Below are positions 1 to 64,000 of a stretch of 64,000 nt of DNA, piece by piece. Positions within the stretch are counted from its first letter, which is position 1. The number at the start of each line of letters is the position of its first letter. The translations under genes were made by a program, and so were the position numbers. This DNA comes from Bacteroidales bacterium (GTDB taxonomy: Bacteria; Bacteroidota; Bacteroidia; Bacteroidales; UBA932). Below the pieces are notes generated by a model. That model made no database searches and had not been told where the DNA came from. It worked only from the letters and a program-made list of their open reading frames with translations. The stretch spans positions 151,283 through 215,282 of the forward strand of contig JAFQAR010000043.1 in assembly GCA_017399905.1 (NCBI GenBank), in the 5' to 3' direction.

Positions 1-1089
1 ACAAACTACGGTTACAAGAAGACCACCCTCATCGGTGTCGCTGTAGGATTCTGCGGTGTGCTCATCCAGTTCCTTTCAGGTAAGATCGGCGTAGGCGCAA
101 GCCTCGCAGGCCTCCCTGCCAACTTCTTCGTATATCTCCTCGGAGCATTCATCTGCGGTTTCTCAGTATGTATCCTCAACACTGTGGTAAACCCTATGCT
201 CAACCTCCTCGGTGGCGGTGGAAACAGAGGAAACCAGCTCGTTCAGATCGGCGGTACATTCAACTCTCTCACAGGTACCCTCACTCCTATGCTTATCGGT
301 GCCCTCATCGGAGCCGTTACAGCTGAGACTCAGATTGCTGACGTGAACACTGTCCTCTTCATCGCAATGGGCGTATTCGCTGCGACATTCGCAATCCTCA
401 TCTTCGTTCCTTTCGTGGAGCCTGAGCAGGACAAGACCAACGCTTCAGTAAAGACTCTTTTCCAGTACCGTCACCTCGTATACGGTGTCATCGCCATCTT
501 CCTTTATGTAGGTGTCGAGATCGGTATCCCTGGTACACTCAACTTCTTCCTTGCAGACTCAGAGAAAGGTGCAGGCCTCGATCCTTCTACTGCGGCTTCT
601 ATCGCCGGATCAGTAGCAGCGATGTACTGGCTCCTCATGCTCTGCGGCCGTTTCGTATCAAGCTTCATCAGCGGTAAGGTTTCAAGCCGTATGCAGCTCG
701 GCGTTACTTCAGCAACAGCTATTGTTCTCGTACTCTGCGCTATGTTCACAACTCAGGTACAGATCACAATGCCGGTTCTCAAGGGCTTCTCTGAGGGATT
801 CGCAATGATGAGCCTTCCGCTCTCAGCACTCCTTCTCATCCTCTGCGGTCTCTGTACTTCAGTGATGTGGGGAACAATCTTCAACCTTTCAGTAGAAGGC
901 CTCGGCAAGTACTCTGCACTCGCTTCAGGTCTCTTCATGACAATGGTAGTAGGTGGTGGCGTTCTTCCGCTTATCCAGAATGCAATCGCTGACTCTGTTT
1001 CATACATGGCAAGCTACTGGGTGATCGTTGCGGCTCTCGCTTACATCTGCTGGTTCGCATTCCTCGGATCAAAGGTAAAGAAGGCGTAA
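1..1089 (+). CDS. Sugar-type MFS transporter (5' end missing)
   Basis: The reading frame is open from base 1, so the N-terminus lies outside the window and 362 residues remain. The protein is a string of hydrophobic segments with the feel of a major facilitator: Gly-rich helices such as LLGAFICGFSV, a central charged loop (VEPEQDKTN) and a C-terminal half ending in KVKKA. The gene just downstream is a ROK glucokinase in the same direction, separated only by a small hairpin, so import of a hexose followed by phosphorylation is the natural reading (inference). A GTG at 58 could be read as a start but would remove the first helix. Codon use is strongly biased to ATC, TTC and CTC, as in well-expressed genes. 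Substrate not determined. Confidence 0.8.
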   Translation, partial: TNYGYKKTTLIGVAVGFCGVLIQFLSGKIGVGASLAGLPANFFVYLLGAFICGFSVCILNTVVNPMLNLLGGGGNRGNQLVQIGGTFNSLTGTLTPMLIGALIGAVTAETQIADVNTVLFIAMGVFAATFAILIFVPFVEPEQDKTNASVKTLFQYRHLVYGVIAIFLYVGVEIGIPGTLNFFLADSEKGAGLDPSTAASIAGSVAAMYWLLMLCGRFVSSFISGKVSSRMQLGVTSATAIVLVLCAMFTTQVQITMPVLKGFSEGFAMMSLPLSALLLILCGLCTSVMWGTIFNLSVEGLGKYSALASGLFMTMVVGGGVLPLIQNAIADSVSYMASYWVIVAALAYICWFAFLGSKVKKA

Positions 1090-1118
1090 ACTTTTACAGA
1101 TATTGATATGAAATTGTC

Positions 1119-1139
1119 ATCCCCGGCATGTCCGGGGAT
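1119..1139 (+). other. Hairpin between transporter and glucokinase genes
   Basis: ATCCCCGG (1119-1126) pairs with CCGGGGAT (1132-1139) around a 5-base loop. There is no U-run after it, so it is more likely a processing or partial attenuation site, or a REP-like palindrome, than a full terminator. A similar CATCCCCGGCCTCCGGGG stretch occurs after the glucokinase gene at about 2216. Confidence 0.45.
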
Positions 1140-1171
1140 ATATACAATAATAACACTTAAAACATTATAAC

Positions 1172-2125
1172 ATGAATTCATCATTCGTAGTAGGTATTGA
1201 CGTTGGAGGACAGACCTCCAAGATCGGAGTTGTTGACGCAAGAGGTACAGTCCTCGCTCAGACAGTCATCCGTACAGACACTTATTCAGAGGTTGAGCCA
1301 TACATCGCAGAGCTCGCTGATGCTGTCAACAAGCTCATCAAGGACTCTGGCACAGAGGGCAAGATCAGAGGTGTCGGCGTCGGTGCCCCTAACGGAAACT
1401 ATTATACAGGTACGATCGAGGCTGCTCCAAACCTTACATGGGGACGCAACAAAGTAGAGTTCGCGCAGCTCCTTACAGACGCTCTCGAACTTCCTGTAGT
1501 TCTTACCAACGATGCTAATGCTGCAGCTGTGGGTGAAATGACCTACGGTGCTGCAAAGGGCATGAAGAACTTCATCATGATCACTCTCGGCACAGGCGTC
1601 GGTTCAGGTATCGTCATCAACGGTCAGGTCGTTTATGGCCACGACGGTTTCGCAGGTGAGCTCGGTCATACGATCGCTGTCCGCAACAACGGCCGTACAT
1701 GCGGTTGCGGCAGGACAGGATGTCTCGAGACATATTGCTCTGCGACAGGTGTAGCACGTACAGCACGCGAGTGGCTTGAGCTTTCTGATGAGCCTTCGCT
1801 CCTCAGAGGTCTCGACAAGATCGCTTCGAAGGACGTTTACGATGCAGCTAAGGAAGGCGACAAGCTCGCGCTCAAGATCTTCGAGTTCACAGGTAAGATC
1901 CTCGGCCGTTCATTCGCAGACTTCATCGCTTTCAGTGCACCTGAGGCTATCGTCCTCTTCGGCGGCCTCGCACGCTCTAAGGAGTTCCTCCTTGAGCCGA
2001 TGGAGACAGCCATGAACGAGAATGTACTCGGTCTGTGGAAGAACAAGGTGAAGATCGTCTTCTCAGAGCTCAAGGAGTCAGACGCTGCCATCCTCGGCGC
2101 CTCTGCCCTCGCTTGGGAGATCTAA
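1172..2125 (+). CDS. ROK family glucokinase
   Basis: 317 residues, the usual ROK length. Visible motifs are the N-terminal phosphate loop (GIDVGGQTSK, residues 8-17), the catalytic NDAN (LTNDANAAA, about residue 112), the GTGVGSG nucleotide loop, GELGHT, and the ROK zinc-binding signature CGCGRTGCLE at about residues 175-184. Members phosphorylate glucose or related hexoses in the cytoplasm with ATP. The Gln in DVGGQT replaces the more usual Thr. It lies 82 bp after the MFS transporter in the same direction, which suggests an uptake and phosphorylation pair. Exact sugar specificity cannot be told from sequence; N-acetylmannosamine or allose kinases are alternatives. Confidence 0.88.
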   Translation: MNSSFVVGIDVGGQTSKIGVVDARGTVLAQTVIRTDTYSEVEPYIAELADAVNKLIKDSGTEGKIRGVGVGAPNGNYYTGTIEAAPNLTWGRNKVEFAQLLTDALELPVVLTNDANAAAVGEMTYGAAKGMKNFIMITLGTGVGSGIVINGQVVYGHDGFAGELGHTIAVRNNGRTCGCGRTGCLETYCSATGVARTAREWLELSDEPSLLRGLDKIASKDVYDAAKEGDKLALKIFEFTGKILGRSFADFIAFSAPEAIVLFGGLARSKEFLLEPMETAMNENVLGLWKNKVKIVFSELKESDAAILGASALAWEI

Positions 2126-2460
2126 GCCTCCGGTTCCGGTCCCGGTTCCTGACCCTTCGCCCTGGCGGTCTTCGGTCCGGTTCCCTCCCGGCCTCCGGCC
2201 AGAATTGACATGCGTCATCCCCGGCCTCCGGGGTTCCATATAAAGCCCAACCTTCTCGGTTGGGCTTTTTCATGTTCCCGCCTTCAGTCCTCCTCCTTCG
2301 TCCCCTCCGGCCTTTCGTCCCCTCCGGCCTTTCGTCTCCTTCGGCCCGTCCCTCCCGTCCTCCGGTCCCGGTTCCTGACCCTCCGCCCTCCCGTCCTCCG
2401 TCCCGGTTCTCGACCTTCCCTCCCTCCGCTTCACTCCCGGTTCCGGTTCCCCAACCGCCG
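2126..2460. other. C/T-rich low-complexity intergenic stretch
   Basis: After the glucokinase stop the + strand becomes almost free of A and strongly pyrimidine-biased, with irregular reiterations of CGGTTCCGGTCCC, CCTCCGGCCTTTCGTC and CCCGTCCTCCG. The terminator at 2245-2270 sits inside it. Open frames through it are compositional artefacts with no domain or start signal. I see no gene. Confidence 0.6.
2245..2270 (+). terminator. Intrinsic terminator after glucokinase
   Basis: GCCCAACC (2245-2252), 5-base loop, GGTTGGGC (2258-2265), then TTTTT (2266-2270). Perfect 8-bp stem with a U-run on the + strand, 120 bp after the glucokinase stop codon. Confidence 0.85.
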
Positions 2461-3006
2461 GCACAAAGCAGGCGGAGCGAGCCCTTCGGTCTAGCTCGCG
2501 CAGCTTGCTTTGAGCGGCTGGCCATCGTATCCGCCAGCCGCGGTGCCGCCTAACACGCTAACCCTCAGCGCCTTACATAAATCTCCTGCTCCCCTTTGGC
2601 GGCAGGAGGTTTGCGGATCTCGCTGATTGTCAACCACTTAAGCGCCACCGATCTTGTGTTGTCCTGAAATAGTTTACCACAAAAGGTAACTGTTTTCAGG
2701 ACAACACAGATTTTCATGGCAACTAACCTCCTGACTCTCAGAGCTTTGCTGGTTACCGCGTGCTCCCCTTTGGCGGCACGCACCTCCCCTCAACGCGTTG
2801 ATTCACAGTCATTTGCTTACCACGCATCATGTCAACTAGCTCAACCTCCCAGCATTTGCTTGCCACGCTGCCCGGAAATTTATCCGATTTTTTATAAAAA
2901 TCCGATAAATTTCCCTCCCTCAATCGCCCTCCCAGCCCCTTCGGAGTCCGTTTCCCGCAATTAGCCGTATACTTTTTCGTTACACTGATAATGCTTCCGA
3001 ACTTTG
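2455..3006 (-). repeat. Composite hairpin-rich repeat, copy A
   Basis: A mosaic of palindromic modules that recurs on the opposite strand at 36137-36428 and 39378-39903, with smaller pieces at 3690-3775, 20975-21090 and 26685-26772. Read on the minus strand from 3006 the modules are: an outward-facing promoter-like end, an AT palindrome (2876-2912), a hairpin with GTGCGTGCC and GGGGAGCACG, a long hairpin at about 2652-2707 (arms TTGTCCTGAAA and TTTTCAGGACAA), a hairpin CCTCCTGCC with GGGGAGCAGGAG (2582-2610), and a GC-rich end with GGCTGGCGGATACGATGGCC and CTCGCTCCGCCTGC (2460-2550). No protein-coding signal is present. It could be a structured RNA, a non-autonomous mobile element or a REP-type cluster. 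Confidence 0.75.
2976..3006 (+). promoter_or_regulatory. Promoter-like end of repeat, reading into higBA
   Basis: TTCG at about 2976 and GAACTTTG (2999-3006) are separated by about 19 nt, resembling the Bacteroidota TTTG-N20-TAnnTTTG promoter with a weak -7 box. The same sequence, inverted, lies at 36137-36170 directly upstream of the second Rpn gene, so the promoter belongs to the repeat. Confidence 0.45.
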
Positions 3007-3008
3007 CC

Positions 3009-3050
3009 CATACAAAAATTAATGTATGGATAAGTTGTATAATTATACAA
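3009..3050 (+). promoter_or_regulatory. Operator palindromes before higBA
   Basis: CATACA (3009-3014) and TGTATG (3023-3028) form an inverted repeat, followed by the perfect 16-bp palindrome TTGTATAATTATACAA (3035-3050), 20 bp before the toxin start. Binding by the HTH antitoxin encoded downstream is the expected arrangement for this class (inference). Confidence 0.55.
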
Positions 3051-3069
3051 TATTTATTAGTATTGCATC

Positions 3070-3408
3070 ATGAAACGTACGATATTGACCTATGGAGGTT
3101 ATTTTGAACGTTTCATGATGACCTTGACATTGAAGGAACAAAGAAAGGTTAATTACATTCTGTCACTATTGGAGACAGAAGACAGACTACCTGTTAAATT
3201 TATTAAATACCTTTCAGACGGAATATACGAACTTCGAGTTGCATATAACGGTATTGCTATTCGGGTTTTCTTTATTTTTGACGGCATTAATATCGTGATT
3301 CTGTTCAACGGTTTCACTAAGAAATCACAGAAAACCCCGCGGCAAGAACTCGAGAAAGCAATGAGATTGAGAAATGATTATTATGCAGACAAACGATCAC
3401 AAGATTAG
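3070..3408 (+). CDS. higB: HigB/RelE-type toxin (Gp49-like)
   Basis: 112 residues with the RelE/HigB pattern: VKFIKYLSDGIYELRVAYNGIAIRVFF in the middle (a beta strand with the conserved L-R and R-V-F positions), the core strand IVILFNGFTKKSQKTP, and a basic C-terminal helix PRQELEKAMRLRNDYY. Toxins of this class are ribosome-associated mRNA interferases (family knowledge). The toxin gene comes first and overlaps the antitoxin gene by 35 nt, the HigBA order. Palindromes at 3009-3050 precede it. The pair sits directly beyond the promoter-like end of the hairpin repeat, typical of an accessory toxin-antitoxin module. Confidence 0.85.
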   Translation: MKRTILTYGGYFERFMMTLTLKEQRKVNYILSLLETEDRLPVKFIKYLSDGIYELRVAYNGIAIRVFFIFDGINIVILFNGFTKKSQKTPRQELEKAMRLRNDYYADKRSQD

Positions 3409-3685
3409 GAACTACAGCGAGGTACTGGATAGGGAATATGGACCTCGAGGCAGTAAGGAAAGAGCTGCATTTGAAGATGAAGCTTATGCATTCTATTCGG
3501 GAGCCATCATTCAGGAGGCACGAAAGAAAGCTCAGATGACTCAATCCGAACTTGCGGAACGCATCGGGGCAGACAAATCCTACATCTCCCGCATCGAGAA
3601 AGGAATAACGATTCCCAGCGTCTCAACATTCTTCAGGCTGGCAAATGCCATGGGCCTTTGCGTGTGCCTTGAGCCTCTTGTATGA
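3374..3685 (+). CDS. higA: HigA-type HTH antitoxin
   Basis: 103 residues. A Cro/C1-type helix-turn-helix lies at about residues 54-82 (MTQSELAERIGADKSYISRIEKG), followed by a short C-terminal helix. The N-terminal half (residues 1-45, rich in charged residues) is the likely toxin-contacting part. Starts at 3374 or 3383 are both possible (MIIMQTND); both lie inside the 3' end of the toxin gene, implying coupled translation. It is expected to bind the palindromes at 3009-3050 and repress the pair. Confidence 0.85.
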   Translation: MIIMQTNDHKIRNYSEVLDREYGPRGSKERAAFEDEAYAFYSGAIIQEARKKAQMTQSELAERIGADKSYISRIEKGITIPSVSTFFRLANAMGLCVCLEPLV

Positions 3686-3689
3686 GCCT

Positions 3690-3775
3690 CAACGATTTAC
3701 ATAAACCGCGTGCTCCCCAAAGTCGGCACGCACCTCTCGCTAACATACTGATTCTCAGTCGGTTGCTTGCCACCG
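3690..3775 (-). repeat. Partial copy of hairpin repeat (copy B)
   Basis: Contains the GCGTGCTCCCC...GGCACGCACC hairpin and the CTGATTCTCAGTCGGTTGCTTGCCAC arm seen in copy A, directly after the higA stop codon. With copy A it brackets the higBA pair. The rest of the gap to 3960 holds scattered CGGCAAC repeats and no gene. Confidence 0.65.
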
Positions 3776-3979
3776 CTTTTGAGGGAAGAAGGATCCTCTG
3801 AGGAGTTTGAAGATTTTGCCAGAAACGGCAACCTGGAGCGGCAACCAGAAACGGCAACAGCCGGTCGGTGAGCAGAGTAATTTGCCTCCCCTGCAAGTGG
3901 GATTACACAAAGAAAAGTGACAAGTTGCAAAGATTTGGAAAAAAGTGAGAAAGGAAAAAGAAAAATCTGCCGCGCCCTC

Positions 3980-4010
3980 TTTGAATTCCTATTGACAAGT
4001 TCTATATTTG
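3980..4010 (+). promoter_or_regulatory. Promoter for first Rpn gene
   Basis: TTTG (3980-3983), 19 nt, TATATTTG (4003-4010): an excellent match to the Bacteroidota housekeeping promoter, about 70 bp before the Rpn start. Confidence 0.7.
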
Positions 4011-4080
4011 TCGGGAGTGCAGAGGGGAGGAATGGCAAAATTTAACCGGGCGTATCATGCCCATTTGAATTTTGTCATTA

Positions 4081-5094
4081 ATGGAAAAGATGAAGAAGAA
4101 TGGCGGAGGTGCCAAGGGCATCGATGTCGTGCGAGAGGAACCTGCTACATTTGTCAATCTCACCTATGATCCGGGCTTCAAGATAGTGTTCGGTACAGAG
4201 GGGAAGAGCGAGCGTCTGCTGATGACTCTGCTGAACAGCGTTCTGGGGATGAGGATTGTGAGCGTGAAGTATCTGCCTACGGAGAGACTGGGACTGACAG
4301 AGGAGGAGAGCAGTTCGTTCTTTGATGTGTACTGCGAGGATATCAGCGGGAGGCGTATCCTGATAGAGATGCAGATGTGGAGCCAGCATTACTTCCACAA
4401 GAGGGCGGTGTACTATTCGTCTCTGTCGGTACGGGACCAGTCGTTCATAGAGAAGAAGTATCAGAAGGAGAAACTGGGCAGACGTAACTGGAACTACTAT
4501 TTTGCTCCGGTGTATGTCGTGAGCTTCCTGAACTTCCCGAATACCATCGTCGACACGAAGGATGAGGGCGGGAATCCGTACATCTCCCACTATGTGTATC
4601 GCAGCAGGGATACCGGACGAGAACTTGGCGATGAAACGAACATCATCTTCATCGACCTTGAGAAGTTCCGCAAGGACTTCGAGGATTGCAAGGATGAATG
4701 TGAACGCTGGCTGTACAGCATCAGGAACATGCATCGTCTGAAGAAGCGTCCGGACGGCATTGAGGGTACGGAACTTGAGGAGCTGTATAATGAGGCTTAT
4801 TACGCCGCTTGGCCGGCAGAAAAGAGAACACTTTACGAGAAGAATATCATGAATAGGAACGATTACGGAAATATCCTCGAGGAGAGGTATGAAGACGGCT
4901 TGGCAGCTGGCTTGGCGGAAGGTGTTGCGAGAGGACGAGAAGAAGGAAGAGCGGAAGGAAGAGCAGAAGGAAGAGAAGAAGGAGGACAGACCAAGGCTTT
5001 GGAGATTGCCATCAATTTGAAAAGGACGGGCATCGCAAACGATGTCATCGCCAAGGCGACAGGGCTCACGGAAGAGCAGGTCGAAGCATTGTAA
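4081..5094 (+). CDS. Rpn/PD-(D/E)XK nuclease family protein, first copy
   Basis: 337 residues from the ATG at 4081 (a TTG at 4072 would add three). The N-terminal half has the pattern of the recombination-promoting nuclease / putative transposase family: DPGFKIVFG, a helix with LLMTLLNSVL, then FFDVYCEDISGRRILIEMQ, where the Asp and the E-x-Q form the PD-(D/E)XK core. The C-terminal third carries the usual tandem EGR(A/E)EGR repeats and ends with a small helix (GLTEEQVEAL). E. coli Rpn proteins are DNA endonucleases; many relatives are also suggested to act in phage defence. A homologue (about one third identical by eye) sits at 35039-36106 in mirror orientation. Confidence 0.85.
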   Translation: MEKMKKNGGGAKGIDVVREEPATFVNLTYDPGFKIVFGTEGKSERLLMTLLNSVLGMRIVSVKYLPTERLGLTEEESSSFFDVYCEDISGRRILIEMQMWSQHYFHKRAVYYSSLSVRDQSFIEKKYQKEKLGRRNWNYYFAPVYVVSFLNFPNTIVDTKDEGGNPYISHYVYRSRDTGRELGDETNIIFIDLEKFRKDFEDCKDECERWLYSIRNMHRLKKRPDGIEGTELEELYNEAYYAAWPAEKRTLYEKNIMNRNDYGNILEERYEDGLAAGLAEGVARGREEGRAEGRAEGREEGGQTKALEIAINLKRTGIANDVIAKATGLTEEQVEAL

Positions 5095-5136
5095 CATCAG
5101 TCCCGCAGGATCGCCTGATTCTGCGGGACTGATGTT
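5093..5136 (+). terminator. Hairpin after first Rpn gene
   Basis: AACATCAGTCCCGCAG (5093-5108) and CTGCGGGACTGATGTT (5121-5136) form a perfect 16-bp stem beginning within the stop codon. It lacks a U-run, but as the strongest hairpin here it probably ends the transcript. Confidence 0.6.
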
Positions 5137-5181
5137 AACGGAGCCTAAGTGGTTAAGCGATTGCGGATGCTGATAATATGA

Positions 5182-5352
5182 GCACTATTGCGGGCCACGT
5201 CTTTTGAGGATGAAGTCTGTCTGGATCTGGATAAGTACGAAAAGCTGCTTCATCCAAATCAGCAGAACAGACGAAAGCTAATGACGTATCTGAAAGGGAA
5301 TCCCATCTATGCTCCGATGAAAGTCAGCGAATTCAGGGAAATTTATTTTTAG
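5182..5352 (+). pseudogene. C-terminal remnant of an unrecognised gene
   Basis: A stop-free stretch encodes FEDEVCLDLDKYEKLLHPN and ends in VSEFREIYF before TAG at 5352, which reads like the tail of a conserved protein, with no start or upstream body. In another frame just before it, DNMSTIAGHVF ends in a stop at 5206, so the two pieces look like one protein broken by a one-base frameshift. GC content matches the neighbours on the left, not the AT-rich insert on the right. I do not recognise the parent family. Confidence 0.4.
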
Positions 5353-5563
5353 TTTCTTGACTTTTTGTTCATCAACTGATATTTATATATAAATATTCTA
5401 TTATGATAGAATTATATAAACAGAGGTTCAACCTTGAATACTCTCTACAGTTGTTGAATCGTATGAGATCGTTTAATTTATATCTTAGTTTATGGATTAT
5501 CTGTCATTATATAGTGTAGTTAATGTCAAATATAAAAGATATTTTATTAATATAAAATTAACC

Positions 5564-5597
5564 TTTGCTGAAATTATTATAGAATCTACTATCTTTG
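5564..5597 (+). promoter_or_regulatory. Promoter of SIR2-STAND gene
   Basis: TTTG (5564-5567) and TATCTTTG (5590-5597), 22 nt apart. The -7 box ends only 6 nt before the first ATG at 5604, so the mRNA would be leaderless or nearly so; the in-frame ATG at 5613 would give a leader of only a few bases. Confidence 0.65.
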
Positions 5598-5603
5598 TGA
5601 AAA

Positions 5604-7937
5604 ATGAGATTTATGAAAATAGATTGTAAGCACTCATTAGAACAAGCTTTTAAACATGGTGTTAATGTGTTTGTTGGAGCTGGTTTTTCAGTATTAGCTA
5701 AAGATAAATTAGGTCGTGATTTGCCAGTAGGCAGTAAGTTGTGCGATGAACTTAAAAGTAAATTTAATTTTAATAAATCGTGTGCTATTTCTTTACCTCA
5801 GTTAGCTACAATGCTTGAGGCATCTGCAAAAGCAGAGTTTCATCAATACTTAAAGGAAAGATTTACAGTAAGTTCGTATGATCCTTTGTATAAGAATCTA
5901 TCACGTATTAATGTAAAGAGTTACTATACAACTAATATAGATAATCTAATTCCGCGTATCGTTAATGATGATAAGTCAAAGTATCTGAATGATCAATCAG
6001 AAAATGGACCGTCAACAGAACCTACAGCTATTAATTATCTTCCGTTACATGGTTCTGTGTGTTCAACTGTACCAAAATATGTCTTTGATATATCGTCATT
6101 AGCCAATATTTATAATAATGCCCCTAGAGTATGGAGTATTCTGTCTAAGGAATTAGAGACGCATCCTACTGTTTTCTTAGGTTATAGTTTTAATGACTCC
6201 TCTGTAATTCAGGCTCTAACCTCTCAGCAAACATTTAAGAATGCGCAAAAAGAAATTTGGGTTCTACTCAGAGATGAGGATAAAGATTTTGCTGAATATT
6301 ATAAAGCCTTAGGATTTCATTTGATTTATGGTGATATAAAAGATTTTTTATCATATTTGGGAGATTTTTCTAAAAACGATTCGTCATTAACCTGGGATAT
6401 AGAACGCGAGGAGTTGCTGAAGGCTTATGTTGTACCACGTTCATTAACTGAACTAAATGTACAACGGCCAATAGTTGATTTTCTTTCTGGGTCTTCTCCT
6501 CAGTGGTGTGATATTTTAAGTAATCAACTATATAAAACTCATTATTTTTCTATTATTCAAGATTCGGTATATAATCCGAAACGCAATACTGTAATTATTG
6601 GCGCTCCTGTTTCTGGTAAAACAACCTTAATGATGCAGGTCGCAAATTCAGTGAAAGATGTAGGAATAAAACTTTTCTTTAAATCAATAACTGAATCAAA
6701 AGCAGAATATTTAGCCAAATTAATAGGGAATGACAAGGCTGTTATTTTTATTGATAATTTATATGATAGTATAGATGCTTTGCCGTTCTTTATGAAGCCA
6801 AATATTAAATTAATATGTGCTGAAAGAAGCCATAATTATGGTATTATATCCCACTTGTTGGATCCTGAGTTGTATCAGGTTATAAATGTGACATTGTTGA
6901 ATGATTATGATTTGCAAGGTATATTTAATATGCTGCCGTCTAGTATAAGAGGGATAACATTAAGGCGAGAAACAGAACTGGGGGTATATGGAAAGGATTC
7001 AATATTTGAGTTCATTATTAGGAATGTTCAAATAAATAATATTAAAGATCGATATACAAGTGCACTGAAGCTTTTAGAGGAAGAAGATCAAGATTTGGCT
7101 GAATTTTTAATCTTATGCGCATATATGCACTCTTGTCGTGTGCCATTGTCATTTGAGATGGCATATAATTATTTTGATAACTTTAATTATCAAGATGTGT
7201 TTTCTATAAGGGATGATGCATCTGATATTATCAAAGATTATATTCCTCAAGATGGACAGGATTATGGTGACATGGATTATTATTATCCGAGATCGCTACA
7301 TATAGCAGAGACTATTATAGCTGCAGCCTCTAAGTCTATACTTAGGTTGGTATTATGTAGGTTTATTGATAGAGTGCCGAGGATAATGATTCCTAGTTAT
7401 AAGATTTTTAGGAAGTATGCATTTGATAAGGTCTTAATTTCTAGGGCATTTGATACTTGGGAAGAAGGTAAGGAATTTTACGAGAAGGCGTTCTTATATG
7501 ATGACCGAAATCCGTATGTTTTGCAACAGGGGGCTTTGTATTTAGCTCAGAAAAAGCAATTTGAGATTGCTTTTGAGTGGATAGATATGGCAATAAGTAT
7601 GACGGATAATAAATATTTCTCAATTAGAAATTCGCATGCAATAATATTATTTAATGCTAATATTGATAAAATAGGAGAAGATGCTCGATTTGAGTTGGAT
7701 AAAAGTATGAAAATACTAGAACGTTGTATGAATGCTGATGCACGTAAAAGATTTCATGCAAACACATATGGAACGCAAGCTATTCGTTACTATGAAAGAT
7801 TTCGCGATGATCAGGCGAAACAATATCTAAATCAAGCTATACTATGGCTAAATCAGGAATCGGATGTTAGTTATTGGGATGGGGATACAAGAAAATTGAG
7901 AGATAAGATTAAATCGATATTAGAATTAATTGATTAG
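5604..7937 (+). CDS. SIR2-STAND-helical repeat protein, likely anti-phage
   Basis: 777 residues. Residues 10-220 are a SIR2_2-type domain: VFVGAGFS (about 22-29), the NAD-site TTNIDN (about 110), LHGSV (about 148) and FLGYSFND (about 192). The Asn and His expected for NAD cleavage are present. Residues 325-480 are a P-loop NTPase: IIGAPVSGKTTL (about 330, Walker A) and AVIFIDNLYD (about 378, Walker B). The last 250 residues are helical and TPR-like (YEKAFLYDDRNPYVLQQGALYLAQ). This order of NADase effector, STAND switch and repeat sensor is that of known abortive-infection proteins that deplete NAD after sensing phage (family knowledge; this protein untested). The gene is far more AT-rich than its surroundings, a sign of transfer. 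No partner gene overlaps it. Confidence 0.75.
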   Translation: MRFMKIDCKHSLEQAFKHGVNVFVGAGFSVLAKDKLGRDLPVGSKLCDELKSKFNFNKSCAISLPQLATMLEASAKAEFHQYLKERFTVSSYDPLYKNLSRINVKSYYTTNIDNLIPRIVNDDKSKYLNDQSENGPSTEPTAINYLPLHGSVCSTVPKYVFDISSLANIYNNAPRVWSILSKELETHPTVFLGYSFNDSSVIQALTSQQTFKNAQKEIWVLLRDEDKDFAEYYKALGFHLIYGDIKDFLSYLGDFSKNDSSLTWDIEREELLKAYVVPRSLTELNVQRPIVDFLSGSSPQWCDILSNQLYKTHYFSIIQDSVYNPKRNTVIIGAPVSGKTTLMMQVANSVKDVGIKLFFKSITESKAEYLAKLIGNDKAVIFIDNLYDSIDALPFFMKPNIKLICAERSHNYGIISHLLDPELYQVINVTLLNDYDLQGIFNMLPSSIRGITLRRETELGVYGKDSIFEFIIRNVQINNIKDRYTSALKLLEEEDQDLAEFLILCAYMHSCRVPLSFEMAYNYFDNFNYQDVFSIRDDASDIIKDYIPQDGQDYGDMDYYYPRSLHIAETIIAAASKSILRLVLCRFIDRVPRIMIPSYKIFRKYAFDKVLISRAFDTWEEGKEFYEKAFLYDDRNPYVLQQGALYLAQKKQFEIAFEWIDMAISMTDNKYFSIRNSHAIILFNANIDKIGEDARFELDKSMKILERCMNADARKRFHANTYGTQAIRYYERFRDDQAKQYLNQAILWLNQESDVSYWDGDTRKLRDKIKSILELID

Positions 7938-7945
7938 TTAATGTA

Positions 7946-7962
7946 GTTGCTTTCTAAGCAAC
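7946..7962 (+). terminator. Weak hairpin after SIR2-STAND gene
   Basis: GTTGCTT (7946-7952) pairs with AAGCAAC (7956-7962), followed by TTGTTCTC. Short stem, modest U-richness. The rest of the gap to 8130 is AT-rich and shows nothing else. Confidence 0.4.
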
Positions 7963-8106
7963 TTGTTCTCCTCTCTGTTATAGCACTAGACTGTCGTTAT
8001 GAAATGGAAAGTAAAATATTTAGCGTAATAAGTAGTGCTTTTAATCATAAAAAGCTTGTTTAAGGCATATTAGTTGTTGCCTAAGTTAATAAAAAAGATA
8101 AAAGAG

Positions 8107-8137
8107 TTGTTGTTAATGGATATTTATGTTATATTTG
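8107..8137 (+). promoter_or_regulatory. Promoter of unknown two-gene unit
   Basis: TTG (8107-8109), 20 nt, TATATTTG (8130-8137), ending 20 bp before the ATG at 8158. Confidence 0.6.
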
Positions 8138-8157
8138 CAAAACGATAATAAATGATT

Positions 8158-8298
8158 ATGAATAAGAACTATACAAAGATTGTCATTGATAATCCTTCTG
8201 TTAAGCTTTTAGAGTTTGTGAAAAAAGCGCAAGCTTATAAGGAACAAAAGAAGCATGAACTGATGGAAAAGAAATGTACATCGTATAGTATCCAATAA
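8158..8298 (+). CDS. 46-residue protein, possible antitoxin-like partner
   Basis: MNKNYTKIVIDNPSVKLLEF begins a short protein that continues as a charged amphipathic helix (KKAQAYKEQKKHELMEKK). It has its own promoter box at 8130-8137 and ends 5 nt before the next gene, so the two are surely cotranscribed. A small basic helical protein placed just ahead of a larger uncharacterised one recalls toxin-antitoxin or effector-immunity pairs, but no family motif is visible. AT-rich like its neighbour, so part of the transferred block. Confidence 0.65.
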   Translation: MNKNYTKIVIDNPSVKLLEFVKKAQAYKEQKKHELMEKKCTSYSIQ

Positions 8299-8303
8299 TT
8301 AAG

Positions 8304-8816
8304 ATGCAAGATAAATTAATAGAGATAGTCACGTCAAAGGGAGATAAGTTAGTTGTCTCCCTTTGTTGTAATCATCCGTACATCACAAATGTCCTTCCGG
8401 AAGAGTATAAGTATCTAGACATTGTGGAGATTTGTATTGATAGGAAAGATGGTGATACTCCTATTAATATTGACATGTTGGGGAATTTAGTGCAGATAAT
8501 CATAAATGAATTAAATGAGCATCCTGAAGTTATTCTATACTATTTTTGCGACGTGAATGAGCGTATTCCTAATATGAGAGAATCTAGAAAAATTCTACCG
8601 CAGGAATATCGTAATCGTCTGTTTAAGTCTCTGTTTAACAGACATTATAGGCTATTGCCAGAACCGTGGAGGGATTTTGAGATTGAACTGATTGATCCAA
8701 ATACTGGGATATCTTATTATTTTCATTTTTTAGTTCGTGAGTCGCAGATGTCTGTTGTTGAATCATTATCTAAAGAGGTTGCAGATAATTTCTCCATAAT
8801 AATGAATGGAAAATAA
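8304..8816 (+). CDS. Uncharacterised 170-residue protein
   Basis: Mixed alpha/beta protein without signal peptide or membrane segment. Recognisable stretches are VILYYFCDVNERIPNMRE and LPQEYRNRLFKSLFNRHYR in the middle and ISYYFHFLVRES near the end. The middle resembles, from memory only, small Bacteroidales proteins annotated as DUF6169, where a cytoplasmic (Y/F)xCD motif precedes a basic helix; I hold this loosely. It forms a unit with the 46-residue gene 5 nt upstream. AT-rich and next to a SIR2-STAND gene, so a defence or addiction role is possible but not shown. Confidence 0.6.
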   Translation: MQDKLIEIVTSKGDKLVVSLCCNHPYITNVLPEEYKYLDIVEICIDRKDGDTPINIDMLGNLVQIIINELNEHPEVILYYFCDVNERIPNMRESRKILPQEYRNRLFKSLFNRHYRLLPEPWRDFEIELIDPNTGISYYFHFLVRESQMSVVESLSKEVADNFSIIMNGK

Positions 8817-8863
8817 TCTTGATAATAGATAGGACAACCATAGATATTACATAACTGATTTAT

Positions 8864-8894
8864 ATTGTCGAGTAACAAATTGTTGCTCGACAAT
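8864..8894 (+). terminator. Terminator closing the AT-rich block
   Basis: ATTGTCGAG (8864-8872) pairs with CTCGACAAT (8886-8894) and the stem extends inward through AACA/TGTT; TTTCTTG follows. It isolates the upstream genes from the operon promoter at 8920. Confidence 0.7.
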
Positions 8895-8919
8895 TTCTTG
8901 ATTAAAAATAGAAAAATTC

Positions 8920-8951
8920 TTTGGGATTTAGGAAATTTCACTCTACCTTTG
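8920..8951 (+). promoter_or_regulatory. Promoter of left convergent operon
   Basis: TTTG (8920-8923), 20 nt, TACCTTTG (8944-8951): a near-perfect Bacteroidota promoter. It lies just outside the inverted repeat that begins at 8971, so it is not duplicated at the right arm. Transcription would enter a leader of about 330 nt before the first peptide gene. Confidence 0.8.
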
Positions 8952-8963
8952 CAAATCAAAGTG

Positions 8964-8979
8964 GTCCGTTTAAACGGAC
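8964..8979. repeat. 16-bp perfect palindrome at left arm boundary
   Basis: GTCCGTTTAAACGGAC is self-complementary. Homology with the right arm begins inside it: the right arm keeps only the TTTAAACGGAC half (34788-34800). It lies near the expected transcription start. It could be an operator or a recombination crossover site. Confidence 0.6.
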
Positions 8980-9361
8980 AAATAAAGTGACAGAATTTTT
9001 CGTGGTTTTGAGCGAGGTTTGCGAATGAGGTTCGGGACTGGATTTCGGGGCCATGAAAAAGTGAGGGGAAGTATGCGCTGACACGGCCTTGAAAGGGGCT
9101 GGGTGTCGGTCGCTTTTGTAGGGTTTTGAGACGTCATCGCGAGAAGCGATCGACATTGCGATTAGCACGTCATTGCGAGAAGCGAAGCGACGTGGCCGAT
9201 CGACGAAGTCGCTGAAGCGGATGCGGAAGAATCTCCGAGCGGACCACGAAATTGTGTGTGAAAAGAAACAATAAAAAATAGAAACTAAAATGAAGAAACA
9301 GATGAAAAGAACTGTTTATGAAGCACCGGTCACCGAGCGCTTCCAGGTGGAGCTGGAAGGC
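8971..9361 (+). repeat. Long inverted repeat, left arm
   Basis: Matches the reverse complement of 34201-34800 over the leader and the first 24 codons of the peptide gene. Nearly identical blocks run from TTTAAACGGACAAATAAAG to TCGCTTTTGTAGGG, then through a REP-type palindrome (9167-9196), diverge, and match again from GAAATTGTGTGTGAAAAG into the coding start. The right arm has an extra insertion with two more REP copies. The arms face each other across 25 kb. Confidence 0.85.
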
Positions 9362-9487
9362 TGTTTCTGTGCGTCTGTGGTTAAGGATCAATCAAGTACG
9401 ACAGAGACAACCGGACACGAAATGGGTGCTGAAATAGATGCTGACGATAAGGGTTGGAATGATGATAACAATAACCCTTGGGGCTAA
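9290..9487 (+). CDS. Short CAS-motif peptide P1
   Basis: 65 residues: MKKQMKRTVYEAPVTERF, then QVELEGCFCAS, then a variable acidic tail rich in D, N, T and E ending GWNDDNNNPWG. No signal peptide, membrane segment or known domain. Its first 24 residues are identical to peptide P4 at 34064-34273, and the pattern (Y)xxP, acidic (V/I)ExEG, (C/G)AS is shared with P2 (17803-17946) and P3 (26508-26633). The gene opens the left operon, 14 nt before a large lipoprotein gene. The layout of a conserved front and a hypervariable tail recalls leader and core parts of processed peptides, but no maturation enzyme is nearby. Function unknown. Confidence 0.75.
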   Translation: MKKQMKRTVYEAPVTERFQVELEGCFCASVVKDQSSTTETTGHEMGAEIDADDKGWNDDNNNPWG

Positions 9488-9501
9488 TGGAGGACATAGT
9501 T

Positions 9502-12108
9502 ATGAGAAAGAATTACATACATATTGCGCTTTCATGCGCCGCATTACTCACTCTTGCAAGTTGCGTAGAGGAAAATCTTGAGCCTGTTAAGCCTGCTCAG
9601 GTCGGAGATGAAATCATTTTCGGTGTTCGTGCTGGATTTGAAGACTCAGATCCTAAAACCAAAACTGAATATGGTGGCAAGGAGTCAGAATATGTTTATA
9701 ATAATAAAACTTACGAACGTATTAATTGGGTGGCTGGCGATATGGTGGAAATCTATTCACCTGACGCAGCAAACAATTCACAGTCTTTCCATTATACGGT
9801 AACTAAAACAAATCCTCCTACATCTGGTGATAATGGTGAGAATTCTTCATATGAAGGCCATCTCAAAGACTATGCATATCTTACCCGTTATGGAGATGCA
9901 GGAATTCAGTGGGGGGCAGCAGAAACTCATCGTTTTTATGCTATGTACCCTTCTTCTGTAATGTGGACAGCTAATCCTGATCCTGAAGTTACAGTTGGAT
10001 CCGGAGTATATATGGATTATGTAGATGATTCGCCAATCGTACACGGAATCATTCCTATCGTTCAAACACCAACAAAGCAGATATATGAGTCATCATCAGG
10101 TCATTGGGTCGTTCCGGCTGATATGAAGTATGCTTATATGGTAGCGAGAGGAGAAGCGACCAAAGCAGATGCATCTGTTGCTCTTACATTTGTTCCGATT
10201 GTTACCGCGGTTGAAATTGAGCTTATACTTGACAGCCCTGCAGATGCATATGAAACAGTTGATGCTGTTAATATTGATTATGTTCAGGTTATTGGAAACG
10301 GTATTGCAGGAGCTTTTACCGCTGACCTTTCACAATGGGAAGGTACTGCTTATCCTGAATGTATAAATAGCCAAGATGGCTCAGACGTTATAACGATAGA
10401 CGTGCGTGACGCTACCCAAAATTCACGAACAATTCCATCTGGAGGCTCGCTGACTTTTACAGTATTCGTGCGCCCAGGAGCGGATATAGATGATTTGAAT
10501 GTCTCTTTCTTTGACGGAACCCGTTTCATTGGTAAGGATTTAAAAGGTGCGGATATTACTAAGAACTTAAAAACCAGAATTGTTGATGTACGCTTACCAA
10601 AGAAGGTAACTGAACTTCCGGTTTATTCAGATAAGTGGATGGATAGAATCAGTGGTGATGTCGAAATGAAGGCCTTATCATTGCCTGGTACAGGAAATAG
10701 TTTTTCTTATGCATACTCAGGTTCAAATAGACAATATTATGCCACTCAAACACGGAATATGTATATAAAAACACAGTGGAATTTAGGTATCAGGGCTTTT
10801 GAGATAGTTTGTAATCGTCCAAGTTTTACTGATATTGAGAGTACAACTGCCACACTTGGGGATCAGGACGTCGAATGTAACAAGACTCCAGTCGGCGTGA
10901 AGGTAAAAGCCGCACTTGATAGCATAATTGTTAATCTTCGTCCAAAAGGAACCAGTAAAGAGCAATGGTCCGAGACTGCTGCCGTCATATTAACTTACCA
11001 GCCTCATGATGAGGACATAGCTAGAAATGCTCAGTATTTTGCCAGAGCTTTAGTTAACTTTTATGATGCAACATTACGTACTCCAGGATATGAAGATATA
11101 TTTAAACTATATGAACCTGGAACTAATCTTGATGATGTTCGTGGTAGTATATTGTTAATCTGTCGTATCAATCAAAGACATGAAGGTGAGACATCAATAG
11201 AAGACTCGAGCAACAACAACGGTAATACGGGTACAAATACTTCAATTGCTTGGGCCCAAGATAATTTCAGTGCGGCAATCAATATTATAGGAAATAGAAA
11301 TATTCTACTTATTGATGGTTGTGGTACAGGTAAGGATAAATGGGGCTCTCGAGGCTACAAAGTAAAATCTGGCGAAAATATGTTGCCTGTGCTTGACATG
11401 GATTGCAAAGTAGATGAAGTGTCAACTGATGCAGTAACATATAGTTTTGTTGAACAATATATGGATAACACGACAGAGTGGTCCGATTACATTTCAGTGC
11501 CAGCACATGATGTGACGGGACTAACAAATCCTGGAAATATTAATTTCACATATAAGACTAATCAGGAAGGTTTTAATTGTTGGGTTCAGGAGTGGGCACG
11601 TGTTTCAAATGGTAGCACTAATAGACCTGAATATTTCAGACGTTATACTTCTAGCGGAACGGTTTGGTATAATTCATATAATGAGAAGTTAGCCAATGCT
11701 GCTTACACTTTCCATAAATCACTTAATGATGCTACTGCATCCATGGTTTATATCAATTGGCTTGGAGGTTACTTGGTAACCACGGGAGTATCTGGTAGCT
11801 ATACAAGATACTGGAGTGAATCCGGCGCTTTTGGCGAATGGGGCGGTGACGGCGGTGACGTTCAAGGTCTCGCAAATAAACTCAATCCTAATTTCATGGA
11901 AGTTGTGGAAAATTCCGGTTGGGAGAATAAGACTGGCCCTGCAGGTATCGTAATGATTGACTATGTAGGAGCAACTCCAGGAGCGGAAGAATTACCAGGA
12001 ACAATCCTGATGAATAACTTCAGACATGATGCAGCAGCCGGTGGCGGAGTTATCATAACTCCGCCAGGTGGTTCAGGCGATGATTTAGACAACGAAATTG
12101 AAGAATAA
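9502..12108 (+). CDS. Lipoprotein: fimbrillin-like domain plus degenerate PI-PLC-like domain (A)
   Basis: 868 residues from the ATG at 9502, chosen because it begins the lipoprotein signal MRKNYIHIALSCAALLTLASC (an upstream in-frame ATG at 9478 would spoil it). Residues 30-370 resemble fimbrillin-family domains (INWVAGDMVEIY, KYAYMVARGEATKADASVAL, LTFVPIVTAVEIEL). From about 380 there is a PI-PLC X-like pattern: ALSLPGTGNSF (about 392) and WNLGIRAFEIVCNR (about 428). In active enzymes the first motif contains the catalytic His-Asp (LPGTHDS); here it is Gly-Asn, and the second catalytic His is not seen, so activity is doubtful. The tail is Gly/Pro-rich and acidic. A similar protein heads the opposing operon. 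Surface-exposed by inference. Confidence 0.65.
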   Translation: MRKNYIHIALSCAALLTLASCVEENLEPVKPAQVGDEIIFGVRAGFEDSDPKTKTEYGGKESEYVYNNKTYERINWVAGDMVEIYSPDAANNSQSFHYTVTKTNPPTSGDNGENSSYEGHLKDYAYLTRYGDAGIQWGAAETHRFYAMYPSSVMWTANPDPEVTVGSGVYMDYVDDSPIVHGIIPIVQTPTKQIYESSSGHWVVPADMKYAYMVARGEATKADASVALTFVPIVTAVEIELILDSPADAYETVDAVNIDYVQVIGNGIAGAFTADLSQWEGTAYPECINSQDGSDVITIDVRDATQNSRTIPSGGSLTFTVFVRPGADIDDLNVSFFDGTRFIGKDLKGADITKNLKTRIVDVRLPKKVTELPVYSDKWMDRISGDVEMKALSLPGTGNSFSYAYSGSNRQYYATQTRNMYIKTQWNLGIRAFEIVCNRPSFTDIESTTATLGDQDVECNKTPVGVKVKAALDSIIVNLRPKGTSKEQWSETAAVILTYQPHDEDIARNAQYFARALVNFYDATLRTPGYEDIFKLYEPGTNLDDVRGSILLICRINQRHEGETSIEDSSNNNGNTGTNTSIAWAQDNFSAAINIIGNRNILLIDGCGTGKDKWGSRGYKVKSGENMLPVLDMDCKVDEVSTDAVTYSFVEQYMDNTTEWSDYISVPAHDVTGLTNPGNINFTYKTNQEGFNCWVQEWARVSNGSTNRPEYFRRYTSSGTVWYNSYNEKLANAAYTFHKSLNDATASMVYINWLGGYLVTTGVSGSYTRYWSESGAFGEWGGDGGDVQGLANKLNPNFMEVVENSGWENKTGPAGIVMIDYVGATPGAEELPGTILMNNFRHDAAAGGGVIITPPGGSGDDLDNEIEE

Positions 12109-12114
12109 CTAAAT

Positions 12115-12142
12115 GTGCTCAAGGACACACACCCTTGAGCAC
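12115..12142 (+). other. Intercistronic hairpin after lipoprotein A
   Basis: GTGCTCAAGG (12115-12124) pairs perfectly with CCTTGAGCAC (12133-12142). No U-run follows, so it may protect or process the mRNA or partly terminate it, leaving the downstream CotH genes at lower level. A comparable hairpin occupies the same place in the opposing operon (31421-31452). Confidence 0.6.
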
Positions 12143-12169
12143 AATATGTTTAACTAAATACACACACTT

Positions 12170-14965
12170 ATGAGATTCAACCACAAATTTTCAGCATTGA
12201 TTCTAGGATTCTTTGCTATGGCTTCATGTATGAAGATCGAGACATTACAGGAGTCAGAATCTGAGCAGAATTTTGTTGCAGAAGTTGTCCCTGCAACAAT
12301 AATCAATGAAGATGAAGTAAACACGAAAACCTACATTGACGAACACGAGAACTATTCGAGCGGAGTCGGAACAATGTGGAATGCAAAAGAGCAGATCGGT
12401 GTTTACAGTAACTATTCAAAAAATGTGAAATACACCAGTACGAACAAATCCGGTTCTGGAGATATCACATTCTCAGGCTTTTGCCTTGGCACACCAAATC
12501 ACGCTTATTATCCTTACAGTACTACTAACAACAATGTCTCCTTGAAGTCTGTAAAGGGAAATGTTCCGTCAGAACAGACATTCAGCAATCTTGACATGAG
12601 GCTTACCGCTGATTACAGAGCTGGTGTTCTTGATTCAAAGACGTTGGTTACAGCGAAATTTACATTTACTAGGTTGATGACATACTGGAGATTCCTTGTA
12701 AATGTAACAGATACTCCACTTGCGGGTACTAAAGTTGAATCCATCACCATTAAGGCCAACAATAACCGCAAATTAGCCGGTAACTTCAATATTAATCTTG
12801 AGACTCAGCAGATTACATTGAAGGAATTCTCAGAAGGAGATGACTTCGTAACTCTTAAATGGGAAAATGAGCCACGACTTATGAGTGGGAATACGTATGC
12901 TGCCTATATGACTGTACTTCCAGTAGTACGCCCTGGTGATATTCTTACTTTTACAATAACTACTGACAGGTATATTGCAACATTTACGAAGACGATTAAG
13001 AATCAGCAGGTCGGAAATTCAATCGTTAAGTATACAATTAATCTTGCATCTTCTGACAACCTTAAGATTACAGAGATTCCGCGTCCTGAACTTCCTGTCG
13101 ATCCAGAGCCAGAAACCCCAGCCGTCGGCACACATCCGGTGCTGAAGAGCATGAAGTTTACTGTGGCTGACAATCCTGGAAAGATTCTGGGTCGCAAGCT
13201 TGAGGCAAGCAACTACAAGACTGTTTCAAAGACAAGGACTGAGGAGGTCTGCACTGTCGATACTACCAATCACACGATCAGCCTTTACCTCCCTTACCTT
13301 AACAACCGCAAGCTCGTTCCTGTGTTTGAGATTCCGGAAGGAACCCAGCTTTTCTATGAGGGCGGAGAGATCATCAGTGGTGAGACCGAGGTGGATTTCG
13401 CGACTTACAAGCAGGTTGCTGTCGTGAATGAGGTCGGTGACGGAGTCATCTATGACATAAACTTCACCAATACCGGCCTCCCTGTAGTGGTCGTGAACCA
13501 GAAGAGCGGCATCGTCACTTCTGATAATGGAGACTACAAAGGTGGCAGCACGGCATGGTACAATGCTACCGGAACCGGCTGGCAGCCAAAGGAAAGTGAT
13601 TGGTTGATGGTAGAAGGCGATGATAATTTCATGGTATATAATGCCGACGGAACATCTGCAATCACAGACAAGAACGGAGCGACTGTAAACGAGCCTCTTC
13701 TTGCTTCGACCCGCGTACGCGGAAATGTGAGCCAGAAGATGCCTAAGAAGCCTTTCGCTGTGAAGCTTGACAAGAAGTCGGGAATCTTCATGAACGACTC
13801 TGACCAGTCAAACGACCTTCCTGCCCACAAGCGTTGGGTACTTCTCGCAAACTGGAGTGACCGTACGCTGATGCGTAACGCAATCGCCTTCGGAATTGCT
13901 GACATCTTCAAGCAGACATTCCCGACTGACGGCATCGCATGGAATCCTTCAGGTCAGTTTGTGGAGCTCGTGTACAACGGTGTACACGTCGGCAACTACT
14001 ATCTCTGCGAACATATTAAGATCGACGGCAACCGTCTTGACATCGCTGATCCATACGACAAGGACGATGCATATTCAGGCAATCCTGCTGACTACGGTTA
14101 CCTCCTTGAATCGGATGATGGTTATGATGAAACTGTCAAGTTCATCACAAAGACATACATTCCGTTCCAGTTCAAGGATGACGCGGATGCCGGCGGAAAG
14201 ATGCTCGCTTATGCAAAGGGTATCGTCAATGGAATTGACGACAATCTTTATGCTGGAAACTACAGTGAAGCATACAAGACAATGGACCTCACGTCATTTG
14301 TAGATTTCCTTCTAATTCAGGAACTTACGATGAATGGTGAACTTGCCCATCCAAAAAGTTGTCATTCTTATATTGAAGATGGAAAATTGTATGCAGGACC
14401 TGTCTGGGACTTCGACTGGCAGACATTCCCGAACATTGGTATCATCAATAGTTTGTATGACAATGCATATACAGGAGGCTCAAACTCTTACAAGTACGAG
14501 TATGCTAAATCTATGTTGGAAACAGGTACGCTCAAACATAGCGATTCTGAACCGACATCGGTAAACGAAGATGATAAATCTTATATGTGGTATCCGATGC
14601 TCGTCAAGGATGCAACATTCAAGAATATGGCTGCTGAGCGTTGGAATATGGTAAAGGGAGCAATTTCAGCATATGCAGATACTCAAATTCCGGTTATGGC
14701 GGCAAAAATCAGGAAATCCGAAACAGAAAACTGGAGCATGTGGCCGTTAGAGTCAGGCAGCAGAGCCGGTCAGAACAGATGGAGCACATATGATGTCGGC
14801 GGCGGATTCAAAGGTGATGAAGCTATGACGTTTGACAATGCCGTATCGACCCTCACAAACAATCTGAATACAAGAATCAATGGCATGAGCTACGTTACAA
14901 ATAAATCTTGGCCTACTATCAATGCTTCATCATCAGGCGGAGGCAGCAGCTGGTGGCCATGGTAA
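12170..14965 (+). CDS. CotH kinase-like lipoprotein 1
   Basis: 931 residues. Lipoprotein signal FFAMASC at the N-terminus; fimbrillin-like domain about 25-310 (MWNAKEQIGVYSN, HAYYPYSTTNNN); a DUF5018-like beta domain about 320-440 (SMKFTVADNPGKILGRKL); then the CotH domain about 440-920. Key CotH stretches are TRVRGNVSQKMPKKPFAVKL, KRWVLLANWSDRTLMRNAIA, VELVYNGVHVGNYYLCEHIK and the metal/catalytic GPVWDFDWQT (about 745). CotH proteins are secreted atypical protein kinases (Bacillus CotH phosphorylates spore-coat proteins); the Bacteroidales substrates are unknown. The C-terminus ends SSWWPW after a Gly/Ser stretch. Followed 24 nt later by CotH 2, so cotranscribed. Confidence 0.85.
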   Translation: MRFNHKFSALILGFFAMASCMKIETLQESESEQNFVAEVVPATIINEDEVNTKTYIDEHENYSSGVGTMWNAKEQIGVYSNYSKNVKYTSTNKSGSGDITFSGFCLGTPNHAYYPYSTTNNNVSLKSVKGNVPSEQTFSNLDMRLTADYRAGVLDSKTLVTAKFTFTRLMTYWRFLVNVTDTPLAGTKVESITIKANNNRKLAGNFNINLETQQITLKEFSEGDDFVTLKWENEPRLMSGNTYAAYMTVLPVVRPGDILTFTITTDRYIATFTKTIKNQQVGNSIVKYTINLASSDNLKITEIPRPELPVDPEPETPAVGTHPVLKSMKFTVADNPGKILGRKLEASNYKTVSKTRTEEVCTVDTTNHTISLYLPYLNNRKLVPVFEIPEGTQLFYEGGEIISGETEVDFATYKQVAVVNEVGDGVIYDINFTNTGLPVVVVNQKSGIVTSDNGDYKGGSTAWYNATGTGWQPKESDWLMVEGDDNFMVYNADGTSAITDKNGATVNEPLLASTRVRGNVSQKMPKKPFAVKLDKKSGIFMNDSDQSNDLPAHKRWVLLANWSDRTLMRNAIAFGIADIFKQTFPTDGIAWNPSGQFVELVYNGVHVGNYYLCEHIKIDGNRLDIADPYDKDDAYSGNPADYGYLLESDDGYDETVKFITKTYIPFQFKDDADAGGKMLAYAKGIVNGIDDNLYAGNYSEAYKTMDLTSFVDFLLIQELTMNGELAHPKSCHSYIEDGKLYAGPVWDFDWQTFPNIGIINSLYDNAYTGGSNSYKYEYAKSMLETGTLKHSDSEPTSVNEDDKSYMWYPMLVKDATFKNMAAERWNMVKGAISAYADTQIPVMAAKIRKSETENWSMWPLESGSRAGQNRWSTYDVGGGFKGDEAMTFDNAVSTLTNNLNTRINGMSYVTNKSWPTINASSSGGGSSWWPW

Positions 14966-14989
14966 AAAGGTTAACCAAAATCATAATAT

Positions 14990-17740
14990 ATGATACTGAA
15001 ATTTAGGAATATTCTCACAGCAGCAGCCATCATAGCGATGGCTGCCGGCTGTACCCCTTCGACACCAGAGCCGGAGGAGACGGTATCTCAGAAGATTACG
15101 GCCAGCGTTGTCGATAATGGCGGCGTGGCGGGCCAGTGGTCGACAAGCGACCAGATCGGTGTCTATACCGACAAGTCGGAGAAGAACGTGAAGTACACTA
15201 ACACTGCGACCAAGAACGCCGCTTCAGCAAGCTTCAAGGCTTCGACCGAGGTGAAGGGCAATCCTCAGTATGCGTACTACCCTTACAGCAGCGCAAATTC
15301 GTCTAAGGCTGCAACAGGCCTTGCAGGCACCCTGCCTCAGGAGCAGGTGATGACCGCAGCAGGCGTATATCCATACGATTACCGCTATGGCGTGCAGACC
15401 GGCACCGATTCTGACGAGAACGCAGTCTTCGAGTTCCACAGCATGTTCGCGACCGTATGCATCAATGTGGATGCTGCCGGAACCGTACTTGCCGGACAGG
15501 CTCTTGAGAGCGTGAGCGTGAAGGTGAGCCGTCAGGGTACGGATGTCCCTGTTGCCGGTTCGTTCACATTCAGCGCGGCTGACGGTTCGTACACATACAC
15601 CAGCGCAAGCGCATCAAGCAGCGTGACCGCTTCATGGGCAGCTGCAAAGACCCTTACAGGCGTGACAGCGTTCTATGCAACGATGTTCCCTACCTTGGAG
15701 GCCGGCGACGTGATGACGTTCGAGATGAACACCGAGGCCGGAAAGGCGACAGTCAATGTTACCGTATCAAAGTCCTTCGATCCTGAGGGATTCTATACAT
15801 TCGAGGTGAAGGCCGCAGAGGGCGAGATCAGCGTTCCTGAGGTTCCTGCAGTCGCTCCTGAGCTTTTCAGCATGAAGTTCACCGTGGCCCAGAACCCTGG
15901 CAAGATCCTCGGACGCAAGCTCACATACAGCTCATCAGCAACGACTTACACCACAAGGAAAGAGGAGGTCTGCACCGTTGATGCGGACAAGCGCACAGTG
16001 AGCCTCTACCTCCCTTACTTCAACAACCGCACTCTCGTGCCTGTATTCGAGATTTCCGAGGGCGCGACGATGACTGTCGGCGGCAATGTGGTCGTAAGCG
16101 GACAGACAGCTGTGGATTTCGCGGCAAACAAGGAAATCACCGTCACCAACAGCAAGGGCGAGACAGCTGTATATACCGTCAACTTCACCAACACCGGTCT
16201 TCCTGTAGTGGTCGTAAACCAGCAGACAGGAGTGGTGACATCGGCAAGCGGCGACACCCAGAAGGGCAGCGCAGCATGGTACAAGGCGACAGGCGCGGCT
16301 TGGCAGCCGAAGGACAGCGACTGGCTGATGACCGAGGGCGTGGACAACTTCATGGTGTACAACGCCGATGGTACTTCTGCCGTGACCGACAAGGGCGGCG
16401 CGACCGTCAATGAGCCTCTGGATGCTTCGACCCGCGTACGCGGAAACGTGAGCCAGCAGATGCCTAAGAAGCCTTTCGCGGTGAAGCTTGACAAGAAGTC
16501 GGGCGTTCTCGGAATGGCCCCTCACAAGCGTTGGGTGCTCCTCGCAAACTGGAGCGACCGTACGCTGATGCGTAACGCGGTGGCATACGACATCGCCGAG
16601 ATCTTCCGCAACACGTTCACCGACGGCATCGCATGGAGCCCGTCAGGACAGTTCGTGGAGCTCGTTTACAACGGTGTGCATGTCGGAAACTACTACCTCT
16701 GCGAGCAGGTGAAGATCGACGCAGGCCGTCTTGATATCGCGGATCCATACGACGTGGATGACGCATATTCAGGCAATCCTGCCGACTACGGCTACCTCCT
16801 CGAGTGCGACGACGCATACGACGAGACCGTGAAGTTCATCACGAAGACATACATTCCGTTCATGTTCAAGGATGACGCTGACGCAGGCGGAAACATGCTC
16901 GCTTATGCAAAGGAGATCGTGAACGGCATCGACGACAATCTCTACAACGGCAAGTGGGCTGATGCTTTCGCGAAGATGGACATGGCTTCATTCGTGGATT
17001 TCCTTCTCATTCAGGAGCTTATGATGAACGGAGAGCTCGGTTATCCTAAGAGCGTATATACTTACATCGACGGCGGAAAGCTCTACGCTGGCCCTATCTG
17101 GGACTTCGACTGGCAGACTATTCCGAACATTTCGGTGATCGAAAGCAACTACGACAATGCATACACCAACAACGGTGGCAAGGCATCATACAATTTCACA
17201 TACACCAAGTCAATGCTCGCTACTGCGACATTCAACCGCAAGAGCAGCGCACCTACATCGGTGAACAATGACGACAAGTCGTTCATGTGGTATCCGATGC
17301 TCGTGAAGAACGCAGACTTCACGGCTATGGCTGCAGAGCGCTGGGATGCCGTGAAGGGCATGATCGGAGCATATGCGGACACTCAGATTCCTGCAATGGC
17401 AGCAAAGATCAAGAAGTCCGAGGCAGAGAACTGGAGCATGTGGAAGCTTGAGTCAGGCAGCAGCGCAGCCCGCAGCAGATACAATACATACGGTATCGGA
17501 GGCGGCTTCAAGGGTGATGAGGCCATGACATTCGACAATGCTGTTTCGACTCTGTCGAAGAACCTCAACACACGTATCAGCGGCATGAGCTACGTTTCAA
17601 GCCAGACATGGCCAAGCGTAAGCGGTGTGCCTTCTTATAGCGGTTCATCGTCAGGCAGCGGTTCTGACAGCGGCTCAGGAAGTGGTTCCGGAAGCGGATC
17701 AGGCAGCGGCAACTGGTGGGGCAGCTGGTGGCCTTGGTAA
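14990..17740 (+). CDS. CotH kinase-like lipoprotein 2
   Basis: 916 residues, lipoprotein signal IIAMAAGC. The fimbrillin-like N-terminal domain (VSQKITASVVDNGG, YAYYPYSSANSSKAATGLAG, DYRYGVQTGTDSD) is not that of CotH 1 but nearly that of the EEP proteins at 21206-24631 on the other strand, while the DUF5018-like middle and the CotH domain (GPIWDFDWQT, about 702) match CotH 1 very closely, a clear domain mosaic. The C-terminus is an extended Ser-Gly run (17641-17715) ending NWWGSWWPW. GC and codon use are richer in G+C than CotH 1. Secreted kinase-like role as for CotH 1; substrate unknown. Confidence 0.85.
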   Translation: MILKFRNILTAAAIIAMAAGCTPSTPEPEETVSQKITASVVDNGGVAGQWSTSDQIGVYTDKSEKNVKYTNTATKNAASASFKASTEVKGNPQYAYYPYSSANSSKAATGLAGTLPQEQVMTAAGVYPYDYRYGVQTGTDSDENAVFEFHSMFATVCINVDAAGTVLAGQALESVSVKVSRQGTDVPVAGSFTFSAADGSYTYTSASASSSVTASWAAAKTLTGVTAFYATMFPTLEAGDVMTFEMNTEAGKATVNVTVSKSFDPEGFYTFEVKAAEGEISVPEVPAVAPELFSMKFTVAQNPGKILGRKLTYSSSATTYTTRKEEVCTVDADKRTVSLYLPYFNNRTLVPVFEISEGATMTVGGNVVVSGQTAVDFAANKEITVTNSKGETAVYTVNFTNTGLPVVVVNQQTGVVTSASGDTQKGSAAWYKATGAAWQPKDSDWLMTEGVDNFMVYNADGTSAVTDKGGATVNEPLDASTRVRGNVSQQMPKKPFAVKLDKKSGVLGMAPHKRWVLLANWSDRTLMRNAVAYDIAEIFRNTFTDGIAWSPSGQFVELVYNGVHVGNYYLCEQVKIDAGRLDIADPYDVDDAYSGNPADYGYLLECDDAYDETVKFITKTYIPFMFKDDADAGGNMLAYAKEIVNGIDDNLYNGKWADAFAKMDMASFVDFLLIQELMMNGELGYPKSVYTYIDGGKLYAGPIWDFDWQTIPNISVIESNYDNAYTNNGGKASYNFTYTKSMLATATFNRKSSAPTSVNNDDKSFMWYPMLVKNADFTAMAAERWDAVKGMIGAYADTQIPAMAAKIKKSEAENWSMWKLESGSSAARSRYNTYGIGGGFKGDEAMTFDNAVSTLSKNLNTRISGMSYVSSQTWPSVSGVPSYSGSSSGSGSDSGSGSGSGSGSGSGNWWGSWWPW

Positions 17741-17753
17741 TATAATATATCCC

Positions 17754-17775
17754 CGGGTACACTTTTCCCGTTTTT
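17754..17775 (+). terminator. Possible weak terminator after CotH 2
   Basis: CGGG (17754-17757) and CCCG (17767-17770) followed by TTTTT (17771-17775). Short stem, so probably partial; it precedes the internal peptide gene P2. Confidence 0.35.
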
Positions 17776-17802
17776 GAATTGTGTTTAACTAACGAATATA
17801 TA

Positions 17803-17946
17803 ATGAAAGTGAATTTTATCAATGGAAAAGCAGCTGACGTGAGATATGAGTCACCTGCAGCAGAAGCGATCGTAATCGAATCGGAGGGCGTGCTCTGCGC
17901 GAGCGGCCAGAACGAGGAGTGGAACGAAGAGACCCTTGGACAGTAA
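17803..17946 (+). CDS. Short CAS-motif peptide P2
   Basis: 47 residues: MKVNFINGKAADVRYESPAA, then EAIVIESEGVLCAS, then the tail GQNEEWNEETLGQ. It shares with P1, P3 and P4 the YxxP element, the acidic (V/I)ExEG and the CAS, whereas the tail after CAS is unique. It lies 62 nt after CotH 2 and 29 nt before CotH 3, so each peptide gene of the island stands immediately ahead of a lipoprotein gene. It has no signal peptide. Function unknown; a regulatory, processed or substrate peptide is possible. Confidence 0.65.
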   Translation: MKVNFINGKAADVRYESPAAEAIVIESEGVLCASGQNEEWNEETLGQ

Positions 17947-17975
17947 CGATGTGTAACCTTAAATGAATCAATGAA

Positions 17976-20762
17976 ATGAAGAAGATATGTTCATTCGCGG
18001 TTGCTGCCGTTGCGATGATGGCTGCCGCATCATGTGCCCATGAGGAGTTCGACGATTTCCAGCCGGAAGGAGGCAAGGTTACCTTCACGGCGACAATAGG
18101 AGCGGACGACGCCGACACTAAGGCGGAGCTTGGCACAAGCGAAAACGGGAAGCCGCAGACCATGTGGACTGCAGGCGATATGATCACCGTCCACAACGGC
18201 GACAAGGGCTATGTGTTCGCGACGGACGATGCGGGCAAATCAGCCGAATTCACATACAACGGCAACGATTTCACTGCGGATAAGGGCGTGGTTGCGGTTT
18301 ATCCTGCAGGAGATCATGATGCCGAGATCAAGGAGAAGGACGGAAAGACTACGATTACCGTGAACACGACCGTGCCTTCGGTTCAGACAGCGACAGCGGA
18401 CTCATATGACCCTGCTGCAGCCGTTTCAGTGGCATATTCGACCGACGACCATCTGCGCTTCAAGAACGCTACAGCGATGCTGAAGTTCACTGTAGGCACA
18501 GAGAACATCAAGAGCGTCGTGTTCGAGGGTCTCGACGGTGAGGCAGTGAGCGGTGATATGGAAGTGGAGATGAAGGCTGACGGCAGTCTCAAGGAGGTCG
18601 CTGCGACCCCTCACGATCAGAGCAGCTTTGCTGTGGAGCTCGTTGCTCCGGAAGGAGAGATGCTCCAGAAGGGTGTGACATATTATGTCGCCATCACCCC
18701 GCAGACCTTCGAGAAGGGATTCAATGTTTCTTTCCGTTTTGTAACGGACGGAATCAAGTATCCGGCTTTTGAGTATGCTGTAGAGCGCACTATCGACAGG
18801 AACGTGATTCTGAACCTTGGTGAACTGAAGTTCGACCTTACTGAGCTTCAGCTTTTGAATGTCGAGCCTGAGCTTGGCAGCTTCAAGTTTACCGTGGCGA
18901 ACAATCCGGGAAAGATCCTTCCGAAAAAGCTCGGATATAAGGCTGGATCAAACGGTTTCATGGGTTTGGGTGCTACTGCAAGCGTGCCGACATTGAAAGA
19001 GACTGTGGATGAAGAGGAATGTGCTGTCGACCAGACAAACAGGAAGATTTCCCTCTATCTGCCTTATCTCAACGACCGCAGGCTCGTGCCGACATTCGAG
19101 ATTCCTGCGGGAACCGTGCTCATGTGCAACGGAAGGGTTGTGGAGAGCGATGTCACCAAGGTCGACTTCACAGGCAATCCTCAGGTTGTCGTAAGAAACG
19201 GCGCAGGTACGGAGCTCGTCTTCGATGTGGAATTCACCAACACAGGACTTCCGGTGGTGGTAGTGAACCAGAAGACCGGACTTGTAACTTCTACGAGTGA
19301 TGACACCGAGAAGGGCAGCAAGATATGGTACGAGGCTACTGGTGCCGGATGGCAGCCTAAGGACAGCGATTGGGCCATGACGGAAGGAGACGACAATTTC
19401 ATGATATACAACGCCGACGGAACATCGGCTCTGACCGACAAGAACGGGGCGATCGTCAATGAACCTCTTCTCGCTTCGACCCGCATACGCGGCAACGTCA
19501 GCCAGCAGATGCCGAAGAAGCCGTTCGCGGTAAAGCTCGACAAGAAGTCGGGAGTGCTCGGTATGCCTGCGCACAAGCGCTGGGTGCTCCTCGCAAACTG
19601 GAACGACCGTACGTTGATGCGTAATGCGATCGCTTACGACATAGCGAAGATTTTCCAGGACACATTCAAGGATGCTGTCTATGCCGATGGAACATCCGCT
19701 GCCGGAATGGCGTGGAATCCGTCAGGACAGTTTGTGGAACTCGTTTACAATGGCGTATATGTAGGCAATTATTATCTCTGCGAGCAGATCAAGATCGACG
19801 GCAACAGGCTTGACATCGCTGAGCCGCTTGATGTGGATGAGAATCCTTACGACGGAGATCCGGCTAAGTTCGGCTATCTCTTCGAGAGTGACGACAACTA
19901 TGACGAGCTCACGAAGTTCCTTACCAAGTCCTATATTCCTTTCCTTTTCAAGGATGATGGTGATGAAGGCGGAAACATGCTTAACTATGCGAAGGGCATC
20001 ATCAACGGTATAGAGGACAATCTCTATGCAGGCAGCTGGTCGGCGGCGTATAATTCGATGGACCTCGCTTCGTTCGTTGACTTCCTGCTCATCCAGGAGG
20101 TGATGATGAACGGTGAGCTTGCCAATCCGAAGAGCTGCTACAGCTATATTCCGAACACCGAAAAGAACGGTGTGCTCGACCAGAAGCTCTATGCCGGCCC
20201 TATCTGGGACTTCGACTGGCAGACGATTCCTAACATTTCCGTGATAAACAGCACATATGACAATATGTACACCGATAACGGTGGAAAGGCCTCGTATGAG
20301 TTCAACTATACAGAATCCATGCTCCAGTATGGTGACTTTGAGCACAGCAGCAGCGAACCGACGGCGAAGAACGAGGATGACAAGCCATATATGTGGTATC
20401 CTCTTCTTGTACAGAGTCAGGAATTCAAGGACATGGCTGCACAGCGCTGGAACGCCGTGAAGGGACTGATTTCTTCATATGCCGATGTCCAGATCCCTGC
20501 GATGGCCGAAAAGATCAGGAAGTCGGAGGAGGAGAACTGGAAGATATGGTATCTTGATTCAGGAAGTAATGCAGCAAGCCGCAGATATAGTACCTTCAAT
20601 GTCGGAGGCGGATTCAAGGGCGACGAGGCGATGTCGTTCGATGATGCGGTTACGACAATGAGGTCAAACCTCAAGATACGAATCAGCGGAATGGACTATG
20701 TTTCCAACAAGAACTGGCCGAAAGTCAGCGGAGCACCGACCCTTCAGGCTACAGAAAATTAA
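17976..20762 (+). CDS. CotH kinase-like lipoprotein 3
   Basis: 928 residues, lipoprotein signal MMAAASC. The N-terminal domain (VTFTATIGADDADTKAEL, MWTAGDMITVHNG, ATAMLKFTVGTENIKSVVF) is fimbrillin-like but of a third type, unlike CotH 1 and 2. The DUF5018-like middle (SFKFTVANNPGKILPKKL) and CotH domain (TRIRGNVSQQMPKKPFAVKL, AHKRWVLLANWNDRTLMRN, GPIWDFDWQT at about 743) follow the common pattern, with an insertion at about 565 (DAVYADGTSAAG). No Trp-rich tail; it ends SGAPTLQATEN. Last gene of the left operon; its stop codon is the first base of a duplicated 3' module with a terminator. Confidence 0.85.
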   Translation: MKKICSFAVAAVAMMAAASCAHEEFDDFQPEGGKVTFTATIGADDADTKAELGTSENGKPQTMWTAGDMITVHNGDKGYVFATDDAGKSAEFTYNGNDFTADKGVVAVYPAGDHDAEIKEKDGKTTITVNTTVPSVQTATADSYDPAAAVSVAYSTDDHLRFKNATAMLKFTVGTENIKSVVFEGLDGEAVSGDMEVEMKADGSLKEVAATPHDQSSFAVELVAPEGEMLQKGVTYYVAITPQTFEKGFNVSFRFVTDGIKYPAFEYAVERTIDRNVILNLGELKFDLTELQLLNVEPELGSFKFTVANNPGKILPKKLGYKAGSNGFMGLGATASVPTLKETVDEEECAVDQTNRKISLYLPYLNDRRLVPTFEIPAGTVLMCNGRVVESDVTKVDFTGNPQVVVRNGAGTELVFDVEFTNTGLPVVVVNQKTGLVTSTSDDTEKGSKIWYEATGAGWQPKDSDWAMTEGDDNFMIYNADGTSALTDKNGAIVNEPLLASTRIRGNVSQQMPKKPFAVKLDKKSGVLGMPAHKRWVLLANWNDRTLMRNAIAYDIAKIFQDTFKDAVYADGTSAAGMAWNPSGQFVELVYNGVYVGNYYLCEQIKIDGNRLDIAEPLDVDENPYDGDPAKFGYLFESDDNYDELTKFLTKSYIPFLFKDDGDEGGNMLNYAKGIINGIEDNLYAGSWSAAYNSMDLASFVDFLLIQEVMMNGELANPKSCYSYIPNTEKNGVLDQKLYAGPIWDFDWQTIPNISVINSTYDNMYTDNGGKASYEFNYTESMLQYGDFEHSSSEPTAKNEDDKPYMWYPLLVQSQEFKDMAAQRWNAVKGLISSYADVQIPAMAEKIRKSEEENWKIWYLDSGSNAASRRYSTFNVGGGFKGDEAMSFDDAVTTMRSNLKIRISGMDYVSNKNWPKVSGAPTLQATEN

Positions 20763-20922
20763 CGATCCTCAAGATCAATAAACTATGAAAAACTGTTAAG
20801 TCCCCTTGAACTATGAAAACTTCTTGATATTTGATGGTTAACCTAAGTTTAAACACTTGATGCTTAATCTCAACGGATTTAACAGTACAGCCCCGCAACT
20901 CTCCCGAGTGCGGGGCTGATTT
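20761..20922 (+). repeat. Operon 3' module with terminator (copy 1)
   Basis: The 160 bp after the CotH 3 stop recur inverted at 39183-39341 with few differences. It ends in the terminator CAGCCCCGCA (20888-20897) / TGCGGGGCTG (20909-20918) followed by ATTTTAT. At the other copy the module follows a leftover EEP C-terminus, so the same tail serves both kinds of gene. Confidence 0.8.
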
Positions 20923-20974
20923 TATAGTAAACCAGCTACAGTTCATAGTACGCCACGTTCTTTCCGGGACGCCA

Positions 20975-21090
20975 CACCTGGTAGCTAACCTTCTGATTCA
21001 CAGAACTTTGCTGGTTATCGCGTGCTCCCCTTTGACGGCACGCATATTATGTTATTTGTCTGAGAATCAGGGGTTTAAGGGCCAGGAGCT
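20975..21090 (-). repeat. Partial copy of hairpin repeat (copy C)
   Basis: Between the two facing terminators lies GCGTGCTCCCCTTTGACGGC with its ACGCAC partner, preceded by CTGATTCACAGAACTTTGCTGG and followed by CTGAGAATCAG, all modules of the repeat at 2455-3006. Diverged and incomplete. No gene between 20763 and 21205. Confidence 0.6.
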
Positions 21091-21094
21091 TACT

Positions 21095-21131
21095 AAAAAC
21101 CAGCCCTGCGGTCGGGAGACGGCAGGGCTGG
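21095..21131 (-). terminator. Terminator of right convergent operon
   Basis: On the minus strand CCAGCCCTGC (21131-21122) pairs with GCAGGGCTGG (21109-21100), then TTTTTAG. It is 75 bp after the stop of the last EEP gene. Confidence 0.8.
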
Positions 21132-21205
21132 AGTTGTTAACCATTAAAGTAATCCCAGTTTCAGTTCAGGTTTTCAAACCGTTATAGTGGGGATTAACAT
21201 TATTC

Positions 21206-22951
21206 TTACTTTGTGTATGAGAACTCTACTACGATCGGCCAGTGGTCTGCAAGACCCTGGTATGCCGAGTCGCGGAGGTAACCGTTGGCGCTGATCTGTA
21301 CAGCTGCATCAGGGTTGTTGATGTAGATGATCTTGTCAACTACCTCACCCTTCTGTGAAGAACAGATGATGTCTGTATCTGATGTACCTGTAGCATCCTC
21401 CACTACGAGAGAGTTAGACGGATATGTTGGGTATACGCCGTCCCACATGAAGTCAACCCAAGGGTCGTTCACCTCAAGGTCGCTGTCAAGCACGCCCCAG
21501 AAGTAGGTCTGGAAGTCGTGACGTGTGTAACGGCAGTTGGTGTCGCCCATGAAGATGATAGGACGGTTGTTGCCACGGATGCTGTTGATGTACTGAGCCA
21601 CCTGCTTGAGCTGAGCGTGCTGAGCGTTGATGTGGCCGCTTCCTGACGAGCTGTAGGTGTTCATATGGGTGATGATCACGTCGATCTCAGTGCCGTCTGC
21701 GAGAGCTACGACATAGTGACGGAAGCCCTTCTTGATGCAGGTGTTGGCGCCTGATGTGATTCCGCCGTAGTCTGATGTGAACTCGACGATGTTCTCATTG
21801 CTGAACGAGCATGTAGAGTTGTTTGCAGCGAAGCCGAGGCCGTCTGTATTGTTCGATGAAATCGATGAAACAGAGCCCCTGTATGTGCCGAAAGAATATC
21901 CTCCGAGAGCGCTTGTAAGCTCTGTATGGTATGCGAAATCCTCCGAGAAACCTACGAAGTCCCATGTGTCGGCTGCAATAGCGGAGCTGATGGTCTTTGT
22001 GCCGTCAGAACCTGGGCCGTCACCGTTGATTGTGAAGAACGAGATCTTCTTTGGAAGACCGTCAACGTTGTATGTCGCAGCAGTGAATGTGCCCGCAACG
22101 GCTGGAGTCTCAGGCTCAACCGGTGTCTCAGGCTCCTCCGGAGTCTCCGGCTCTTCAGGCTGCTCAGGCTCAACAACCTCAGCCTCAGGAAGCTGAACGC
22201 TCACCTCGTAGTATCCGCCGGCAGCAACATCACCGCTCACTGTGAGTTCTGCAGTCGCCTCAGCATCAGCCGAATAAGCCGTAACGGCAACGACGTCGCC
22301 AGCCTTCACCGTCGGGAAGATCACGGCCTTGCCGGTAGTGGTGAACTCGGCATATGTGGTGTAGCCTTCATATGTATATGAACCGTCAGCCGCGCTGAAA
22401 GCGAACGAACCCACTACAGGGACATCTGTTCCCTCGCGTGTAACCTTTACCTTCATGCTCACGATCTCCTGGCCCTCGAGTGCGCTGCCTGCAGTCTCGA
22501 CAGAGAAAACGACGTCAGAGAAGATGCTGTGGAACTCGAACTCCACGTCGCCGTTTGAATTTGTGCCGGTCTGCACACCGTAGCGGTAGTTGGTTGCGCC
22601 CGCAGTCTGATCCTGCGCAAGCGAACCCTTGAGACCTGTCGCGTTGTTTGAAGAATTGCTGCTTGAATAAGGATAATAGGCATACTGCGGAGCACCTGTC
22701 ACCTCTGTAGAAGCGGTGAATGTCACGCTTGTGCCAGCCGATGAAGTTGTGTACTTCACGTTCTTCTCTGATGCATCGGTATATACACCGACAACATCAC
22801 TCTTTGCCCAAGCGGCGCCTGAACCGTTGTCAACTACTGAAGCAGTAATCTGCTGTGACACAGTCTCCTCCACCTCAGGCTGCGAATTAGAGCAACCAAA
22901 GCTGATGAATATCATTGCTGCAAATGCAGCTGAAAGAAATTTTCTTTTCAT
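21206..22951 (-). CDS. EEP-domain lipoprotein 1
   Basis: 581 residues. Lipoprotein signal FISFGC, then a fimbrillin-like domain (residues 30-255; VSQQITASVVDNGSGAAW, YAYYPYSSSNSSNNATGLKG), a Pro-Glu linker of PEEPET units (about 256-290), and an endonuclease/exonuclease/phosphatase domain: TYNVDG (about 292), GFSEDF (about 331), THMNTY (about 427), GDTNCR (about 467), SDTDI (about 523), ADHWP (about 567). These are the Asn, Glu, His, GDxN and DH positions of metal-dependent phosphoesterases. Substrates in the superfamily range from DNA to sphingomyelin and inositol phosphates; not known here. The enzyme half is almost identical to that of EEP 3, the N-terminal half to EEP 2. Last gene of the right operon. 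Confidence 0.85.
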   Translation of the reverse strand: MKRKFLSAAFAAMIFISFGCSNSQPEVEETVSQQITASVVDNGSGAAWAKSDVVGVYTDASEKNVKYTTSSAGTSVTFTASTEVTGAPQYAYYPYSSSNSSNNATGLKGSLAQDQTAGATNYRYGVQTGTNSNGDVEFEFHSIFSDVVFSVETAGSALEGQEIVSMKVKVTREGTDVPVVGSFAFSAADGSYTYEGYTTYAEFTTTGKAVIFPTVKAGDVVAVTAYSADAEATAELTVSGDVAAGGYYEVSVQLPEAEVVEPEQPEEPETPEEPETPVEPETPAVAGTFTAATYNVDGLPKKISFFTINGDGPGSDGTKTISSAIAADTWDFVGFSEDFAYHTELTSALGGYSFGTYRGSVSSISSNNTDGLGFAANNSTCSFSNENIVEFTSDYGGITSGANTCIKKGFRHYVVALADGTEIDVIITHMNTYSSSGSGHINAQHAQLKQVAQYINSIRGNNRPIIFMGDTNCRYTRHDFQTYFWGVLDSDLEVNDPWVDFMWDGVYPTYPSNSLVVEDATGTSDTDIICSSQKGEVVDKIIYINNPDAAVQISANGYLRDSAYQGLADHWPIVVEFSYTK

Positions 22952-22966
22952 GGTATCTTAAGTGTA

Positions 22967-24631
22967 TTAAAGTGTTCTGGTATATGTGAACTCGATCACG
23001 ATAGGCATATGGTCTGAAAGACCGCTGTAGTCCATGTCGCGGAGGTAGCCGTTTGCCTTGATCTGGGTGTCGGCGTTCGCGTCGTTGATGTAGATGACCT
23101 TGTCCACGACCTCACCGTGCTGGGTGTCCTCGCATACGATGTCGGTGTCAGGGTTTGTGCCTGTAGCGTCGCTGACCATCAGTGATTTCGACGGATATTC
23201 AGGATATACGCCGTCCCACATGTAGTCTACCCAAGGGTCGTTGATCGTGATGCCCTCGGCGCGGATGATGCTCCAGAAATATGTCTCGAAGTCATGACGG
23301 GTGTAGCGGCAGTTGGTGTCGCCCATGAAGATGACAGGGCGGCCGTTGCGGTGGTTGGCGATCCATGTAGCCACCTCCCTGAGCTGCTTGTGCTGGCAGT
23401 CAAGGTGCTTCTGAGTGTCGTATGTGTTCATATGGGTGATGTACACGTCGATTTCAGTGCCGTCGGCGAGGGTCACGAGATAGTAGCGGAATCCCTTCGA
23501 TACAGGGGTGTTGGCTCCGGCGAAGATGCCGCCGTACTCGTAGTCATATGTGTCGATGTATTCGCCGCTGAGCGAGCATGTTGCCTTGAGTGCGCCGAAA
23601 TAGAGGCCGTCACCGAGAGTCTTCGACTTGCTTCCGAAAGCATATGTGCCGAGGTTCTTCGAATAGCCGCTGAAGCACTCGCTGAAATGGAAGAAGTCCC
23701 ATCCGTCGTTTGTTATCATGGTTCCGATGTTTCCGTCCGACGAACCCTTGATGTTGTATGTAGCACATGTGAATGTACCTGTAACTGTCTCAGGCTCAAC
23801 CGGTGTTTCAGGCTCCTCAGGAGTCTCCGGCTCTTCCGGCTGCTCTGGCTCTACAACCTCGCCCTCAGGAAGCTGTACGCTCACCTGGTAGTATCCGCCT
23901 GCCTCGACAGTACCTGCAGCGAACTCCGCAACAGCCTCGGCGTTTGCTGAATATGCCGTAACGGTCACGATGTCGCCTTCGGCAACGGTCGGGAAGATCA
24001 CAGCCTTGCCGGTAGTGGTGAACTCGCCGTATGTGGTCTGGCCCTCGTATGAATATGAGCCGTCAGCCGCGCTGAAAGTGAAGCCGCCGACAACAGGGAC
24101 AACGGTTCCGTCGCGGGTTACCTTCACGTTCATGCTCACGATCTCCTGGCCCTCGAGTGCGCTGCCTGCGGTCTCGACGGTGAAGTCAACGACAGCGAAG
24201 ATGCTGCGGAACTCGAAGGTAGCGTCACCGTTCGAATCCGAACCTGTCTGGACGCCGTAGCGGTAGTCAGGCGCAGATGCGGTCTGGTCCTGCGGGAGAG
24301 TGCCCTTCAGACCCGTAGCATTGCGTGATGCGTTGTCCGAGCTGTATGGGTAATATGCATACTGCGGAGCACCGCTCACCTCTACGGAAGCCTCGAATGT
24401 ACCCTTTGAAGAGCTTGTGCATGTGTATTTGACATTCTGCTCCGAAGCATCGGTGTAGATGCCGAGAGCGTCTGTCGAAGTCCATGCCGCGCCCGAGCCG
24501 TTGTCGACGAGGGATGCGGTGATCTTCTGGGACACGGTTTCTTCAACCTCCGGCTTCGAATTGGAACATCCGGTACTGAGGCCGATGCACGCTATCGCGG
24601 CAAATCCAGCAAGTAAATGAATTCTTTTCAT
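22967..24631 (-). CDS. EEP-domain lipoprotein 2
   Basis: 554 residues from the ATG at 24631, which starts the lipoprotein signal (MKRIHLLAGFAAIACIGLST then GC); an in-frame ATG at 24688 would add 19 hydrophilic residues and overlap EEP 3. Fimbrillin-like domain as in EEP 1 and CotH 2 (KITASLVDNGSGAAW), Pro-Glu linker (EPEQPEEPETPEEP), then the EEP domain with TYNIKG, FSECFSGY, THMNTY, GDTNCR, PDTDIVC and SDHMP. The domain is shorter at its start than in EEP 1 and 3 (the FITVNGDGPGS loop is missing), so substrate choice may differ. It follows EEP 3 by 49 nt and precedes EEP 1 by 15 nt. Confidence 0.85.
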   Translation of the reverse strand: MKRIHLLAGFAAIACIGLSTGCSNSKPEVEETVSQKITASLVDNGSGAAWTSTDALGIYTDASEQNVKYTCTSSSKGTFEASVEVSGAPQYAYYPYSSDNASRNATGLKGTLPQDQTASAPDYRYGVQTGSDSNGDATFEFRSIFAVVDFTVETAGSALEGQEIVSMNVKVTRDGTVVPVVGGFTFSAADGSYSYEGQTTYGEFTTTGKAVIFPTVAEGDIVTVTAYSANAEAVAEFAAGTVEAGGYYQVSVQLPEGEVVEPEQPEEPETPEEPETPVEPETVTGTFTCATYNIKGSSDGNIGTMITNDGWDFFHFSECFSGYSKNLGTYAFGSKSKTLGDGLYFGALKATCSLSGEYIDTYDYEYGGIFAGANTPVSKGFRYYLVTLADGTEIDVYITHMNTYDTQKHLDCQHKQLREVATWIANHRNGRPVIFMGDTNCRYTRHDFETYFWSIIRAEGITINDPWVDYMWDGVYPEYPSKSLMVSDATGTNPDTDIVCEDTQHGEVVDKVIYINDANADTQIKANGYLRDMDYSGLSDHMPIVIEFTYTRTL

Positions 24632-24680
24632 GGTAATGTGTGTTAAGTGGTTAAGATATAAATGTGTGTGTTGGTGTCGG

Positions 24681-26486
24681 TTATTCAACAGTAATCGTTC
24701 CTGAGTATGAGAACTCTACGACGATCGGCCAGTGGTCTGCAAGACCCTGGTATGCCGAGTCGCGGAGGTAATCGTTGGCGCTAATCTGTACAGCAGCATT
24801 CGGATTGTTGATGTAGATTATCTTGTCAACTACCTCACCCTTCTGCGAAGAGCAGATGATGTCTGTGTCTGATGTACCTGTAGCATCCTCCACTACGAGA
24901 GAGTTAGACGGATATGTAGGATATACGCCGTCCCACATGAAGTCAACCCATGGGTCGTTCACCTCGAGGTCGCTGTCGAGTACGCCCCAGAAGTAAGTCT
25001 GGAAGTCGTGACGTGTGTAGCGGCAGTTGGTATCGCCCATGAAGATGACAGGGCGGTTGTTGCTGCGGATGCTGTTGATGTACTGTGCCACCTGCTTGAG
25101 CTGTGCGTGCTGAGCGTTGATGTGGCCGCTTCCTGACGAGCTGTAGGTGTTCATATGGGTGATGATCACGTCGATCTCAGTGCCGTCAGCGAGAGCTACG
25201 ACATAGTGGCGGAAGCCCTTCTTGATGCAGGTGTTGGCGCCGGATGAAAGACCGCCCGAGGCAGATGAGAACTCAGTCCACATCTCTCCTGAAAATGCGC
25301 ATGTACTCTTTCTGGTCGCGAAGCAGAGACCATCAGTATCAAGAGTAGAATAAAGTGCAGAAGCATTTACTGAACCACGGTGTGTTCCGAAAGTATAGAT
25401 GCTCGAAAGTTCGCCAGTAAGCTCTGAGTGATATTCGAAGTCCTCAGAAAAACCGATGAAGTCCCAATTATCTGCTGCGATGGACTTGCTGATATTTGCA
25501 GTGCCTGATGAACCAGGTCCGTCTCCATTGACAGTGATAAATGATATTTTCTGAGGCAATCCATCCACATTATAGGTCGCTGCGGTGAATGTACCGCTAA
25601 CCGTCTTCTCCACCTTCAGCCCGCTGAAATTGGCGAGAGTAAGCGGGAATGTATAATACATCTCCGGCTCAAAATCGGCCTTGGAAGTCACTGAAAGGGT
25701 CGCTGCAAGCTCTCCAGCCTTGAATGTAAAGGTCAGCTTGTCGCCGCTCTGCACTTCAGGGAAAACAGTCGCGAAGCTCGAAACCGCTCCGTCGAGAGTC
25801 TGGTTCCATACGGTCTTCAGTTCGTTAGATGTCGTGCCTTCTGTGTATGTTCCGTCCACCGCGCTGAATGTGAAATCTCCGGTCACAGGGACAGCTGCTC
25901 CGTCGCGGGTTACGGTCATGGTAACGCTTTCGAGAGTCTTGCCCTCAAGCGCCGTACCGGTCGCGTCGATCTTGAAGCGCACGAGCGAGAACATGTTGTG
26001 GAACTTGAACTTGTATCCGCCCTCGGCAGTAACGGCCTTCAGCTGACCGTACTTGTAGTCGGCAGGGATATTCTGGCCCATTGTCTGCTCCGCCGGAATG
26101 GTTCCGGTGAGCGCAGTCGCTGCCTTTCCGTCGTTCGCCGCATCGTACGGATAATATGCGTACTGCACGTCTCCGCTTACGGTAGCATCGCTCGAGAACG
26201 ATGCGTTAGGGATATTTTCTGTCTGTTCGTCATTGGTGTAGAGCACATTGCTGCTGCCGGATGTGAACACTCCGAGCTGGTCGCCCGGCATCCAGAGTAC
26301 CGCTGTGTTCTCGCCTGCCACAAGGGCATCCGAGTCGATGCATGTGCGGGTCGCAGGCTGCTCGGCCATCTCGGCCAGAATCTGCGGCGCAGCTGTCTGG
26401 CCGCTCACCTCGCCGCCCTGCTCCTTAGCGCAGCCTGCGGCCATCACGACCGCCATCGCTGCAAGAATAGTCTTTATCTTCATCAA
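24681..26486 (-). CDS. EEP-domain lipoprotein 3
   Basis: 601 residues, lipoprotein signal MAVVMAAGC; starts at 26486 or 26483 are equivalent. The fimbrillin-like domain (VLWMPGDQLGVFTSGSSNV, YAYYPYDAANDGKAATALTG, YKYGQLKAVTAEGGYKFKF) is nearly the same as that of CotH 4, not of EEP 1 or 2. No Pro-Glu linker; instead a short strand LANFSGLKVEK leads into the EEP domain (TYNVDG, GFSEDF, THMNTY, GDTNCR, SDTDI, ADHWP), whose last 180 residues match EEP 1 almost exactly. Preceded 21 nt upstream by the peptide gene P3. Confidence 0.85.
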   Translation of the reverse strand: MMKIKTILAAMAVVMAAGCAKEQGGEVSGQTAAPQILAEMAEQPATRTCIDSDALVAGENTAVLWMPGDQLGVFTSGSSNVLYTNDEQTENIPNASFSSDATVSGDVQYAYYPYDAANDGKAATALTGTIPAEQTMGQNIPADYKYGQLKAVTAEGGYKFKFHNMFSLVRFKIDATGTALEGKTLESVTMTVTRDGAAVPVTGDFTFSAVDGTYTEGTTSNELKTVWNQTLDGAVSSFATVFPEVQSGDKLTFTFKAGELAATLSVTSKADFEPEMYYTFPLTLANFSGLKVEKTVSGTFTAATYNVDGLPQKISFITVNGDGPGSSGTANISKSIAADNWDFIGFSEDFEYHSELTGELSSIYTFGTHRGSVNASALYSTLDTDGLCFATRKSTCAFSGEMWTEFSSASGGLSSGANTCIKKGFRHYVVALADGTEIDVIITHMNTYSSSGSGHINAQHAQLKQVAQYINSIRSNNRPVIFMGDTNCRYTRHDFQTYFWGVLDSDLEVNDPWVDFMWDGVYPTYPSNSLVVEDATGTSDTDIICSSQKGEVVDKIIYINNPNAAVQISANDYLRDSAYQGLADHWPIVVEFSYSGTITVE

Positions 26487-26507
26487 TTCTTAAATTTTAA
26501 TTTCACT

Positions 26508-26633
26508 TTACTCTGCGTCGAAAGCATCGCCGCCGTCGCCGACTTCTGTGTCCACAGACGCGCAGAGCACGCCCTCTACCTCGATGTCGATAACCTCGAC
26601 CTCTGGTGTCATGTAATTCATTGTCTTCATCAT
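26508..26633 (-). CDS. Short CAS-motif peptide P3
   Basis: 41 residues (40 if the second ATG at 26630 is used): MMKTMNYMTPEVEV, then IDIEVEGVLCAS, then the acidic tail VDTEVGDGGDAFDAE. The EGVLCAS core is identical to P2 and the CAS is shared with P1. The gene lies between the hairpin repeat behind CotH 4 and EEP 3, 21 nt before the latter. The acidic, Gly-rich tail is unrelated to the other three tails. Too short to assign, but its match to P1, P2 and P4 in the same relative place argues that it is real. Confidence 0.65.
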   Translation of the reverse strand: MMKTMNYMTPEVEVIDIEVEGVLCASVDTEVGDGGDAFDAE

Positions 26634-26684
26634 TTTCTATATAAATTAATTCATATTTACGGTGACCCCTAATATTTTGACTAT

Positions 26685-26772
26685 CAGTACCTTGCGGACT
26701 CTTCCTGCTCCCCATTGTCGGCAGGAGCTATGCGTAAAGCGCTGATTTTCAGAGAATTAAGCGCCACCTCCA
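26685..26772 (+). repeat. Partial copy of hairpin repeat (copy D)
   Basis: TCCTGCTCCCC...GGCAGGAGC hairpin plus GCGCTGATTTTCAGAG and AATTAAGCGCCACC, matching modules of the repeat at 2575-2660. It sits between the CotH 4 stop codon and peptide P3. Confidence 0.6.
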
Positions 26773-26779
26773 AAAATCA

Positions 26780-29455
26780 CTATTCTGTAAATCTTCCGCT
26801 CGTGATAAGCGTGTTCATTCCCGCCAGACGAGCCTCGTATACAGTCTTGAAGTTGTCAATAAGATCATCCCAGTCATTGATGTTCTCGTCACCGCTCCAG
26901 TCAGTGAAGCCGCTCTTATGTGCATGAATGTCGGCTTCTGTGGTAGGCCACATAGCGCTGTCCTCGACGAATGATGCCCTCATAGGCTCCCTGTAAGCTT
27001 CTATCGTATTCACGACATTCTGCAGATACGGATAGATGACAGCCCAACGGTCCTGTACCCTCTGTTGGAAGATAGGGTCGGTGATCAGCTTCTTGTACCA
27101 GAAATAGTTGTCGCTGCTTCCCGTTCTCCAGCATATCCACTCGTCGTACGGCTTGATACGGTCGCTGTTGCCCTGAGTTGCGGCATTGGTCGTGTTCTGG
27201 AAGGTTCCACGGTCAAAGTCCCATACCGGTCCTGCAGAAAGCTTTCCGGCTCCGTCCATGAAATAGTAGACCGAGCGAGGGTCACCGTATTCGCGGTTCA
27301 TGGTAAGCTCCCAGATGAACCACTGGTCGATGACGGTATTCAGGTCAAGGTCATCGTATGCCGCTGCAAAGTTGCCGTTATAAAGATTGTCCTCTATGCC
27401 CTGGACCTTAGACTGAACGGCTGACAGGATGTCATCGTTTACTGCATCCTTGAACATGAAAGGAACATCGTTGTCGGTCTTGAACTTCCAATCTTCATCA
27501 TAATTGTTGTCAACCTCGAGGAGATATCCGCAGTCAGCCATAGTCGGATTGGAATTAGTCTCCAGGACATCCTCATACGGATCTGTTATGTCGAGACGGT
27601 TTCCGTCGATCTTGATCTGCTCGCAGAGGTAGTAGTTGCCGACATGGTGGCCCACGCCATCCTTGCTGAATACGACGAGTTCCACATTCTGACCATGTAC
27701 ATTCCATGGAATACCGTCGCCGATGTATTCTGTGGCTGGAGAATTATTTTTATGATATCTCCATGCATCCTCGATCGCATGCGCGATGTCAAAGGCTACG
27801 GTATTGCGGATCATAGAATGGTCGAGCCAGTTGGCAAGCAAGACCCAACGCTTGTGCTTCGGCATGCCGAGGATGCCGGTCTTCGAAGTCAGCTTGACCG
27901 CAAAAGGCTTCTTCGGATAGTCCTGCGATGTGTTTCCGCGGAGCTTGGCGCCGCATGTCATCGTCATGTCAATGTTTCCGTTTGCATTGTACACCGTAAT
28001 CTGGTCAGTCTCAACCCATTCGGTATCCTTGCCGCGGACCATGAAGTTCACGAATTTATTGCGGGCATTGCCGCTCAGCTGTGCCCAGAAATCCTTATAC
28101 ACGCCACCGAAATCTCCGTCGGAAGAATGTTTCAGCACAACTACAGGCAGACCTGTATTGCTGAGAGTCACCTTATAGTCGCGGTAATCGTCAGCAGTCG
28201 ACACGGTCAAAGTCGCACCTCCGGTGAAATCTACCTCCGTCGAGCCGCTGGTGACGGTCTGGCCGCCTACGGTAACTGTAGCGCCATCTGCCACGGTGAA
28301 CGTCGGTACAAGCTTGAAGTCGTAGAGATACGGAATCATCACGTTGATGTTGTTGCCGTCTGTTGTCGAAGTGTGCTCAGTCACTGATTTGAAAGATGGC
28401 TTCCTCGAACTCCAGACAGTCTTGTTGTCAAGAAGTTTGCCGGTATTTCTGGATACTTCAAACTTGAAGTTGCTCATCGTAGGACGGGCTGTCACGGCAT
28501 ATCCGTACTTTGATGTGTTTGCCGCGAAAGTCGAAAGCTTCAACGGGAATGTATAGTACATCTCCGACTCGAAATCGGCCTTTGAAGTTACCGTGAACGT
28601 CATTTTCTTGTCAGGCGTCCTTACGGCGAAGGTCAGCTTGTCACCGCTCCTGATCTCTGGGAATACGGTCGCGAAGCTTGAAAGCTCGCCGTCGAGGGTC
28701 CGGTTCCATACAGTCTTCAGCTCATTCGAGGTCGTCGTAGCCTCGTATGTTCCGTCCACTGCGCTGAATGTGAACTCTCCGGTCACAGGGACTGCTGCTC
28801 CGTCGCGGGTTACGGTCAAGGTGACGCTCTCAAGCGTCTGTCCGGCGAATTCCGTTCCGGTCGCATCGACCTTGAAACGCACGAGCGAGAACATGTTGTG
28901 GAACTTGAACTTGTATCCGCCCTCGGCAGTAACGGCCTTCAGCTTGCCGTACTTGTAGTCGGATGGAAGTGAGTCGCCCATAGTCTGCTCCGCAGGAACG
29001 GCTCCGGTCAGCTCGGTCGCCGAATTTCCGTCGTTCGCTTCGTCGTACGGGTAGTATGCATACTGGATGTCCCCGCTTACATTCGCGCTGCTTGAGAACG
29101 ATGCGTTAGGCACATTCCCGGTCTGCTCGTCGTTGATATAGAGGACGTTGGCGCTTCCGGTCGAGAACACGCCGAGCTGGTCTCCCGGTATCCAGAGGAC
29201 TGCCAGCGTTCCGCCGTTGTCCGCCTCCGCCTCATCGATGCTCGTACGCGTCTGCGGCATCTCAAATGCATCCACAGCCTCAGCTGCACGGCCTTCCGTC
29301 CCTGCTGCAGCGCGGGTCTGCGGCTCCTCCGACAGCTCCGCGAATATCTTCGGAGCATTGCCGGCCTGCTCCGGCTCATGCCTCTGCTCCTCCACGCAGC
29401 CTGCGGCAAGCAGGGCGGAAGTCATTGCTGCAATTGTTATCTTGTTAAATTTCAC
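26780..29455 (-). CDS. CotH kinase-like lipoprotein 4
   Basis: 891 residues, lipoprotein signal SALLAAGC. After an unusual Glu/Ala-rich spacer (EPEQAGNAPKIFAELSEEPQ) comes a fimbrillin-like domain nearly the same as in EEP 3 (VLWIPGDQLGVFSTGSANV, YAYYPYDEANDGNSATELTG), then a DUF5018-like domain (SNFKFEVSRNTGKLLDNK) and a CotH domain: KLRGNTSQDYPKKPFAVKL, MPKHKRWVLLANWLDHSMIR, HHVGNYYLCEQIKIDGNRL, ELTMNREYGDPRSVYYF. The metal motif is GPVWDFDRGTF (about 743), Arg-Gly where CotH 1-3 have Trp-Gln, and the enzyme domain is clearly more distant from them. The only CotH in the right operon, between EEP 4 and P3. Confidence 0.85.
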   Translation of the reverse strand: MKFNKITIAAMTSALLAAGCVEEQRHEPEQAGNAPKIFAELSEEPQTRAAAGTEGRAAEAVDAFEMPQTRTSIDEAEADNGGTLAVLWIPGDQLGVFSTGSANVLYINDEQTGNVPNASFSSSANVSGDIQYAYYPYDEANDGNSATELTGAVPAEQTMGDSLPSDYKYGKLKAVTAEGGYKFKFHNMFSLVRFKVDATGTEFAGQTLESVTLTVTRDGAAVPVTGEFTFSAVDGTYEATTTSNELKTVWNRTLDGELSSFATVFPEIRSGDKLTFAVRTPDKKMTFTVTSKADFESEMYYTFPLKLSTFAANTSKYGYAVTARPTMSNFKFEVSRNTGKLLDNKTVWSSRKPSFKSVTEHTSTTDGNNINVMIPYLYDFKLVPTFTVADGATVTVGGQTVTSGSTEVDFTGGATLTVSTADDYRDYKVTLSNTGLPVVVLKHSSDGDFGGVYKDFWAQLSGNARNKFVNFMVRGKDTEWVETDQITVYNANGNIDMTMTCGAKLRGNTSQDYPKKPFAVKLTSKTGILGMPKHKRWVLLANWLDHSMIRNTVAFDIAHAIEDAWRYHKNNSPATEYIGDGIPWNVHGQNVELVVFSKDGVGHHVGNYYLCEQIKIDGNRLDITDPYEDVLETNSNPTMADCGYLLEVDNNYDEDWKFKTDNDVPFMFKDAVNDDILSAVQSKVQGIEDNLYNGNFAAAYDDLDLNTVIDQWFIWELTMNREYGDPRSVYYFMDGAGKLSAGPVWDFDRGTFQNTTNAATQGNSDRIKPYDEWICWRTGSSDNYFWYKKLITDPIFQQRVQDRWAVIYPYLQNVVNTIEAYREPMRASFVEDSAMWPTTEADIHAHKSGFTDWSGDENINDWDDLIDNFKTVYEARLAGMNTLITSGRFTE

Positions 29456-29479
29456 AGTCGTAACTTTCTAATATACAAC

Positions 29480-31375
29480 TTAAATGACCTCTTCTTCCCA
29501 CTCATTAACATTTGCCTGAGAGGTCGTGGTCATCTCATAGTAGAATTCCACGACGATAGGCCAGTGGTCTGCCATTCCGGAGAAGTCCGCATCACGGTTA
29601 TATCCGTTTGCATATATCTGCACAGATGCTCCTGAGTCGTTGATATACATCACCTTATCCACGACCTCACCCTTCTGGCTTGAGTATATGATGTCTGTAT
29701 CAGCATTCGTTCCTGTCGCATCGCTGACCACAAGAGACTTCTGGTCAGAGCCGTATGTCGGAAAGACGCCATCCCACTGGTAATCTACCCATGGGTCGCC
29801 GCATATCTGGTCATCAGCAAGATACTGCCAGAAATATGTCTGGAAATCATGACGTGTGTAGCGGCAGTTGGTGTCTCCCATGAAGATGACAGGGCGGTTG
29901 TTTCCGGTGAGGCCGCTGATATACTGCGCTATCTGAGTAAGCTGTGCATGCTGGGCATTGATATGATCGGATCCCGAGTCGCTGTATGTGTTCATATGTG
30001 TGATGATCACGTCAACCACAACTCCGTCGTTAAGGGTCACGACGTAATGACGGAAGCCCTTATTGATGCAGGTGTTGGCGCCTGAGGTCAATCCTCCTGC
30101 CGATGATGTAAATTCCGTCCATGATTCATTTGCAAAACTGCATGACGCATTGCGCGTCGCAAAGCATAAGCCGTCTGTGTTGTTTGAAGAAGCGGATGAA
30201 ACAGAGCCCCTGTGTGTTCCGAATGTATAATCTCCAAGTGCACTGGTAAGTTCAGTATGGTACTCAAAGTCCTCTGCGAAGCCAATGATGTCCCAACCCT
30301 TGGCCGATATCATCTGGCTGATGGACTTTGTGCCGTCCGAACCCGGGCCGTCTGTGTTTATCGGAAATATAGAAATGCTTTCAGGCAGTCCGTCAACGTT
30401 ATATGTGGCCGCCGTGAATGTTCCCGTAGTTACACTTGTACGCCCAGTGACGCTCAAGCTGGTGTTGAAGTTGCTGAGTGTCAGCGGGAAAGTGTAGACG
30501 GTGTTTGGTTCGAAGTCCACCTTTGCGGTAACAGTCAATGTCGCGGTGTGGGCAGATGTGCGGATTGTGAAGGTAAGGTTGTCACCTGTCATTATCTCCG
30601 GGAAGATGGTCGCATATCCGTGATTCGCCACATTCATGACGGGATGGGTCGGCCAATCGAAGGTCACCTTGTTTGACGTCGACACCTTTGTATATGAGCC
30701 GTCGGTCGCATTGAAGGTAAAGCTGCCGCTTACTGGTACGGCCGCACCGTTGCGGGTTACGGTAAGGTCGATTCCGATAAGGCGGTCGTCAGCGAGTGCA
30801 GTGCCAGTGCCGTCGAACTTCACGCGGATCGGCGAGAAGAGATGAGTGAAGCGGAACTGTGAACCGCTGCTTGTTGTCGATGCGTGTTCACCGATCTTAT
30901 AGTCGCCGGGAATCATTCCGGTCACGAGGTTCATCGTCTGCGTCTGAGGGATCTCACCCTTGAGGGCGGTCTTGTCCGTTCCGGCTGATGTGCTGTATGG
31001 GTAGTATGCATATTCCGGCGTGCCGCTGACGGTTGTTTCCGATGCGAACGTCGCAACCTCTACGTTGCTCTTATGGTTCGTGTTGGAATATCTGATATTG
31101 TTCTCCTGAGCATCCGTAAACACGCCGAGCGCATCATCCGGGCTCCACAATACAGGAACCTCTGTCTGTCCCTCGAGGTCGGAAGTGATGCAGGCGCGGG
31201 TCGTCGCAGGCTGGTCAATGTAGGCCACGATCGTCTTCGCCTGCTCCATGTTCTGTAGCGAGTCATTGCCCTCAAGGGCGTCAGTGGCGCATCCGGACAA
31301 AGTCAAGCCTGTCAATGCTGCAACGCAAACCGCTGCGTTGATGTTGATTTTCTTATTCATCTCCAATAAATTCAT
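29480..31375 (-). CDS. EEP-domain lipoprotein 4
   Basis: 631 residues from 31375; an ATG at 31360 (MNKKININ) gives a cleaner lipoprotein signal (GLTLSGC) and may be the true start. Fimbrillin-like domain of its own type (VLWSPDDALGVFTDAQENNI, EYAYYPYSTSAGTDKTALKG, YKIGEHASTTSSGSQFRF), then LSNFNTSL and an EEP domain with TYNVDG, GFAEDF, THMNTY, GDTNCR, ADTDI and ADHWP. The C-terminus carries an extra MTTTSQANVNEWEEEVI. First enzyme gene after the PLC-like lipoprotein B and the intercistronic hairpin; 24 nt before CotH 4. Confidence 0.85.
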   Translation of the reverse strand: MNLLEMNKKININAAVCVAALTGLTLSGCATDALEGNDSLQNMEQAKTIVAYIDQPATTRACITSDLEGQTEVPVLWSPDDALGVFTDAQENNIRYSNTNHKSNVEVATFASETTVSGTPEYAYYPYSTSAGTDKTALKGEIPQTQTMNLVTGMIPGDYKIGEHASTTSSGSQFRFTHLFSPIRVKFDGTGTALADDRLIGIDLTVTRNGAAVPVSGSFTFNATDGSYTKVSTSNKVTFDWPTHPVMNVANHGYATIFPEIMTGDNLTFTIRTSAHTATLTVTAKVDFEPNTVYTFPLTLSNFNTSLSVTGRTSVTTGTFTAATYNVDGLPESISIFPINTDGPGSDGTKSISQMISAKGWDIIGFAEDFEYHTELTSALGDYTFGTHRGSVSSASSNNTDGLCFATRNASCSFANESWTEFTSSAGGLTSGANTCINKGFRHYVVTLNDGVVVDVIITHMNTYSDSGSDHINAQHAQLTQIAQYISGLTGNNRPVIFMGDTNCRYTRHDFQTYFWQYLADDQICGDPWVDYQWDGVFPTYGSDQKSLVVSDATGTNADTDIIYSSQKGEVVDKVMYINDSGASVQIYANGYNRDADFSGMADHWPIVVEFYYEMTTTSQANVNEWEEEVI

Positions 31376-31420
31376 GTGTGTGCTTTAGGTAAGATCTCAC
31401 TCCCATTATTCCACAGCAAA

Positions 31421-31452
31421 ACCGGGAGGGTCATTTTCCGAGCCCTCCCGGT
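31421..31452 (-). terminator. Intercistronic hairpin after lipoprotein B
   Basis: On the minus strand ACCGGGAGGG (31452-31443) pairs with CCCTCCCGGT (31430-31421) and TTTTGC follows. Probably a partial terminator between lipoprotein B and EEP 4. It takes the same place as the 12115-12142 hairpin in the left operon. Confidence 0.65.
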
Positions 31453-31518
31453 CATTACTGGAATCTGTTATTGATCCGAAATCAAATTTCTCTTTTTTCG
31501 TTACTCTTATGTCCTCCC

Positions 31519-31555
31519 CACGTCATTGCGAGGAGCGAAGCGACGTGGCAATCTC
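31519..31555. repeat. REP-type palindrome (GCGAGGAGCGAAGCGAC)
   Basis: CACGTCATTGCGAGGAGC and GAAGCGACGTGGCAATCTC form an imperfect palindrome of a type widespread in unrelated bacteria. Other copies lie in the arms at 9167-9196, 34453-34485 and 34545-34580. Confidence 0.75.
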
Positions 31556-31563
31556 ACCACCGA

Positions 31564-34041
31564 CTAGAACGCATCCGATCCCACTGTCGCATATGCCGCG
31601 TTCTGCTGGGTAGGTGTGGTTCCGCTACCTGAGTTGGTTGTACCGTCTCCAGTGGTAATTGAACCACCCTGACGGTTCAGGTAGAACTTACCGTTCATTT
31701 CGATGATAGCTTTAACTAAGTCCTGACTACTTGCTGTATAAGACGTGCCATTGACGGTTGCAGTGTAAAATGTATCATCTGTACAATAATTCATTAAAAC
31801 GATTCCTACAGGTGATGGATCAGTATCCATTTTTGAGACAATCTTTCCATAAAGATATGGATTAAGTCTTTCTGCTACTTCTGTACGAGAAGACTCATCG
31901 TCACTGTCATCTAAATTCTTACGACTACCTCCAATACCGATTTGGAACCACGCATCATGAGTTCCACTATCATATATAGATGTTGATTTATTTATAATAT
32001 CATCAATAGCTGTTTTACGTTCCTCATAAGTAGGGACACCATCAACTTCATAAGAATAGTAGACCTCTTTATATTTCTGTGTAGGTGGAAATGTGCTCCA
32101 ATCAAGACCATCTTCCTCTAGAACAGTATGGCCACCAGAATATGTGGTCCTTTGTGCCTGATGATAATGAAATGCAAGACTTGTATTTGATGTGCTCCAA
32201 TACATAGGAGATGTCTGCATACTATCGTAGACACCTATGACGATATCACCATTGGTCTCCGGTGCCATCGATGCATATGAAATAAGTGTGTTAGGTATAG
32301 TTGTGTAATTCAAGAAACCTGTAACACCTGACAGTCCTTGTTCCGCTGTTCCTGCGTTTGCTATTGTATTTGCATTCACTTTTACAATCATATGATCAAG
32401 TACATCATCAATAGTAGTGTCAGCTGTTATGGTTTTGCCCTTAGTCGCTTCTGTGAACCCGTAAACTCCTAGAGTACTACCATTATTTGTGAGTAAAGTC
32501 GCAATTGAATTCAGAACCTCTTTGGGGTCTACTGTTCCTAACGTGGTTCCTGAGTCTTCCTTTGGTTTTTCAGCTATGGTCAAAACCACAACTACGTATT
32601 CATCCTCAGGAATAAGTGCTGCAATGTCCTGCATTGCTTTTAGGACAGTCTTTCCCTCTGATGTGATATAGCCAAGAAATGAACCTTCAGATCCAGCACA
32701 ATACAAGTCCATATCTCCATCACGACCGCTTTTGTAAGTGAGGCGGCAGTCAATATTAAATGCACGGATACCAGCCTTATATTGCTGAGTCAGATCTGTT
32801 GTACTCTGATAGTCTCCATTTGTACAATACCAAGCTCCAGGTACAGAAAGCTCTGAGATATAAACAGGTACAGGAATCTGAGTAATCCAATTCTCAGGAT
32901 CCCATACTACTTCTTTTTTAGAAACAAGCTTTGGAACCTTAACCTTGTGAATCAGACCTGGAACCAGAGTATATCCTCCTTCAGCAGTCGGTTCCATCTT
33001 GTACACCCATGGTTCATATCCCTGTGCCTGAATTGTTACAGTCCAAAGGTCGGTAGATGTCATTTTCAGGCCTGATAATGGAACTGTAAACACATTGAAT
33101 TCGACTGCCTGATTCGCAGCAAGTTTCAGATATGAGCCACCGTCCTTGATCGTGTTGATCGTTACCGAATTGGTGTTTGTCGTGTTGTTCTTTGAGGTTG
33201 CCTTTACTGGATTAGTGTCAGATACGTCTTCATTACGAGGTATGGTCACATCAAAATCTCCTGCAATATGATAGCCTTCCGGTGCAGTAATCTTGATATT
33301 CTGGATGTAAAGTTCCGTGTTAGGAAAAAGATTCGAGTCAAATCCCATGAAACGGAACTTCAGGACAGTTGAGAATGGCTTGAATGAAAGACCTACAGGA
33401 TCGCCGGCCTTAACATCATCTGTTCTTGCATACATGATTGCGTTCGACATTGAAGGGTCGGTTGCATCATTGGCAAAATGAGTTCCTTCCCAAACAGAAA
33501 TTGTGGATGTCGTACCGTCGCTGTTTGTTACGGTCTTTGAAGTAGGCTCATCATTGAACACATAGTTCTGTGTTGAATCAATGGATGTTGTTGCTGTTAC
33601 GACCTTTGATGTCGAATTGTATGTGAATGATGCGTTTTCAGAAGGATATACTGCAACAAAATCCGATGTCGCTGCAGAGCCCCATCTGACACCGATATCA
33701 CCAGTCTTGTTCAGACCGTCTGCCACATTCTGACCATCATCAGTGTTCGGAGTACTTGTCCGCGATGTTGAGACCTGATACTCCGCCACCTGACAATCAC
33801 TACCTTCCGTACAGGTCGTTCCATAAACCATTACCTTATCACCATTTACCCACTTTACCTTGATGGCATCAGTACCATTATCTGCACCATAGAGAGTCTT
33901 GGTCTGGACTCCCGTGTTCAGACCGGCGGTAAATTCAACCTCTTCGCCTGGGGTAGGGATAATATTATCAAGGACTTTCTCCTCAACGCAAGACGTCATA
34001 ACGAAAAGGACGCCAAGTATATATGCTAAATTTCTCTTCAT
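31564..34041 (-). CDS. Lipoprotein: fimbrillin-like domain plus degenerate PI-PLC-like domain (B)
   Basis: 825 residues from the ATG at 34041 (MKRNLAYILGVLFVMTSC, a lipoprotein signal); the longer frame to 34110 runs through peptide P4. Fimbrillin-like domain about 25-370 (VKWVNGDKVMVYG, NAIMYARTDDVKAGDPVGL, SFKPFSTVLKFRF). The C-terminal domain shows ISELSVPGAWYCTNG (about 393) and YKAGIRAFNIDCRL (about 420), the places of the PI-PLC catalytic-His and Arg motifs, but the His is absent, as in lipoprotein A. A Ser/Thr/Gly-rich tail ends TVGSDAF. Lower GC than its downstream neighbours, similar to lipoprotein A. Likely a surface binding protein on a phosphodiesterase-type barrel (inference). 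Confidence 0.65.
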   Translation of the reverse strand: MKRNLAYILGVLFVMTSCVEEKVLDNIIPTPGEEVEFTAGLNTGVQTKTLYGADNGTDAIKVKWVNGDKVMVYGTTCTEGSDCQVAEYQVSTSRTSTPNTDDGQNVADGLNKTGDIGVRWGSAATSDFVAVYPSENASFTYNSTSKVVTATTSIDSTQNYVFNDEPTSKTVTNSDGTTSTISVWEGTHFANDATDPSMSNAIMYARTDDVKAGDPVGLSFKPFSTVLKFRFMGFDSNLFPNTELYIQNIKITAPEGYHIAGDFDVTIPRNEDVSDTNPVKATSKNNTTNTNSVTINTIKDGGSYLKLAANQAVEFNVFTVPLSGLKMTSTDLWTVTIQAQGYEPWVYKMEPTAEGGYTLVPGLIHKVKVPKLVSKKEVVWDPENWITQIPVPVYISELSVPGAWYCTNGDYQSTTDLTQQYKAGIRAFNIDCRLTYKSGRDGDMDLYCAGSEGSFLGYITSEGKTVLKAMQDIAALIPEDEYVVVVLTIAEKPKEDSGTTLGTVDPKEVLNSIATLLTNNGSTLGVYGFTEATKGKTITADTTIDDVLDHMIVKVNANTIANAGTAEQGLSGVTGFLNYTTIPNTLISYASMAPETNGDIVIGVYDSMQTSPMYWSTSNTSLAFHYHQAQRTTYSGGHTVLEEDGLDWSTFPPTQKYKEVYYSYEVDGVPTYEERKTAIDDIINKSTSIYDSGTHDAWFQIGIGGSRKNLDDSDDESSRTEVAERLNPYLYGKIVSKMDTDPSPVGIVLMNYCTDDTFYTATVNGTSYTASSQDLVKAIIEMNGKFYLNRQGGSITTGDGTTNSGSGTTPTQQNAAYATVGSDAF

Positions 34042-34063
34042 TGCTCTTTCGGATAAGTTAAAA

Positions 34064-34273
34064 TTAGTTGTTTCCCCAGCCTGAATCACTGAAGCCATCA
34101 TTGAAGTCACCCCAACCGCCCTGATTGTTGACTCCCTGATCTCCTGACTCTATATTTCCAGGATTGTGATTCTCATCAATGATTGAAGCCCCCAAGATCG
34201 CCCCCTCCAGCTCCACCTGGAAGCGTTCGGTGACCGGTGCTTCATAAACAGTTCTTTTCATCTGTTTCTTCAT
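34064..34273 (-). CDS. Short CAS-motif peptide P4
   Basis: 69 residues from the ATG at 34273 (longer frames run into the repetitive leader). Residues 1-24 are identical to P1 (MKKQMKRTVYEAPVTERF, QVELEG), then AILGAS in place of CFCAS, then an Asn/Gly/Asp/Trp-rich tail ending FSDSGWGNN. The break in identity falls exactly between the conserved front and the variable tail. It heads the right operon, 22 nt before lipoprotein B. The Cys of the motif is absent here, so Cys is not essential to the family pattern. Confidence 0.75.
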   Translation of the reverse strand: MKKQMKRTVYEAPVTERFQVELEGAILGASIIDENHNPGNIESGDQGVNNQGGWGDFNDGFSDSGWGNN

Positions 34274-34800
34274 TTTAGTTCCTATTTTTATTGTTTCTCT
34301 TTTCACACACAATTTCGTGACTCTCTCCACCCCGCATCCACAGAATGGCTCGTTTTCATGGCCAGACGCGTGTTTCTGCCTCACTTGTCCATAAAACACA
34401 CTGTTTTCATGGCCAGCCCAACGCCTCTCGTCATCTTTCATCCCGCTCGGGAGATTGCCACGTCGCTTTGCTCCTCGCAATGACGTTTTGCCCCTTCTCG
34501 CAATGACGTCATGGGATCGTTCTCGCCACGCCACTTTTGCTTGGGAGATTGCCACGGCGCTTCGCTTCTCGCAATGACGTGCTAATCGCAATGTCTATCG
34601 CGTCTCGCAATGACGCCTCCAAACCCTACAAAAGCGACCGACACCCAGCCCCTTTCAAGGCCGTGTCAGCGCATACTTCCCCTCACTTTTTCATGATCCC
34701 GAACCCCGGCTCGAAAACCAGTCCTAAACCTCGTCCGAACCCAATTCGCAAACCTCGCTCAAAACCACGAAAAATTCTGTCACTTTATTTGTCCGTTTAA
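34201..34800 (-). repeat. Long inverted repeat, right arm
   Basis: Reverse-complement match to 8971-9361, covering the leader and the start of P4. It is longer than the left arm because about 200 bp with two REP-type palindromes and two GGCCATGAAAA repeats lie between the matching halves. Homology stops at TTTAAACGGAC, half of the palindrome at the left boundary. Beyond 34800 I find no convincing TAnnTTTG promoter up to the terminator at 34972. Confidence 0.85.
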
Positions 34801-34971
34801 AATGACAGAATGAGTGCTGGCGGATAAGTTCTTGAGTTTCAGTGAAATGTGAAAAGATCCTACGGCCGTTTTGAAGTAAGGTACTTTGGGGAATTAGCTG
34901 ATATTTAGTGAATTAGGTGCTCGCATGTGGTGCTCAGCGTTTCTTGCGGGCTCCGGAAGATTGCAATAAAC

Positions 34972-35004
34972 AAAAACGAGGTAGTCGAATTACGACTGCC
35001 TCGT
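34972..35004 (-). terminator. Terminator after second Rpn gene
   Basis: On the minus strand ACGAGGCAGTCG (35004-34993) pairs with CGACTACCTCGT (34987-34976) with one G-T, followed by TTTTTG. It blocks read-through from the Rpn gene into the right operon. The 170 bp between it and the arm hold nothing recognisable. Confidence 0.8.
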
Positions 35005-35038
35005 TTCAGAGCGTATATGGATTAGATGAATGTTGAAT

Positions 35039-36106
35039 CTATACAATAATCGATCTGACTTCCTCCATCGTAAGCCCGGTCGTGCGTGCTACGTCCTCCA
35101 GGCTCATTCCTGCAGCGATGAGATTCTGCGCTATCGCTACCGCCTTGTTTCGCTCGCCAACTTGCACGCCTTCTTCTCGACCCTCTGCTTTGCCTTCTGC
35201 TTTTCCTTCTTCTCTTCCCTTCACAAAACCTTCTTCTCTTCCTTCTTCTCTACCTCGTTCCAACCCTTCGGCCAGCCCGGTGGCATGTCCTCGCATTTCG
35301 GCTTCCTCGACAGCCGTGTGAATGATGTTGTTGAAATCGCCCATGTTCTCAAGTGAATTTTTGTACTGTTTCAGTTCTTCCGGCGTAAAATTACCAATTT
35401 TCGCCAGCAAAAACAAACGGGTGAACAGCGGATCGCTGAATTCATGCGGAATCTCAACCATTTCATGCATGTGCTTCAGAAGGTACATCCATTTGTCGAA
35501 GACGGTGTCGAGTTCCCAGATGCGTTTGTTGAAACGGCCGAGCTCGAGAAAGACGAACCGCAGCGTGTCGGTCATCTCCTCGTGGTTCGAGTCCTCGCGT
35601 AGACGGTACGATGAGCGGCATCTGTCATCCGGCCAGGTCTCCTCGTGGCTGAACCGGAAGTTCAGGATGGCGATGACGGTGACAGGCTTGAGGTCGTAGT
35701 CCCAGTCGAACCGGGCGTCCTCCTTTCCCGCCGCAATGTCCTTGACGTATTTCTCGCGGGCATCCCGCCCCTGTTCGTTGATCGGGTACGTCGTGTAGTA
35801 GATCGCCCTTTTGCGGAAATGCTTCTGCCGTCCACGCTGCATCTCGATGATAAACGTCTTTCCGTCACTGCATTTGCATGAGATGTCGAATATCGATTTG
35901 CGGTCATCCTCCGTCTCGCCGAGGTGCTCGGTCGGGATGAAATCGACATCCACGATATCCGAATCTTCCAGAAGCATGTTCAGGAATCCTATAAGGACGT
36001 CCTTGTTCGCCTCGCTTCCGAAAAGTCTTTTGAACATGAAGTCGCAGAGCAGTTCCGCATACTGCTGCCGGCCTTTTCTTTCAGTCTTGCCTTCCTTTAC
36101 AGTCAT
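35039..36106 (-). CDS. Rpn/PD-(D/E)XK nuclease family protein, second copy
   Basis: 355 residues. Same plan as the copy at 4081-5094: CDFMFKRLFGSEANKDVLIG, then SIFDISCKCSDGKTFIIEMQ with the PD-(D/E)XK Asp and E-x-Q, RKRAIYYTTYPINEQ, and a C-terminal run of REEGRE/AEGKAEG repeats ending in the small helix GLTMEEVRSIIV. Orientation is opposite to the first copy, so the two Rpn genes point toward each other across the island. Its promoter-like upstream region belongs to repeat copy E (CAAAGTTC at 36137-36144, read on the minus strand as GAACTTTG). Possible DNA endonuclease; role in mobility or defence not shown. Confidence 0.85.
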   Translation of the reverse strand: MTVKEGKTERKGRQQYAELLCDFMFKRLFGSEANKDVLIGFLNMLLEDSDIVDVDFIPTEHLGETEDDRKSIFDISCKCSDGKTFIIEMQRGRQKHFRKRAIYYTTYPINEQGRDAREKYVKDIAAGKEDARFDWDYDLKPVTVIAILNFRFSHEETWPDDRCRSSYRLREDSNHEEMTDTLRFVFLELGRFNKRIWELDTVFDKWMYLLKHMHEMVEIPHEFSDPLFTRLFLLAKIGNFTPEELKQYKNSLENMGDFNNIIHTAVEEAEMRGHATGLAEGLERGREEGREEGFVKGREEGKAEGKAEGREEGVQVGERNKAVAIAQNLIAAGMSLEDVARTTGLTMEEVRSIIV

Positions 36107-36136
36107 GTGTGGTTCCTTTATGGTTTACTTATGCCG

Positions 36137-36428
36137 CAAAGTTCGGAAGCATTATCCGTGTAACGAAAAAATATACGGCTAATTGCGGAAAACGGACTCC
36201 GAAGGTGTTGGAAGGGCGATGGTGGGACGGAAATTTATCGGATTTTTATAAAAAATCGGATAAATTTATGGCAGAGTGGGTATGTAACTGCCGGGAGGTG
36301 GAGTTAGTTGACATGAAGCGTGGTAAGCAACCGGCTGCGAATCAGCGAATTGGTGGGAGATGCGTGCCGCCAAAGGGGAGCACGTGGCAACCAGCAAAGC
36401 TCTGAGAGTCAGGTGGTTAGATGCCACC
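36137..36428 (+). repeat. Composite hairpin-rich repeat, copy E
   Basis: Inverted counterpart of 2705-3006. Matches include GTTCGGAAGCATTATC, AACGGACTCCGAAGG, the 37-bp AT palindrome (36231-36267), GGTAAGCAACCGGCTGCGAA, the TGCGTGCCGCCAAAGGGGAG hairpin and AAAGCTCTGAGAGTCAGG. It stops where copy A goes on into the TTGTCCTGAAA hairpin. Downstream TGCCACC/GGTGGCA (about 36424-36450) may end transcription. No gene between 36107 and 36578. Confidence 0.8.
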
Positions 36429-36507
36429 CATACGTCGCACAGGTGGCACTCTGATCTTCCCCCAATTCTTTAATAATGCATGAAAGCAATAAATAGAAAT
36501 GTAAAAC

Positions 36508-36568
36508 TTGCCGATATCGGCAAAAATAGGTATATTTGCAATGCTTTTTGGCTCAAACCTTGCCGATA
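36508..36568 (+). promoter_or_regulatory. Fic promoter with palindromic operator
   Basis: TTG (36508-36510), 20 nt, TATATTTG (36531-36538) form a promoter. The 16-bp perfect palindrome TTGCCGATATCGGCAA (36508-36523) covers the -33 element, and a half site TTGCCGATA recurs at 36560-36568 just before the Fic start. The Fic protein has its own N-terminal helix-turn-helix, so self-repression is likely (inference). Confidence 0.7.
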
Positions 36569-36578
36569 GCATTGCATT

Positions 36579-37466
36579 ATGAAGTATATCTCAGTATCTG
36601 AATTTGCTGCCAGACATGGCATCTCGGAAAGAACGGCAAGAAATTATTGCAGTGTAGGAAAGATAGACGGAGCATATATCGTCGGAAAGACATGGAACAT
36701 CCCTGCGGAAGCCGGTCTTCCGTCGAGGAAGAGCAGGGCACGGAAAGTTTCTCCATTGCTGCATGCCCTTCGCGAAGAGCGGCAGATGAAGGTGAAGGGC
36801 GGCATCTACCATCGTACGCAGATTGACCTGACGTACAATTCAAACCATATCGAGGGCAGCCGCCTGACACACGACCAGACCCGCTATATATTCGAGACGA
36901 ACACCATCGGCATAGAGGGCGAAAGCATCCGTGTGGATGATATCATCGAGACCACGAACCATTTCCGATGCATCGACATAATCATTGAGCGCGCTGAGGA
37001 AAAGCTGACTGAAAGTCTGGTCAAGGAGCTGCATCTGACCCTGAAGGCCGGCACTTCCGACAGCCGGAAGGATTGGTTTGCTGTGGGTGAATACAAGCGC
37101 CTGCCGAATGAGGTCGGAGGAAATGAGACTACGTCGCCGGAAAACGTACATCGCGAGATGAAAGCCCTCCTGAGGGAATATGATTCAAAAAAGAGGAAGA
37201 CCTTCGAGGATATCATTGATTTCCACCAGCGCTTCGAAAGCATCCACCCTTTTCAGGACGGAAACGGCCGTGTCGGACGTCTGATCATGTTCAAGGAATG
37301 TCTCTCGAACGGATTTGTCCCGTTCATAATCACTGATGAGCTGAAGATGTACTATTACCGCGGACTGCGCGAATGGAACAATGCCAGAGGCTATCTGCTC
37401 GATACCTGCCTGACCGCTCAGGACAGCTACAAGTCCATGCTGGATTACTTCCGCATCAGATATTGA
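36579..37466 (+). CDS. Fic family protein with N-terminal HTH
   Basis: 295 residues. Residues 1-50 form a DNA-binding helix-turn-helix of excisionase/MerR type (YISVSEFAARHGISERTARN). SNHIEGS at about 87-93 fits the inhibitory (S/T)xxxE(G/N) motif of regulated Fic proteins. The catalytic HPFQDGNGRVGR lies at about 219-230 with the His and the GNGR anion site intact. Fic enzymes mostly transfer AMP from ATP to target-protein hydroxyls (family knowledge). The DNA-binding domain and the operator at 36508-36568 suggest a one-gene toxin or regulator controlling its own expression. It lies between copy E and hipBA in the accessory region. Confidence 0.88.
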   Translation: MKYISVSEFAARHGISERTARNYCSVGKIDGAYIVGKTWNIPAEAGLPSRKSRARKVSPLLHALREERQMKVKGGIYHRTQIDLTYNSNHIEGSRLTHDQTRYIFETNTIGIEGESIRVDDIIETTNHFRCIDIIIERAEEKLTESLVKELHLTLKAGTSDSRKDWFAVGEYKRLPNEVGGNETTSPENVHREMKALLREYDSKKRKTFEDIIDFHQRFESIHPFQDGNGRVGRLIMFKECLSNGFVPFIITDELKMYYYRGLREWNNARGYLLDTCLTAQDSYKSMLDYFRIRY

Positions 37467-37548
37467 GATTTTTATCATCAGCAAAACAGAATCCGTCTGC
37501 TGCAGCCTCCTGCCGCAATACGTAAAACTTAAGTAAAACATATCAACA

Positions 37549-37594
37549 TATCATATAATTAATATTTATTGCTATATTTGCATATTATATGATA
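37549..37594 (+). promoter_or_regulatory. hipBA operator and promoter
   Basis: TATCATATAAT (37549-37559) and ATTATATGATA (37584-37594) form a perfect 11-bp inverted repeat flanking the -7 box TATATTTG (37573-37580), 17 bp before the HTH gene. This is the expected layout for cooperative repression by HipB. Confidence 0.7.
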
Positions 37595-37610
37595 GATTAA
37601 TTGATTTTTT

Positions 37611-37928
37611 ATGACTAAAAGCACGATGTCGGTCCGCCTTCCGAGAAGGCTTGAGGAGAATATGAAGATTGTCGGAGAGCAGATAAAGCTTGCCCGGCTC
37701 AGACGCAATCTCAGCCGGGCTCAGGTCGCCGAGCGCGCCATGTGTTCGGAACTGACGGAAGCCCGCGTGGAAAAGGGTGCACCTACCGTAGCGATAGGTA
37801 CATATCTGCGCATACTTTACGCTCTGCAGCTTGAAGACGATATCCTTCTCCTTGCAAAGGATGACAAGCTCGGCAAGCAGCTTCAGGATATGGCTCTGAT
37901 CAATAGAGAACGTGCATCGAAGAAATGA
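37611..37928 (+). CDS. hipB: HipB-like HTH antitoxin
   Basis: 105 residues. Helix-turn-helix at about 25-70 (QIKLARLRRNLSRAQVAERA, then MCSELTEARVEKG), followed by a helical tail (LLLAKDDKLGKQLQDMAL). The stop codon overlaps the hipA start by 4 nt (ATGA), so the pair is translationally coupled. The inverted repeat at 37549-37594 is its probable operator. Confidence 0.85.
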   Translation: MTKSTMSVRLPRRLEENMKIVGEQIKLARLRRNLSRAQVAERAMCSELTEARVEKGAPTVAIGTYLRILYALQLEDDILLLAKDDKLGKQLQDMALINRERASKK

Positions 37929-39181
37929 TCATGGACAGGTTGTTTGTTTACGCGGATTTCAATTGGCTCGAAAAGCCTGTGCTGTTGGGAGAACTCGGAT
38001 ATGAAAGCATCAGAGGCTCTCAAAGCTACTCTTTCAGATACTCTGACGAATGGCTTAAGAAATATGCCGGCATACTTTTGAGCGACGATATCCGTAATTA
38101 TCCGGGCATGCAGTACACGCAACCTGGAAAGGAAATATTCGGATGTTTCTCTGATTCGCTTCCTGACAGATGGGGACGGACCCTTATGAAAAGGCGGGAG
38201 CAGACCTTGGCTCAGGCCGAGGGCAGGCCGGCAAGGACGCTGACCTCCTTCGACATGATCATGGGCATCGAAGACGAGTCCAGAATGGGAGGATTCCGCT
38301 ATGCTGAGACAGAGGGCGGCGGATTCATAAATGTGTCCGAAAGAATGAGCGTCCCTCCGGTTGTCAGCCTCCGGGAACTTATAGCTGCGAGTCATGCGAT
38401 TGAAGATGCGGAAGAAAAAGGAGAATTACCCGACGCGAAATGGTTGCGTCAGCTCCATGATCCCGGTACATCCCTCGGCGGAGCGAGACCTAAGGCTAAC
38501 GTAATTGACGATGACGGATTCATGAAGGTGGCCAAATTCCCGTCAAGAAATGACGCCGGCGACGTAGGTCTGTGGGAACATTGGGCTCATCAGATGGCAG
38601 GAAAGGCCGGGCTGAATGTGGCAGAAACGAGAACGGTCAAGGTTGGCTCACAGTACAGCACTCTCCTGTCGAGGAGGTTCGACCGTACCGACGACGGGAA
38701 GAGGATCCATTATGCTTCAGCTCTGACCATGCTTGGCATGACAGACGGGGACGGCGCACAGACAGGAAAAGGCTATCTCGATATCGTTGATTTCATCATC
38801 CGCGGATGCACGGATGTGGAAGCGAATCTGCGTGAGTTGTACAGACGTGTCGTTTTCAACATATGCATCGGAAATACTGATGACCATTTCCGGAATCATG
38901 GTTTCCTGCTCACTCCGCATGGCTGGACCCTTTCTCCGGCATTTGACCTGAATCCGACCTTATCGGAACATCAGGGACTCATGATTTCCCGCAATACGAA
39001 CCGGTCGGATTTGAATGAACTGCTGCAGACGTCCGAAGACTATTTCATACACCACTCTGAGGCGGAATCCATTATCCGCGGTGTAACGGATGCATTGAAG
39101 GGATGGCAGACAACAGCAAAGCGGCTCGGACTTCCGGAACGGGACATCAGCATGTTTGCAAGAAGGTTCATTACAGAATAA
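37925..39181 (+). CDS. hipA: HipA-type serine/threonine kinase toxin
   Basis: 418 residues, full length for HipA. N-terminal HipA_N domain (KPVLLGELGYE, FSDSLPDRWGRTLMKRRE), then the kinase: SLGGARPKANV (about 181-191, ATP-binding region), RRFDR (about 255), NTDDHFRNHGFLL (about 316, catalytic Asp and Asn) and LSPAFDLNPT (about 336, metal-binding DxN). HipA kinases phosphorylate glutamyl-tRNA synthetase in E. coli and related targets elsewhere, slowing growth (family knowledge). An internal in-frame ATG at 37931 is an alternative start. Followed directly by a copy of the operon 3' module whose hairpin may also end this transcript. Confidence 0.88.
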   Translation: MIMDRLFVYADFNWLEKPVLLGELGYESIRGSQSYSFRYSDEWLKKYAGILLSDDIRNYPGMQYTQPGKEIFGCFSDSLPDRWGRTLMKRREQTLAQAEGRPARTLTSFDMIMGIEDESRMGGFRYAETEGGGFINVSERMSVPPVVSLRELIAASHAIEDAEEKGELPDAKWLRQLHDPGTSLGGARPKANVIDDDGFMKVAKFPSRNDAGDVGLWEHWAHQMAGKAGLNVAETRTVKVGSQYSTLLSRRFDRTDDGKRIHYASALTMLGMTDGDGAQTGKGYLDIVDFIIRGCTDVEANLRELYRRVVFNICIGNTDDHFRNHGFLLTPHGWTLSPAFDLNPTLSEHQGLMISRNTNRSDLNELLQTSEDYFIHHSEAESIIRGVTDALKGWQTTAKRLGLPERDISMFARRFITE

Positions 39182-39182
39182 A

Positions 39183-39338
39183 ATCAGCCCCGCACTCGGA
39201 AGAGTTGCGGGGCTGGACTGTTAAATCCGTTGAGATTAAGCGTCAAGTGTTTAAACTTAGTTAACCATCGAATATCTTGAAGTCTTCATGGTCTAAGGGG
39301 ACTTAACAGTTTTTCATAGTTTTTGATCTTGGGGATCG
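39183..39338 (-). repeat. Operon 3' module with terminator (copy 2)
   Basis: Inverted match to 20761-20922, including the CAGCCCCGCA / TGCGGGGCTG stem (39185-39215), ACTTGACGCTTAATCTCAAC on the minus strand and the ACTATGAAAAACTGTTAAG block. On the minus strand it follows an EEP fragment; on the plus strand its hairpin ends hipA. Confidence 0.8.
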
Positions 39339-39380
39339 TTAATTCTTCTTCGTATATGAGAATTCAACTACGACGATCGG
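39339..39380 (-). pseudogene. C-terminal remnant of an EEP lipoprotein gene
   Basis: On the minus strand 39380-39339 encodes PIVVVEFSYTKKN then stop, matching the ends of the EEP proteins (WPIVVEFSYTK in EEP 1) with one extra Val. The rest of the gene is missing: the sequence changes to the hairpin repeat right at CGATCGG. It marks a former island end and a deletion or insertion at the repeat. Confidence 0.75.
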
Positions 39381-39903
39381 TGGCGCTTAAGCGATTGACT
39401 CTCAGCAAAATCCGCAAACCTCCTGCCGTCAAAGGGGAGCAGGAGGTTAGAGCAAGTTGTTGAGGGTTAGCGCGTTAGGGGGCACTTCGGCTGGAGGATG
39501 GCACTGCGGCTGGCGGATACGATGGCCAGCCGCTCAAAGCAAGCTGCGCGAGCTCGACCGGAGGGCTCGCTCCGCCTGCTTTGTGCCGGCGTGTTGAGTT
39601 TATCGAAATAAAGCGTGGTAAGCAAATGACTGTGAATCAACGCGTTGAGGGGAGGTGCGTGCCGCCAACGGGGAGCACGCGGCAACCAGCAAAGCTCTGA
39701 GAGTCAGGAGGTTAGTTGCCATGAAAATCTGTGTTGTCTTGAAAACAGTTACCTTTTGTGGTAAACTATTTCAGGACAACACAATATCGGTGACACTTAA
39801 GCGATTGACTCTCAATGAAATCCGCAAAACTCCTGCCGTCAAATGGGAGCAGGAGGTTAGAGTAAGTCGTTGAGGATTAGAGTGTTAGGCGGCAGCGCAG
39901 CTG
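39378..39903 (+). repeat. Composite hairpin-rich repeat, copies F (tandem)
   Basis: Two partial copies in a row. 39378-39597 matches the reverse complement of 2455-2660 (CTTAAGCGATTGACTCTCAG, CCTCCTGCCGTCAAAGGGG hairpin, GGCTGGCGGATACGATGGCC, CTCGCTCCGCCTGC). 39605-39903 matches that of about 2550-2820, including the GTGCGTGCCGCC hairpin, the AAACAGTTACCTTTTGTGG hairpin (39733-39783) and a second CCTGCCGTC hairpin. No gene lies between 39182 and 39904 besides the EEP remnant. Confidence 0.8.
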
Positions 39904-39904
39904 G

Positions 39905-40630
39905 CTAGAACCTCATGATGCGCATTTCGTGGGCGATGCGGAAGCTTGTGGAGCGGATGAAGATCAGCCACTGGCCGAGGAAGTAGGGGAAGAGGATAAG
40001 CAGGTCGGTGTGCGGCACGGGCTCGACGAAGCGGTTCCATGAGAGGATGAAGTCGGAGAATACGAAGAGCAGGGCGCCGAGTGCGTAGAGGCTGCTCCTC
40101 TGGAGCATGGCCGCCAGGAGCATGAGGCATATGAGGCAGGCGTAGATGCCGGCGCCGGTGCGGACTAGGCCGGCCGGAGCTCCCGGGATGATCCGGGTGA
40201 AGGCTATGGCCAGCAGCACTATGATGCAGAACACGACCATGGCGAGGTAGCCTTTAGCCTTGCCGGTGAGCTTGCGGTCATGCTCGACCTTGGTGAAGTA
40301 TCTCTCGGTGAAGAACCAGATCAGGAATATGTGGGCACATAGGAAACTGCCCATCTGGAGCAGGAAACAGGTTTGCGCCCAGTCCGGCCCACCAGCTCCT
40401 GACATGGATCCGGCATAGTCGCCCATGGCGGAGAAAAGCAGGGCGAGGCTGACCTGCCAAGGGCAGAGCCAGAGCGATGCGGCCGTCAGGGAAGCCAGAG
40501 GAAAGGACAGCTTGTGCGGGATTCCGATAGGGAGGAAGTACAGGACCGCGAGGCAGAAGAATGTCACTGTCGATGCGATGGCTCCTGTCTTTACGCGCGA
40601 AGCCGGTATTCTGAAAATGCTCATAATCAA
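39905..40630 (-). CDS. Lysoplasmalogenase-like (YhhN/TMEM86) membrane protein
   Basis: 241 residues (239 if the second Met, at 40624, is used), about eight hydrophobic segments. YhhN-type marks are LALLFSAMGDYAG in the third segment, GALLFVFSDFILSWN near residue 190 (the conserved SDxxL) and the C-terminal YFLGQWLIF. The family hydrolyses the vinyl-ether bond of lysoplasmalogens in eukaryotes and some bacteria; the bacterial substrate is less clear. It has an insertion between segments (GAGGPDWAQTCFLLQMG), longer than in E. coli YhhN. Its stop abuts the end of the repeat cluster. Confidence 0.75.
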   Translation of the reverse strand: MIMSIFRIPASRVKTGAIASTVTFFCLAVLYFLPIGIPHKLSFPLASLTAASLWLCPWQVSLALLFSAMGDYAGSMSGAGGPDWAQTCFLLQMGSFLCAHIFLIWFFTERYFTKVEHDRKLTGKAKGYLAMVVFCIIVLLAIAFTRIIPGAPAGLVRTGAGIYACLICLMLLAAMLQRSSLYALGALLFVFSDFILSWNRFVEPVPHTDLLILFPYFLGQWLIFIRSTSFRIAHEMRIMRF

Positions 40631-40689
40631 AGTATTTGCCGCTAATATACTAAAATTAACAGAAAATTAACGCATTCTCCAATTCCTAA

Positions 40690-40721
40690 TTTGTTATTCT
40701 TGCAATTTATCCGCATCTTTG
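40690..40721 (+). promoter_or_regulatory. Promoter of SusCD-protease operon
   Basis: TTTG (40690-40693), 20 nt, CATCTTTG (40714-40721), about 100 bp before the SusC start. One mismatch to TAnnTTTG. Confidence 0.65.
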
Positions 40722-40822
40722 CATGTTAGCCTTGTCATGCCATGAAGTGTGTAAGGCTGTCGTTCAGATTGGAACAGAAAGAAATACAATATTTATGTTT
40801 AATAACTAAAAGTCGAAACCAG

Positions 40823-43800
40823 ATGAAAAAAATCAGATTGATTTTCCTGGCAATGACAATGCTTATCTCGGCTGTGGCCTTTGGCCAGAATATCACCGTG
40901 ACAGGTGTTGTCAAGGATTCTTCGACTGACGAGGGTGTTCCTTTTGCTTCTCTTCAGGTAAAGGGTACGATGACCGGTACGAGCACGGATGCCGACGGAT
41001 TCTATTCCATCGATGTCCCTGCCGACGGAGTGTTGATCTTCTCTTCAGTCGGATATGTGACGCTTGAGGTTGCGGTTGCGGGCAAGGCACAGCATGATGT
41101 GATGCTCGATCCGGACACTCAGGCAATTGAAGAAACGATCGTGGTGGCTTTCGGTACCGCTACCAAGGAATCATTCACGGGTTCCGCTACGGTAGTCAAG
41201 GCCGGCGACATCGCGAAGGTTCAGTCTTCGGATGCGACAAGAGCTCTCGAGGGTGTCGTTGCCGGTGTGCAGATGACAACCACTACCGGTACACTCGGAA
41301 GCACTCCGTCACTCCAGATCCGTGGAGCGAGCTCGATCTCTGCTGGAACGCAGCCTCTCTACGTCGTGGACGGAATTCCGTTCGAGGGTGACATGAACAA
41401 CATCAACCCTGCCGACATCGAGTCGATGACAGTCCTCAAGGATGCGGCTTCAAACGCCCTCTACGGTGCGCGCGGTGCCAACGGTGTCATCATGATCACG
41501 ACAAAGAAGGCGAAGCTCGGCGACGCTGTCGTGAACGTCGACGCGAAGTGGGGTCTCAACACAAAGGCTCTCAAGAACTACAACTACATCACCGAGCCGG
41601 GCCAGTATTACGAGGTGTATTATTCAGCCCTCAAGAACTACTACATGAACGGTCAGGGCCTTTCGGAGTTCGAGGCGCACATCAAGGCTAACCAGAACCT
41701 TACCGGCGGTACGGATGTGGGAGGTCTTGGCTATCAGGTATATACATATCCTGAGGACCAGGCTTTCATCGGTACGAACGGAAAGCTCAACCCGTTTGCG
41801 ACCCTCGGACGCGTGGTGGACTACAACGGCCAGTCATACTATCTGACTCCGGACAACTGGATGGATGAGACCTATCACAATTCCCTCCGTCAGGAGTACA
41901 ACATCAGCGTTTCCGGAACGACAGGCAAGGCTTCGATCCTCGCGTCTTTCGGTTACCTGAACAACAAGGGTATCGTGGACGGCGCGGACATGTACCGCTA
42001 TACGACCCGTCTCCGCGCAGACTATCAGGCGAAGGAGTACCTCAAGATCGGAGGTAACATCTCATATACCAACTTCAACTACAACAACGGTAACACTGAC
42101 GAAGGTTCGTCAGCTTCTACCGGAAACATCTTCGCCATCGCGAATGCGATCGCTCCTATCTATCCTCTCTACATCAGGGATGCGATGGGAAGGATAATGA
42201 CAGACCGTTACGGATTCAACATGTATGACTACGGTACAGGCGAGAATGCCGGTGCCGAGCGTCCTTACCTTCCGAATTCGAACGCCCTTCAGGCAGCAAC
42301 TCTCGACAAGAACAACTCGGAGGGTAACGCACTCAATGCGAACGGTTACGCAGAAGTGAGGTTCCTGAAGGACTTCACGTTCACATTCAACGCCGGTCTC
42401 GGTATCCAGGAAGTACGTTCGTCGAATCTGATGAATATGTACTACGGACAGTATGCGACGATGGGCGGTCTCATCGCCAAGGCACATTCAAGGTCGATGA
42501 CCCTCAACCTCCAGCAGCTCCTCAACTGGAAGCGCACATTCGCTGGAATCCACAATGTGGGCGTACTCCTCGGACATGAGAACTATGTTGCCAGGTCCTA
42601 TTCGCTCAGCGCTTCCAAGAGCCAGATGTTCTCAATGGAGAATGACGAGCTCAACGGAGCGGTTGTGGACGGCAAGACTGCTGGCTCGTCGAGAGGCGAA
42701 TACAACAACGAGGGTTACTTCGTACGTGCGCAGTACGACTATATGAACCGCATCTTCGCAAGTGCATCATATCGTCGCGACGCTTCTTCAAGGTTCCATC
42801 CTGACCACAGGTGGGGTAACTTCTGGTCTCTCGGCGGAGGCTGGATCATCAATCAGGAGGCATGGTTCCCAAGAACGCCATGGATCGACATGCTCAAACT
42901 CAAGGCCTCTATCGGTTCACAGGGTAACGACAACATCGGAAACTATCTATACACCGATACCTACTCTCTCTCAAACAACAACGGTACTCCTGCGATTTCT
43001 TTCGGCGTGAAGGGAAACAAGGACATCACATGGGAGACAAACACCAACTTCAATGCAGGAGTAGACTTCGACTTCCTCAGGGGAAGGGTTTCAGGTAGCG
43101 TGGAGTACTTCTTCCGCAATACTTCGGACATGCTCTTCTGGTTCACTGTTCCGGCATCACTCGGATACAGCGGATACTATGACAACATCGGTGACATGAG
43201 GAACTCGGGAGTCGAGCTTTCTGCCAATGTAGTTGCAATGCAGAGGAGGAACTTCAACTGGAGCGTATACTTCAACTTCACCCACTATACCAACAAGATC
43301 ACCATGCTTCCTGAGGAAAGGAAGACAAGGACTGTTGAGGGATACAAGGGTTATGCAAATGGTACAAGCTTCGTCGGCGAGGGCCTTCCTCTCCATACGT
43401 TCTACATGTACAAGTATGCAGGTGTAGACCCTGAGACAGGTAATCCTCTCTGGTACAGGGATGTGAAGGATGATAACGGCAATGTGACCGGACGCGAGAA
43501 GACATCGGAATATTCGACAGCGACACAGTATCTCTGCGGCGACCCGACTCCGAAACTTTACGGAGGATTCGGAACATCTCTCGACTTCTTCGGCTTCGAT
43601 GTAGCCCTTGCATTCACATATTCGATCGGAGGCCTCGTATATGATTCGGGCTATGCCGGATACATGGGTTCACCTACACAGTCAAGTGCAGGTACCAACT
43701 TCCACAAGGATATCCTGAATTCATGGACTCCTCAGAACAGGAACACGGACATTCCTAAGTTCCAGTACAACGAGCAGTACACTGCGGCTTCTTCCGACAG

Positions 43801-44041
43801 GTTCCTCACAGATGCAAGCTATCTGAACTTCCAGAACGCTCAGATCGGCTATACCTTCGCCGAGAAGCTGACAAAGAAGCTCCATATCACAAGACTCAGA
43901 CTCTATGTGGCTTGCGACAACATCATCTACTGGTCACGCCGTACAGGTCTCGACCCTCGTCAGAGCTTCTCAGGTGCTACCAGCAATGCTGTGAACTCTC
44001 CGGTAAGGACAGTTTCAGGAGGTCTTAACATCACATTCTAA
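40823..44041 (+). CDS. SusC/RagA-type TonB-linked outer membrane transporter
   Basis: 1072 residues from the ATG at 40823, which starts a signal peptide (MKKIRLIFLAMTMLISAVAF); an upstream in-frame ATG (40742) gives a non-signal extension. Residues 25-100 are a carboxypeptidase-like regulatory domain (TVTGVVKDSSTDEGVPFASL), 105-230 the plug (SSDATRALEGVVAGVQ, LYVVDGIPFEGD, LYGARGANGVIMITTKK), and the rest the beta-barrel ending VSGGLNITF. It moves large ligands across the outer membrane with the SusD partner 18 nt downstream. The operon continues with a lipoprotein and a subtilisin-like protease, so peptides are a plausible cargo (inference). Confidence 0.92.
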   Translation: MKKIRLIFLAMTMLISAVAFGQNITVTGVVKDSSTDEGVPFASLQVKGTMTGTSTDADGFYSIDVPADGVLIFSSVGYVTLEVAVAGKAQHDVMLDPDTQAIEETIVVAFGTATKESFTGSATVVKAGDIAKVQSSDATRALEGVVAGVQMTTTTGTLGSTPSLQIRGASSISAGTQPLYVVDGIPFEGDMNNINPADIESMTVLKDAASNALYGARGANGVIMITTKKAKLGDAVVNVDAKWGLNTKALKNYNYITEPGQYYEVYYSALKNYYMNGQGLSEFEAHIKANQNLTGGTDVGGLGYQVYTYPEDQAFIGTNGKLNPFATLGRVVDYNGQSYYLTPDNWMDETYHNSLRQEYNISVSGTTGKASILASFGYLNNKGIVDGADMYRYTTRLRADYQAKEYLKIGGNISYTNFNYNNGNTDEGSSASTGNIFAIANAIAPIYPLYIRDAMGRIMTDRYGFNMYDYGTGENAGAERPYLPNSNALQAATLDKNNSEGNALNANGYAEVRFLKDFTFTFNAGLGIQEVRSSNLMNMYYGQYATMGGLIAKAHSRSMTLNLQQLLNWKRTFAGIHNVGVLLGHENYVARSYSLSASKSQMFSMENDELNGAVVDGKTAGSSRGEYNNEGYFVRAQYDYMNRIFASASYRRDASSRFHPDHRWGNFWSLGGGWIINQEAWFPRTPWIDMLKLKASIGSQGNDNIGNYLYTDTYSLSNNNGTPAISFGVKGNKDITWETNTNFNAGVDFDFLRGRVSGSVEYFFRNTSDMLFWFTVPASLGYSGYYDNIGDMRNSGVELSANVVAMQRRNFNWSVYFNFTHYTNKITMLPEERKTRTVEGYKGYANGTSFVGEGLPLHTFYMYKYAGVDPETGNPLWYRDVKDDNGNVTGREKTSEYSTATQYLCGDPTPKLYGGFGTSLDFFGFDVALAFTYSIGGLVYDSGYAGYMGSPTQSSAGTNFHKDILNSWTPQNRNTDIPKFQYNEQYTAASSDRFLTDASYLNFQNAQIGYTFAEKLTKKLHITRLRLYVACDNIIYWSRRTGLDPRQSFSGATSNAVNSPVRTVSGGLNITF

Positions 44042-44059
44042 TAACAGGAGGATAACAAG

Positions 44060-45772
44060 ATGAAAAATATATTCAGATCATTTGCAATGTTCATTGCTCT
44101 GGTTGCCTCAGCAGGATGTGTCTACGAGACTTTCCCTACAGGAGGAACCATCACTTCAGATCAGGTGGATGCGTCTCCGAACTCTCTCCAGTATATGGTA
44201 AACGGTATCCCGTCGGCAATGATGGCTTCCGGAACTGCAGGATATGCATCCAATTACGGCTATCATGCCGACTTCGGTATTTCTGCGATCCACCTCATGA
44301 CAGAGGCCATGCTCGAGGACTTCACGGTCAGCGGCGACCTCGGATATTTCTGGTTCGGAGCTTTCTACCAGAACGTTTCAATGGGTGCGGATTATATCTA
44401 CTGTGCATATTTCTGGGATTGCTACTATGCATGGATCAAGCTTGCCAACGATGTCATCGCAAAGGCCGGTGAGGTAACAGCGGAGACAGACCCTACAGTG
44501 CTCGCTGCACTCGGACAGGCTTATGCCTACAGGGCGATGTGCTATCTCGACCTTGCACGTCTTTATGAGCCGAAGGACAACAAGTATGCACCTGTCAGCG
44601 ACGATATCAAGGGACTTACCGTCCCTATCGTGACAGAGACTACTACAGAGGAAATCGCAAAGTACAATCCAAGGGCTGAAAGGGAAGACCTGTATGACTT
44701 CATCTTCGACGACCTTGAGATGGCTGAGAACTATCTCAATGCTGCGGACAATACATATACACGTCCAACCCTCGGAGCCGTTTACGGACTTTATGCCCGT
44801 GCATATCTTGAACTCGGAGCTGCCGACGACAAGATTGACAGAGAGGCTTACAGAAAGGCTGCGGAGTATGCGAGACTCGCTATCGAGACTAGCGGAAAGA
44901 CCCCTCTTACGGAGGCTCAGTGGCATGATCCAAGGAAGGGATTCAACGACGGAAGCGCGAACAACTCATGGATCTGGGGACTTACCCTTTCTTCCGAGAA
45001 CGCTTCGAACATCATAACTAATGTGGCTCATCTTGCTCCTGAGGCGGTATGGGGCTATTCTGTTCTCTCCCTTCCAAGCGTGAACAAGGCTCTGTACGAC
45101 CGCATCGACTATGCTGACTTCAGGAAGAAGTCATGGCTCGATCCGGAATATACCTGGAATCCGTCTTCCGAGACCTATGATCCTGATGCATACCAGTTTG
45201 CAGGTCTTGACGATCAGCTTTCAGGATATGAGTCTTACGGAATCACGAATGCACACGAGTATTTCCTTGCATTCACATCGCCATATGTAAATCTCAAGTT
45301 CCGTCCTGCTAACGGTACATGTGTGGAATATACTGACGGAAACTGTGCAGACCATGTGCTCATGCGTGTGGAGGAGATGCACTTCATCGAAATCGAGGCT
45401 ACTCTCCGTACCAAGGGTCTTGATGCTGCCAAGGAATTGCTCAACGACTTCATGCAGACCTACAGATACAGGACTTACGACTGCGGTGCGGTAGGTTCTG
45501 CTGAGGCTTTCATCCAGGAGATGCTTTTCCAGAAGAGAGTCGAGTTCTGGGGCGAAGGTATCCTCATATATGACTACAAGCGTCTTGATCAGGGCATCAC
45601 GAGAGGCTATCCGGGAACCAACATTCCGGCTGTGGCGAGATTCAATTGTGACGGACGTTCTCCTCAGTGGAATATTGTGATAACGAGAGGTGAGTTCCAG
45701 TCAAATACGGCTATCAGCCCTGCGAACAATAATCCGGATCCTACGGAGAAGCTTGTTCTCTGGGCAGAGTAA
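44060..45772 (+). CDS. SusD/RagB-type lipoprotein
   Basis: 570 residues, lipoprotein signal ALVASAGC. SusD-like helical repeats: YCAYFWDCYYAWIKLANDVI, ALGQAYAYRAMCYLDLARLY (the typical SusD TPR motif), YDFIFDDLEMAENYL, and the C-terminal RVEFWGEGILIYDYKRLDQG. It forms the surface lid on the SusC barrel. Tight spacing on both sides shows cotranscription with SusC and the next lipoprotein gene. Confidence 0.92.
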   Translation: MKNIFRSFAMFIALVASAGCVYETFPTGGTITSDQVDASPNSLQYMVNGIPSAMMASGTAGYASNYGYHADFGISAIHLMTEAMLEDFTVSGDLGYFWFGAFYQNVSMGADYIYCAYFWDCYYAWIKLANDVIAKAGEVTAETDPTVLAALGQAYAYRAMCYLDLARLYEPKDNKYAPVSDDIKGLTVPIVTETTTEEIAKYNPRAEREDLYDFIFDDLEMAENYLNAADNTYTRPTLGAVYGLYARAYLELGAADDKIDREAYRKAAEYARLAIETSGKTPLTEAQWHDPRKGFNDGSANNSWIWGLTLSSENASNIITNVAHLAPEAVWGYSVLSLPSVNKALYDRIDYADFRKKSWLDPEYTWNPSSETYDPDAYQFAGLDDQLSGYESYGITNAHEYFLAFTSPYVNLKFRPANGTCVEYTDGNCADHVLMRVEEMHFIEIEATLRTKGLDAAKELLNDFMQTYRYRTYDCGAVGSAEAFIQEMLFQKRVEFWGEGILIYDYKRLDQGITRGYPGTNIPAVARFNCDGRSPQWNIVITRGEFQSNTAISPANNNPDPTEKLVLWAE

Positions 45773-45786
45773 TCTAAACGTATGTT

Positions 45787-48351
45787 ATGAATATGAAGAT
45801 AATGAAATATTTGAAATATATCCTTGTGGCGGTTGTGTCGCTGACATTCGCCGCATGTCAGGAGGAACCTTATTCACAGGGCGAACCTGATTCTTTGTTC
45901 TGCCAGGGGCTTTTCTTCCCTCAGGACCAGGCTGGCGACATCACGCTGGACCCGAAGGATCCGAAGGTCCTTTCGTTTACCGTGGAAAGGGCTGTTGAGG
46001 ACGGCGAAGCTGAGGTTCCGTATGAACTTATATGCAGCGAAGAGGGCTTCTTCGAGCTTGAGGACAACTATCTGTTTTTTGATGACGGCCAGAAGAAGGC
46101 CAAATTCAATGTCCATTTCTCGGATGACTATGAGATCGGCAAGAAGTACAGCTGCACGATCAGGGTGACAGATCCTGAGTATGTGTCGAAATATGCTCTT
46201 TCAAGCAGTGAACTTTCATTCTCTGTCACTGTAGTAAAGTGGGATAAGGTTATCAACGGCGGCGCCGACATGGGCAAGTGGAGAGATGATTTCTTCACGA
46301 GTCTGGCAATGGGGGTAGGTGCAACTCTTGAAAACCCTTATCTTGAGAAGGAGGTCGAGGTATATCAGCGTTCTGATATGCCTGGATATTACAGGGTTGA
46401 CGGCATATATACGCCGGAATATATCTCTGAAATGGTGCAGGGTGACGAGTCTCTTGCAGGATCACTGTCGGATTACTTTCCGGCTTCAAGCATTTTCATC
46501 AATGCGACAGATCCTGACAAGGTGTACATTGATGCGCAGCTTGCATTCATGAATCCTTATAACTTCACGGAAGGAGTACTCGGTACTCCTGTGCTGATCT
46601 GCTCGGATGTCCAGGAAGTGTTCCTCAGCGGATATTCCAACTCATACGGAAAGTTGAAGGATGGTGTGATCACTTTCCCGGACAACTCCCTGATGATTTA
46701 TCTGCCTGTAGGACTTCTGATTCCGGGCAACCAGGCCGGCAAGACAAGACTTGTCATGCCGGGCTACAGAGGATATGACTATTCTGTCGCAGTCACGAAT
46801 TCACCTTCGGAGAATGGTGTGATGCCTCTTCATTTCGTCCTCGGTGACGATGTTGCAGAAGTGAAGTATCAGGTCTTCGACGGCCATGTCAGCGATGTGG
46901 AGATGGTGTCGAAGCTCGAGAGCGTCAAGAATGCTACTGTCGGCGTGAAGAAGGTGACCGAATCAGGAACATATGACTTCTCTACCTCCAAGACCGGCTT
47001 CTATACACTCGTAGCATGCTCATTCGACAGTGCCGGAAACTACAGGGAGTATGATTATCTGAAGTTCGGTTATGATACTGCAAAGGACCCTAAGGGTGTC
47101 GACATCAATCTCGGCCTCATCGTTTCCGACAAGCATGGAGCAACAGGAAGGACTGCTGAGAATTCGATGGAGTTCTATGTGTACGGAAGCGAGATCAAGG
47201 AAGCTAAGGTGGCTCTTTACAAGAAGATCCACTATGAGGATTTCCGTGAGGCAATCGACGCCGAGTTCAAGTATTATATATCCGCCCTCGACAGATATCA
47301 GCTCGATTCTCTGAACAAGGTGGGTTACACAGGTGTCGTTGACGGCCTTACCCCTGGCACGGAGTATATCCTCGTGGCATATGCGGACAACGGCTACCAC
47401 AGCGGATTCTATACAGCTACGGCTACTACAGAGGGTGTGTTTGACCTTATGGATGCGGAATTCACATTCTATGACCTTCCTGCAAGGCTTCAGACAGATA
47501 CTCATGATGATTATTTCAAGACTTGGGATGTCTGGTCTCTCGATCCGTTTACAGCGACGAAGTGGGGAAGGACAAAGCGTGGAACCGCTACATTCAAGGA
47601 CAAGAAGGATGTGATGTATGATTCAGAAGGCAACGTGACCACCGTTCCGGGCAATGCCGACTATATAATGGATTACATCTCTCTTGAAGGCATGCATCCT
47701 AATCTTGCGAAGAAGGGCCTCAAGGATGCGATCGACTTCGAGTACTACGAAGGCTTCATCTACTCGATGATGACTCAGGTTCCGGAGATGACCGTTGAAG
47801 GTCAGAAGGTATATCCGACGAATGCATACCTCTACTTTACTAATACAGGACTTTCTCCATATCTTGAGAACGGCGCAATGATCGGCGGCTTCATCACGGA
47901 GGAGAAGGATGTGATCGCTCTTGTCGGCAACCCGCAGGCAAGCGCTCCTTACATGGCTATGCTCATGTGCTATTTCACAGACCCGTCATACAGCGGAAAC
48001 GGTTATCTCTTCGAGGAGGATGCACATGCATATCCTCTTCTCGTGAGCCCGGATTCGAAGTATGCTTCATATGGCAAGTCATCTGCAAGCCTTTCTGTAC
48101 CGGCTGCATGCAAGAGGGTGGCGTTCGAGCTTGAGAAGGGCCAGGGCAACTACGTGGAGACGGCAAGAGGCTATATCATGTCTACTATCGACAAGATCCG
48201 CAAGACTCCTTACAACTACATGGAGAACGCTCTTGAGACATCTGTCGCGTTCGACAGGGCTGCAGTGGAGTTCACTGCCGAGCTTTCATCTGAAAAGACT
48301 GCCGAAGGCCGGCTCTCGGAACTTGACCTTGTCGAGAGGATACTCAGATAA
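45787..48351 (+). CDS. Large lipoprotein of SusCD operon, function unknown
   Basis: 854 residues, lipoprotein signal VSLTFAAC (Met at 45787 or 45793). The N-terminal domain (SFTVERAVEDGEAEVPYELI, FNVHFSDDYEIGKKYSC) resembles the Calx-beta/DUF4843-like domains often found next to SusD. Further on, fibronectin-like beta stretches (GLTPGTEYILVAYADNG) and a C-terminal part with many Tyr, Gly and Asp residues. No catalytic motif seen. As the third gene of the SusCD operon it is probably a surface ligand-binding or glycan/peptide-capturing protein (inference). It is 14 nt after SusD and 17 nt before the protease gene. Confidence 0.7.
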   Translation: MNMKIMKYLKYILVAVVSLTFAACQEEPYSQGEPDSLFCQGLFFPQDQAGDITLDPKDPKVLSFTVERAVEDGEAEVPYELICSEEGFFELEDNYLFFDDGQKKAKFNVHFSDDYEIGKKYSCTIRVTDPEYVSKYALSSSELSFSVTVVKWDKVINGGADMGKWRDDFFTSLAMGVGATLENPYLEKEVEVYQRSDMPGYYRVDGIYTPEYISEMVQGDESLAGSLSDYFPASSIFINATDPDKVYIDAQLAFMNPYNFTEGVLGTPVLICSDVQEVFLSGYSNSYGKLKDGVITFPDNSLMIYLPVGLLIPGNQAGKTRLVMPGYRGYDYSVAVTNSPSENGVMPLHFVLGDDVAEVKYQVFDGHVSDVEMVSKLESVKNATVGVKKVTESGTYDFSTSKTGFYTLVACSFDSAGNYREYDYLKFGYDTAKDPKGVDINLGLIVSDKHGATGRTAENSMEFYVYGSEIKEAKVALYKKIHYEDFREAIDAEFKYYISALDRYQLDSLNKVGYTGVVDGLTPGTEYILVAYADNGYHSGFYTATATTEGVFDLMDAEFTFYDLPARLQTDTHDDYFKTWDVWSLDPFTATKWGRTKRGTATFKDKKDVMYDSEGNVTTVPGNADYIMDYISLEGMHPNLAKKGLKDAIDFEYYEGFIYSMMTQVPEMTVEGQKVYPTNAYLYFTNTGLSPYLENGAMIGGFITEEKDVIALVGNPQASAPYMAMLMCYFTDPSYSGNGYLFEEDAHAYPLLVSPDSKYASYGKSSASLSVPAACKRVAFELEKGQGNYVETARGYIMSTIDKIRKTPYNYMENALETSVAFDRAAVEFTAELSSEKTAEGRLSELDLVERILR

Positions 48352-48368
48352 TCAGAATATAAGATATT

Positions 48369-50420
48369 ATGCAATCCATTTCAATCAGACGAGCATCGAT
48401 GCTCATGATTGCGACGCTTTTTGCAGCTGCTTCCTGTACGGAGCAGCTGCATGAGGATTCGCAGCTCCCTGCCGAAGAGGGTGCAGTGATGACCAAGGTC
48501 GTCAATACGCCTGCCGGATTTGTTGAGGGATCCCTTGTGATCTGCCTTTCGGAAAATGCTGCAGACGCATTGTCTGCCGGTGACGCTTCTCTTGTGGAGG
48601 AGATGTCGGAAAAGGTCGATGTGAAGTCTCTCAAGCCTGTTTTTGCCGTAGTACCCGGCAAGGAAGACGTTGCCAGAAGGCATAACCTCCATAAATGGTA
48701 TGAAGTCACATTCGACGGTGACACAAGGACAGCTGCTTCAAGGCTTACGGCTTTCGCGGATGTGAAGATGGTGCAGTTCAACAAGGTGCTTTCACCTGCG
48801 TCAGACTGCAGCTTCACACCTTATGTGCCGTCGCTTAGCCAGATGGCTGCAGGTTCAGGCCCGTTCAATGACGACATGCTCGGAGACCAGTGGCATCTGA
48901 TCAATACCGGAAGCAGCTCTGTGGCCAATTCTTCGGTTGCGGGTGCAGATGTCGCCGTCAGCGATGCATGGACCCTTACTGCCGGTGATCCGCGCATTGT
49001 TGTCGCAATCATCGACGGCCCTGTGAAATACAACCATCCTGACCTTTCTTCAAACATGTGGAAGAATTCCGGAGAGGTTGCAGGCAACGGAATCGATGAC
49101 GACAAGAACGGATATGTCGATGACGTCTATGGATGGAACTGCGTGAACGAGACAGGAAACATCAACTGGAAAAGCGCATCCGAGACAGGACATGGAACCC
49201 ATGTGGCGGGTATCGTTGCTGCTGTCAACAACAACTCGACAGGAGTATGCGGAGTTGCCGGCGGTTCAGGAAAGGGTGACGGTGTGAGGATGATGTCATG
49301 TCAGATATTCGAGGGCGGTTCTGCCGGCTCGATCACCACTTCCGCAAAGGCTTTCCAGTATGCTGCTGACAATGGCGCCTGCATAGCCCAGTGCTCATTC
49401 GGATATGAAGGCGAAGGAGCCGCTTACGGCTCTGATGCGGAGTATGCGATGGTCTTCGGTGCGGAGTATGACGCCATCCGATATTTCATGGATCCGGATA
49501 ACAACAACAGCGACATCCTCGATGCCAACATCGTGATCGCTGCAGCAGGAAACGACAGCCGCAACCAGTCAAGCTATCCAGCAGGCATCGCCGAGGTGGT
49601 TTCCGTGACAGGTCTCGGCCCTGACTATCTTCCTGCGGTATGCTATACGAATTACGGCCCAGGCTGCAACATAGCCGCACCTGGTGGTGATTTCTATGTC
49701 GGCAATACATCAAATGTCGCCCAGAACAGAAGCCGCGTGCTTTCTACATTCGTGGACAACGTGACTGATTCGAATCTCGGCACTTCAGGTCACGATTACG
49801 TGTACATGCAGGGAACGTCGATGGCTTGCCCATGCGTTTCAGGTGTGGCTGCGCTCGGTCTTTCATATGCGCACAAGATCGGTAAGAAGTTCACTCGCGA
49901 TGAGTTCGTGGCCATGCTTCTCACATCCGTGAACAATATCGACGACATGCTCATCGACAACAAGATGAAGCTCGCAGGTTATACAAACGGAAGCGAGAGG
50001 ACTGTCAACCTCGGTCTTTACAGAGGCAAGATGGGAACAGGTGCCATTGATGCATGGAAGCTTCTCATGGCTGTCGAGGGTACTCCTTCGATCACTGTCC
50101 TTGTCGGTGACGAGACTTCAAAGGCAAAGAGATATGATATCTCTACATATTTCGGAGCGACTGCCGGCGACCTTACCTATCTTGGTGTCGATTGTGATGC
50201 GGCTACAATGGAGGCTCTCGGTCTCAAGGAGGCTCCTGTGATGAAGTACGGAAAGCTCAGCCTCAATCCAACTAAGGTCGGTTCGGGAAAGGTTACCGTA
50301 AGGGCCATTGCAGGAGGAGAGGAACTTGGCGGCAGCGAGCAGATCGGCGGTATGGAGATCCGCAGGACGATTTCCATCCTTTCAAGGGGAGTCGTAAGCG
50401 ATAACGGCGGATGGTTGTAA
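48369..50420 (+). CDS. S8 (subtilisin-like) serine peptidase lipoprotein
   Basis: 683 residues, lipoprotein signal LFAAASC. Propeptide-like region to about 150, then the peptidase: VVAIIDGPVKYNHPDL (Asp, about 214; Gly where Thr or Ser is usual), GHGTHVAGIVAA (His, about 275), AAAGNDSRNQ (oxyanion Asn, about 392) and GTSMACPCVSGVAA (Ser, about 482). The full triad is present, so it should be active, outside the cell or in the periplasm. A C-terminal beta domain (about 570-683) follows. Its place behind SusCD suggests it cuts proteins into peptides for uptake, as proposed for RagAB-type transport in Porphyromonas (inference). Confidence 0.9.
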   Translation: MQSISIRRASMLMIATLFAAASCTEQLHEDSQLPAEEGAVMTKVVNTPAGFVEGSLVICLSENAADALSAGDASLVEEMSEKVDVKSLKPVFAVVPGKEDVARRHNLHKWYEVTFDGDTRTAASRLTAFADVKMVQFNKVLSPASDCSFTPYVPSLSQMAAGSGPFNDDMLGDQWHLINTGSSSVANSSVAGADVAVSDAWTLTAGDPRIVVAIIDGPVKYNHPDLSSNMWKNSGEVAGNGIDDDKNGYVDDVYGWNCVNETGNINWKSASETGHGTHVAGIVAAVNNNSTGVCGVAGGSGKGDGVRMMSCQIFEGGSAGSITTSAKAFQYAADNGACIAQCSFGYEGEGAAYGSDAEYAMVFGAEYDAIRYFMDPDNNNSDILDANIVIAAAGNDSRNQSSYPAGIAEVVSVTGLGPDYLPAVCYTNYGPGCNIAAPGGDFYVGNTSNVAQNRSRVLSTFVDNVTDSNLGTSGHDYVYMQGTSMACPCVSGVAALGLSYAHKIGKKFTRDEFVAMLLTSVNNIDDMLIDNKMKLAGYTNGSERTVNLGLYRGKMGTGAIDAWKLLMAVEGTPSITVLVGDETSKAKRYDISTYFGATAGDLTYLGVDCDAATMEALGLKEAPVMKYGKLSLNPTKVGSGKVTVRAIAGGEELGGSEQIGGMEIRRTISILSRGVVSDNGGWL

Positions 50421-50432
50421 TTTTAAACTGAT

Positions 50433-50900
50433 ATGATCATGAAGAAGATATCACAGATACTGTTTGTTCTCTCAATCGCGCTATTTGCGTCTGCATGCGG
50501 CGGCTCAAAGGAAAAGGGACCGGAGGTTTCTACCGAAATCATCGCCGAGTGGCATCTTACGAGCGTTTCAGGTCTTTCGGCATCAGCCGTTCCTGATGTC
50601 TACATCGAATTCGGTCCGGAGATGTGGTTCGAGCTCTACCAGAAGGTGGGAGACGGACGCTACCGTAAATATGAAGGATTCTACACCGTTTCCGGTTCCG
50701 TAGTCAGCGGACAGTATTCCGATGGCGAGAAATGGGGAAGTGACTACAAGGTGTCGTTCGAGGACGGAAAGCTTGTTATGACTGCCCAGAATGGTTCGGC
50801 CGAGGTGTGCACATATGAAAAGAAAGCCCTGTCGGAGACCGACAAGGCTGATGCTTATGTCGTGACCAAGTCTGTTGAAGACGGTCCGAGATTCCTTTAG
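50433..50900 (+). CDS. Small lipocalin-like lipoprotein
   Basis: 155 residues, lipoprotein signal LFASACGG. The pattern IIAEWHLTSVSG, VYIEFGPEMWFELYQ, YRKYEGFYTVSGSVVSGQYS and YKVSFEDGKLVMTA is that of small Bacteroidota lipocalin-like domains. Last gene of the SusCD operon, 12 nt after the protease. Its stop overlaps the end of the convergent aldo/keto reductase gene by 4 nt and no terminator separates them. Confidence 0.7.
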   Translation: MIMKKISQILFVLSIALFASACGGSKEKGPEVSTEIIAEWHLTSVSGLSASAVPDVYIEFGPEMWFELYQKVGDGRYRKYEGFYTVSGSVVSGQYSDGEKWGSDYKVSFEDGKLVMTAQNGSAEVCTYEKKALSETDKADAYVVTKSVEDGPRFL

Positions 50901-52264
50901 AGTTTATCCTGCTTCAGGTTTTCGATGTATCTGTCGATTCTGTGAAGCTCTTTCGGAATATTGATCCTCTGCGGGCAATGCTCCATGCACTGGTTGCAAC
51001 CGATGCATCTTGACGCCTGACGGAGTTTTGGAACAGCCCTGTCGTAGCTTACAAGATAAGCGCGACGGGCTTTTTTGTATCCTTCATCCTCGATGCTCTT
51101 CGCGATCTCTCCCTCGTTGACGCACTTGTTGTAGTGCAGGAGGATAGCAGGGATGTCGATGCCGTAAGGACATGGCATGCAGTATTTGCAGTCGTTGCAT
51201 GGTACCGTAGGATACTTCTGCATCAGGGCCGCAGTCTCGTCGAGGAAGGCGAATTCATCCTCGGTAAGAGGTACGAGAGGAGAATAGGTCTTGAGGTTGT
51301 CCTGGAGGTGTTCCATGTATGTCATTCCGCTGAGTACGGTGAGCACTCCCGGATGGCTTCCGGCGAATCTGAATGCCCACGAGGCCACGCTGCCCTGAGG
51401 ATTGCGTTCCTTCAGACGGTCAGCGATGTGCTGAGGCACCTTGGAGAGACGCCCTCCGAGAAGAGGTTCCATGATCACTGACTGTATTCCTCTCTTGTCG
51501 AGTTCCTGCTGGAGATATTCCGCATCGGCATTCCTGCCTCCGGCATGCCTCCAGTCCACATAGTTGAGCTGTATCTGCACGAAGTCCCAGTGGTATTTCT
51601 CATGTTCCTTCATAAGAGCGTCGAATCCTTCGCGGCTTCCGTGGAAGGAGAATCCGAGGTTACGGATGCGTCCGGCCTTCCTTTCTTCCATCAGGAATTC
51701 CATCATGCCGTTATCAACGAATCTGTGGTTGAAGGCTTCGGCTCCTGAAAGCGAATGGAGCAGATAGTAGTCTATGTAGTCCGTCTGCAGGTTCTTCAAC
51801 GAGCTGCGGTACATCTCGATAGAATTCTCCCTTGACGAGTTGCTGAAGTTGGAAAGTTTCGTGGCGATGTAATAGCTCTCGCGCGGATATCTCTTGAGGG
51901 CGATGCCTGTTGCGGTCTCACTCTGGCCCTGGAGGTATACAGGAGCCGTGTCGAAGTAGTTGACTCCGTGCTCTATGGCATAGTCGACAAGACGGTCGGT
52001 GGTCTCCTGGTCGATTATATCCTTGCCGTTTTCATCCTTTATCATCGGCCAGCGCATGCAGCCGTATCCGAGGATGCTGACCTTGTTGCCGTTGACGTTG
52101 CTTGTCCTATATGTCATTTCTCCGGTGGCGGCTGATGCGTCGCTTCCCGCGACATCAGAGGCTGCTGTGCCCTTGCATGCCGTCAGGCTTCCGGCTCCGC
52201 CCGCTATGAGGACGGCGCTTCCGGCCTTCTTGAGAAATTCTCTTCTGTCTATATTGTTCTTCAT
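50897..52264 (-). CDS. Aldo/keto reductase with Tat signal and C-terminal 4Fe-4S clusters
   Basis: 455 residues. Tat-like start DRREFLKKAG followed by a hydrophobic stretch. Aldo/keto reductase tetrad: NYFDTAPVYLQG (Asp and Tyr), YYIATKLSN (Lys) and YYLLHSL (His). The C-terminal 100 residues carry CNDCKYCMPCPYGIDIP and CIGCNQCMEHCPQRINIP, giving two ferredoxin-type clusters. Such fusions are common in anaerobes; substrates are not known. The gene follows the membrane ferredoxin gene by 11 nt, so electrons may pass between the two (inference). Confidence 0.85.
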   Translation of the reverse strand: MKNNIDRREFLKKAGSAVLIAGGAGSLTACKGTAASDVAGSDASAATGEMTYRTSNVNGNKVSILGYGCMRWPMIKDENGKDIIDQETTDRLVDYAIEHGVNYFDTAPVYLQGQSETATGIALKRYPRESYYIATKLSNFSNSSRENSIEMYRSSLKNLQTDYIDYYLLHSLSGAEAFNHRFVDNGMMEFLMEERKAGRIRNLGFSFHGSREGFDALMKEHEKYHWDFVQIQLNYVDWRHAGGRNADAEYLQQELDKRGIQSVIMEPLLGGRLSKVPQHIADRLKERNPQGSVASWAFRFAGSHPGVLTVLSGMTYMEHLQDNLKTYSPLVPLTEDEFAFLDETAALMQKYPTVPCNDCKYCMPCPYGIDIPAILLHYNKCVNEGEIAKSIEDEGYKKARRAYLVSYDRAVPKLRQASRCIGCNQCMEHCPQRINIPKELHRIDRYIENLKQDKL

Positions 52265-52275
52265 AATCTTTCAGT

Positions 52276-53802
52276 CTAAATGAATTTATGGACTTCATGT
52301 CCTTCCACATGAATGGCGGTAAGCGGTCTTGCCGGGCAGAGGTTTTCGCATGCTCCGCATCCGATGCATCTTTCTTCATTCACCGTCGGTATCATGAGCG
52401 ACTTCGGATCGTCCGGATCCTTATGAACCATCCTGATTGCTCCGGCAGGGCAGTGGCGCGCGCAGTTTCCGCATTTCACCTCGTCTGTGTTGACAACGCA
52501 GAGCTCGAGGTTGACCACCGCATGGCCGATCTGGATTGATGATTTCTCTTCCCTTGTTATCGGACGGATGGCGCCGGCAGGGCAGATGTCCGAACATCTT
52601 GTACATTCAGGACGGCAATAGCCTCTTTCATAGGACATTTCCGGCTGCATGAGGGTCATGAGTGAAGTGGATGGCCTGAGCACCTGGTTCGGGCAGACGC
52701 TTACACAGAGCTGGCAGGATGTACAATGATTGACGAAGTTCTTGAGGCTGAGCGAGCCGGCCGGAACGAGCGGTGTCTGCCTTTCAGGCTTCTCCGCCCT
52801 GCTGATGTCGGTCAGGCCGCCGTCGACCTTCATCTCCTGGGCGCGCGCAGCTGCCGCCGTACCTGCAATCACGGCCGAGGTGATGAACGCCCTCCTGCCC
52901 TGGTCCGTCGACTTGTCATCCTGAGGAGCCATCTTGCTTCTGTCATCCTGAGGAGCCGAAGGCGACGTGAGGATCTTCTTCCTCCTCGCATATCTTATCG
53001 CTCCCTCGTTGCAGACGTCGATGCAGTCCATGCATGCGACGCAGCGGCTGTAGTCGATCTCATGCTCCTTCATGTTGATGCATGAAGCCTTGCACTGCTT
53101 TCCGCAGAGTCCGCAGTTGCGGCATTTGTCCGTATCGATCACAGGGGCGAACAGGCTGAACCTTGAGAAGAATCCGAGCACTGTGCCTACTGGGCAGACG
53201 GTGTTGCACCATGTCCTTCCGTTCTTCCACGCGAGGACCGCGATGATGACGAAGGTCACGGCTGATATTACGAATGTCGAGACTGACTTTATCCAGACTT
53301 CAGTGCTGTAGAAGGCATAGCTTCCGGCTCTTTCCGCTATCCATGCGAGGAAGTTGTTTCCGAGCTGATATACAGGTGCCAGGAGATTGCCTGCTATGCG
53401 TCCGTATGCGCTGTAAGGAGCGATGAGGACGGCAATCGAATGAGCTCCGAGTACGAGACCGGCAACGAACAGCACGAGCAGTGTGTACCTGAGCCAGTTC
53501 TTTGCAGGGGAGTAGGTGAAGCGGAAACGGTTCTTCTTCCTGGTCTTGCCATGAATCCATGATATGATGTCCTGCATCACTCCCAGAGGACAGATTACAG
53601 AACAATACACTCTGCCGAAAAGCAATGTGAGCAGCAGCAGAACAGCTACGGTCACGAAGTTCATTGCCAGCACGGCAGGCAGGAACTGTACCTTGGCCAT
53701 CCATCCGAGCCATGCGTGAAGTGCTCCGGTGAAGTCCAGGAACAGCATGGTTATGCCGATAAAGAAGACGGATGCCAGAATGATTCGTATTTTTCTTAGC
53801 AT
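52276..53802 (-). CDS. Membrane 4Fe-4S protein, NapH-like N-terminus plus polyferredoxin
   Basis: 508 residues. The first 220 contain about five membrane helices with FGRVYCSVICPLGVMQD and CNTVCPVGTVLGFFSRF, the NapH/NosR-type CPxG motifs. Next come CRNCGLCGKQCKASC and CVACMDCIDVCNEG. After a linker (about 270-298) there is an internal Tat-like stretch GRRAFITSAVIAGTAAAARA, then CTSCQLCVSVCPNQ, CRPECTRCSDICPAG, CGNCARHCPAG and CIGCGACENLCPA. It probably carries electrons at the membrane for the aldo/keto reductase downstream. The linker is encoded by a REP-type sequence (52914-52975) in frame. Confidence 0.82.
   Translation of the reverse strand: MLRKIRIILASVFFIGITMLFLDFTGALHAWLGWMAKVQFLPAVLAMNFVTVAVLLLLTLLFGRVYCSVICPLGVMQDIISWIHGKTRKKNRFRFTYSPAKNWLRYTLLVLFVAGLVLGAHSIAVLIAPYSAYGRIAGNLLAPVYQLGNNFLAWIAERAGSYAFYSTEVWIKSVSTFVISAVTFVIIAVLAWKNGRTWCNTVCPVGTVLGFFSRFSLFAPVIDTDKCRNCGLCGKQCKASCINMKEHEIDYSRCVACMDCIDVCNEGAIRYARRKKILTSPSAPQDDRSKMAPQDDKSTDQGRRAFITSAVIAGTAAAARAQEMKVDGGLTDISRAEKPERQTPLVPAGSLSLKNFVNHCTSCQLCVSVCPNQVLRPSTSLMTLMQPEMSYERGYCRPECTRCSDICPAGAIRPITREEKSSIQIGHAVVNLELCVVNTDEVKCGNCARHCPAGAIRMVHKDPDDPKSLMIPTVNEERCIGCGACENLCPARPLTAIHVEGHEVHKFI
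52914..52975 (-). repeat. REP-type repeat inside the membrane ferredoxin gene
   Basis: TGTCATCCTGAGGAGCC occurs twice (52914-52930 and 52941-52957), the second followed by GAAGGCGACGTGAGGATC. It resembles the CCTGAGGAGCGAAGCGACGAAGGATC repeat common in many bacteria. Read in frame it encodes the LTSPSAPQDDRSKMAPQDD linker. Confidence 0.65.
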
Positions 53803-53822
53803 ATGTTTATGGTTTAGATCCG

Positions 53823-53862
53823 CAAATATAAGAAAAAGGAGCCTTTATGTTAAGGCTCCTTT
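53823..53862 (-). promoter_or_regulatory. Terminator of pflA overlapping promoter of membrane ferredoxin gene
   Basis: AAAGGAGCCTT (53835-53845) and AAGGCTCCTTT (53852-53862) form an 11-bp stem with U-rich flanks, ending pflA on the minus strand. Directly after it on the same strand is TATATTTG (53830-53823), a -7 box for the next gene, 20 bp before its start. Confidence 0.65.
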
Positions 53863-53888
53863 ATTCAAATTCTGTCGATTTCGTTACA

Positions 53889-54614
53889 TCAGTTCATTAT
53901 CGCGCAGTCAAAATACTCCTGAAACAGCTTCAGGGCTCTGTCGAGCTGTTCCGGCGTATTGTGCGGAACATGTTCCAGCCTGTATTCCCATCCCAGCGAC
54001 TTGTACTTATGCTTTCCAAGCGTATGGTATGGCAGGATCTCCACTCTCTGAAGCATCCTGTAGTTCCTGAAGTGTTCCCCGAGAGCCCTGATGTCCTCCT
54101 CAAAGTCGCTTATTCCAGGGACGAGCACATATCTGAGCCAGAACGGCTTTCCGTTTTCCTCAAGCCATTCTGCAGTCTTGAGGGTCTGGGAGTTGCTGCG
54201 TCCTGTCAGTTCCTCATGCCTTACGGGATTCATCTGCTTGCAGTCCAGAAGCACAAGGTCTGTCTGCCTGAGCAGTTCCTCGATGTCGCTGTTCCATGCT
54301 CCTCCGTTAGTGTCGAGGCAGATGTTTATTCCTTCCTCCTTCAGTCTTGCATACAGAGGCAGAAGCTCCTTTGCCTGCATGGTAGGCTCTCCTCCGGAGA
54401 ATGTGACGCCTCCGCGCCTTCCGAAGAAGGGTTTCTGGCTCACAGCCATCTTCACGATCTCCTCGGTTTCGGTCGGTGTACCTCCGTCGAATGTGATCGT
54501 GTCAGGGTTGGCGCAGTAGAGGCAGCGGAAAGGGCATCCCTGCAGAAAAACGACGAGCCTGAGACCCGGCCCGTCGTATGTTCCCATTGATTCGTATGAA
54601 TGAACCTTTATCAT
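53889..54614 (-). CDS. pflA: Pyruvate formate-lyase activating enzyme
   Basis: 241 residues. Radical-SAM cluster motif CPFRCLYC (CxxxCxxC, about residues 31-38), preceded by SYESMGTYDGPGLRLVVFLQ and followed by FSGGEPTMQ and CLDTNG, the classical PflA pattern. It makes the glycyl radical on PflB using S-adenosylmethionine. The start overlaps the pflB stop by one base, so the two are translationally coupled. Confidence 0.93.
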   Translation of the reverse strand: MIKVHSYESMGTYDGPGLRLVVFLQGCPFRCLYCANPDTITFDGGTPTETEEIVKMAVSQKPFFGRRGGVTFSGGEPTMQAKELLPLYARLKEEGINICLDTNGGAWNSDIEELLRQTDLVLLDCKQMNPVRHEELTGRSNSQTLKTAEWLEENGKPFWLRYVLVPGISDFEEDIRALGEHFRNYRMLQRVEILPYHTLGKHKYKSLGWEYRLEHVPHNTPEQLDRALKLFQEYFDCAIMN

Positions 54615-56839
54615 TACCTGAGTGATTCGTGGAATGTTCTTGAAATCACTTCGAGCTGCTGCTCGCGGCTGAGTCTGATGAAGTTCACTGCGTATCCTGA
54701 AACTCGGATAGTAAGCTGCGGATACTTCTCAGGGTGCTCCATCGCATCCTCGAGCATCTCTCTGTTGAGGACGTTCACGTTGAGGTGGTGTGCACCCTTT
54801 GTGAAGTAACCGTCCATCATGGTGATGAGGTTGTCGATCTTGTCCTCCTGTGTCGGACCGAGTGACTTAGGTACGATCGAGAATGTGTTCGAGATACCGT
54901 CCTTAGCATCGTGGTAGTCGAGTTTCGCAACTGATGAAAGCGATGCGATCGCTCCGTGAGTGTCACGTCCGTGCATAGGGTTTGCACCCGGTGCGAATGC
55001 CACGCCCTTCGCCCTGCCGTCAGGAGTAGCTCCGGTCTTCTTTCCGTACATCACGTTTGAAGTGATGGTGAGGAGTGAGAGGGTAGGCTCGGCTCCCTTG
55101 TATACCTTGCGTGCGCGGAGCTCTGTGTCGAAGAGCTGCACGATGTCGCGTGCGAGTACGTCCACGTTGTCGTCGTCGTTTCCGAACTTAGGGAAATCTC
55201 CCTCGATGTCGAAGCCTTCCGTGAGTCCGTCGGCGTTGCGGCGTGCGGTAACCTTTGCATGCTTGATTGCTGAAAGCGAGTCAGCTACGATCGAAAGACC
55301 TGCGACACCGTAAGCGAGGTTGATCTTAGGGTCTGTGTCGATGAACGCCATCTGGGACTTCTCATAGTCATACTTGTCATGCATGAAGTGGATGATGTTC
55401 ATTGTCTCGTTGTATACGCGTGCCACTTCGTGGAGTACCTTCCTGTAGTTCTCCATTACCTCGTCGAAGTCGAGAACGTCGCTTGAAAGCGGCTTGATTC
55501 CTTCTACCATGAGGGTGCCTGTGTTCTCGCAACGTCCCTCGTTGATGGCAAGGAGGAGAGCCTTTGCAAGGTTTGCGCGTGCTCCGAAGAACTGGATGGC
55601 CTTTCCGATGGCCTGGTAAGAAACGCAGCATGCGATACCATAGTCGTCGCAGCCTCTTACCTTACGCATGAGAGAGTCGTTCTCGTACTGAACCGAGCTT
55701 GTCTCTATCGAAACCTTTGCGCAGAACTCCTTGAAACCCTCAGGAAGCTGCGGATGCCAGAGCACTGTCATGTTTGGCTCCGGTGCAGGTCCGAGGTTGT
55801 AAAGAGTCTGGAGGAAACGGAACGAAGTCTTTGTGACCTTGCTCTTTCCGCCTGTGAAACGTCCACCGATAGACTCTGTGATCCATGTAGGGTCGCCTGC
55901 GAAGAGGTCGTTGTATGAGTTCATCCTGAGGTGACGTACCATTCTGAGCTTCATCACGAACTGGTCGATGAGCTCCTGGGCGAATGTCTCGTCGATCAGG
56001 TTGTGGTCGAGGTCGTACTGGATGAAGATGTCAAGGAATGACGATACGTTTCCGAGTGACATTGCGGCTCCGTCCTGCTCCTTCACTGCAGCGAGGTAAG
56101 CCATATAAAGCCACTGTACTGCCTCCTGGGCGTTTGTAGCAGGCCTGCTGAGGTCAAGGCCGTAGTATTCACCCATGATCTTGATCTCCTGAAGAGCCCT
56201 GATCTGCTCTGCAACCTCCTCGCGGAGAGTGATGCGTGAGCGGGTCATCGTGCCGGTGAGGTTCCTGAGGTCCTCCCTCTTTGCCTCTATAAGCCTGTCT
56301 ATTCCGTAGAGTGCAAGCCTTCTGTAGTCGCCGATGATACGTCCGCGTGAGTAGTTGTCAGGGAGTCCTGTGAGGAATCCGAGTGACCTGTACCTGCGGA
56401 TCTCTTCAGTATATACGTCAAATACTCCGTCGTTGTGTGTCTTTCTGTAGTGTGTGAATATCTCCTTCACCTTAGGGTCGAGCTCTACACCGTTCTCGAG
56501 ACATGCCTTCTCCACGACCTTGAGGCCTCCGAAAGGCTTGATGGCTCTCTTGAGGAGCTCATCTGTCTGGAGACCTACGATAAGTTCGTTCTCCCTGTCT
56601 ATATAGCCTGCTGCATGTGAGGTGATAGTTGAAATCGTCTTTGCGTCGATTGAACGGACACCGCCGTTTGCCCTTTCTTCTGCAAGAGCTCCCATGCACT
56701 TGTTCCAAAGCTTCTTCGTACGTTCTGTAGGACCCTGAAGGAATGATGCGTCACCTTCGTAAGGGGTAATGTTGCTGTACACAAAATCAGCAACATCGAT
56801 TCTGCGGCTCCATCTGCCGTCGTTGAATTTCTGAACCAT
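54614..56839 (-). CDS. pflB: Formate C-acetyltransferase (pyruvate formate-lyase)
   Basis: 741 residues, normal length. Active-site Cys pair in [16 protein letters not shown] (about 407-408) and the C-terminal glycyl-radical motif RVSGYAVNF (about 714-722). Converts pyruvate and CoA to acetyl-CoA and formate in anaerobic fermentation. Its promoter is visible upstream (TATCTTTG) and pflA follows directly. Confidence 0.95.
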
Positions 56840-56874
56840 AATTGTGTGATTAATCTCTCATTATAAACCGGCCG

Positions 56875-56905
56875 CAAAGATACTCCTAAATACTTCAATT
56901 TCCAA
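56875..56905 (-). promoter_or_regulatory. pflBA promoter
   Basis: On the minus strand TTG (56905-56903), 20 nt, TATCTTTG (56882-56875), 36 bp before the pflB start. Confidence 0.75.
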
Positions 56906-56967
56906 TCGGAAACGGCGCGATTTTGTTACTATTTTGTGACAAAAGCACGCCGTTTCGTGACAATTCG

Positions 56968-57309
56968 TCAGTCTCTTCCAGTCTCGTCTTCCGAAAGCAG
57001 ACGGACTTTGCCTGCAACTACCTCATACAGATGTTTTTCCGTGCCGTCAGCAGCCGTGTACCGTGATGCTCTCAGGCGTCCGGTCACGTTTACTGCCGTA
57101 CCTTTCCGGATGAGGTCAAGATCCGGCATTTCCCTGCTGTCCCAGGCCACGACATAATGCCAGGTGGTCTCGTTCACCGCCCCTCCGTCTCTTGTCTTGT
57201 AAAGATGTTCCGTCACCAGTGAAAAGTTGGCGACCCTCGTGTCTCCCACGATGTTTGTCCGGACTGTTCCTACACGTCCCTGAAGTTCGATCCTGTTGAT
57301 GTGATCCAT
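56968..57309 (-). CDS. ssb: Single-stranded DNA-binding protein
   Basis: 113 residues. One OB-fold with the Ssb pattern: INRIELQGRVGTVR, VANFSLVTEH, TTWHYVVAWDS, LIRKGTAVNVTGRLRASRY and HLYEVVAGKVRLL. It ends soon after the OB-fold without the long acidic tail that recruits partner proteins in the main E. coli Ssb, so it may be a secondary Ssb. Two AATCTTTGCAT boxes lie upstream at about 57473-57513. Confidence 0.85.
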   Translation of the reverse strand: MDHINRIELQGRVGTVRTNIVGDTRVANFSLVTEHLYKTRDGGAVNETTWHYVVAWDSREMPDLDLIRKGTAVNVTGRLRASRYTAADGTEKHLYEVVAGKVRLLSEDETGRD

Positions 57310-57430
57310 AAGATTTTCCTCTGTTTCTGTTAATAATCATTCCTCCCCACATCTTATGCGCGCTTTGTAGGTTGAGGGCAAAGTAAGCTAAAAAGTCCGG
57401 TCCGACCATGCTTGCAGGGGTGTGGAACAT

Positions 57431-57554
57431 AATGTTTTTCTTTTTCTTATCTTCTTTGCACTTTTCTTTTCATGCAAAGATTTGTTTTATGCATGCAAAG
57501 ATTTTCTTTATGATAAGAAAGAGAAAAAAGTCCGATAAGAAAAAGAAAAACATT
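57431..57554. promoter_or_regulatory. Divergent regulatory region with long inverted repeat
   Basis: A perfect 21-bp inverted repeat of T- and A-rich sequence lies at 57431-57451 and 57534-57554. Between the arms ATGCAAAGATT occurs twice; on the minus strand these read AATCTTTGCAT, close to the -7 box of Bacteroidota promoters, and could drive ssb. The region separates ssb from the zinc-ribbon gene. No gene in it. Confidence 0.55.
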
Positions 57555-57619
57555 CTCTCCGTCATTTGAAAAATCAGCTTCAGTACTGAAATTTGCGCCA
57601 AAGGATGAAATGAAGAGGT

Positions 57620-58000
57620 ATGGAATACGCCAAGCATGAAAGACATATTCCTGTCTGCCTTGAATGTGGAGACAAGATAAGGTATGGAAGGACGGACAAG
57701 AAGTTCTGCTGCGATGAGTGCAAGACCAGGCATCACAATGCTATGGCGAAGAGCGGCAGGGCCTTCCGCAGACGTGTTCTGGCCATACTTTCGAAAAACT
57801 ACAGCGTGCTCGAGGGACTGGTGCGTTCCGGAGTGGAATCCGTCGACCTCATGGACCTCATGTCCATGGGATTCCTGCCTTCGTTCAGCACCTCCTACCG
57901 CCGGAACGGGAAGCACGATGAATACAGATGCTTTGACATCAAGTACATAATGACGCGGACGAGGATATATTCCATATCCAAAATACAAAACTTTGACTAA
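57620..58000 (+). CDS. Small zinc-ribbon protein
   Basis: 126 residues. N-terminal CLECG...FCCDECKTRHHNA (residues 13-42) is a four-Cys zinc ribbon as in the DUF2116-type proteins of Bacteroidales, followed by a basic helix (AFRRRVLAILSKNY) and a C-terminal beta part (YRCFDIKYIMTRTRIYSI). Possibly nucleic-acid binding; specific role unknown. It ends 43 nt before the peptidase start and may share its transcript. Confidence 0.7.
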   Translation: MEYAKHERHIPVCLECGDKIRYGRTDKKFCCDECKTRHHNAMAKSGRAFRRRVLAILSKNYSVLEGLVRSGVESVDLMDLMSMGFLPSFSTSYRRNGKHDEYRCFDIKYIMTRTRIYSISKIQNFD

Positions 58001-58043
58001 ATTTGCAGGTTGGTATGGAAATATCAGTAACAACAATAATAAT

Positions 58044-60134
58044 ATGACAGGAAAACTACTTATCGCAGGCGCAGCGCTTGCACTTATCAGCAGTTGCAGC
58101 ATGAAGAATCCGCTTCTTGAGGAGTCGTCCGCACCGTTCGGCGCTCCTGAATTCGACAAGATCGAAAACGAACATTATCTTCCGGCATTCGAGACAGCCA
58201 TAGCAGAAGCCAAGGCCGAGATCGACGCAATCGTGGCGAACGAGGAAGAACCTACATTCGAGAATACCATAGAGGCCATGGAGTATGCAGGCCAGACCCT
58301 GAACAAGGTGGCGAGCATCTTCTATGCGCTCATGGAAGCAAACACGAACGAGACGATGCAGGAGATCGCGGAGCAGATTTCTCCGATGCTGACAGACTAT
58401 TCAATGTATGTGTCGCTTAACAACGACCTTTTCCAGAGGGTGAAGGCTGTGTATGAGCAGAAGGATTCTCTCGGACTTGCCGTAGACCAGATGAAGCTCC
58501 TTGAGGACAACTACAAGAGCTTTGTACGCGGCGGAGCGAACCTTTCCGACGAGGACAAGGAGCTTTACAGCCAGTGGTCAGGCGAACTTTCGCTCGCTAC
58601 GCTCCAGTTCAGCAAGAACGTACTTGCAGCTACCAATGCCTATACTCTCCACATCACTGATTCGGCAGACCTCGCAGGACTTCCGGATTTCGTGAAGACG
58701 ATGGCTGCGGAGACAGCTTCGGAGAAAGGACTTGAAGGATGGGCGTTCACCCTCCAGGCTCCAAGCTACGGCCCTTTCCTCAAATACAGCGCAAACCGTG
58801 AGCTCAGAAAGGACATCTGGACAGCATACAACACAAGGGCCATCGGCGGCGAGTCCGACAATACCGAGATCGTGAAGAAGATCGTGGACCTCAGGATCAA
58901 GATCGCCAACATTCTCGGATATGAGACTTATGCCGACTATGCTCTTGAGGAGAGGATGGCAAAGAGCAAGGCCACTGTGAATGGATTCATCAAGGATCTT
59001 CTCGAGCCTTCGCTTCCTTTTGCAAGAAAGGATGTCGCAGATGTATTTGCATTTGCAAAGAAGAATGGCTTCGAGGGCGACAGGCTTGAGTCATGGGACT
59101 TCAGCTACTGGTCCGAGAAGTATCAGCAGGCAGAATATTCTCTCAGCGCAGAGGAGCTCAAGCCATATTTCCAGCTTGAGAGCTGCATCGATGCGGTGTT
59201 CGGCCTTGCGACACGCCTCTATGGCATCTCATTCACCGAGCTCGATAATGTCCCTGTATATCATGAGGATGTGAAGGTCTATGAAGTTAAGGATGCTGAC
59301 GGCAGCCATCTCGCACTTTTCTATGCGGACTTCTTCCCACGCGCAAGCAAGAGAGGCGGCGCATGGATGACTGACTTCCGTGGCCAGAGCATCAGGAACG
59401 GTGTGGAGTACAGACCTTTCATCACTATCGTATGCAACTTCACCAAGCCTACTGCAGACACTCCTGCGCTCATCACGCATGACGAGCTCACTACATTCCT
59501 CCATGAGTTCGGACACGCTCTTCATGGAATGTTCGCTCAGGGACGCTATCCGTCACTTACCGGAACAAGCGTAAGCCGCGACTTCGTTGAGCTTCCATCT
59601 CAGATCATGGAGAACTGGGCCTTCGAGCCTGAGTATCTCAACTCTTTCGCAAAGCATTACCAGACAGGTGAGCCTATCCCTGCTGAACTTATAGAGAAGA
59701 TCGTCGCTGCGAAGAACTATCTCGCAGGTTACGGTCAGGTTCGTCAGCTCCACTTCGGATATCTCGATATGGCATGGCATTCTCTTACAGAACTTCCTGC
59801 CGAGGGTACAGTCGAGTTCGAACAGAAGGTCCTCGCTCCATATGCTGTGATGCCTGCTGTGGAGGGATCGGCATTCTCGACTTCATTCTCTCATATCTTC
59901 TCAGGCGGATACTCTGCTGGTTATTACTCGTACAAATGGGCGGAGGTTCTTGAGGCTGATGCGTTCTCACTCTTCAAGGAGAAGGGAATCTTCAATACCG
60001 AGGTTGCAGGCTCTTTCCGCAAGGAGATCCTCGAGAAAGGCGGTGCTGAGGACGAGGCTGTGATCTACCGCAACTTCCGCGGCCACGACCCTGAGCCACA
60101 GGCTCTTATGGAGAAACTCGGACTGGTTAAGTAA
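58044..60134 (+). CDS. dcp: M3 family peptidyl-dipeptidase, lipoprotein
   Basis: 696 residues from the ATG at 58044, which starts the lipoprotein signal MTGKLLIAGAALALISSC; the longer frame from 57993 overlaps the preceding gene. Zinc motif HEFGHALHGMF at about 487-497 with the downstream Glu of the M3 family, and SGGYSAGYYSYKWAEVLEAD near the end, the typical Dcp substrate loop. It removes dipeptides from C-termini, probably in the periplasm. Matches the peptide theme of the SusCD-protease operon, though distant from it. Confidence 0.9.
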   Translation: MTGKLLIAGAALALISSCSMKNPLLEESSAPFGAPEFDKIENEHYLPAFETAIAEAKAEIDAIVANEEEPTFENTIEAMEYAGQTLNKVASIFYALMEANTNETMQEIAEQISPMLTDYSMYVSLNNDLFQRVKAVYEQKDSLGLAVDQMKLLEDNYKSFVRGGANLSDEDKELYSQWSGELSLATLQFSKNVLAATNAYTLHITDSADLAGLPDFVKTMAAETASEKGLEGWAFTLQAPSYGPFLKYSANRELRKDIWTAYNTRAIGGESDNTEIVKKIVDLRIKIANILGYETYADYALEERMAKSKATVNGFIKDLLEPSLPFARKDVADVFAFAKKNGFEGDRLESWDFSYWSEKYQQAEYSLSAEELKPYFQLESCIDAVFGLATRLYGISFTELDNVPVYHEDVKVYEVKDADGSHLALFYADFFPRASKRGGAWMTDFRGQSIRNGVEYRPFITIVCNFTKPTADTPALITHDELTTFLHEFGHALHGMFAQGRYPSLTGTSVSRDFVELPSQIMENWAFEPEYLNSFAKHYQTGEPIPAELIEKIVAAKNYLAGYGQVRQLHFGYLDMAWHSLTELPAEGTVEFEQKVLAPYAVMPAVEGSAFSTSFSHIFSGGYSAGYYSYKWAEVLEADAFSLFKEKGIFNTEVAGSFRKEILEKGGAEDEAVIYRNFRGHDPEPQALMEKLGLVK

Positions 60135-60143
60135 TCCGGCTTG

Positions 60144-60196
60144 ATGACAATGAAAAAGGCCTCGAATTTTTTTTTCGAGGCCTTTTTCATTGTCAT
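60144..60196. terminator. Bidirectional terminator between dcp and nucleoside permease genes
   Basis: A perfect 23-bp stem, 60144-60166 with 60174-60196, around a T7 loop. It overlaps the last codon of the permease gene and serves both converging transcripts. Confidence 0.85.
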
Positions 60197-61476
60197 GCTA
60201 TCTTGTCTTCGGTCTTTCCCGGTTCCTTGAAGAGAACCATGAAGAGAAGGGCGACGACGACTGCGTAACCTGCGAACACATACCATGCTGCACTCCAGTT
60301 CGGTTCTGCCGCATTGTATACGAAGTGGTTTACTATCACCTGTGCGCTGAGAGTTCCGATTGTAGCTCCGATTCCGTTGGTCATGAGCATGAAGAGGCCC
60401 TGTGCGCTGTTTTGGATCTTTGAGGTGGTCCTCATGTTGACGTAAAGCGATCCCGAAATGTTGAAGAAGTCGAAGGCCACTCCGTAGACGATCATCGAAA
60501 GGATGAGCATCCATACGCCTGAACCAGGGTTTCCTGCACCGAAGAGGCCGAAGCGGAGAACCCATGCGAACATGGCGATGAGCATTACCTTCTTGATTCC
60601 GAACAGTCTCATTGCAACCGGGATGAGGAGGATGCCGAGGGTCTCTGATATCTGTGATATCGAAATGAGGGCGTTGGCGTTTCTTGCACCCCATGTCTGG
60701 GCGAATTCAGGCACTTCCTTGAAGTGTGAGATGAACGGATTGGCGAAGCCGTTGGTGATCTGGAGGGCTACTCCGAGGAGCATCGAGAAGATGAAGAAGA
60801 TGGCCATCTGCCTGTCCTTGAAGAGGGAGAATGCGTTGAGGCCGAATCTTTCCGCAAGAGTCTGGTTCTCGCCTGAATCCTTCGCGCAAGGGCACTCAGG
60901 AAGAGTGAAGCAGTAGAGGAACATTACAACGCCGAGCACGCCTGAAACCATGAACTGGTTGTATGAGTGCTGGTACTGCACGCCTTCGCCGTTAGTCATG
61001 AAGTTGACGAAAAGCATTGCGCAGATGAATCCTACGGTTCCGAATACGCGGATAGGAGGGAAGTCCTTCACTGTGTCATATCCGTTCTTCTCGAGGATGT
61101 TGTAGGCCACCGAGTTCGAGAGGGCGATTGTCGGCATGTAGAATGCGACGCTGACAGCGTAGAGGCTGAAAAGGATGCCGAATGACACCTCCGTGCCGGC
61201 TGTCATGCCATAGAAGGCTGCTCCGGCCATGGCCGCTCCGGCTATTCCGTGGCAAAGGCCGAGAAGCTTCTGTGCAGGGATGAACTTGTCCGCCACGATA
61301 CCCATGAGTGTAGGCATGAAGATGGATACGATGCCCTGCATGGCATAGAAGATGCCGATCTTGGTTGCGAGGCCTACGGATGCGAGATAGCTGCCCATGG
61401 ATGTGAGGTACGAACCCCATACGGCCCACTGGATGACGTTCATCACGATAAGCCTGAGTTTGATTGATCTGTTCAT
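60193..61476 (-). CDS. NupG-like nucleoside permease (MFS)
   Basis: 427 residues, twelve hydrophobic segments. Family marks include QWAVWGSYLTSMGSYL in helix 1, FMPTLMGIVADKFIPAQKLL between helices 2 and 3, IALSNSVAYNIL, and FPPIRVFGTVGFICAM, the PxIRxxGTxG pattern of nucleoside:H+ symporters. Probably imports nucleosides. Promoter not clear. Confidence 0.8.
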   Translation of the reverse strand: MNRSIKLRLIVMNVIQWAVWGSYLTSMGSYLASVGLATKIGIFYAMQGIVSIFMPTLMGIVADKFIPAQKLLGLCHGIAGAAMAGAAFYGMTAGTEVSFGILFSLYAVSVAFYMPTIALSNSVAYNILEKNGYDTVKDFPPIRVFGTVGFICAMLFVNFMTNGEGVQYQHSYNQFMVSGVLGVVMFLYCFTLPECPCAKDSGENQTLAERFGLNAFSLFKDRQMAIFFIFSMLLGVALQITNGFANPFISHFKEVPEFAQTWGARNANALISISQISETLGILLIPVAMRLFGIKKVMLIAMFAWVLRFGLFGAGNPGSGVWMLILSMIVYGVAFDFFNISGSLYVNMRTTSKIQNSAQGLFMLMTNGIGATIGTLSAQVIVNHFVYNAAEPNWSAAWYVFAGYAVVVALLFMVLFKEPGKTEDKIA

Positions 61477-61545
61477 AGTGTTATGTAGTTTTTATTGTTT
61501 TCGCCAAGCATAAGACAAATATAAGTGATTTTCGCTAAAAGTTAC

Positions 61546-61553
61546 TATCTTTG
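61546..61553 (+). promoter_or_regulatory. Promoter -7 box of tgt-lptG
   Basis: TATCTTTG, 18 bp before the tgt start, with TTTTCG about 25 nt upstream as a weak -33 element. Confidence 0.6.
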
Positions 61554-61571
61554 AGGGTTAAAAAGTACTGA

Positions 61572-62702
61572 ATGAAATTCGTAAAGACACATAACGATCC
61601 CCAGTCTGCGGCAAGATGCGGAGTCATCACGACCGACCATGGTCAGATCGAGACTCCGATCTTCATGCCGGTCGGAACAGTGGGATCGGTAAAGGGAATA
61701 TATCACAGGGACCTGAAGGATGACATAAAGGCGGAAATCATCCTCGGAAACACATATCATCTTTATCTCCGTCCCGGTCTTGATGTGCTCAAGGCTGCAG
61801 GCGGACTTCATAAGTTCGAGTCTTGGGACAGACCAATACTTACGGACAGCGGCGGATTCCAGGTGTTCTCGCTCAGCCCGATAAGGAAACTAACTGAGGA
61901 CGGTTGCATATTCCGTTCGCATATAGACGGCTCGAAGCATATCTTCACACCTGAAAACAATATGGACACCCAGCGCATCATCGGAGCCGACATCGTGATG
62001 GCTCTTGACGAGTGCTGTCCGGGAGATGCGTCATATGACTATGCGAAGAAGTCGCTTTCGCTGACCCAGAGATGGCTGGAGAGATGCGTGAAGCATTTCG
62101 ATGCCACAGACCCTCTCTACGGCTATTCGCAGGCCCTTTTTCCTATCGTCCAGGGCTGCGTATATCCTGACCTCCGTCGCGCTGCTGTAGATCATGCGGC
62201 GGCTCTTGACAGGGAAGGATATGCCATAGGAGGCCTTGCAGTGGGTGAACCGACCGAGAAGATGTATGAGATGCTCGAGGTCGTCTGCCCTATGCTTCCG
62301 GAAGACAAGCCGCGTTACCTCATGGGTGTGGGCACTCCTGCCAACATTCTTGAGGGCATAGCGAGAGGTGTGGACATGTTCGACTGCGTGATGCCTACAA
62401 GAAACGGCCGCAACGGCATGCTCTTCACCTGGGACGGCATCATGAACATGAAGAACAGGAAGTGGGCGGATGATTTCTCACCGCTCGACCCTAAGGGAAC
62501 ATCGTTCGTCGACCATACATACACCAAGGCCTACCTCCGTCACCTTTTTGTGTCAGGAGAGATATTCGCCGGACAGATCGCGAGCGAACACAATCTTGCT
62601 TTCTACCTCGACCTTGTGCGCGAGGCGCGCAGGCATATCAAGGCCGGTGACTTCAAGGCATGGAAGGACGAGACAGTGCGCAGGATAACGACTAGACTTT
62701 AG
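61572..62702 (+). CDS. tgt: tRNA-guanine transglycosylase
   Basis: 376 residues. Typical QueTGT motifs: ETPIFMPVGTVGSVKG, LTDSGGFQVFSL (substrate Asp, about 90), GGLAVGEPTEKM and MFDCVMPTRNGRNGMLFT (catalytic Asp). It exchanges guanine for a 7-deazaguanine precursor in the wobble position of certain tRNAs. The zinc-binding CxCxxC before YxKAYLRHL is replaced by DPKGTSFVDHTYTKAYLRHL (about 304-323), so three Cys ligands are missing. lptG starts 4 nt after its stop, so the two form an operon. Confidence 0.92.
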   Translation: MKFVKTHNDPQSAARCGVITTDHGQIETPIFMPVGTVGSVKGIYHRDLKDDIKAEIILGNTYHLYLRPGLDVLKAAGGLHKFESWDRPILTDSGGFQVFSLSPIRKLTEDGCIFRSHIDGSKHIFTPENNMDTQRIIGADIVMALDECCPGDASYDYAKKSLSLTQRWLERCVKHFDATDPLYGYSQALFPIVQGCVYPDLRRAAVDHAAALDREGYAIGGLAVGEPTEKMYEMLEVVCPMLPEDKPRYLMGVGTPANILEGIARGVDMFDCVMPTRNGRNGMLFTWDGIMNMKNRKWADDFSPLDPKGTSFVDHTYTKAYLRHLFVSGEIFAGQIASEHNLAFYLDLVREARRHIKAGDFKAWKDETVRRITTRL

Positions 62703-62706
62703 CAGG

Positions 62707-63804
62707 ATGGAGTTTGACCTCAGACCAAGAAAGCTTGACGTATATATCGTCAGGAAGTTCATAAGCACGTTCTTTGTGGCGCTGCTTCTGATCATCGGCA
62801 TCGTCATCATCTTCGACATCAGCGAGAGGATCGATGACTTCGTCGAGAAGGAAGCTCCGCTCAGGGCCATCATATTCGACTATTACGTGAACTTCATCCC
62901 GTATTTCATGAACATGTTCAGTCCTCTGTTCGTGTTCATAACGGTTATCTTCTTCACGTCCAAGATGGCGGCGGATTCGGAGATCGTGGCCATCCTTTCC
63001 TGCGGAATCAGCTTCCACAGGATGATGGTCCCGTACATATTCTCCGCGGCGCTGATTGCTGTATTCTCCTTGGGCCTGAACCTTTTCATCATACCGGACT
63101 CGAATGAGACGAGGGTCGAATTCGAGACGAAGTACTTCAAGGGAAGGAACAAGAGCGCCGGACGTAATGTCCACTACCAGATAGCACCTGGTGAATTCGC
63201 TTTTGCGGAGTCTTTCAGTGCGTGGAACAATACCGCATACCGTTTCACCCTCGAGAAGATAGAGGACAACAAGCTTGTATCCAAGATATCTGCAGAGACA
63301 GCCGTATACGATTCGACGAAGGGCTGCTGGCAGCTCAGGAAGTATCATATACGTGAATATAACGATGATTATACCGACAGGATCAGAAGCGGAAGGCAGA
63401 TAGATACGGTCCTTGCCCTGACTGTCGAAGACTTCTACTTCAATGAGGAAAAGGTGCAGACGATGGATTATTTCGAGCTCAACAACATGATCGATGTCCA
63501 GAAGATGAGGGGCGACGCCAATGTCAAGTTCTCCCTGATCGAGAAGCATACCCGTTTCGCCCTGCCCTTCTCGGCTTTCATCCTCACCATAATGGGTGTG
63601 GCGCTTTCGTCCAAGAAGAGAAGGGGAGGTATCGGATGGAATATCGGTATCGGAATCGCACTGGCGTTCACATACATCCTCTTCCTCAGGTTCAGCCAGA
63701 TGTTCGTCCACACGGATACATTGCCTCCTGCGGTGGCCCTGTGGCTTCCTAACGTAGTGTTTGCGATAATTGCAGGCTTCCTGTACAGGATTGCACCTAA
63801 GTAA
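62707..63804 (+). CDS. lptG: LptG/LptF family lipopolysaccharide export permease
   Basis: 365 residues. Membrane helices at about 15-38, 55-80 and 100-120, a periplasmic beta-jellyroll region (about 130-265, GRNVHYQIAPGEFAFAESFS), then three more helices (FALPFSAFILTIMGVALSSK, GIGWNIGIGIALAFTYILF, LPNVVFAIIAGFLYRI). This is the layout of LptF/LptG, which with LptB extracts lipopolysaccharide from the inner membrane. Cotranscribed with tgt, a common Bacteroidales pair. Confidence 0.88.
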   Translation: MEFDLRPRKLDVYIVRKFISTFFVALLLIIGIVIIFDISERIDDFVEKEAPLRAIIFDYYVNFIPYFMNMFSPLFVFITVIFFTSKMAADSEIVAILSCGISFHRMMVPYIFSAALIAVFSLGLNLFIIPDSNETRVEFETKYFKGRNKSAGRNVHYQIAPGEFAFAESFSAWNNTAYRFTLEKIEDNKLVSKISAETAVYDSTKGCWQLRKYHIREYNDDYTDRIRSGRQIDTVLALTVEDFYFNEEKVQTMDYFELNNMIDVQKMRGDANVKFSLIEKHTRFALPFSAFILTIMGVALSSKKRRGGIGWNIGIGIALAFTYILFLRFSQMFVHTDTLPPAVALWLPNVVFAIIAGFLYRIAPK

Positions 63805-63824
63805 GGGCGGCAAAGGCAAAAGAT

Positions 63825-63858
63825 AAAGCGGCGGAAATCCGATGATTCCCGCCGCTTT
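63825..63858 (+). terminator. Terminator of tgt-lptG
   Basis: AAAGCGGCGGAAATC (63825-63839) and GATTCCCGCCGCTTT (63844-63858) form a 15-bp stem with one mismatch, followed by CTTTAT. The intron-like sequence starts 6 nt later. Confidence 0.85.
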
Positions 63859-63864
63859 CTTTAT

Positions 63865-64000
63865 GTACGCCCAGCATGGGCATGTTCTAACGGGTGAAAG
63901 TCCCTAATGCGCCCTAATGGCGGGAAGCATATAGCCAAGGGCAAGGGTGTCCATCGTGAGGTGGAATCTGAAGGAAGCCGGCGGCAAAAGCCTGGCCTGA
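63865..64000 (+). mobile_element. 5' end of a group II intron (cut by window edge)
   Basis: GTACGCCCAGCATGGGCATG, then ACGGGTGAAAGTCCC and GTGTCCATCGTGAGGTGGAA, then CTGAAGGAAGCCGG have the look of the 5' domain I of bacterial group II introns, which begin GUGYG or similar (family knowledge, by memory). The reverse transcriptase gene would lie beyond the window. The position directly behind a terminator hairpin is favoured by class C introns; class not determined. Confidence 0.75.

Follow-up and report, generated by a model that had tools for sequence, protein, structure and literature searches.

A predicted family of tiny acidic proteins encoded beside large surface-protein genes in Bacteroidales

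Among described systems, the type V pilus and its lipoproteins (FimA/Mfa, fimbrillin) share with the locus described here a domain of the same fold, carried by the neighbouring lipoproteins, but several of these lipoproteins have an enzyme or a binding module as their C-terminal part, and the small peptide encoded beside them lacks a lipoprotein signal and does not belong to the pilins; we know of no such small peptide in the described fim/mfa operons. C39/double-glycine leader peptides, found in bacteriocins and RiPP precursors, are small and have a conserved N-terminal and a variable C-terminal part, features common to both groups, but our peptides come without a GG/GA motif, without C39 in 10 of 18 genomes and without an NCBIfam precursor match among 68 members. 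Dedicated secretion chaperones (type III and similar) are small, acidic and encoded beside their partner, as our peptides are, although the export routes differ and no relation in sequence or fold is apparent. Lastly, leader peptides or uORFs of attenuated operons are short frames just 5' of a large gene; this arrangement is also shared, whereas the family studied here is under protein-level selection and is found behind a neighbouring gene in other genomes.

The window, that is, the whole 64-kb stretch of Bacteroidales DNA analysed, contains four such small frames: P1 (9290-9487, plus strand, 65 aa), P2 (17803-17946, plus, 47 aa), P3 (26508-26633, minus, 41 aa) and P4 (34064-34273, minus, 69 aa). 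All four had been proposed in the initial annotation and are present with ATG starts, P3 and P4 only on the minus strand, which had been left unstated. As claimed there, a lipoprotein gene lies just downstream of each, and it is on the peptide's strand. P1 and P4 head the plus- and minus-strand operons, P2 lies upstream of the CotH lipoprotein gene o4 and P3 upstream of the EEP lipoprotein gene o7, with gaps of -1 or 14 nt (P1, depending on the o1 start chosen), 29 nt (P2), 24 nt (P3) and 22 nt (P4), the values of 14 and 22 nt being counted by eye. None of these peptides (41-69 aa) has a lipobox, and besides M1 the residues invariant across them are Y, P, E, E, E and G. P1 and P4 indeed have a front of 24 residues in common (MKKQMKRTVYEAPVTERFQVELEG), and at the DNA level the 5' UTR and front of P1 (9245-9360, plus strand) match an inverted copy at P4 (34203-34319) with 95% identity along some 117 nt, of which about 45 nt precede the ATG, the identity stopping at the EG motif.

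The family as built comprises peptides mostly of 40-70 residues, with a front of the form Y-x-x-P...hxh..(E)(G)hh(C/A/G)xS and then an acidic tail usually containing W or F. Its profile matched P1 in its own genome at E 6.1e-14. Of 6794 real small frames from 101 sources, 109 matched it at E<0.01, against 0 of 5895 reversed and 0 of 9676 dinucleotide-shuffled frames; since the profile was trained on part of the scanned frames, this control measures false positives and not sensitivity. A loose pattern alone was unspecific (181 real, 49 reversed and 104 shuffled matches), and the search pattern proposed in the initial annotation matches none of P1-P4, nor any frame. A single genome can hold about 30 copies (G032 has 30 at E<=0.1). 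The family had been put forward as having no described function; 68 members lack a Pfam or NCBIfam model, the best hits being single members to unrelated models (E 0.021 in Pfam; E 0.095 in NCBIfam, covering RiPP precursors and curated small proteins). Four PDB sequence matches (E 0.006-0.05) were all to designed armadillo-repeat proteins over 15 residues and were taken as chance, a phage collection searched with P2 only gave no match, and the family was found in no title or abstract start of a literature to which access was limited, which is no proof of absence. Judged by sequence, it appears to be an overlooked family of tiny acidic proteins of gut Bacteroidales, encoded beside large surface-protein genes.

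Purifying selection on the front, set earlier as a test of the family, was found in 7 of 13 comparisons, with dN/dS of 0.13-0.18; two others gave 0.50 and 0.74 and dS was saturated in four, so that 7 of the 9 comparisons with finite dS were low. The tails had been described as diverging completely after the AS residues. This holds for the paralogs in the window and for relatives of the P1/P4 type, whose tails are under little constraint (tail dN 0.47-0.63); it fails for orthologs of the P2 and P3 types elsewhere. The P2 type has GQxEEWxE(E/D)xL in its tail both in the window and at five loci (L035, L036, L127, L128 and L129), at odds with free hypervariability of all tails, and the P2 tail differs from that of L035 by 4 synonymous and 0 non-synonymous changes, while the P3 tail shows 9 synonymous versus 2 non-synonymous changes relative to L138. 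By these patterns, purifying selection acts on the tails of the P2 and P3 types across genomes. Tail charge is negative in 74 of 74 peptides, with a median of -5.

On the plus strand, the lipoprotein gene o1 (9502-12108) follows P1, starts with MRKN at 9502 or MEDIVMRKN at 9487 and matches the N-domain profile; o2 (12170-14965) and o3 (14990-17740) encode lipoproteins with a CotH domain and lie inside the operon without a peptide, and o4 (17976-20762), also with CotH, comes after P2. The minus strand carries o5 (21206-22951) and o6 (22967-24688), each with an N-domain and a sub-threshold EEP match, o7 (24681-26483, start about 26483) and o9 (29480-31375), each with Mfa_like_1 and a sub-threshold EEP match, o8 (26780-29455), with Mfa_like_1 and CotH, and o10 (31564-34041, start about 34041), which follows P4 and is distantly related to o1 (25% identity in 511 aligned columns); all are lipoproteins. 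The o7 N-domain has a fimbrillin fold in its predicted structure, and models place the N-domain of the neighbouring lipoproteins in the fimbrillin (type V pilin) superfamily. Lipoproteins of the same fold also occur without a peptide (o2, o3, o5, o6, o8, o9 and 17 elsewhere).

The initial annotation had linked the peptides to CotH and EEP genes, a link that proved indirect: peptide similarity tracks the fimbrillin-like N-domain and not the C-terminal half. Across 69 pairs (74 minus four duplicates or mis-called cases and one short protein), with genome relatedness uncontrolled, N-domain similarity was tracked by both front (rho 0.22) and tail (0.15), none of 500 permutations being as high, and the C-region gave values of 0.07 and 0.03 (n.s.). 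P3 and its ortholog in L094, for example, are alike in tail (0.78) and N-domain (0.74) and not in the C-region (0.02), and o8 and o7 have N-domains 65% identical with different C-terminal halves. An o7-type lipoprotein start follows the P3 orthologs in both L094 and L138, the latter lipoprotein being cut by the contig end. As a counterexample, two L055 paralogs have tails 0.88 alike and unrelated N-domains (0.02), and 11 G032 pairs taken alone were not significant. In this comparison the peptide goes with the lipoprotein N-domain, the CotH/EEP half being swappable. Linkage alone could also yield such joint inheritance, because the peptide tracks the DNA-adjacent half of its neighbour in both arrangements.

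The claimed association with surface lipoproteins was confirmed as a close linkage. In five genomes of the window's genus, 49 of 56 peptides lie upstream of a lipoprotein with the fimbrillin-fold N-domain, at a median gap of 16 nt. Genes adjacent to peptides, with rows of G000 and G032 among them, served to build the N-domain profile (A6); in carriers independent of its training the fractions were 7/8 (G061), 4/5 (G373), 6/6 (G235, of another family), 2/5 (G016), 0/17 (G143) and 0/6 (G303). Taken together, 55 of 85 peptides lie -40 to 160 nt before an N-domain match in the eight genomes that hold peptides at E<=0.1 and were also searched for the N-domain, using an N-domain list preselected for possible adjacency, so that misses are maybe overstated and matches are not; the peptides of G026, G033 and G013 and weak ones (E>0.1) of G425, G158, G000 and others stand outside this count. 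G016 has 3 of its 5 peptides away from any N-domain match, and in G143 and G303 this is true of all 23, of which 21 have a same-strand gene ending <=80 nt upstream; in these and other genomes, peptides sit behind exported-protein genes, twice with a T9SS sorting domain. Under a home-made lipobox rule, a same-strand lipoprotein lies downstream in 57 of 69 contexts, a tally that includes four weaker frames (E 0.7-4.6) added by hand and two locus pairs with identical peptides and leaves out P4, whose frame was called longer (34064-34591) and above the length limit. By position, 55 of 145 rows, among which one place can recur under different locus names, have the peptide before a gene only, 45 both before and behind, 34 behind only and 11 neither. 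Searching from the N-domain genes recovered peptides missed at E<=0.1 in L141, L142, L164, L168, L210, L221 and L223; frames flagged by pattern in L227 and L228 were judged to be chance inside a long overlapping frame.

This arrangement could also be that of a leader ORF acting in cis which, by being translated near the lipoprotein start, would couple or tune the translation of the lipoprotein while its product matters little, a reading that we find rather unlikely. The gap is often short and sometimes overlapping (74 pairs, gaps >60 nt left out by design, 4 being duplicates or mis-called), the 5' UTR and front of P1 and P4 are kept at the DNA level, and a promoter-like site between peptide and lipoprotein starts was seen in 0 of 67 cases, on which a separate promoter there was rejected. 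In addition, 20 N-domain genes for which the profile detected no peptide (2 of G061, 7 of G373 and 11 of G032) were inspected by eye. A peptide was recognised before 3 of them, and these have no long gene that ends <=170 nt upstream; the other 17, with no peptide, start 2-71 nt behind a long gene, distances being run to where the profile match begins. All this fits a leader ORF, but purifying selection acts at the amino-acid level on the front and on the tails of the P2 and P3 types, the family also occurs behind its neighbour in G143 and G303, o9 has no peptide despite 188 nt to o10, and an Rfam search of 8000-36000 returned nothing at the gathering score. Upstream of the peptides, promoter-like sites within <=350 nt were found in 8 of 67 cases versus 3 on the antisense strand, a difference too small to support a conclusion; in the window, a -33/-7 site (TTTG...TAnnTTTG; 8920-8951, plus strand), a consensus match only, lies about 340 nt upstream of P1, and none was found in the stretch upstream of P4.

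The conserved front and variable tail, strongest in the P1/P4 type, could also belong to an exported peptide whose front is a non-canonical leader cut near CxS, releasing the acidic tail as a signal, ligand or surface-enzyme substrate. Small residues at -3/-1 of CxS and the surface proteins as neighbours agree with this reading, but we regard it as unlikely: median peak hydrophobicity was 1.18 in 74 peptides versus 2.40 in the signal peptides of neighbouring lipoproteins (the ranges overlap, with a peptide maximum of 2.20), and P2- and P3-type tails are conserved. The peptides appear to carry no clear hydrophobic export signal, and no lipoprotein signal was seen within them in this comparison. 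Furthermore, 10 of 18 genomes gave no match to a C39 peptidase (PF03412). They include the carrier G000 and the carriers G061, G373, G032, G143 and G303, these five with at least five peptides each, G061 and G373 being 100% complete; the peptidase is present in the other 8, including the peptide-free G246 and G315 and the carriers G016 and G235. The site itself is mostly C/A/G-x-S, where x may be A, Q, G, T, S, E, K, F, N, M or V, and this free middle residue is unlike a double-glycine site (GG, GA or GS). The leader and core peptides suggested in the initial annotation, taken in the double-glycine/C39 sense, fail because C39 exporters are missing from the near-complete carriers G061, G373 and G032, and were rejected on this absence and on the site composition.

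AlphaFold was applied to two read-through stretches joining peptide and lipoprotein, and in both models the same segment, starting at Y+7, forms a beta strand, at low confidence (block pLDDT about 55), with near-identical rows in both, no unrelated-peptide control and an unreadable strand partner. The peptide parts of both models had no fold match of their own, which tells nothing either way. In model 2, 3 of 50 PDB rows, left unused, start at residue 13-18 (2ra1, 8enu, 5j7c), and there the peptide strand maybe lies in an Ig-like sheet. A peptide reaching the periplasm or surface might complete the fimbrillin-like beta-sandwich, as a donor strand in trans does in type V pili; we hold this to be very unlikely, given the missing clear export signal, the low pLDDT of the strand and the peptides behind T9SS-type proteins, which it leaves unexplained.

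Our preferred reading, held tentatively and at somewhat less than even confidence, is that P1-P4 are cytoplasmic, co-transcribed accessory microproteins, each of one large exported surface protein. Such a peptide would stay in the cytoplasm and, as the short median gap suggests, would be produced in parallel with the surface protein; its conserved beta-prone front may bind the partner's N-domain, or the C-terminal part in 3' units, and the acidic tail may add partner specificity. By analogy with a dedicated secretion chaperone, the peptide could keep its partner export-competent or gate its export. It is doubtful, yet conceivable, that these accessory microproteins form a new class of partner-specific escorts of about 45 residues that stay in the cytoplasm and recognise the anchoring or sorting end of their cargo across two export routes, those of fimbrillin-type lipoproteins and of T9SS-type proteins. 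If true, this escort family would have been overlooked because its genes are so small. To our knowledge, little is understood so far of how the lipoproteins of Bacteroidota reach the outer face of the membrane, and a co-encoded factor would open part of this delivery to direct testing. If the peptides are needed for export or dosage, they would be a missing part of surface biogenesis in Bacteroidota and a handle for assigning surface operons.

The window belongs to a 2.3-Mb genome (G000, 81% complete), and frame reading together with Pfam searches revealed two convergent operons facing each other in it: P1-o1-o2-o3-P2-o4 on the + strand (9290-20762; P1 at 9290-9487, P2 at 17803-17946) and P4-o10-o9-o8-P3-o7-o6-o5 on the - strand (34273-21206; P4 at 34064-34273, P3 at 26508-26633). 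All ten large genes carry a lipobox and look like lipoproteins. CotH domains were found in o2, o3, o4 and o8; o5, o6, o7 and o9 gave EEP matches that fall short of the curated cut-off, and o1 and o10 have no Pfam family. Together the ten form an array (9478-34110) of surface lipoproteins built from modules, fimbrillin-like N-domains being joined to CotH-kinase or EEP-like domains. The N-domain is common to o3, o5 and o6, and likewise to o7 and o8, with C-terminal halves that differ within both groups; o7 and o8 are 65% identical over about 305 N-domain residues, one with the EEP match and the other with CotH. Around the operons lie dispersed REP-like intergenic repeats of type CGTCATTGCGAGAAGCGA (9131-9185, 31519-31549, 34445-34615), a possible defence gene encoding a SIR2_2 and STAND NTPase protein upstream of the + operon (5604-7937) and, on the strand of P4 and upstream of it, a gene of the PDDEXK_2 transposase family (35039-36106). 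At 40742-50420, a SusC/SusD-like pair precedes a protein of 854 aa, for which Pfam gave no match at 1e-5, and an S8 subtilase.

An iterated profile started from P1-P4 over 61 sources gathered 63 frames at E<0.01. Their 68-row alignment shows a front with invariant Y and P, an alternating hydrophobic stretch and the element (E)(G)(V/I/F)(L/I)(C/A/G)xS, followed by a tail rich in D, G, E and N. Net tail charge was negative in 74/74 peptides, and in 70 of 74 at least one of the last 12 residues was aromatic. At E<0.01 the profile matched 109 of 6794 real small frames (101 sources), none of 5895 from reversed DNA and none of 9676 from shuffled DNA. A four-row profile (E<=1) found the peptide in 32 of 37 genomes of the window's genus and weakly in 2 of 24 others; across the order, the 68-row profile (E<=0.1) matched 33 of 393 genomes, some of these being partial matches inside large frames, probably by chance. 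The named records with P2 or P3 relatives (15 loci) are nearly all MAGs of Bacteroidales, several of them recovered from the guts of deer, yak or cow; one family match lies on JAGDAE010000284.1, which is binned as Kiritimatiellae but may be a Bacteroidales contig placed in the wrong bin. Pfam and NCBIfam hold no curated family for the peptides and gave no meaningful match for any member, and no description was found in a literature search covering few subscription papers. The peptides did not qualify as C39 leader peptides, as a curated small-protein family or as pilins. Since no tested kind fits, the family is regarded as categorically new, a claim about the family and its two arrangements rather than about how it works.

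In the window's genus the peptide precedes lipoprotein genes. The next gene in 69 contexts was a same-strand lipoprotein in 57, a same-strand gene with another signal-like start in 4 or without one in 2, and on the opposite strand in 6; among 74 peptide-lipoprotein pairs with gaps <=60 nt, the median gap was 16 nt and the commonest 12 nt (11 pairs). These lipoproteins have an N-terminal domain in common, and a whole-genome search for it in eight genomes placed an N-domain match beside 55 of 85 peptides (E<=0.1). The genus contributed 49/56 (G000 8/8, G032 28/30, G061 7/8, G373 4/5, G016 2/5) and other families 6/6 (G235), 0/17 (G143) and 0/6 (G303); the domain profile includes G000 and G032 rows, so that the remaining six genomes are the independent cases. 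This lipoprotein class is greatly expanded in G032, whose 2.7 Mb contain about 30 peptides and, at E<=0.001, 77 N-domain matches, many of them partial. Starting from N-domain genes instead, peptides missed by the profile at E<=0.1 were found at seven loci (L141, L142, L164, L168, L210, L221, L223), including the sole strong N-domain gene of G425, whose P1/P4-type peptide (L142) scores only E 0.32. In another family (L108/L208, family f59), a P1/P4-type peptide was recognised by eye ahead of a lipoprotein with an o1-like N-domain start (GDEIIFG). In G246, from another genus of the same family, no peptide was detected at E<=1, nor a peptide-like frame upstream of an N-domain gene (E 2.9e-24, L143). 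Of 20 N-domain genes lacking a profile-detected peptide, 3 had one by eye and no long gene ending <=170 nt away, and the other 17 each follow a long ORF on their own strand at a distance of 2-71 nt. The peptide therefore mostly marks lipoprotein genes that open an operon or sub-block, a rule obeyed in the window by o2, o3, o5, o6 and o8 and broken by o9, which has no peptide despite 188 nt between it and o10.

In some other families the peptide trails other genes. In G143 and G303 (family f107), 21 of 23 peptides (E<0.1) had a same-strand gene ending <=80 nt upstream, and 19 of these 21 upstream proteins end, by eye, in a YxLxGxRVxxxxKGLYIVNGKKVxxK-like tail. NCBIfam sorting models did not match these proteins; the tail is probably a T9SS sorting tail of divergent sequence, and the majority of the proteins are presumably exported. 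Three secreted-looking G143 proteins (L171, L173) agree completely or almost completely in their last 45 residues and are followed by similar peptides, so C-terminal tail and peptide seem to have been copied as a unit. G054 (family f19) has two peptides, each located 20 nt after a gene that encodes a T9SS type A sorting domain (45.6 and 32.6 bits, curated cut-off 23). This domain (TIGR04183) has 8 matches in G054, 4 in G373, 1 in G032 and none in G000, G016, G061, G425 or G246, so the genus form is independent of it. One peptide front thus occurs in two arrangements: depending on the family, it precedes a lipoprotein gene or follows a gene of another kind.

The initial annotation held that the sequences diverge abruptly past the conserved front. 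This is borne out for the P1/P4 type, whose tails are strongly divergent, as five comparisons gave 12.5-13.8 synonymous vs 26-32 non-synonymous changes (dN 0.47-0.63), but not for P2-type orthologs, which keep theirs: GQNEEWNEETLGQ in the window and L035, GQFEEWEEETLPW in L036, GQFEEWNEETLEW in L127, GQFEEWNEDTLEW in L128 and GQFEEWKEEEL in L129. With non-synonymous sites about 3.5-5.5 times as many as synonymous ones, synonymous vs non-synonymous tail changes were 4 vs 0 (P2-L035), 6 vs 5 (P2-L127), 5 vs 8 (P2-L036), 3.5 vs 4.5 (L036-L127), 9 vs 2 (P3-L138), 8.7 vs 4.3 (P3-L094), 10 vs 4 (L094-L138) and 9.8 vs 8.2 (L075-L134). Seven comparisons of the front gave dN/dS 0.13-0.18; P1-P4 reached 0.50 and P2-L035, where changes were few, 0.74, and in four further comparisons dS was saturated. 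In inverted orientation, the DNA of P1 and P4 is 95% identical over about 117 nt, a stretch that begins about 45 nt ahead of the ATG and stops at the EG motif; the pattern suggests gene conversion or a common recombination edge, which would account for the abrupt boundary. The inverted, about 95% identical leader copies (9081-9360 and 34203-34666; two blocks of about 116 nt), at the outer ends of the operons, may be a substrate for inversion or gene conversion.

Peptides were also paired with their lipoproteins. Over 69 pairs, N-domain similarity tracked front and tail similarity (Spearman 0.22 and 0.15; 0/500 permutations as high), and C-region similarity gave no significant correlation (0.07 and 0.03). 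Between P3 and its L094 ortholog the tail (0.78) and N-domain (0.74) are kept and the C-region is unrelated (0.02); a counterexample is two L055 paralogs with tails 0.88 alike and N-domains 0.02. The signal was not significant in G032 alone (11 pairs), and such a pattern could also result from physical linkage.

No known export route tested fits the peptide, because its hydrophobicity is mostly under that of signal peptides and carriers such as G061 and G373 lack a C39 exporter. Reading the frame as a pure leader ORF accounts for the head-of-block rule, but leaves selection at the amino-acid level and the members behind a neighbour gene unexplained. On these grounds we tentatively favour, as a possibility somewhat short of even, a cytoplasmic accessory protein. 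Such a peptide would remain in the cytoplasm, be produced in step with one surface protein, recognise the anchoring or sorting part of that protein and may affect its export.
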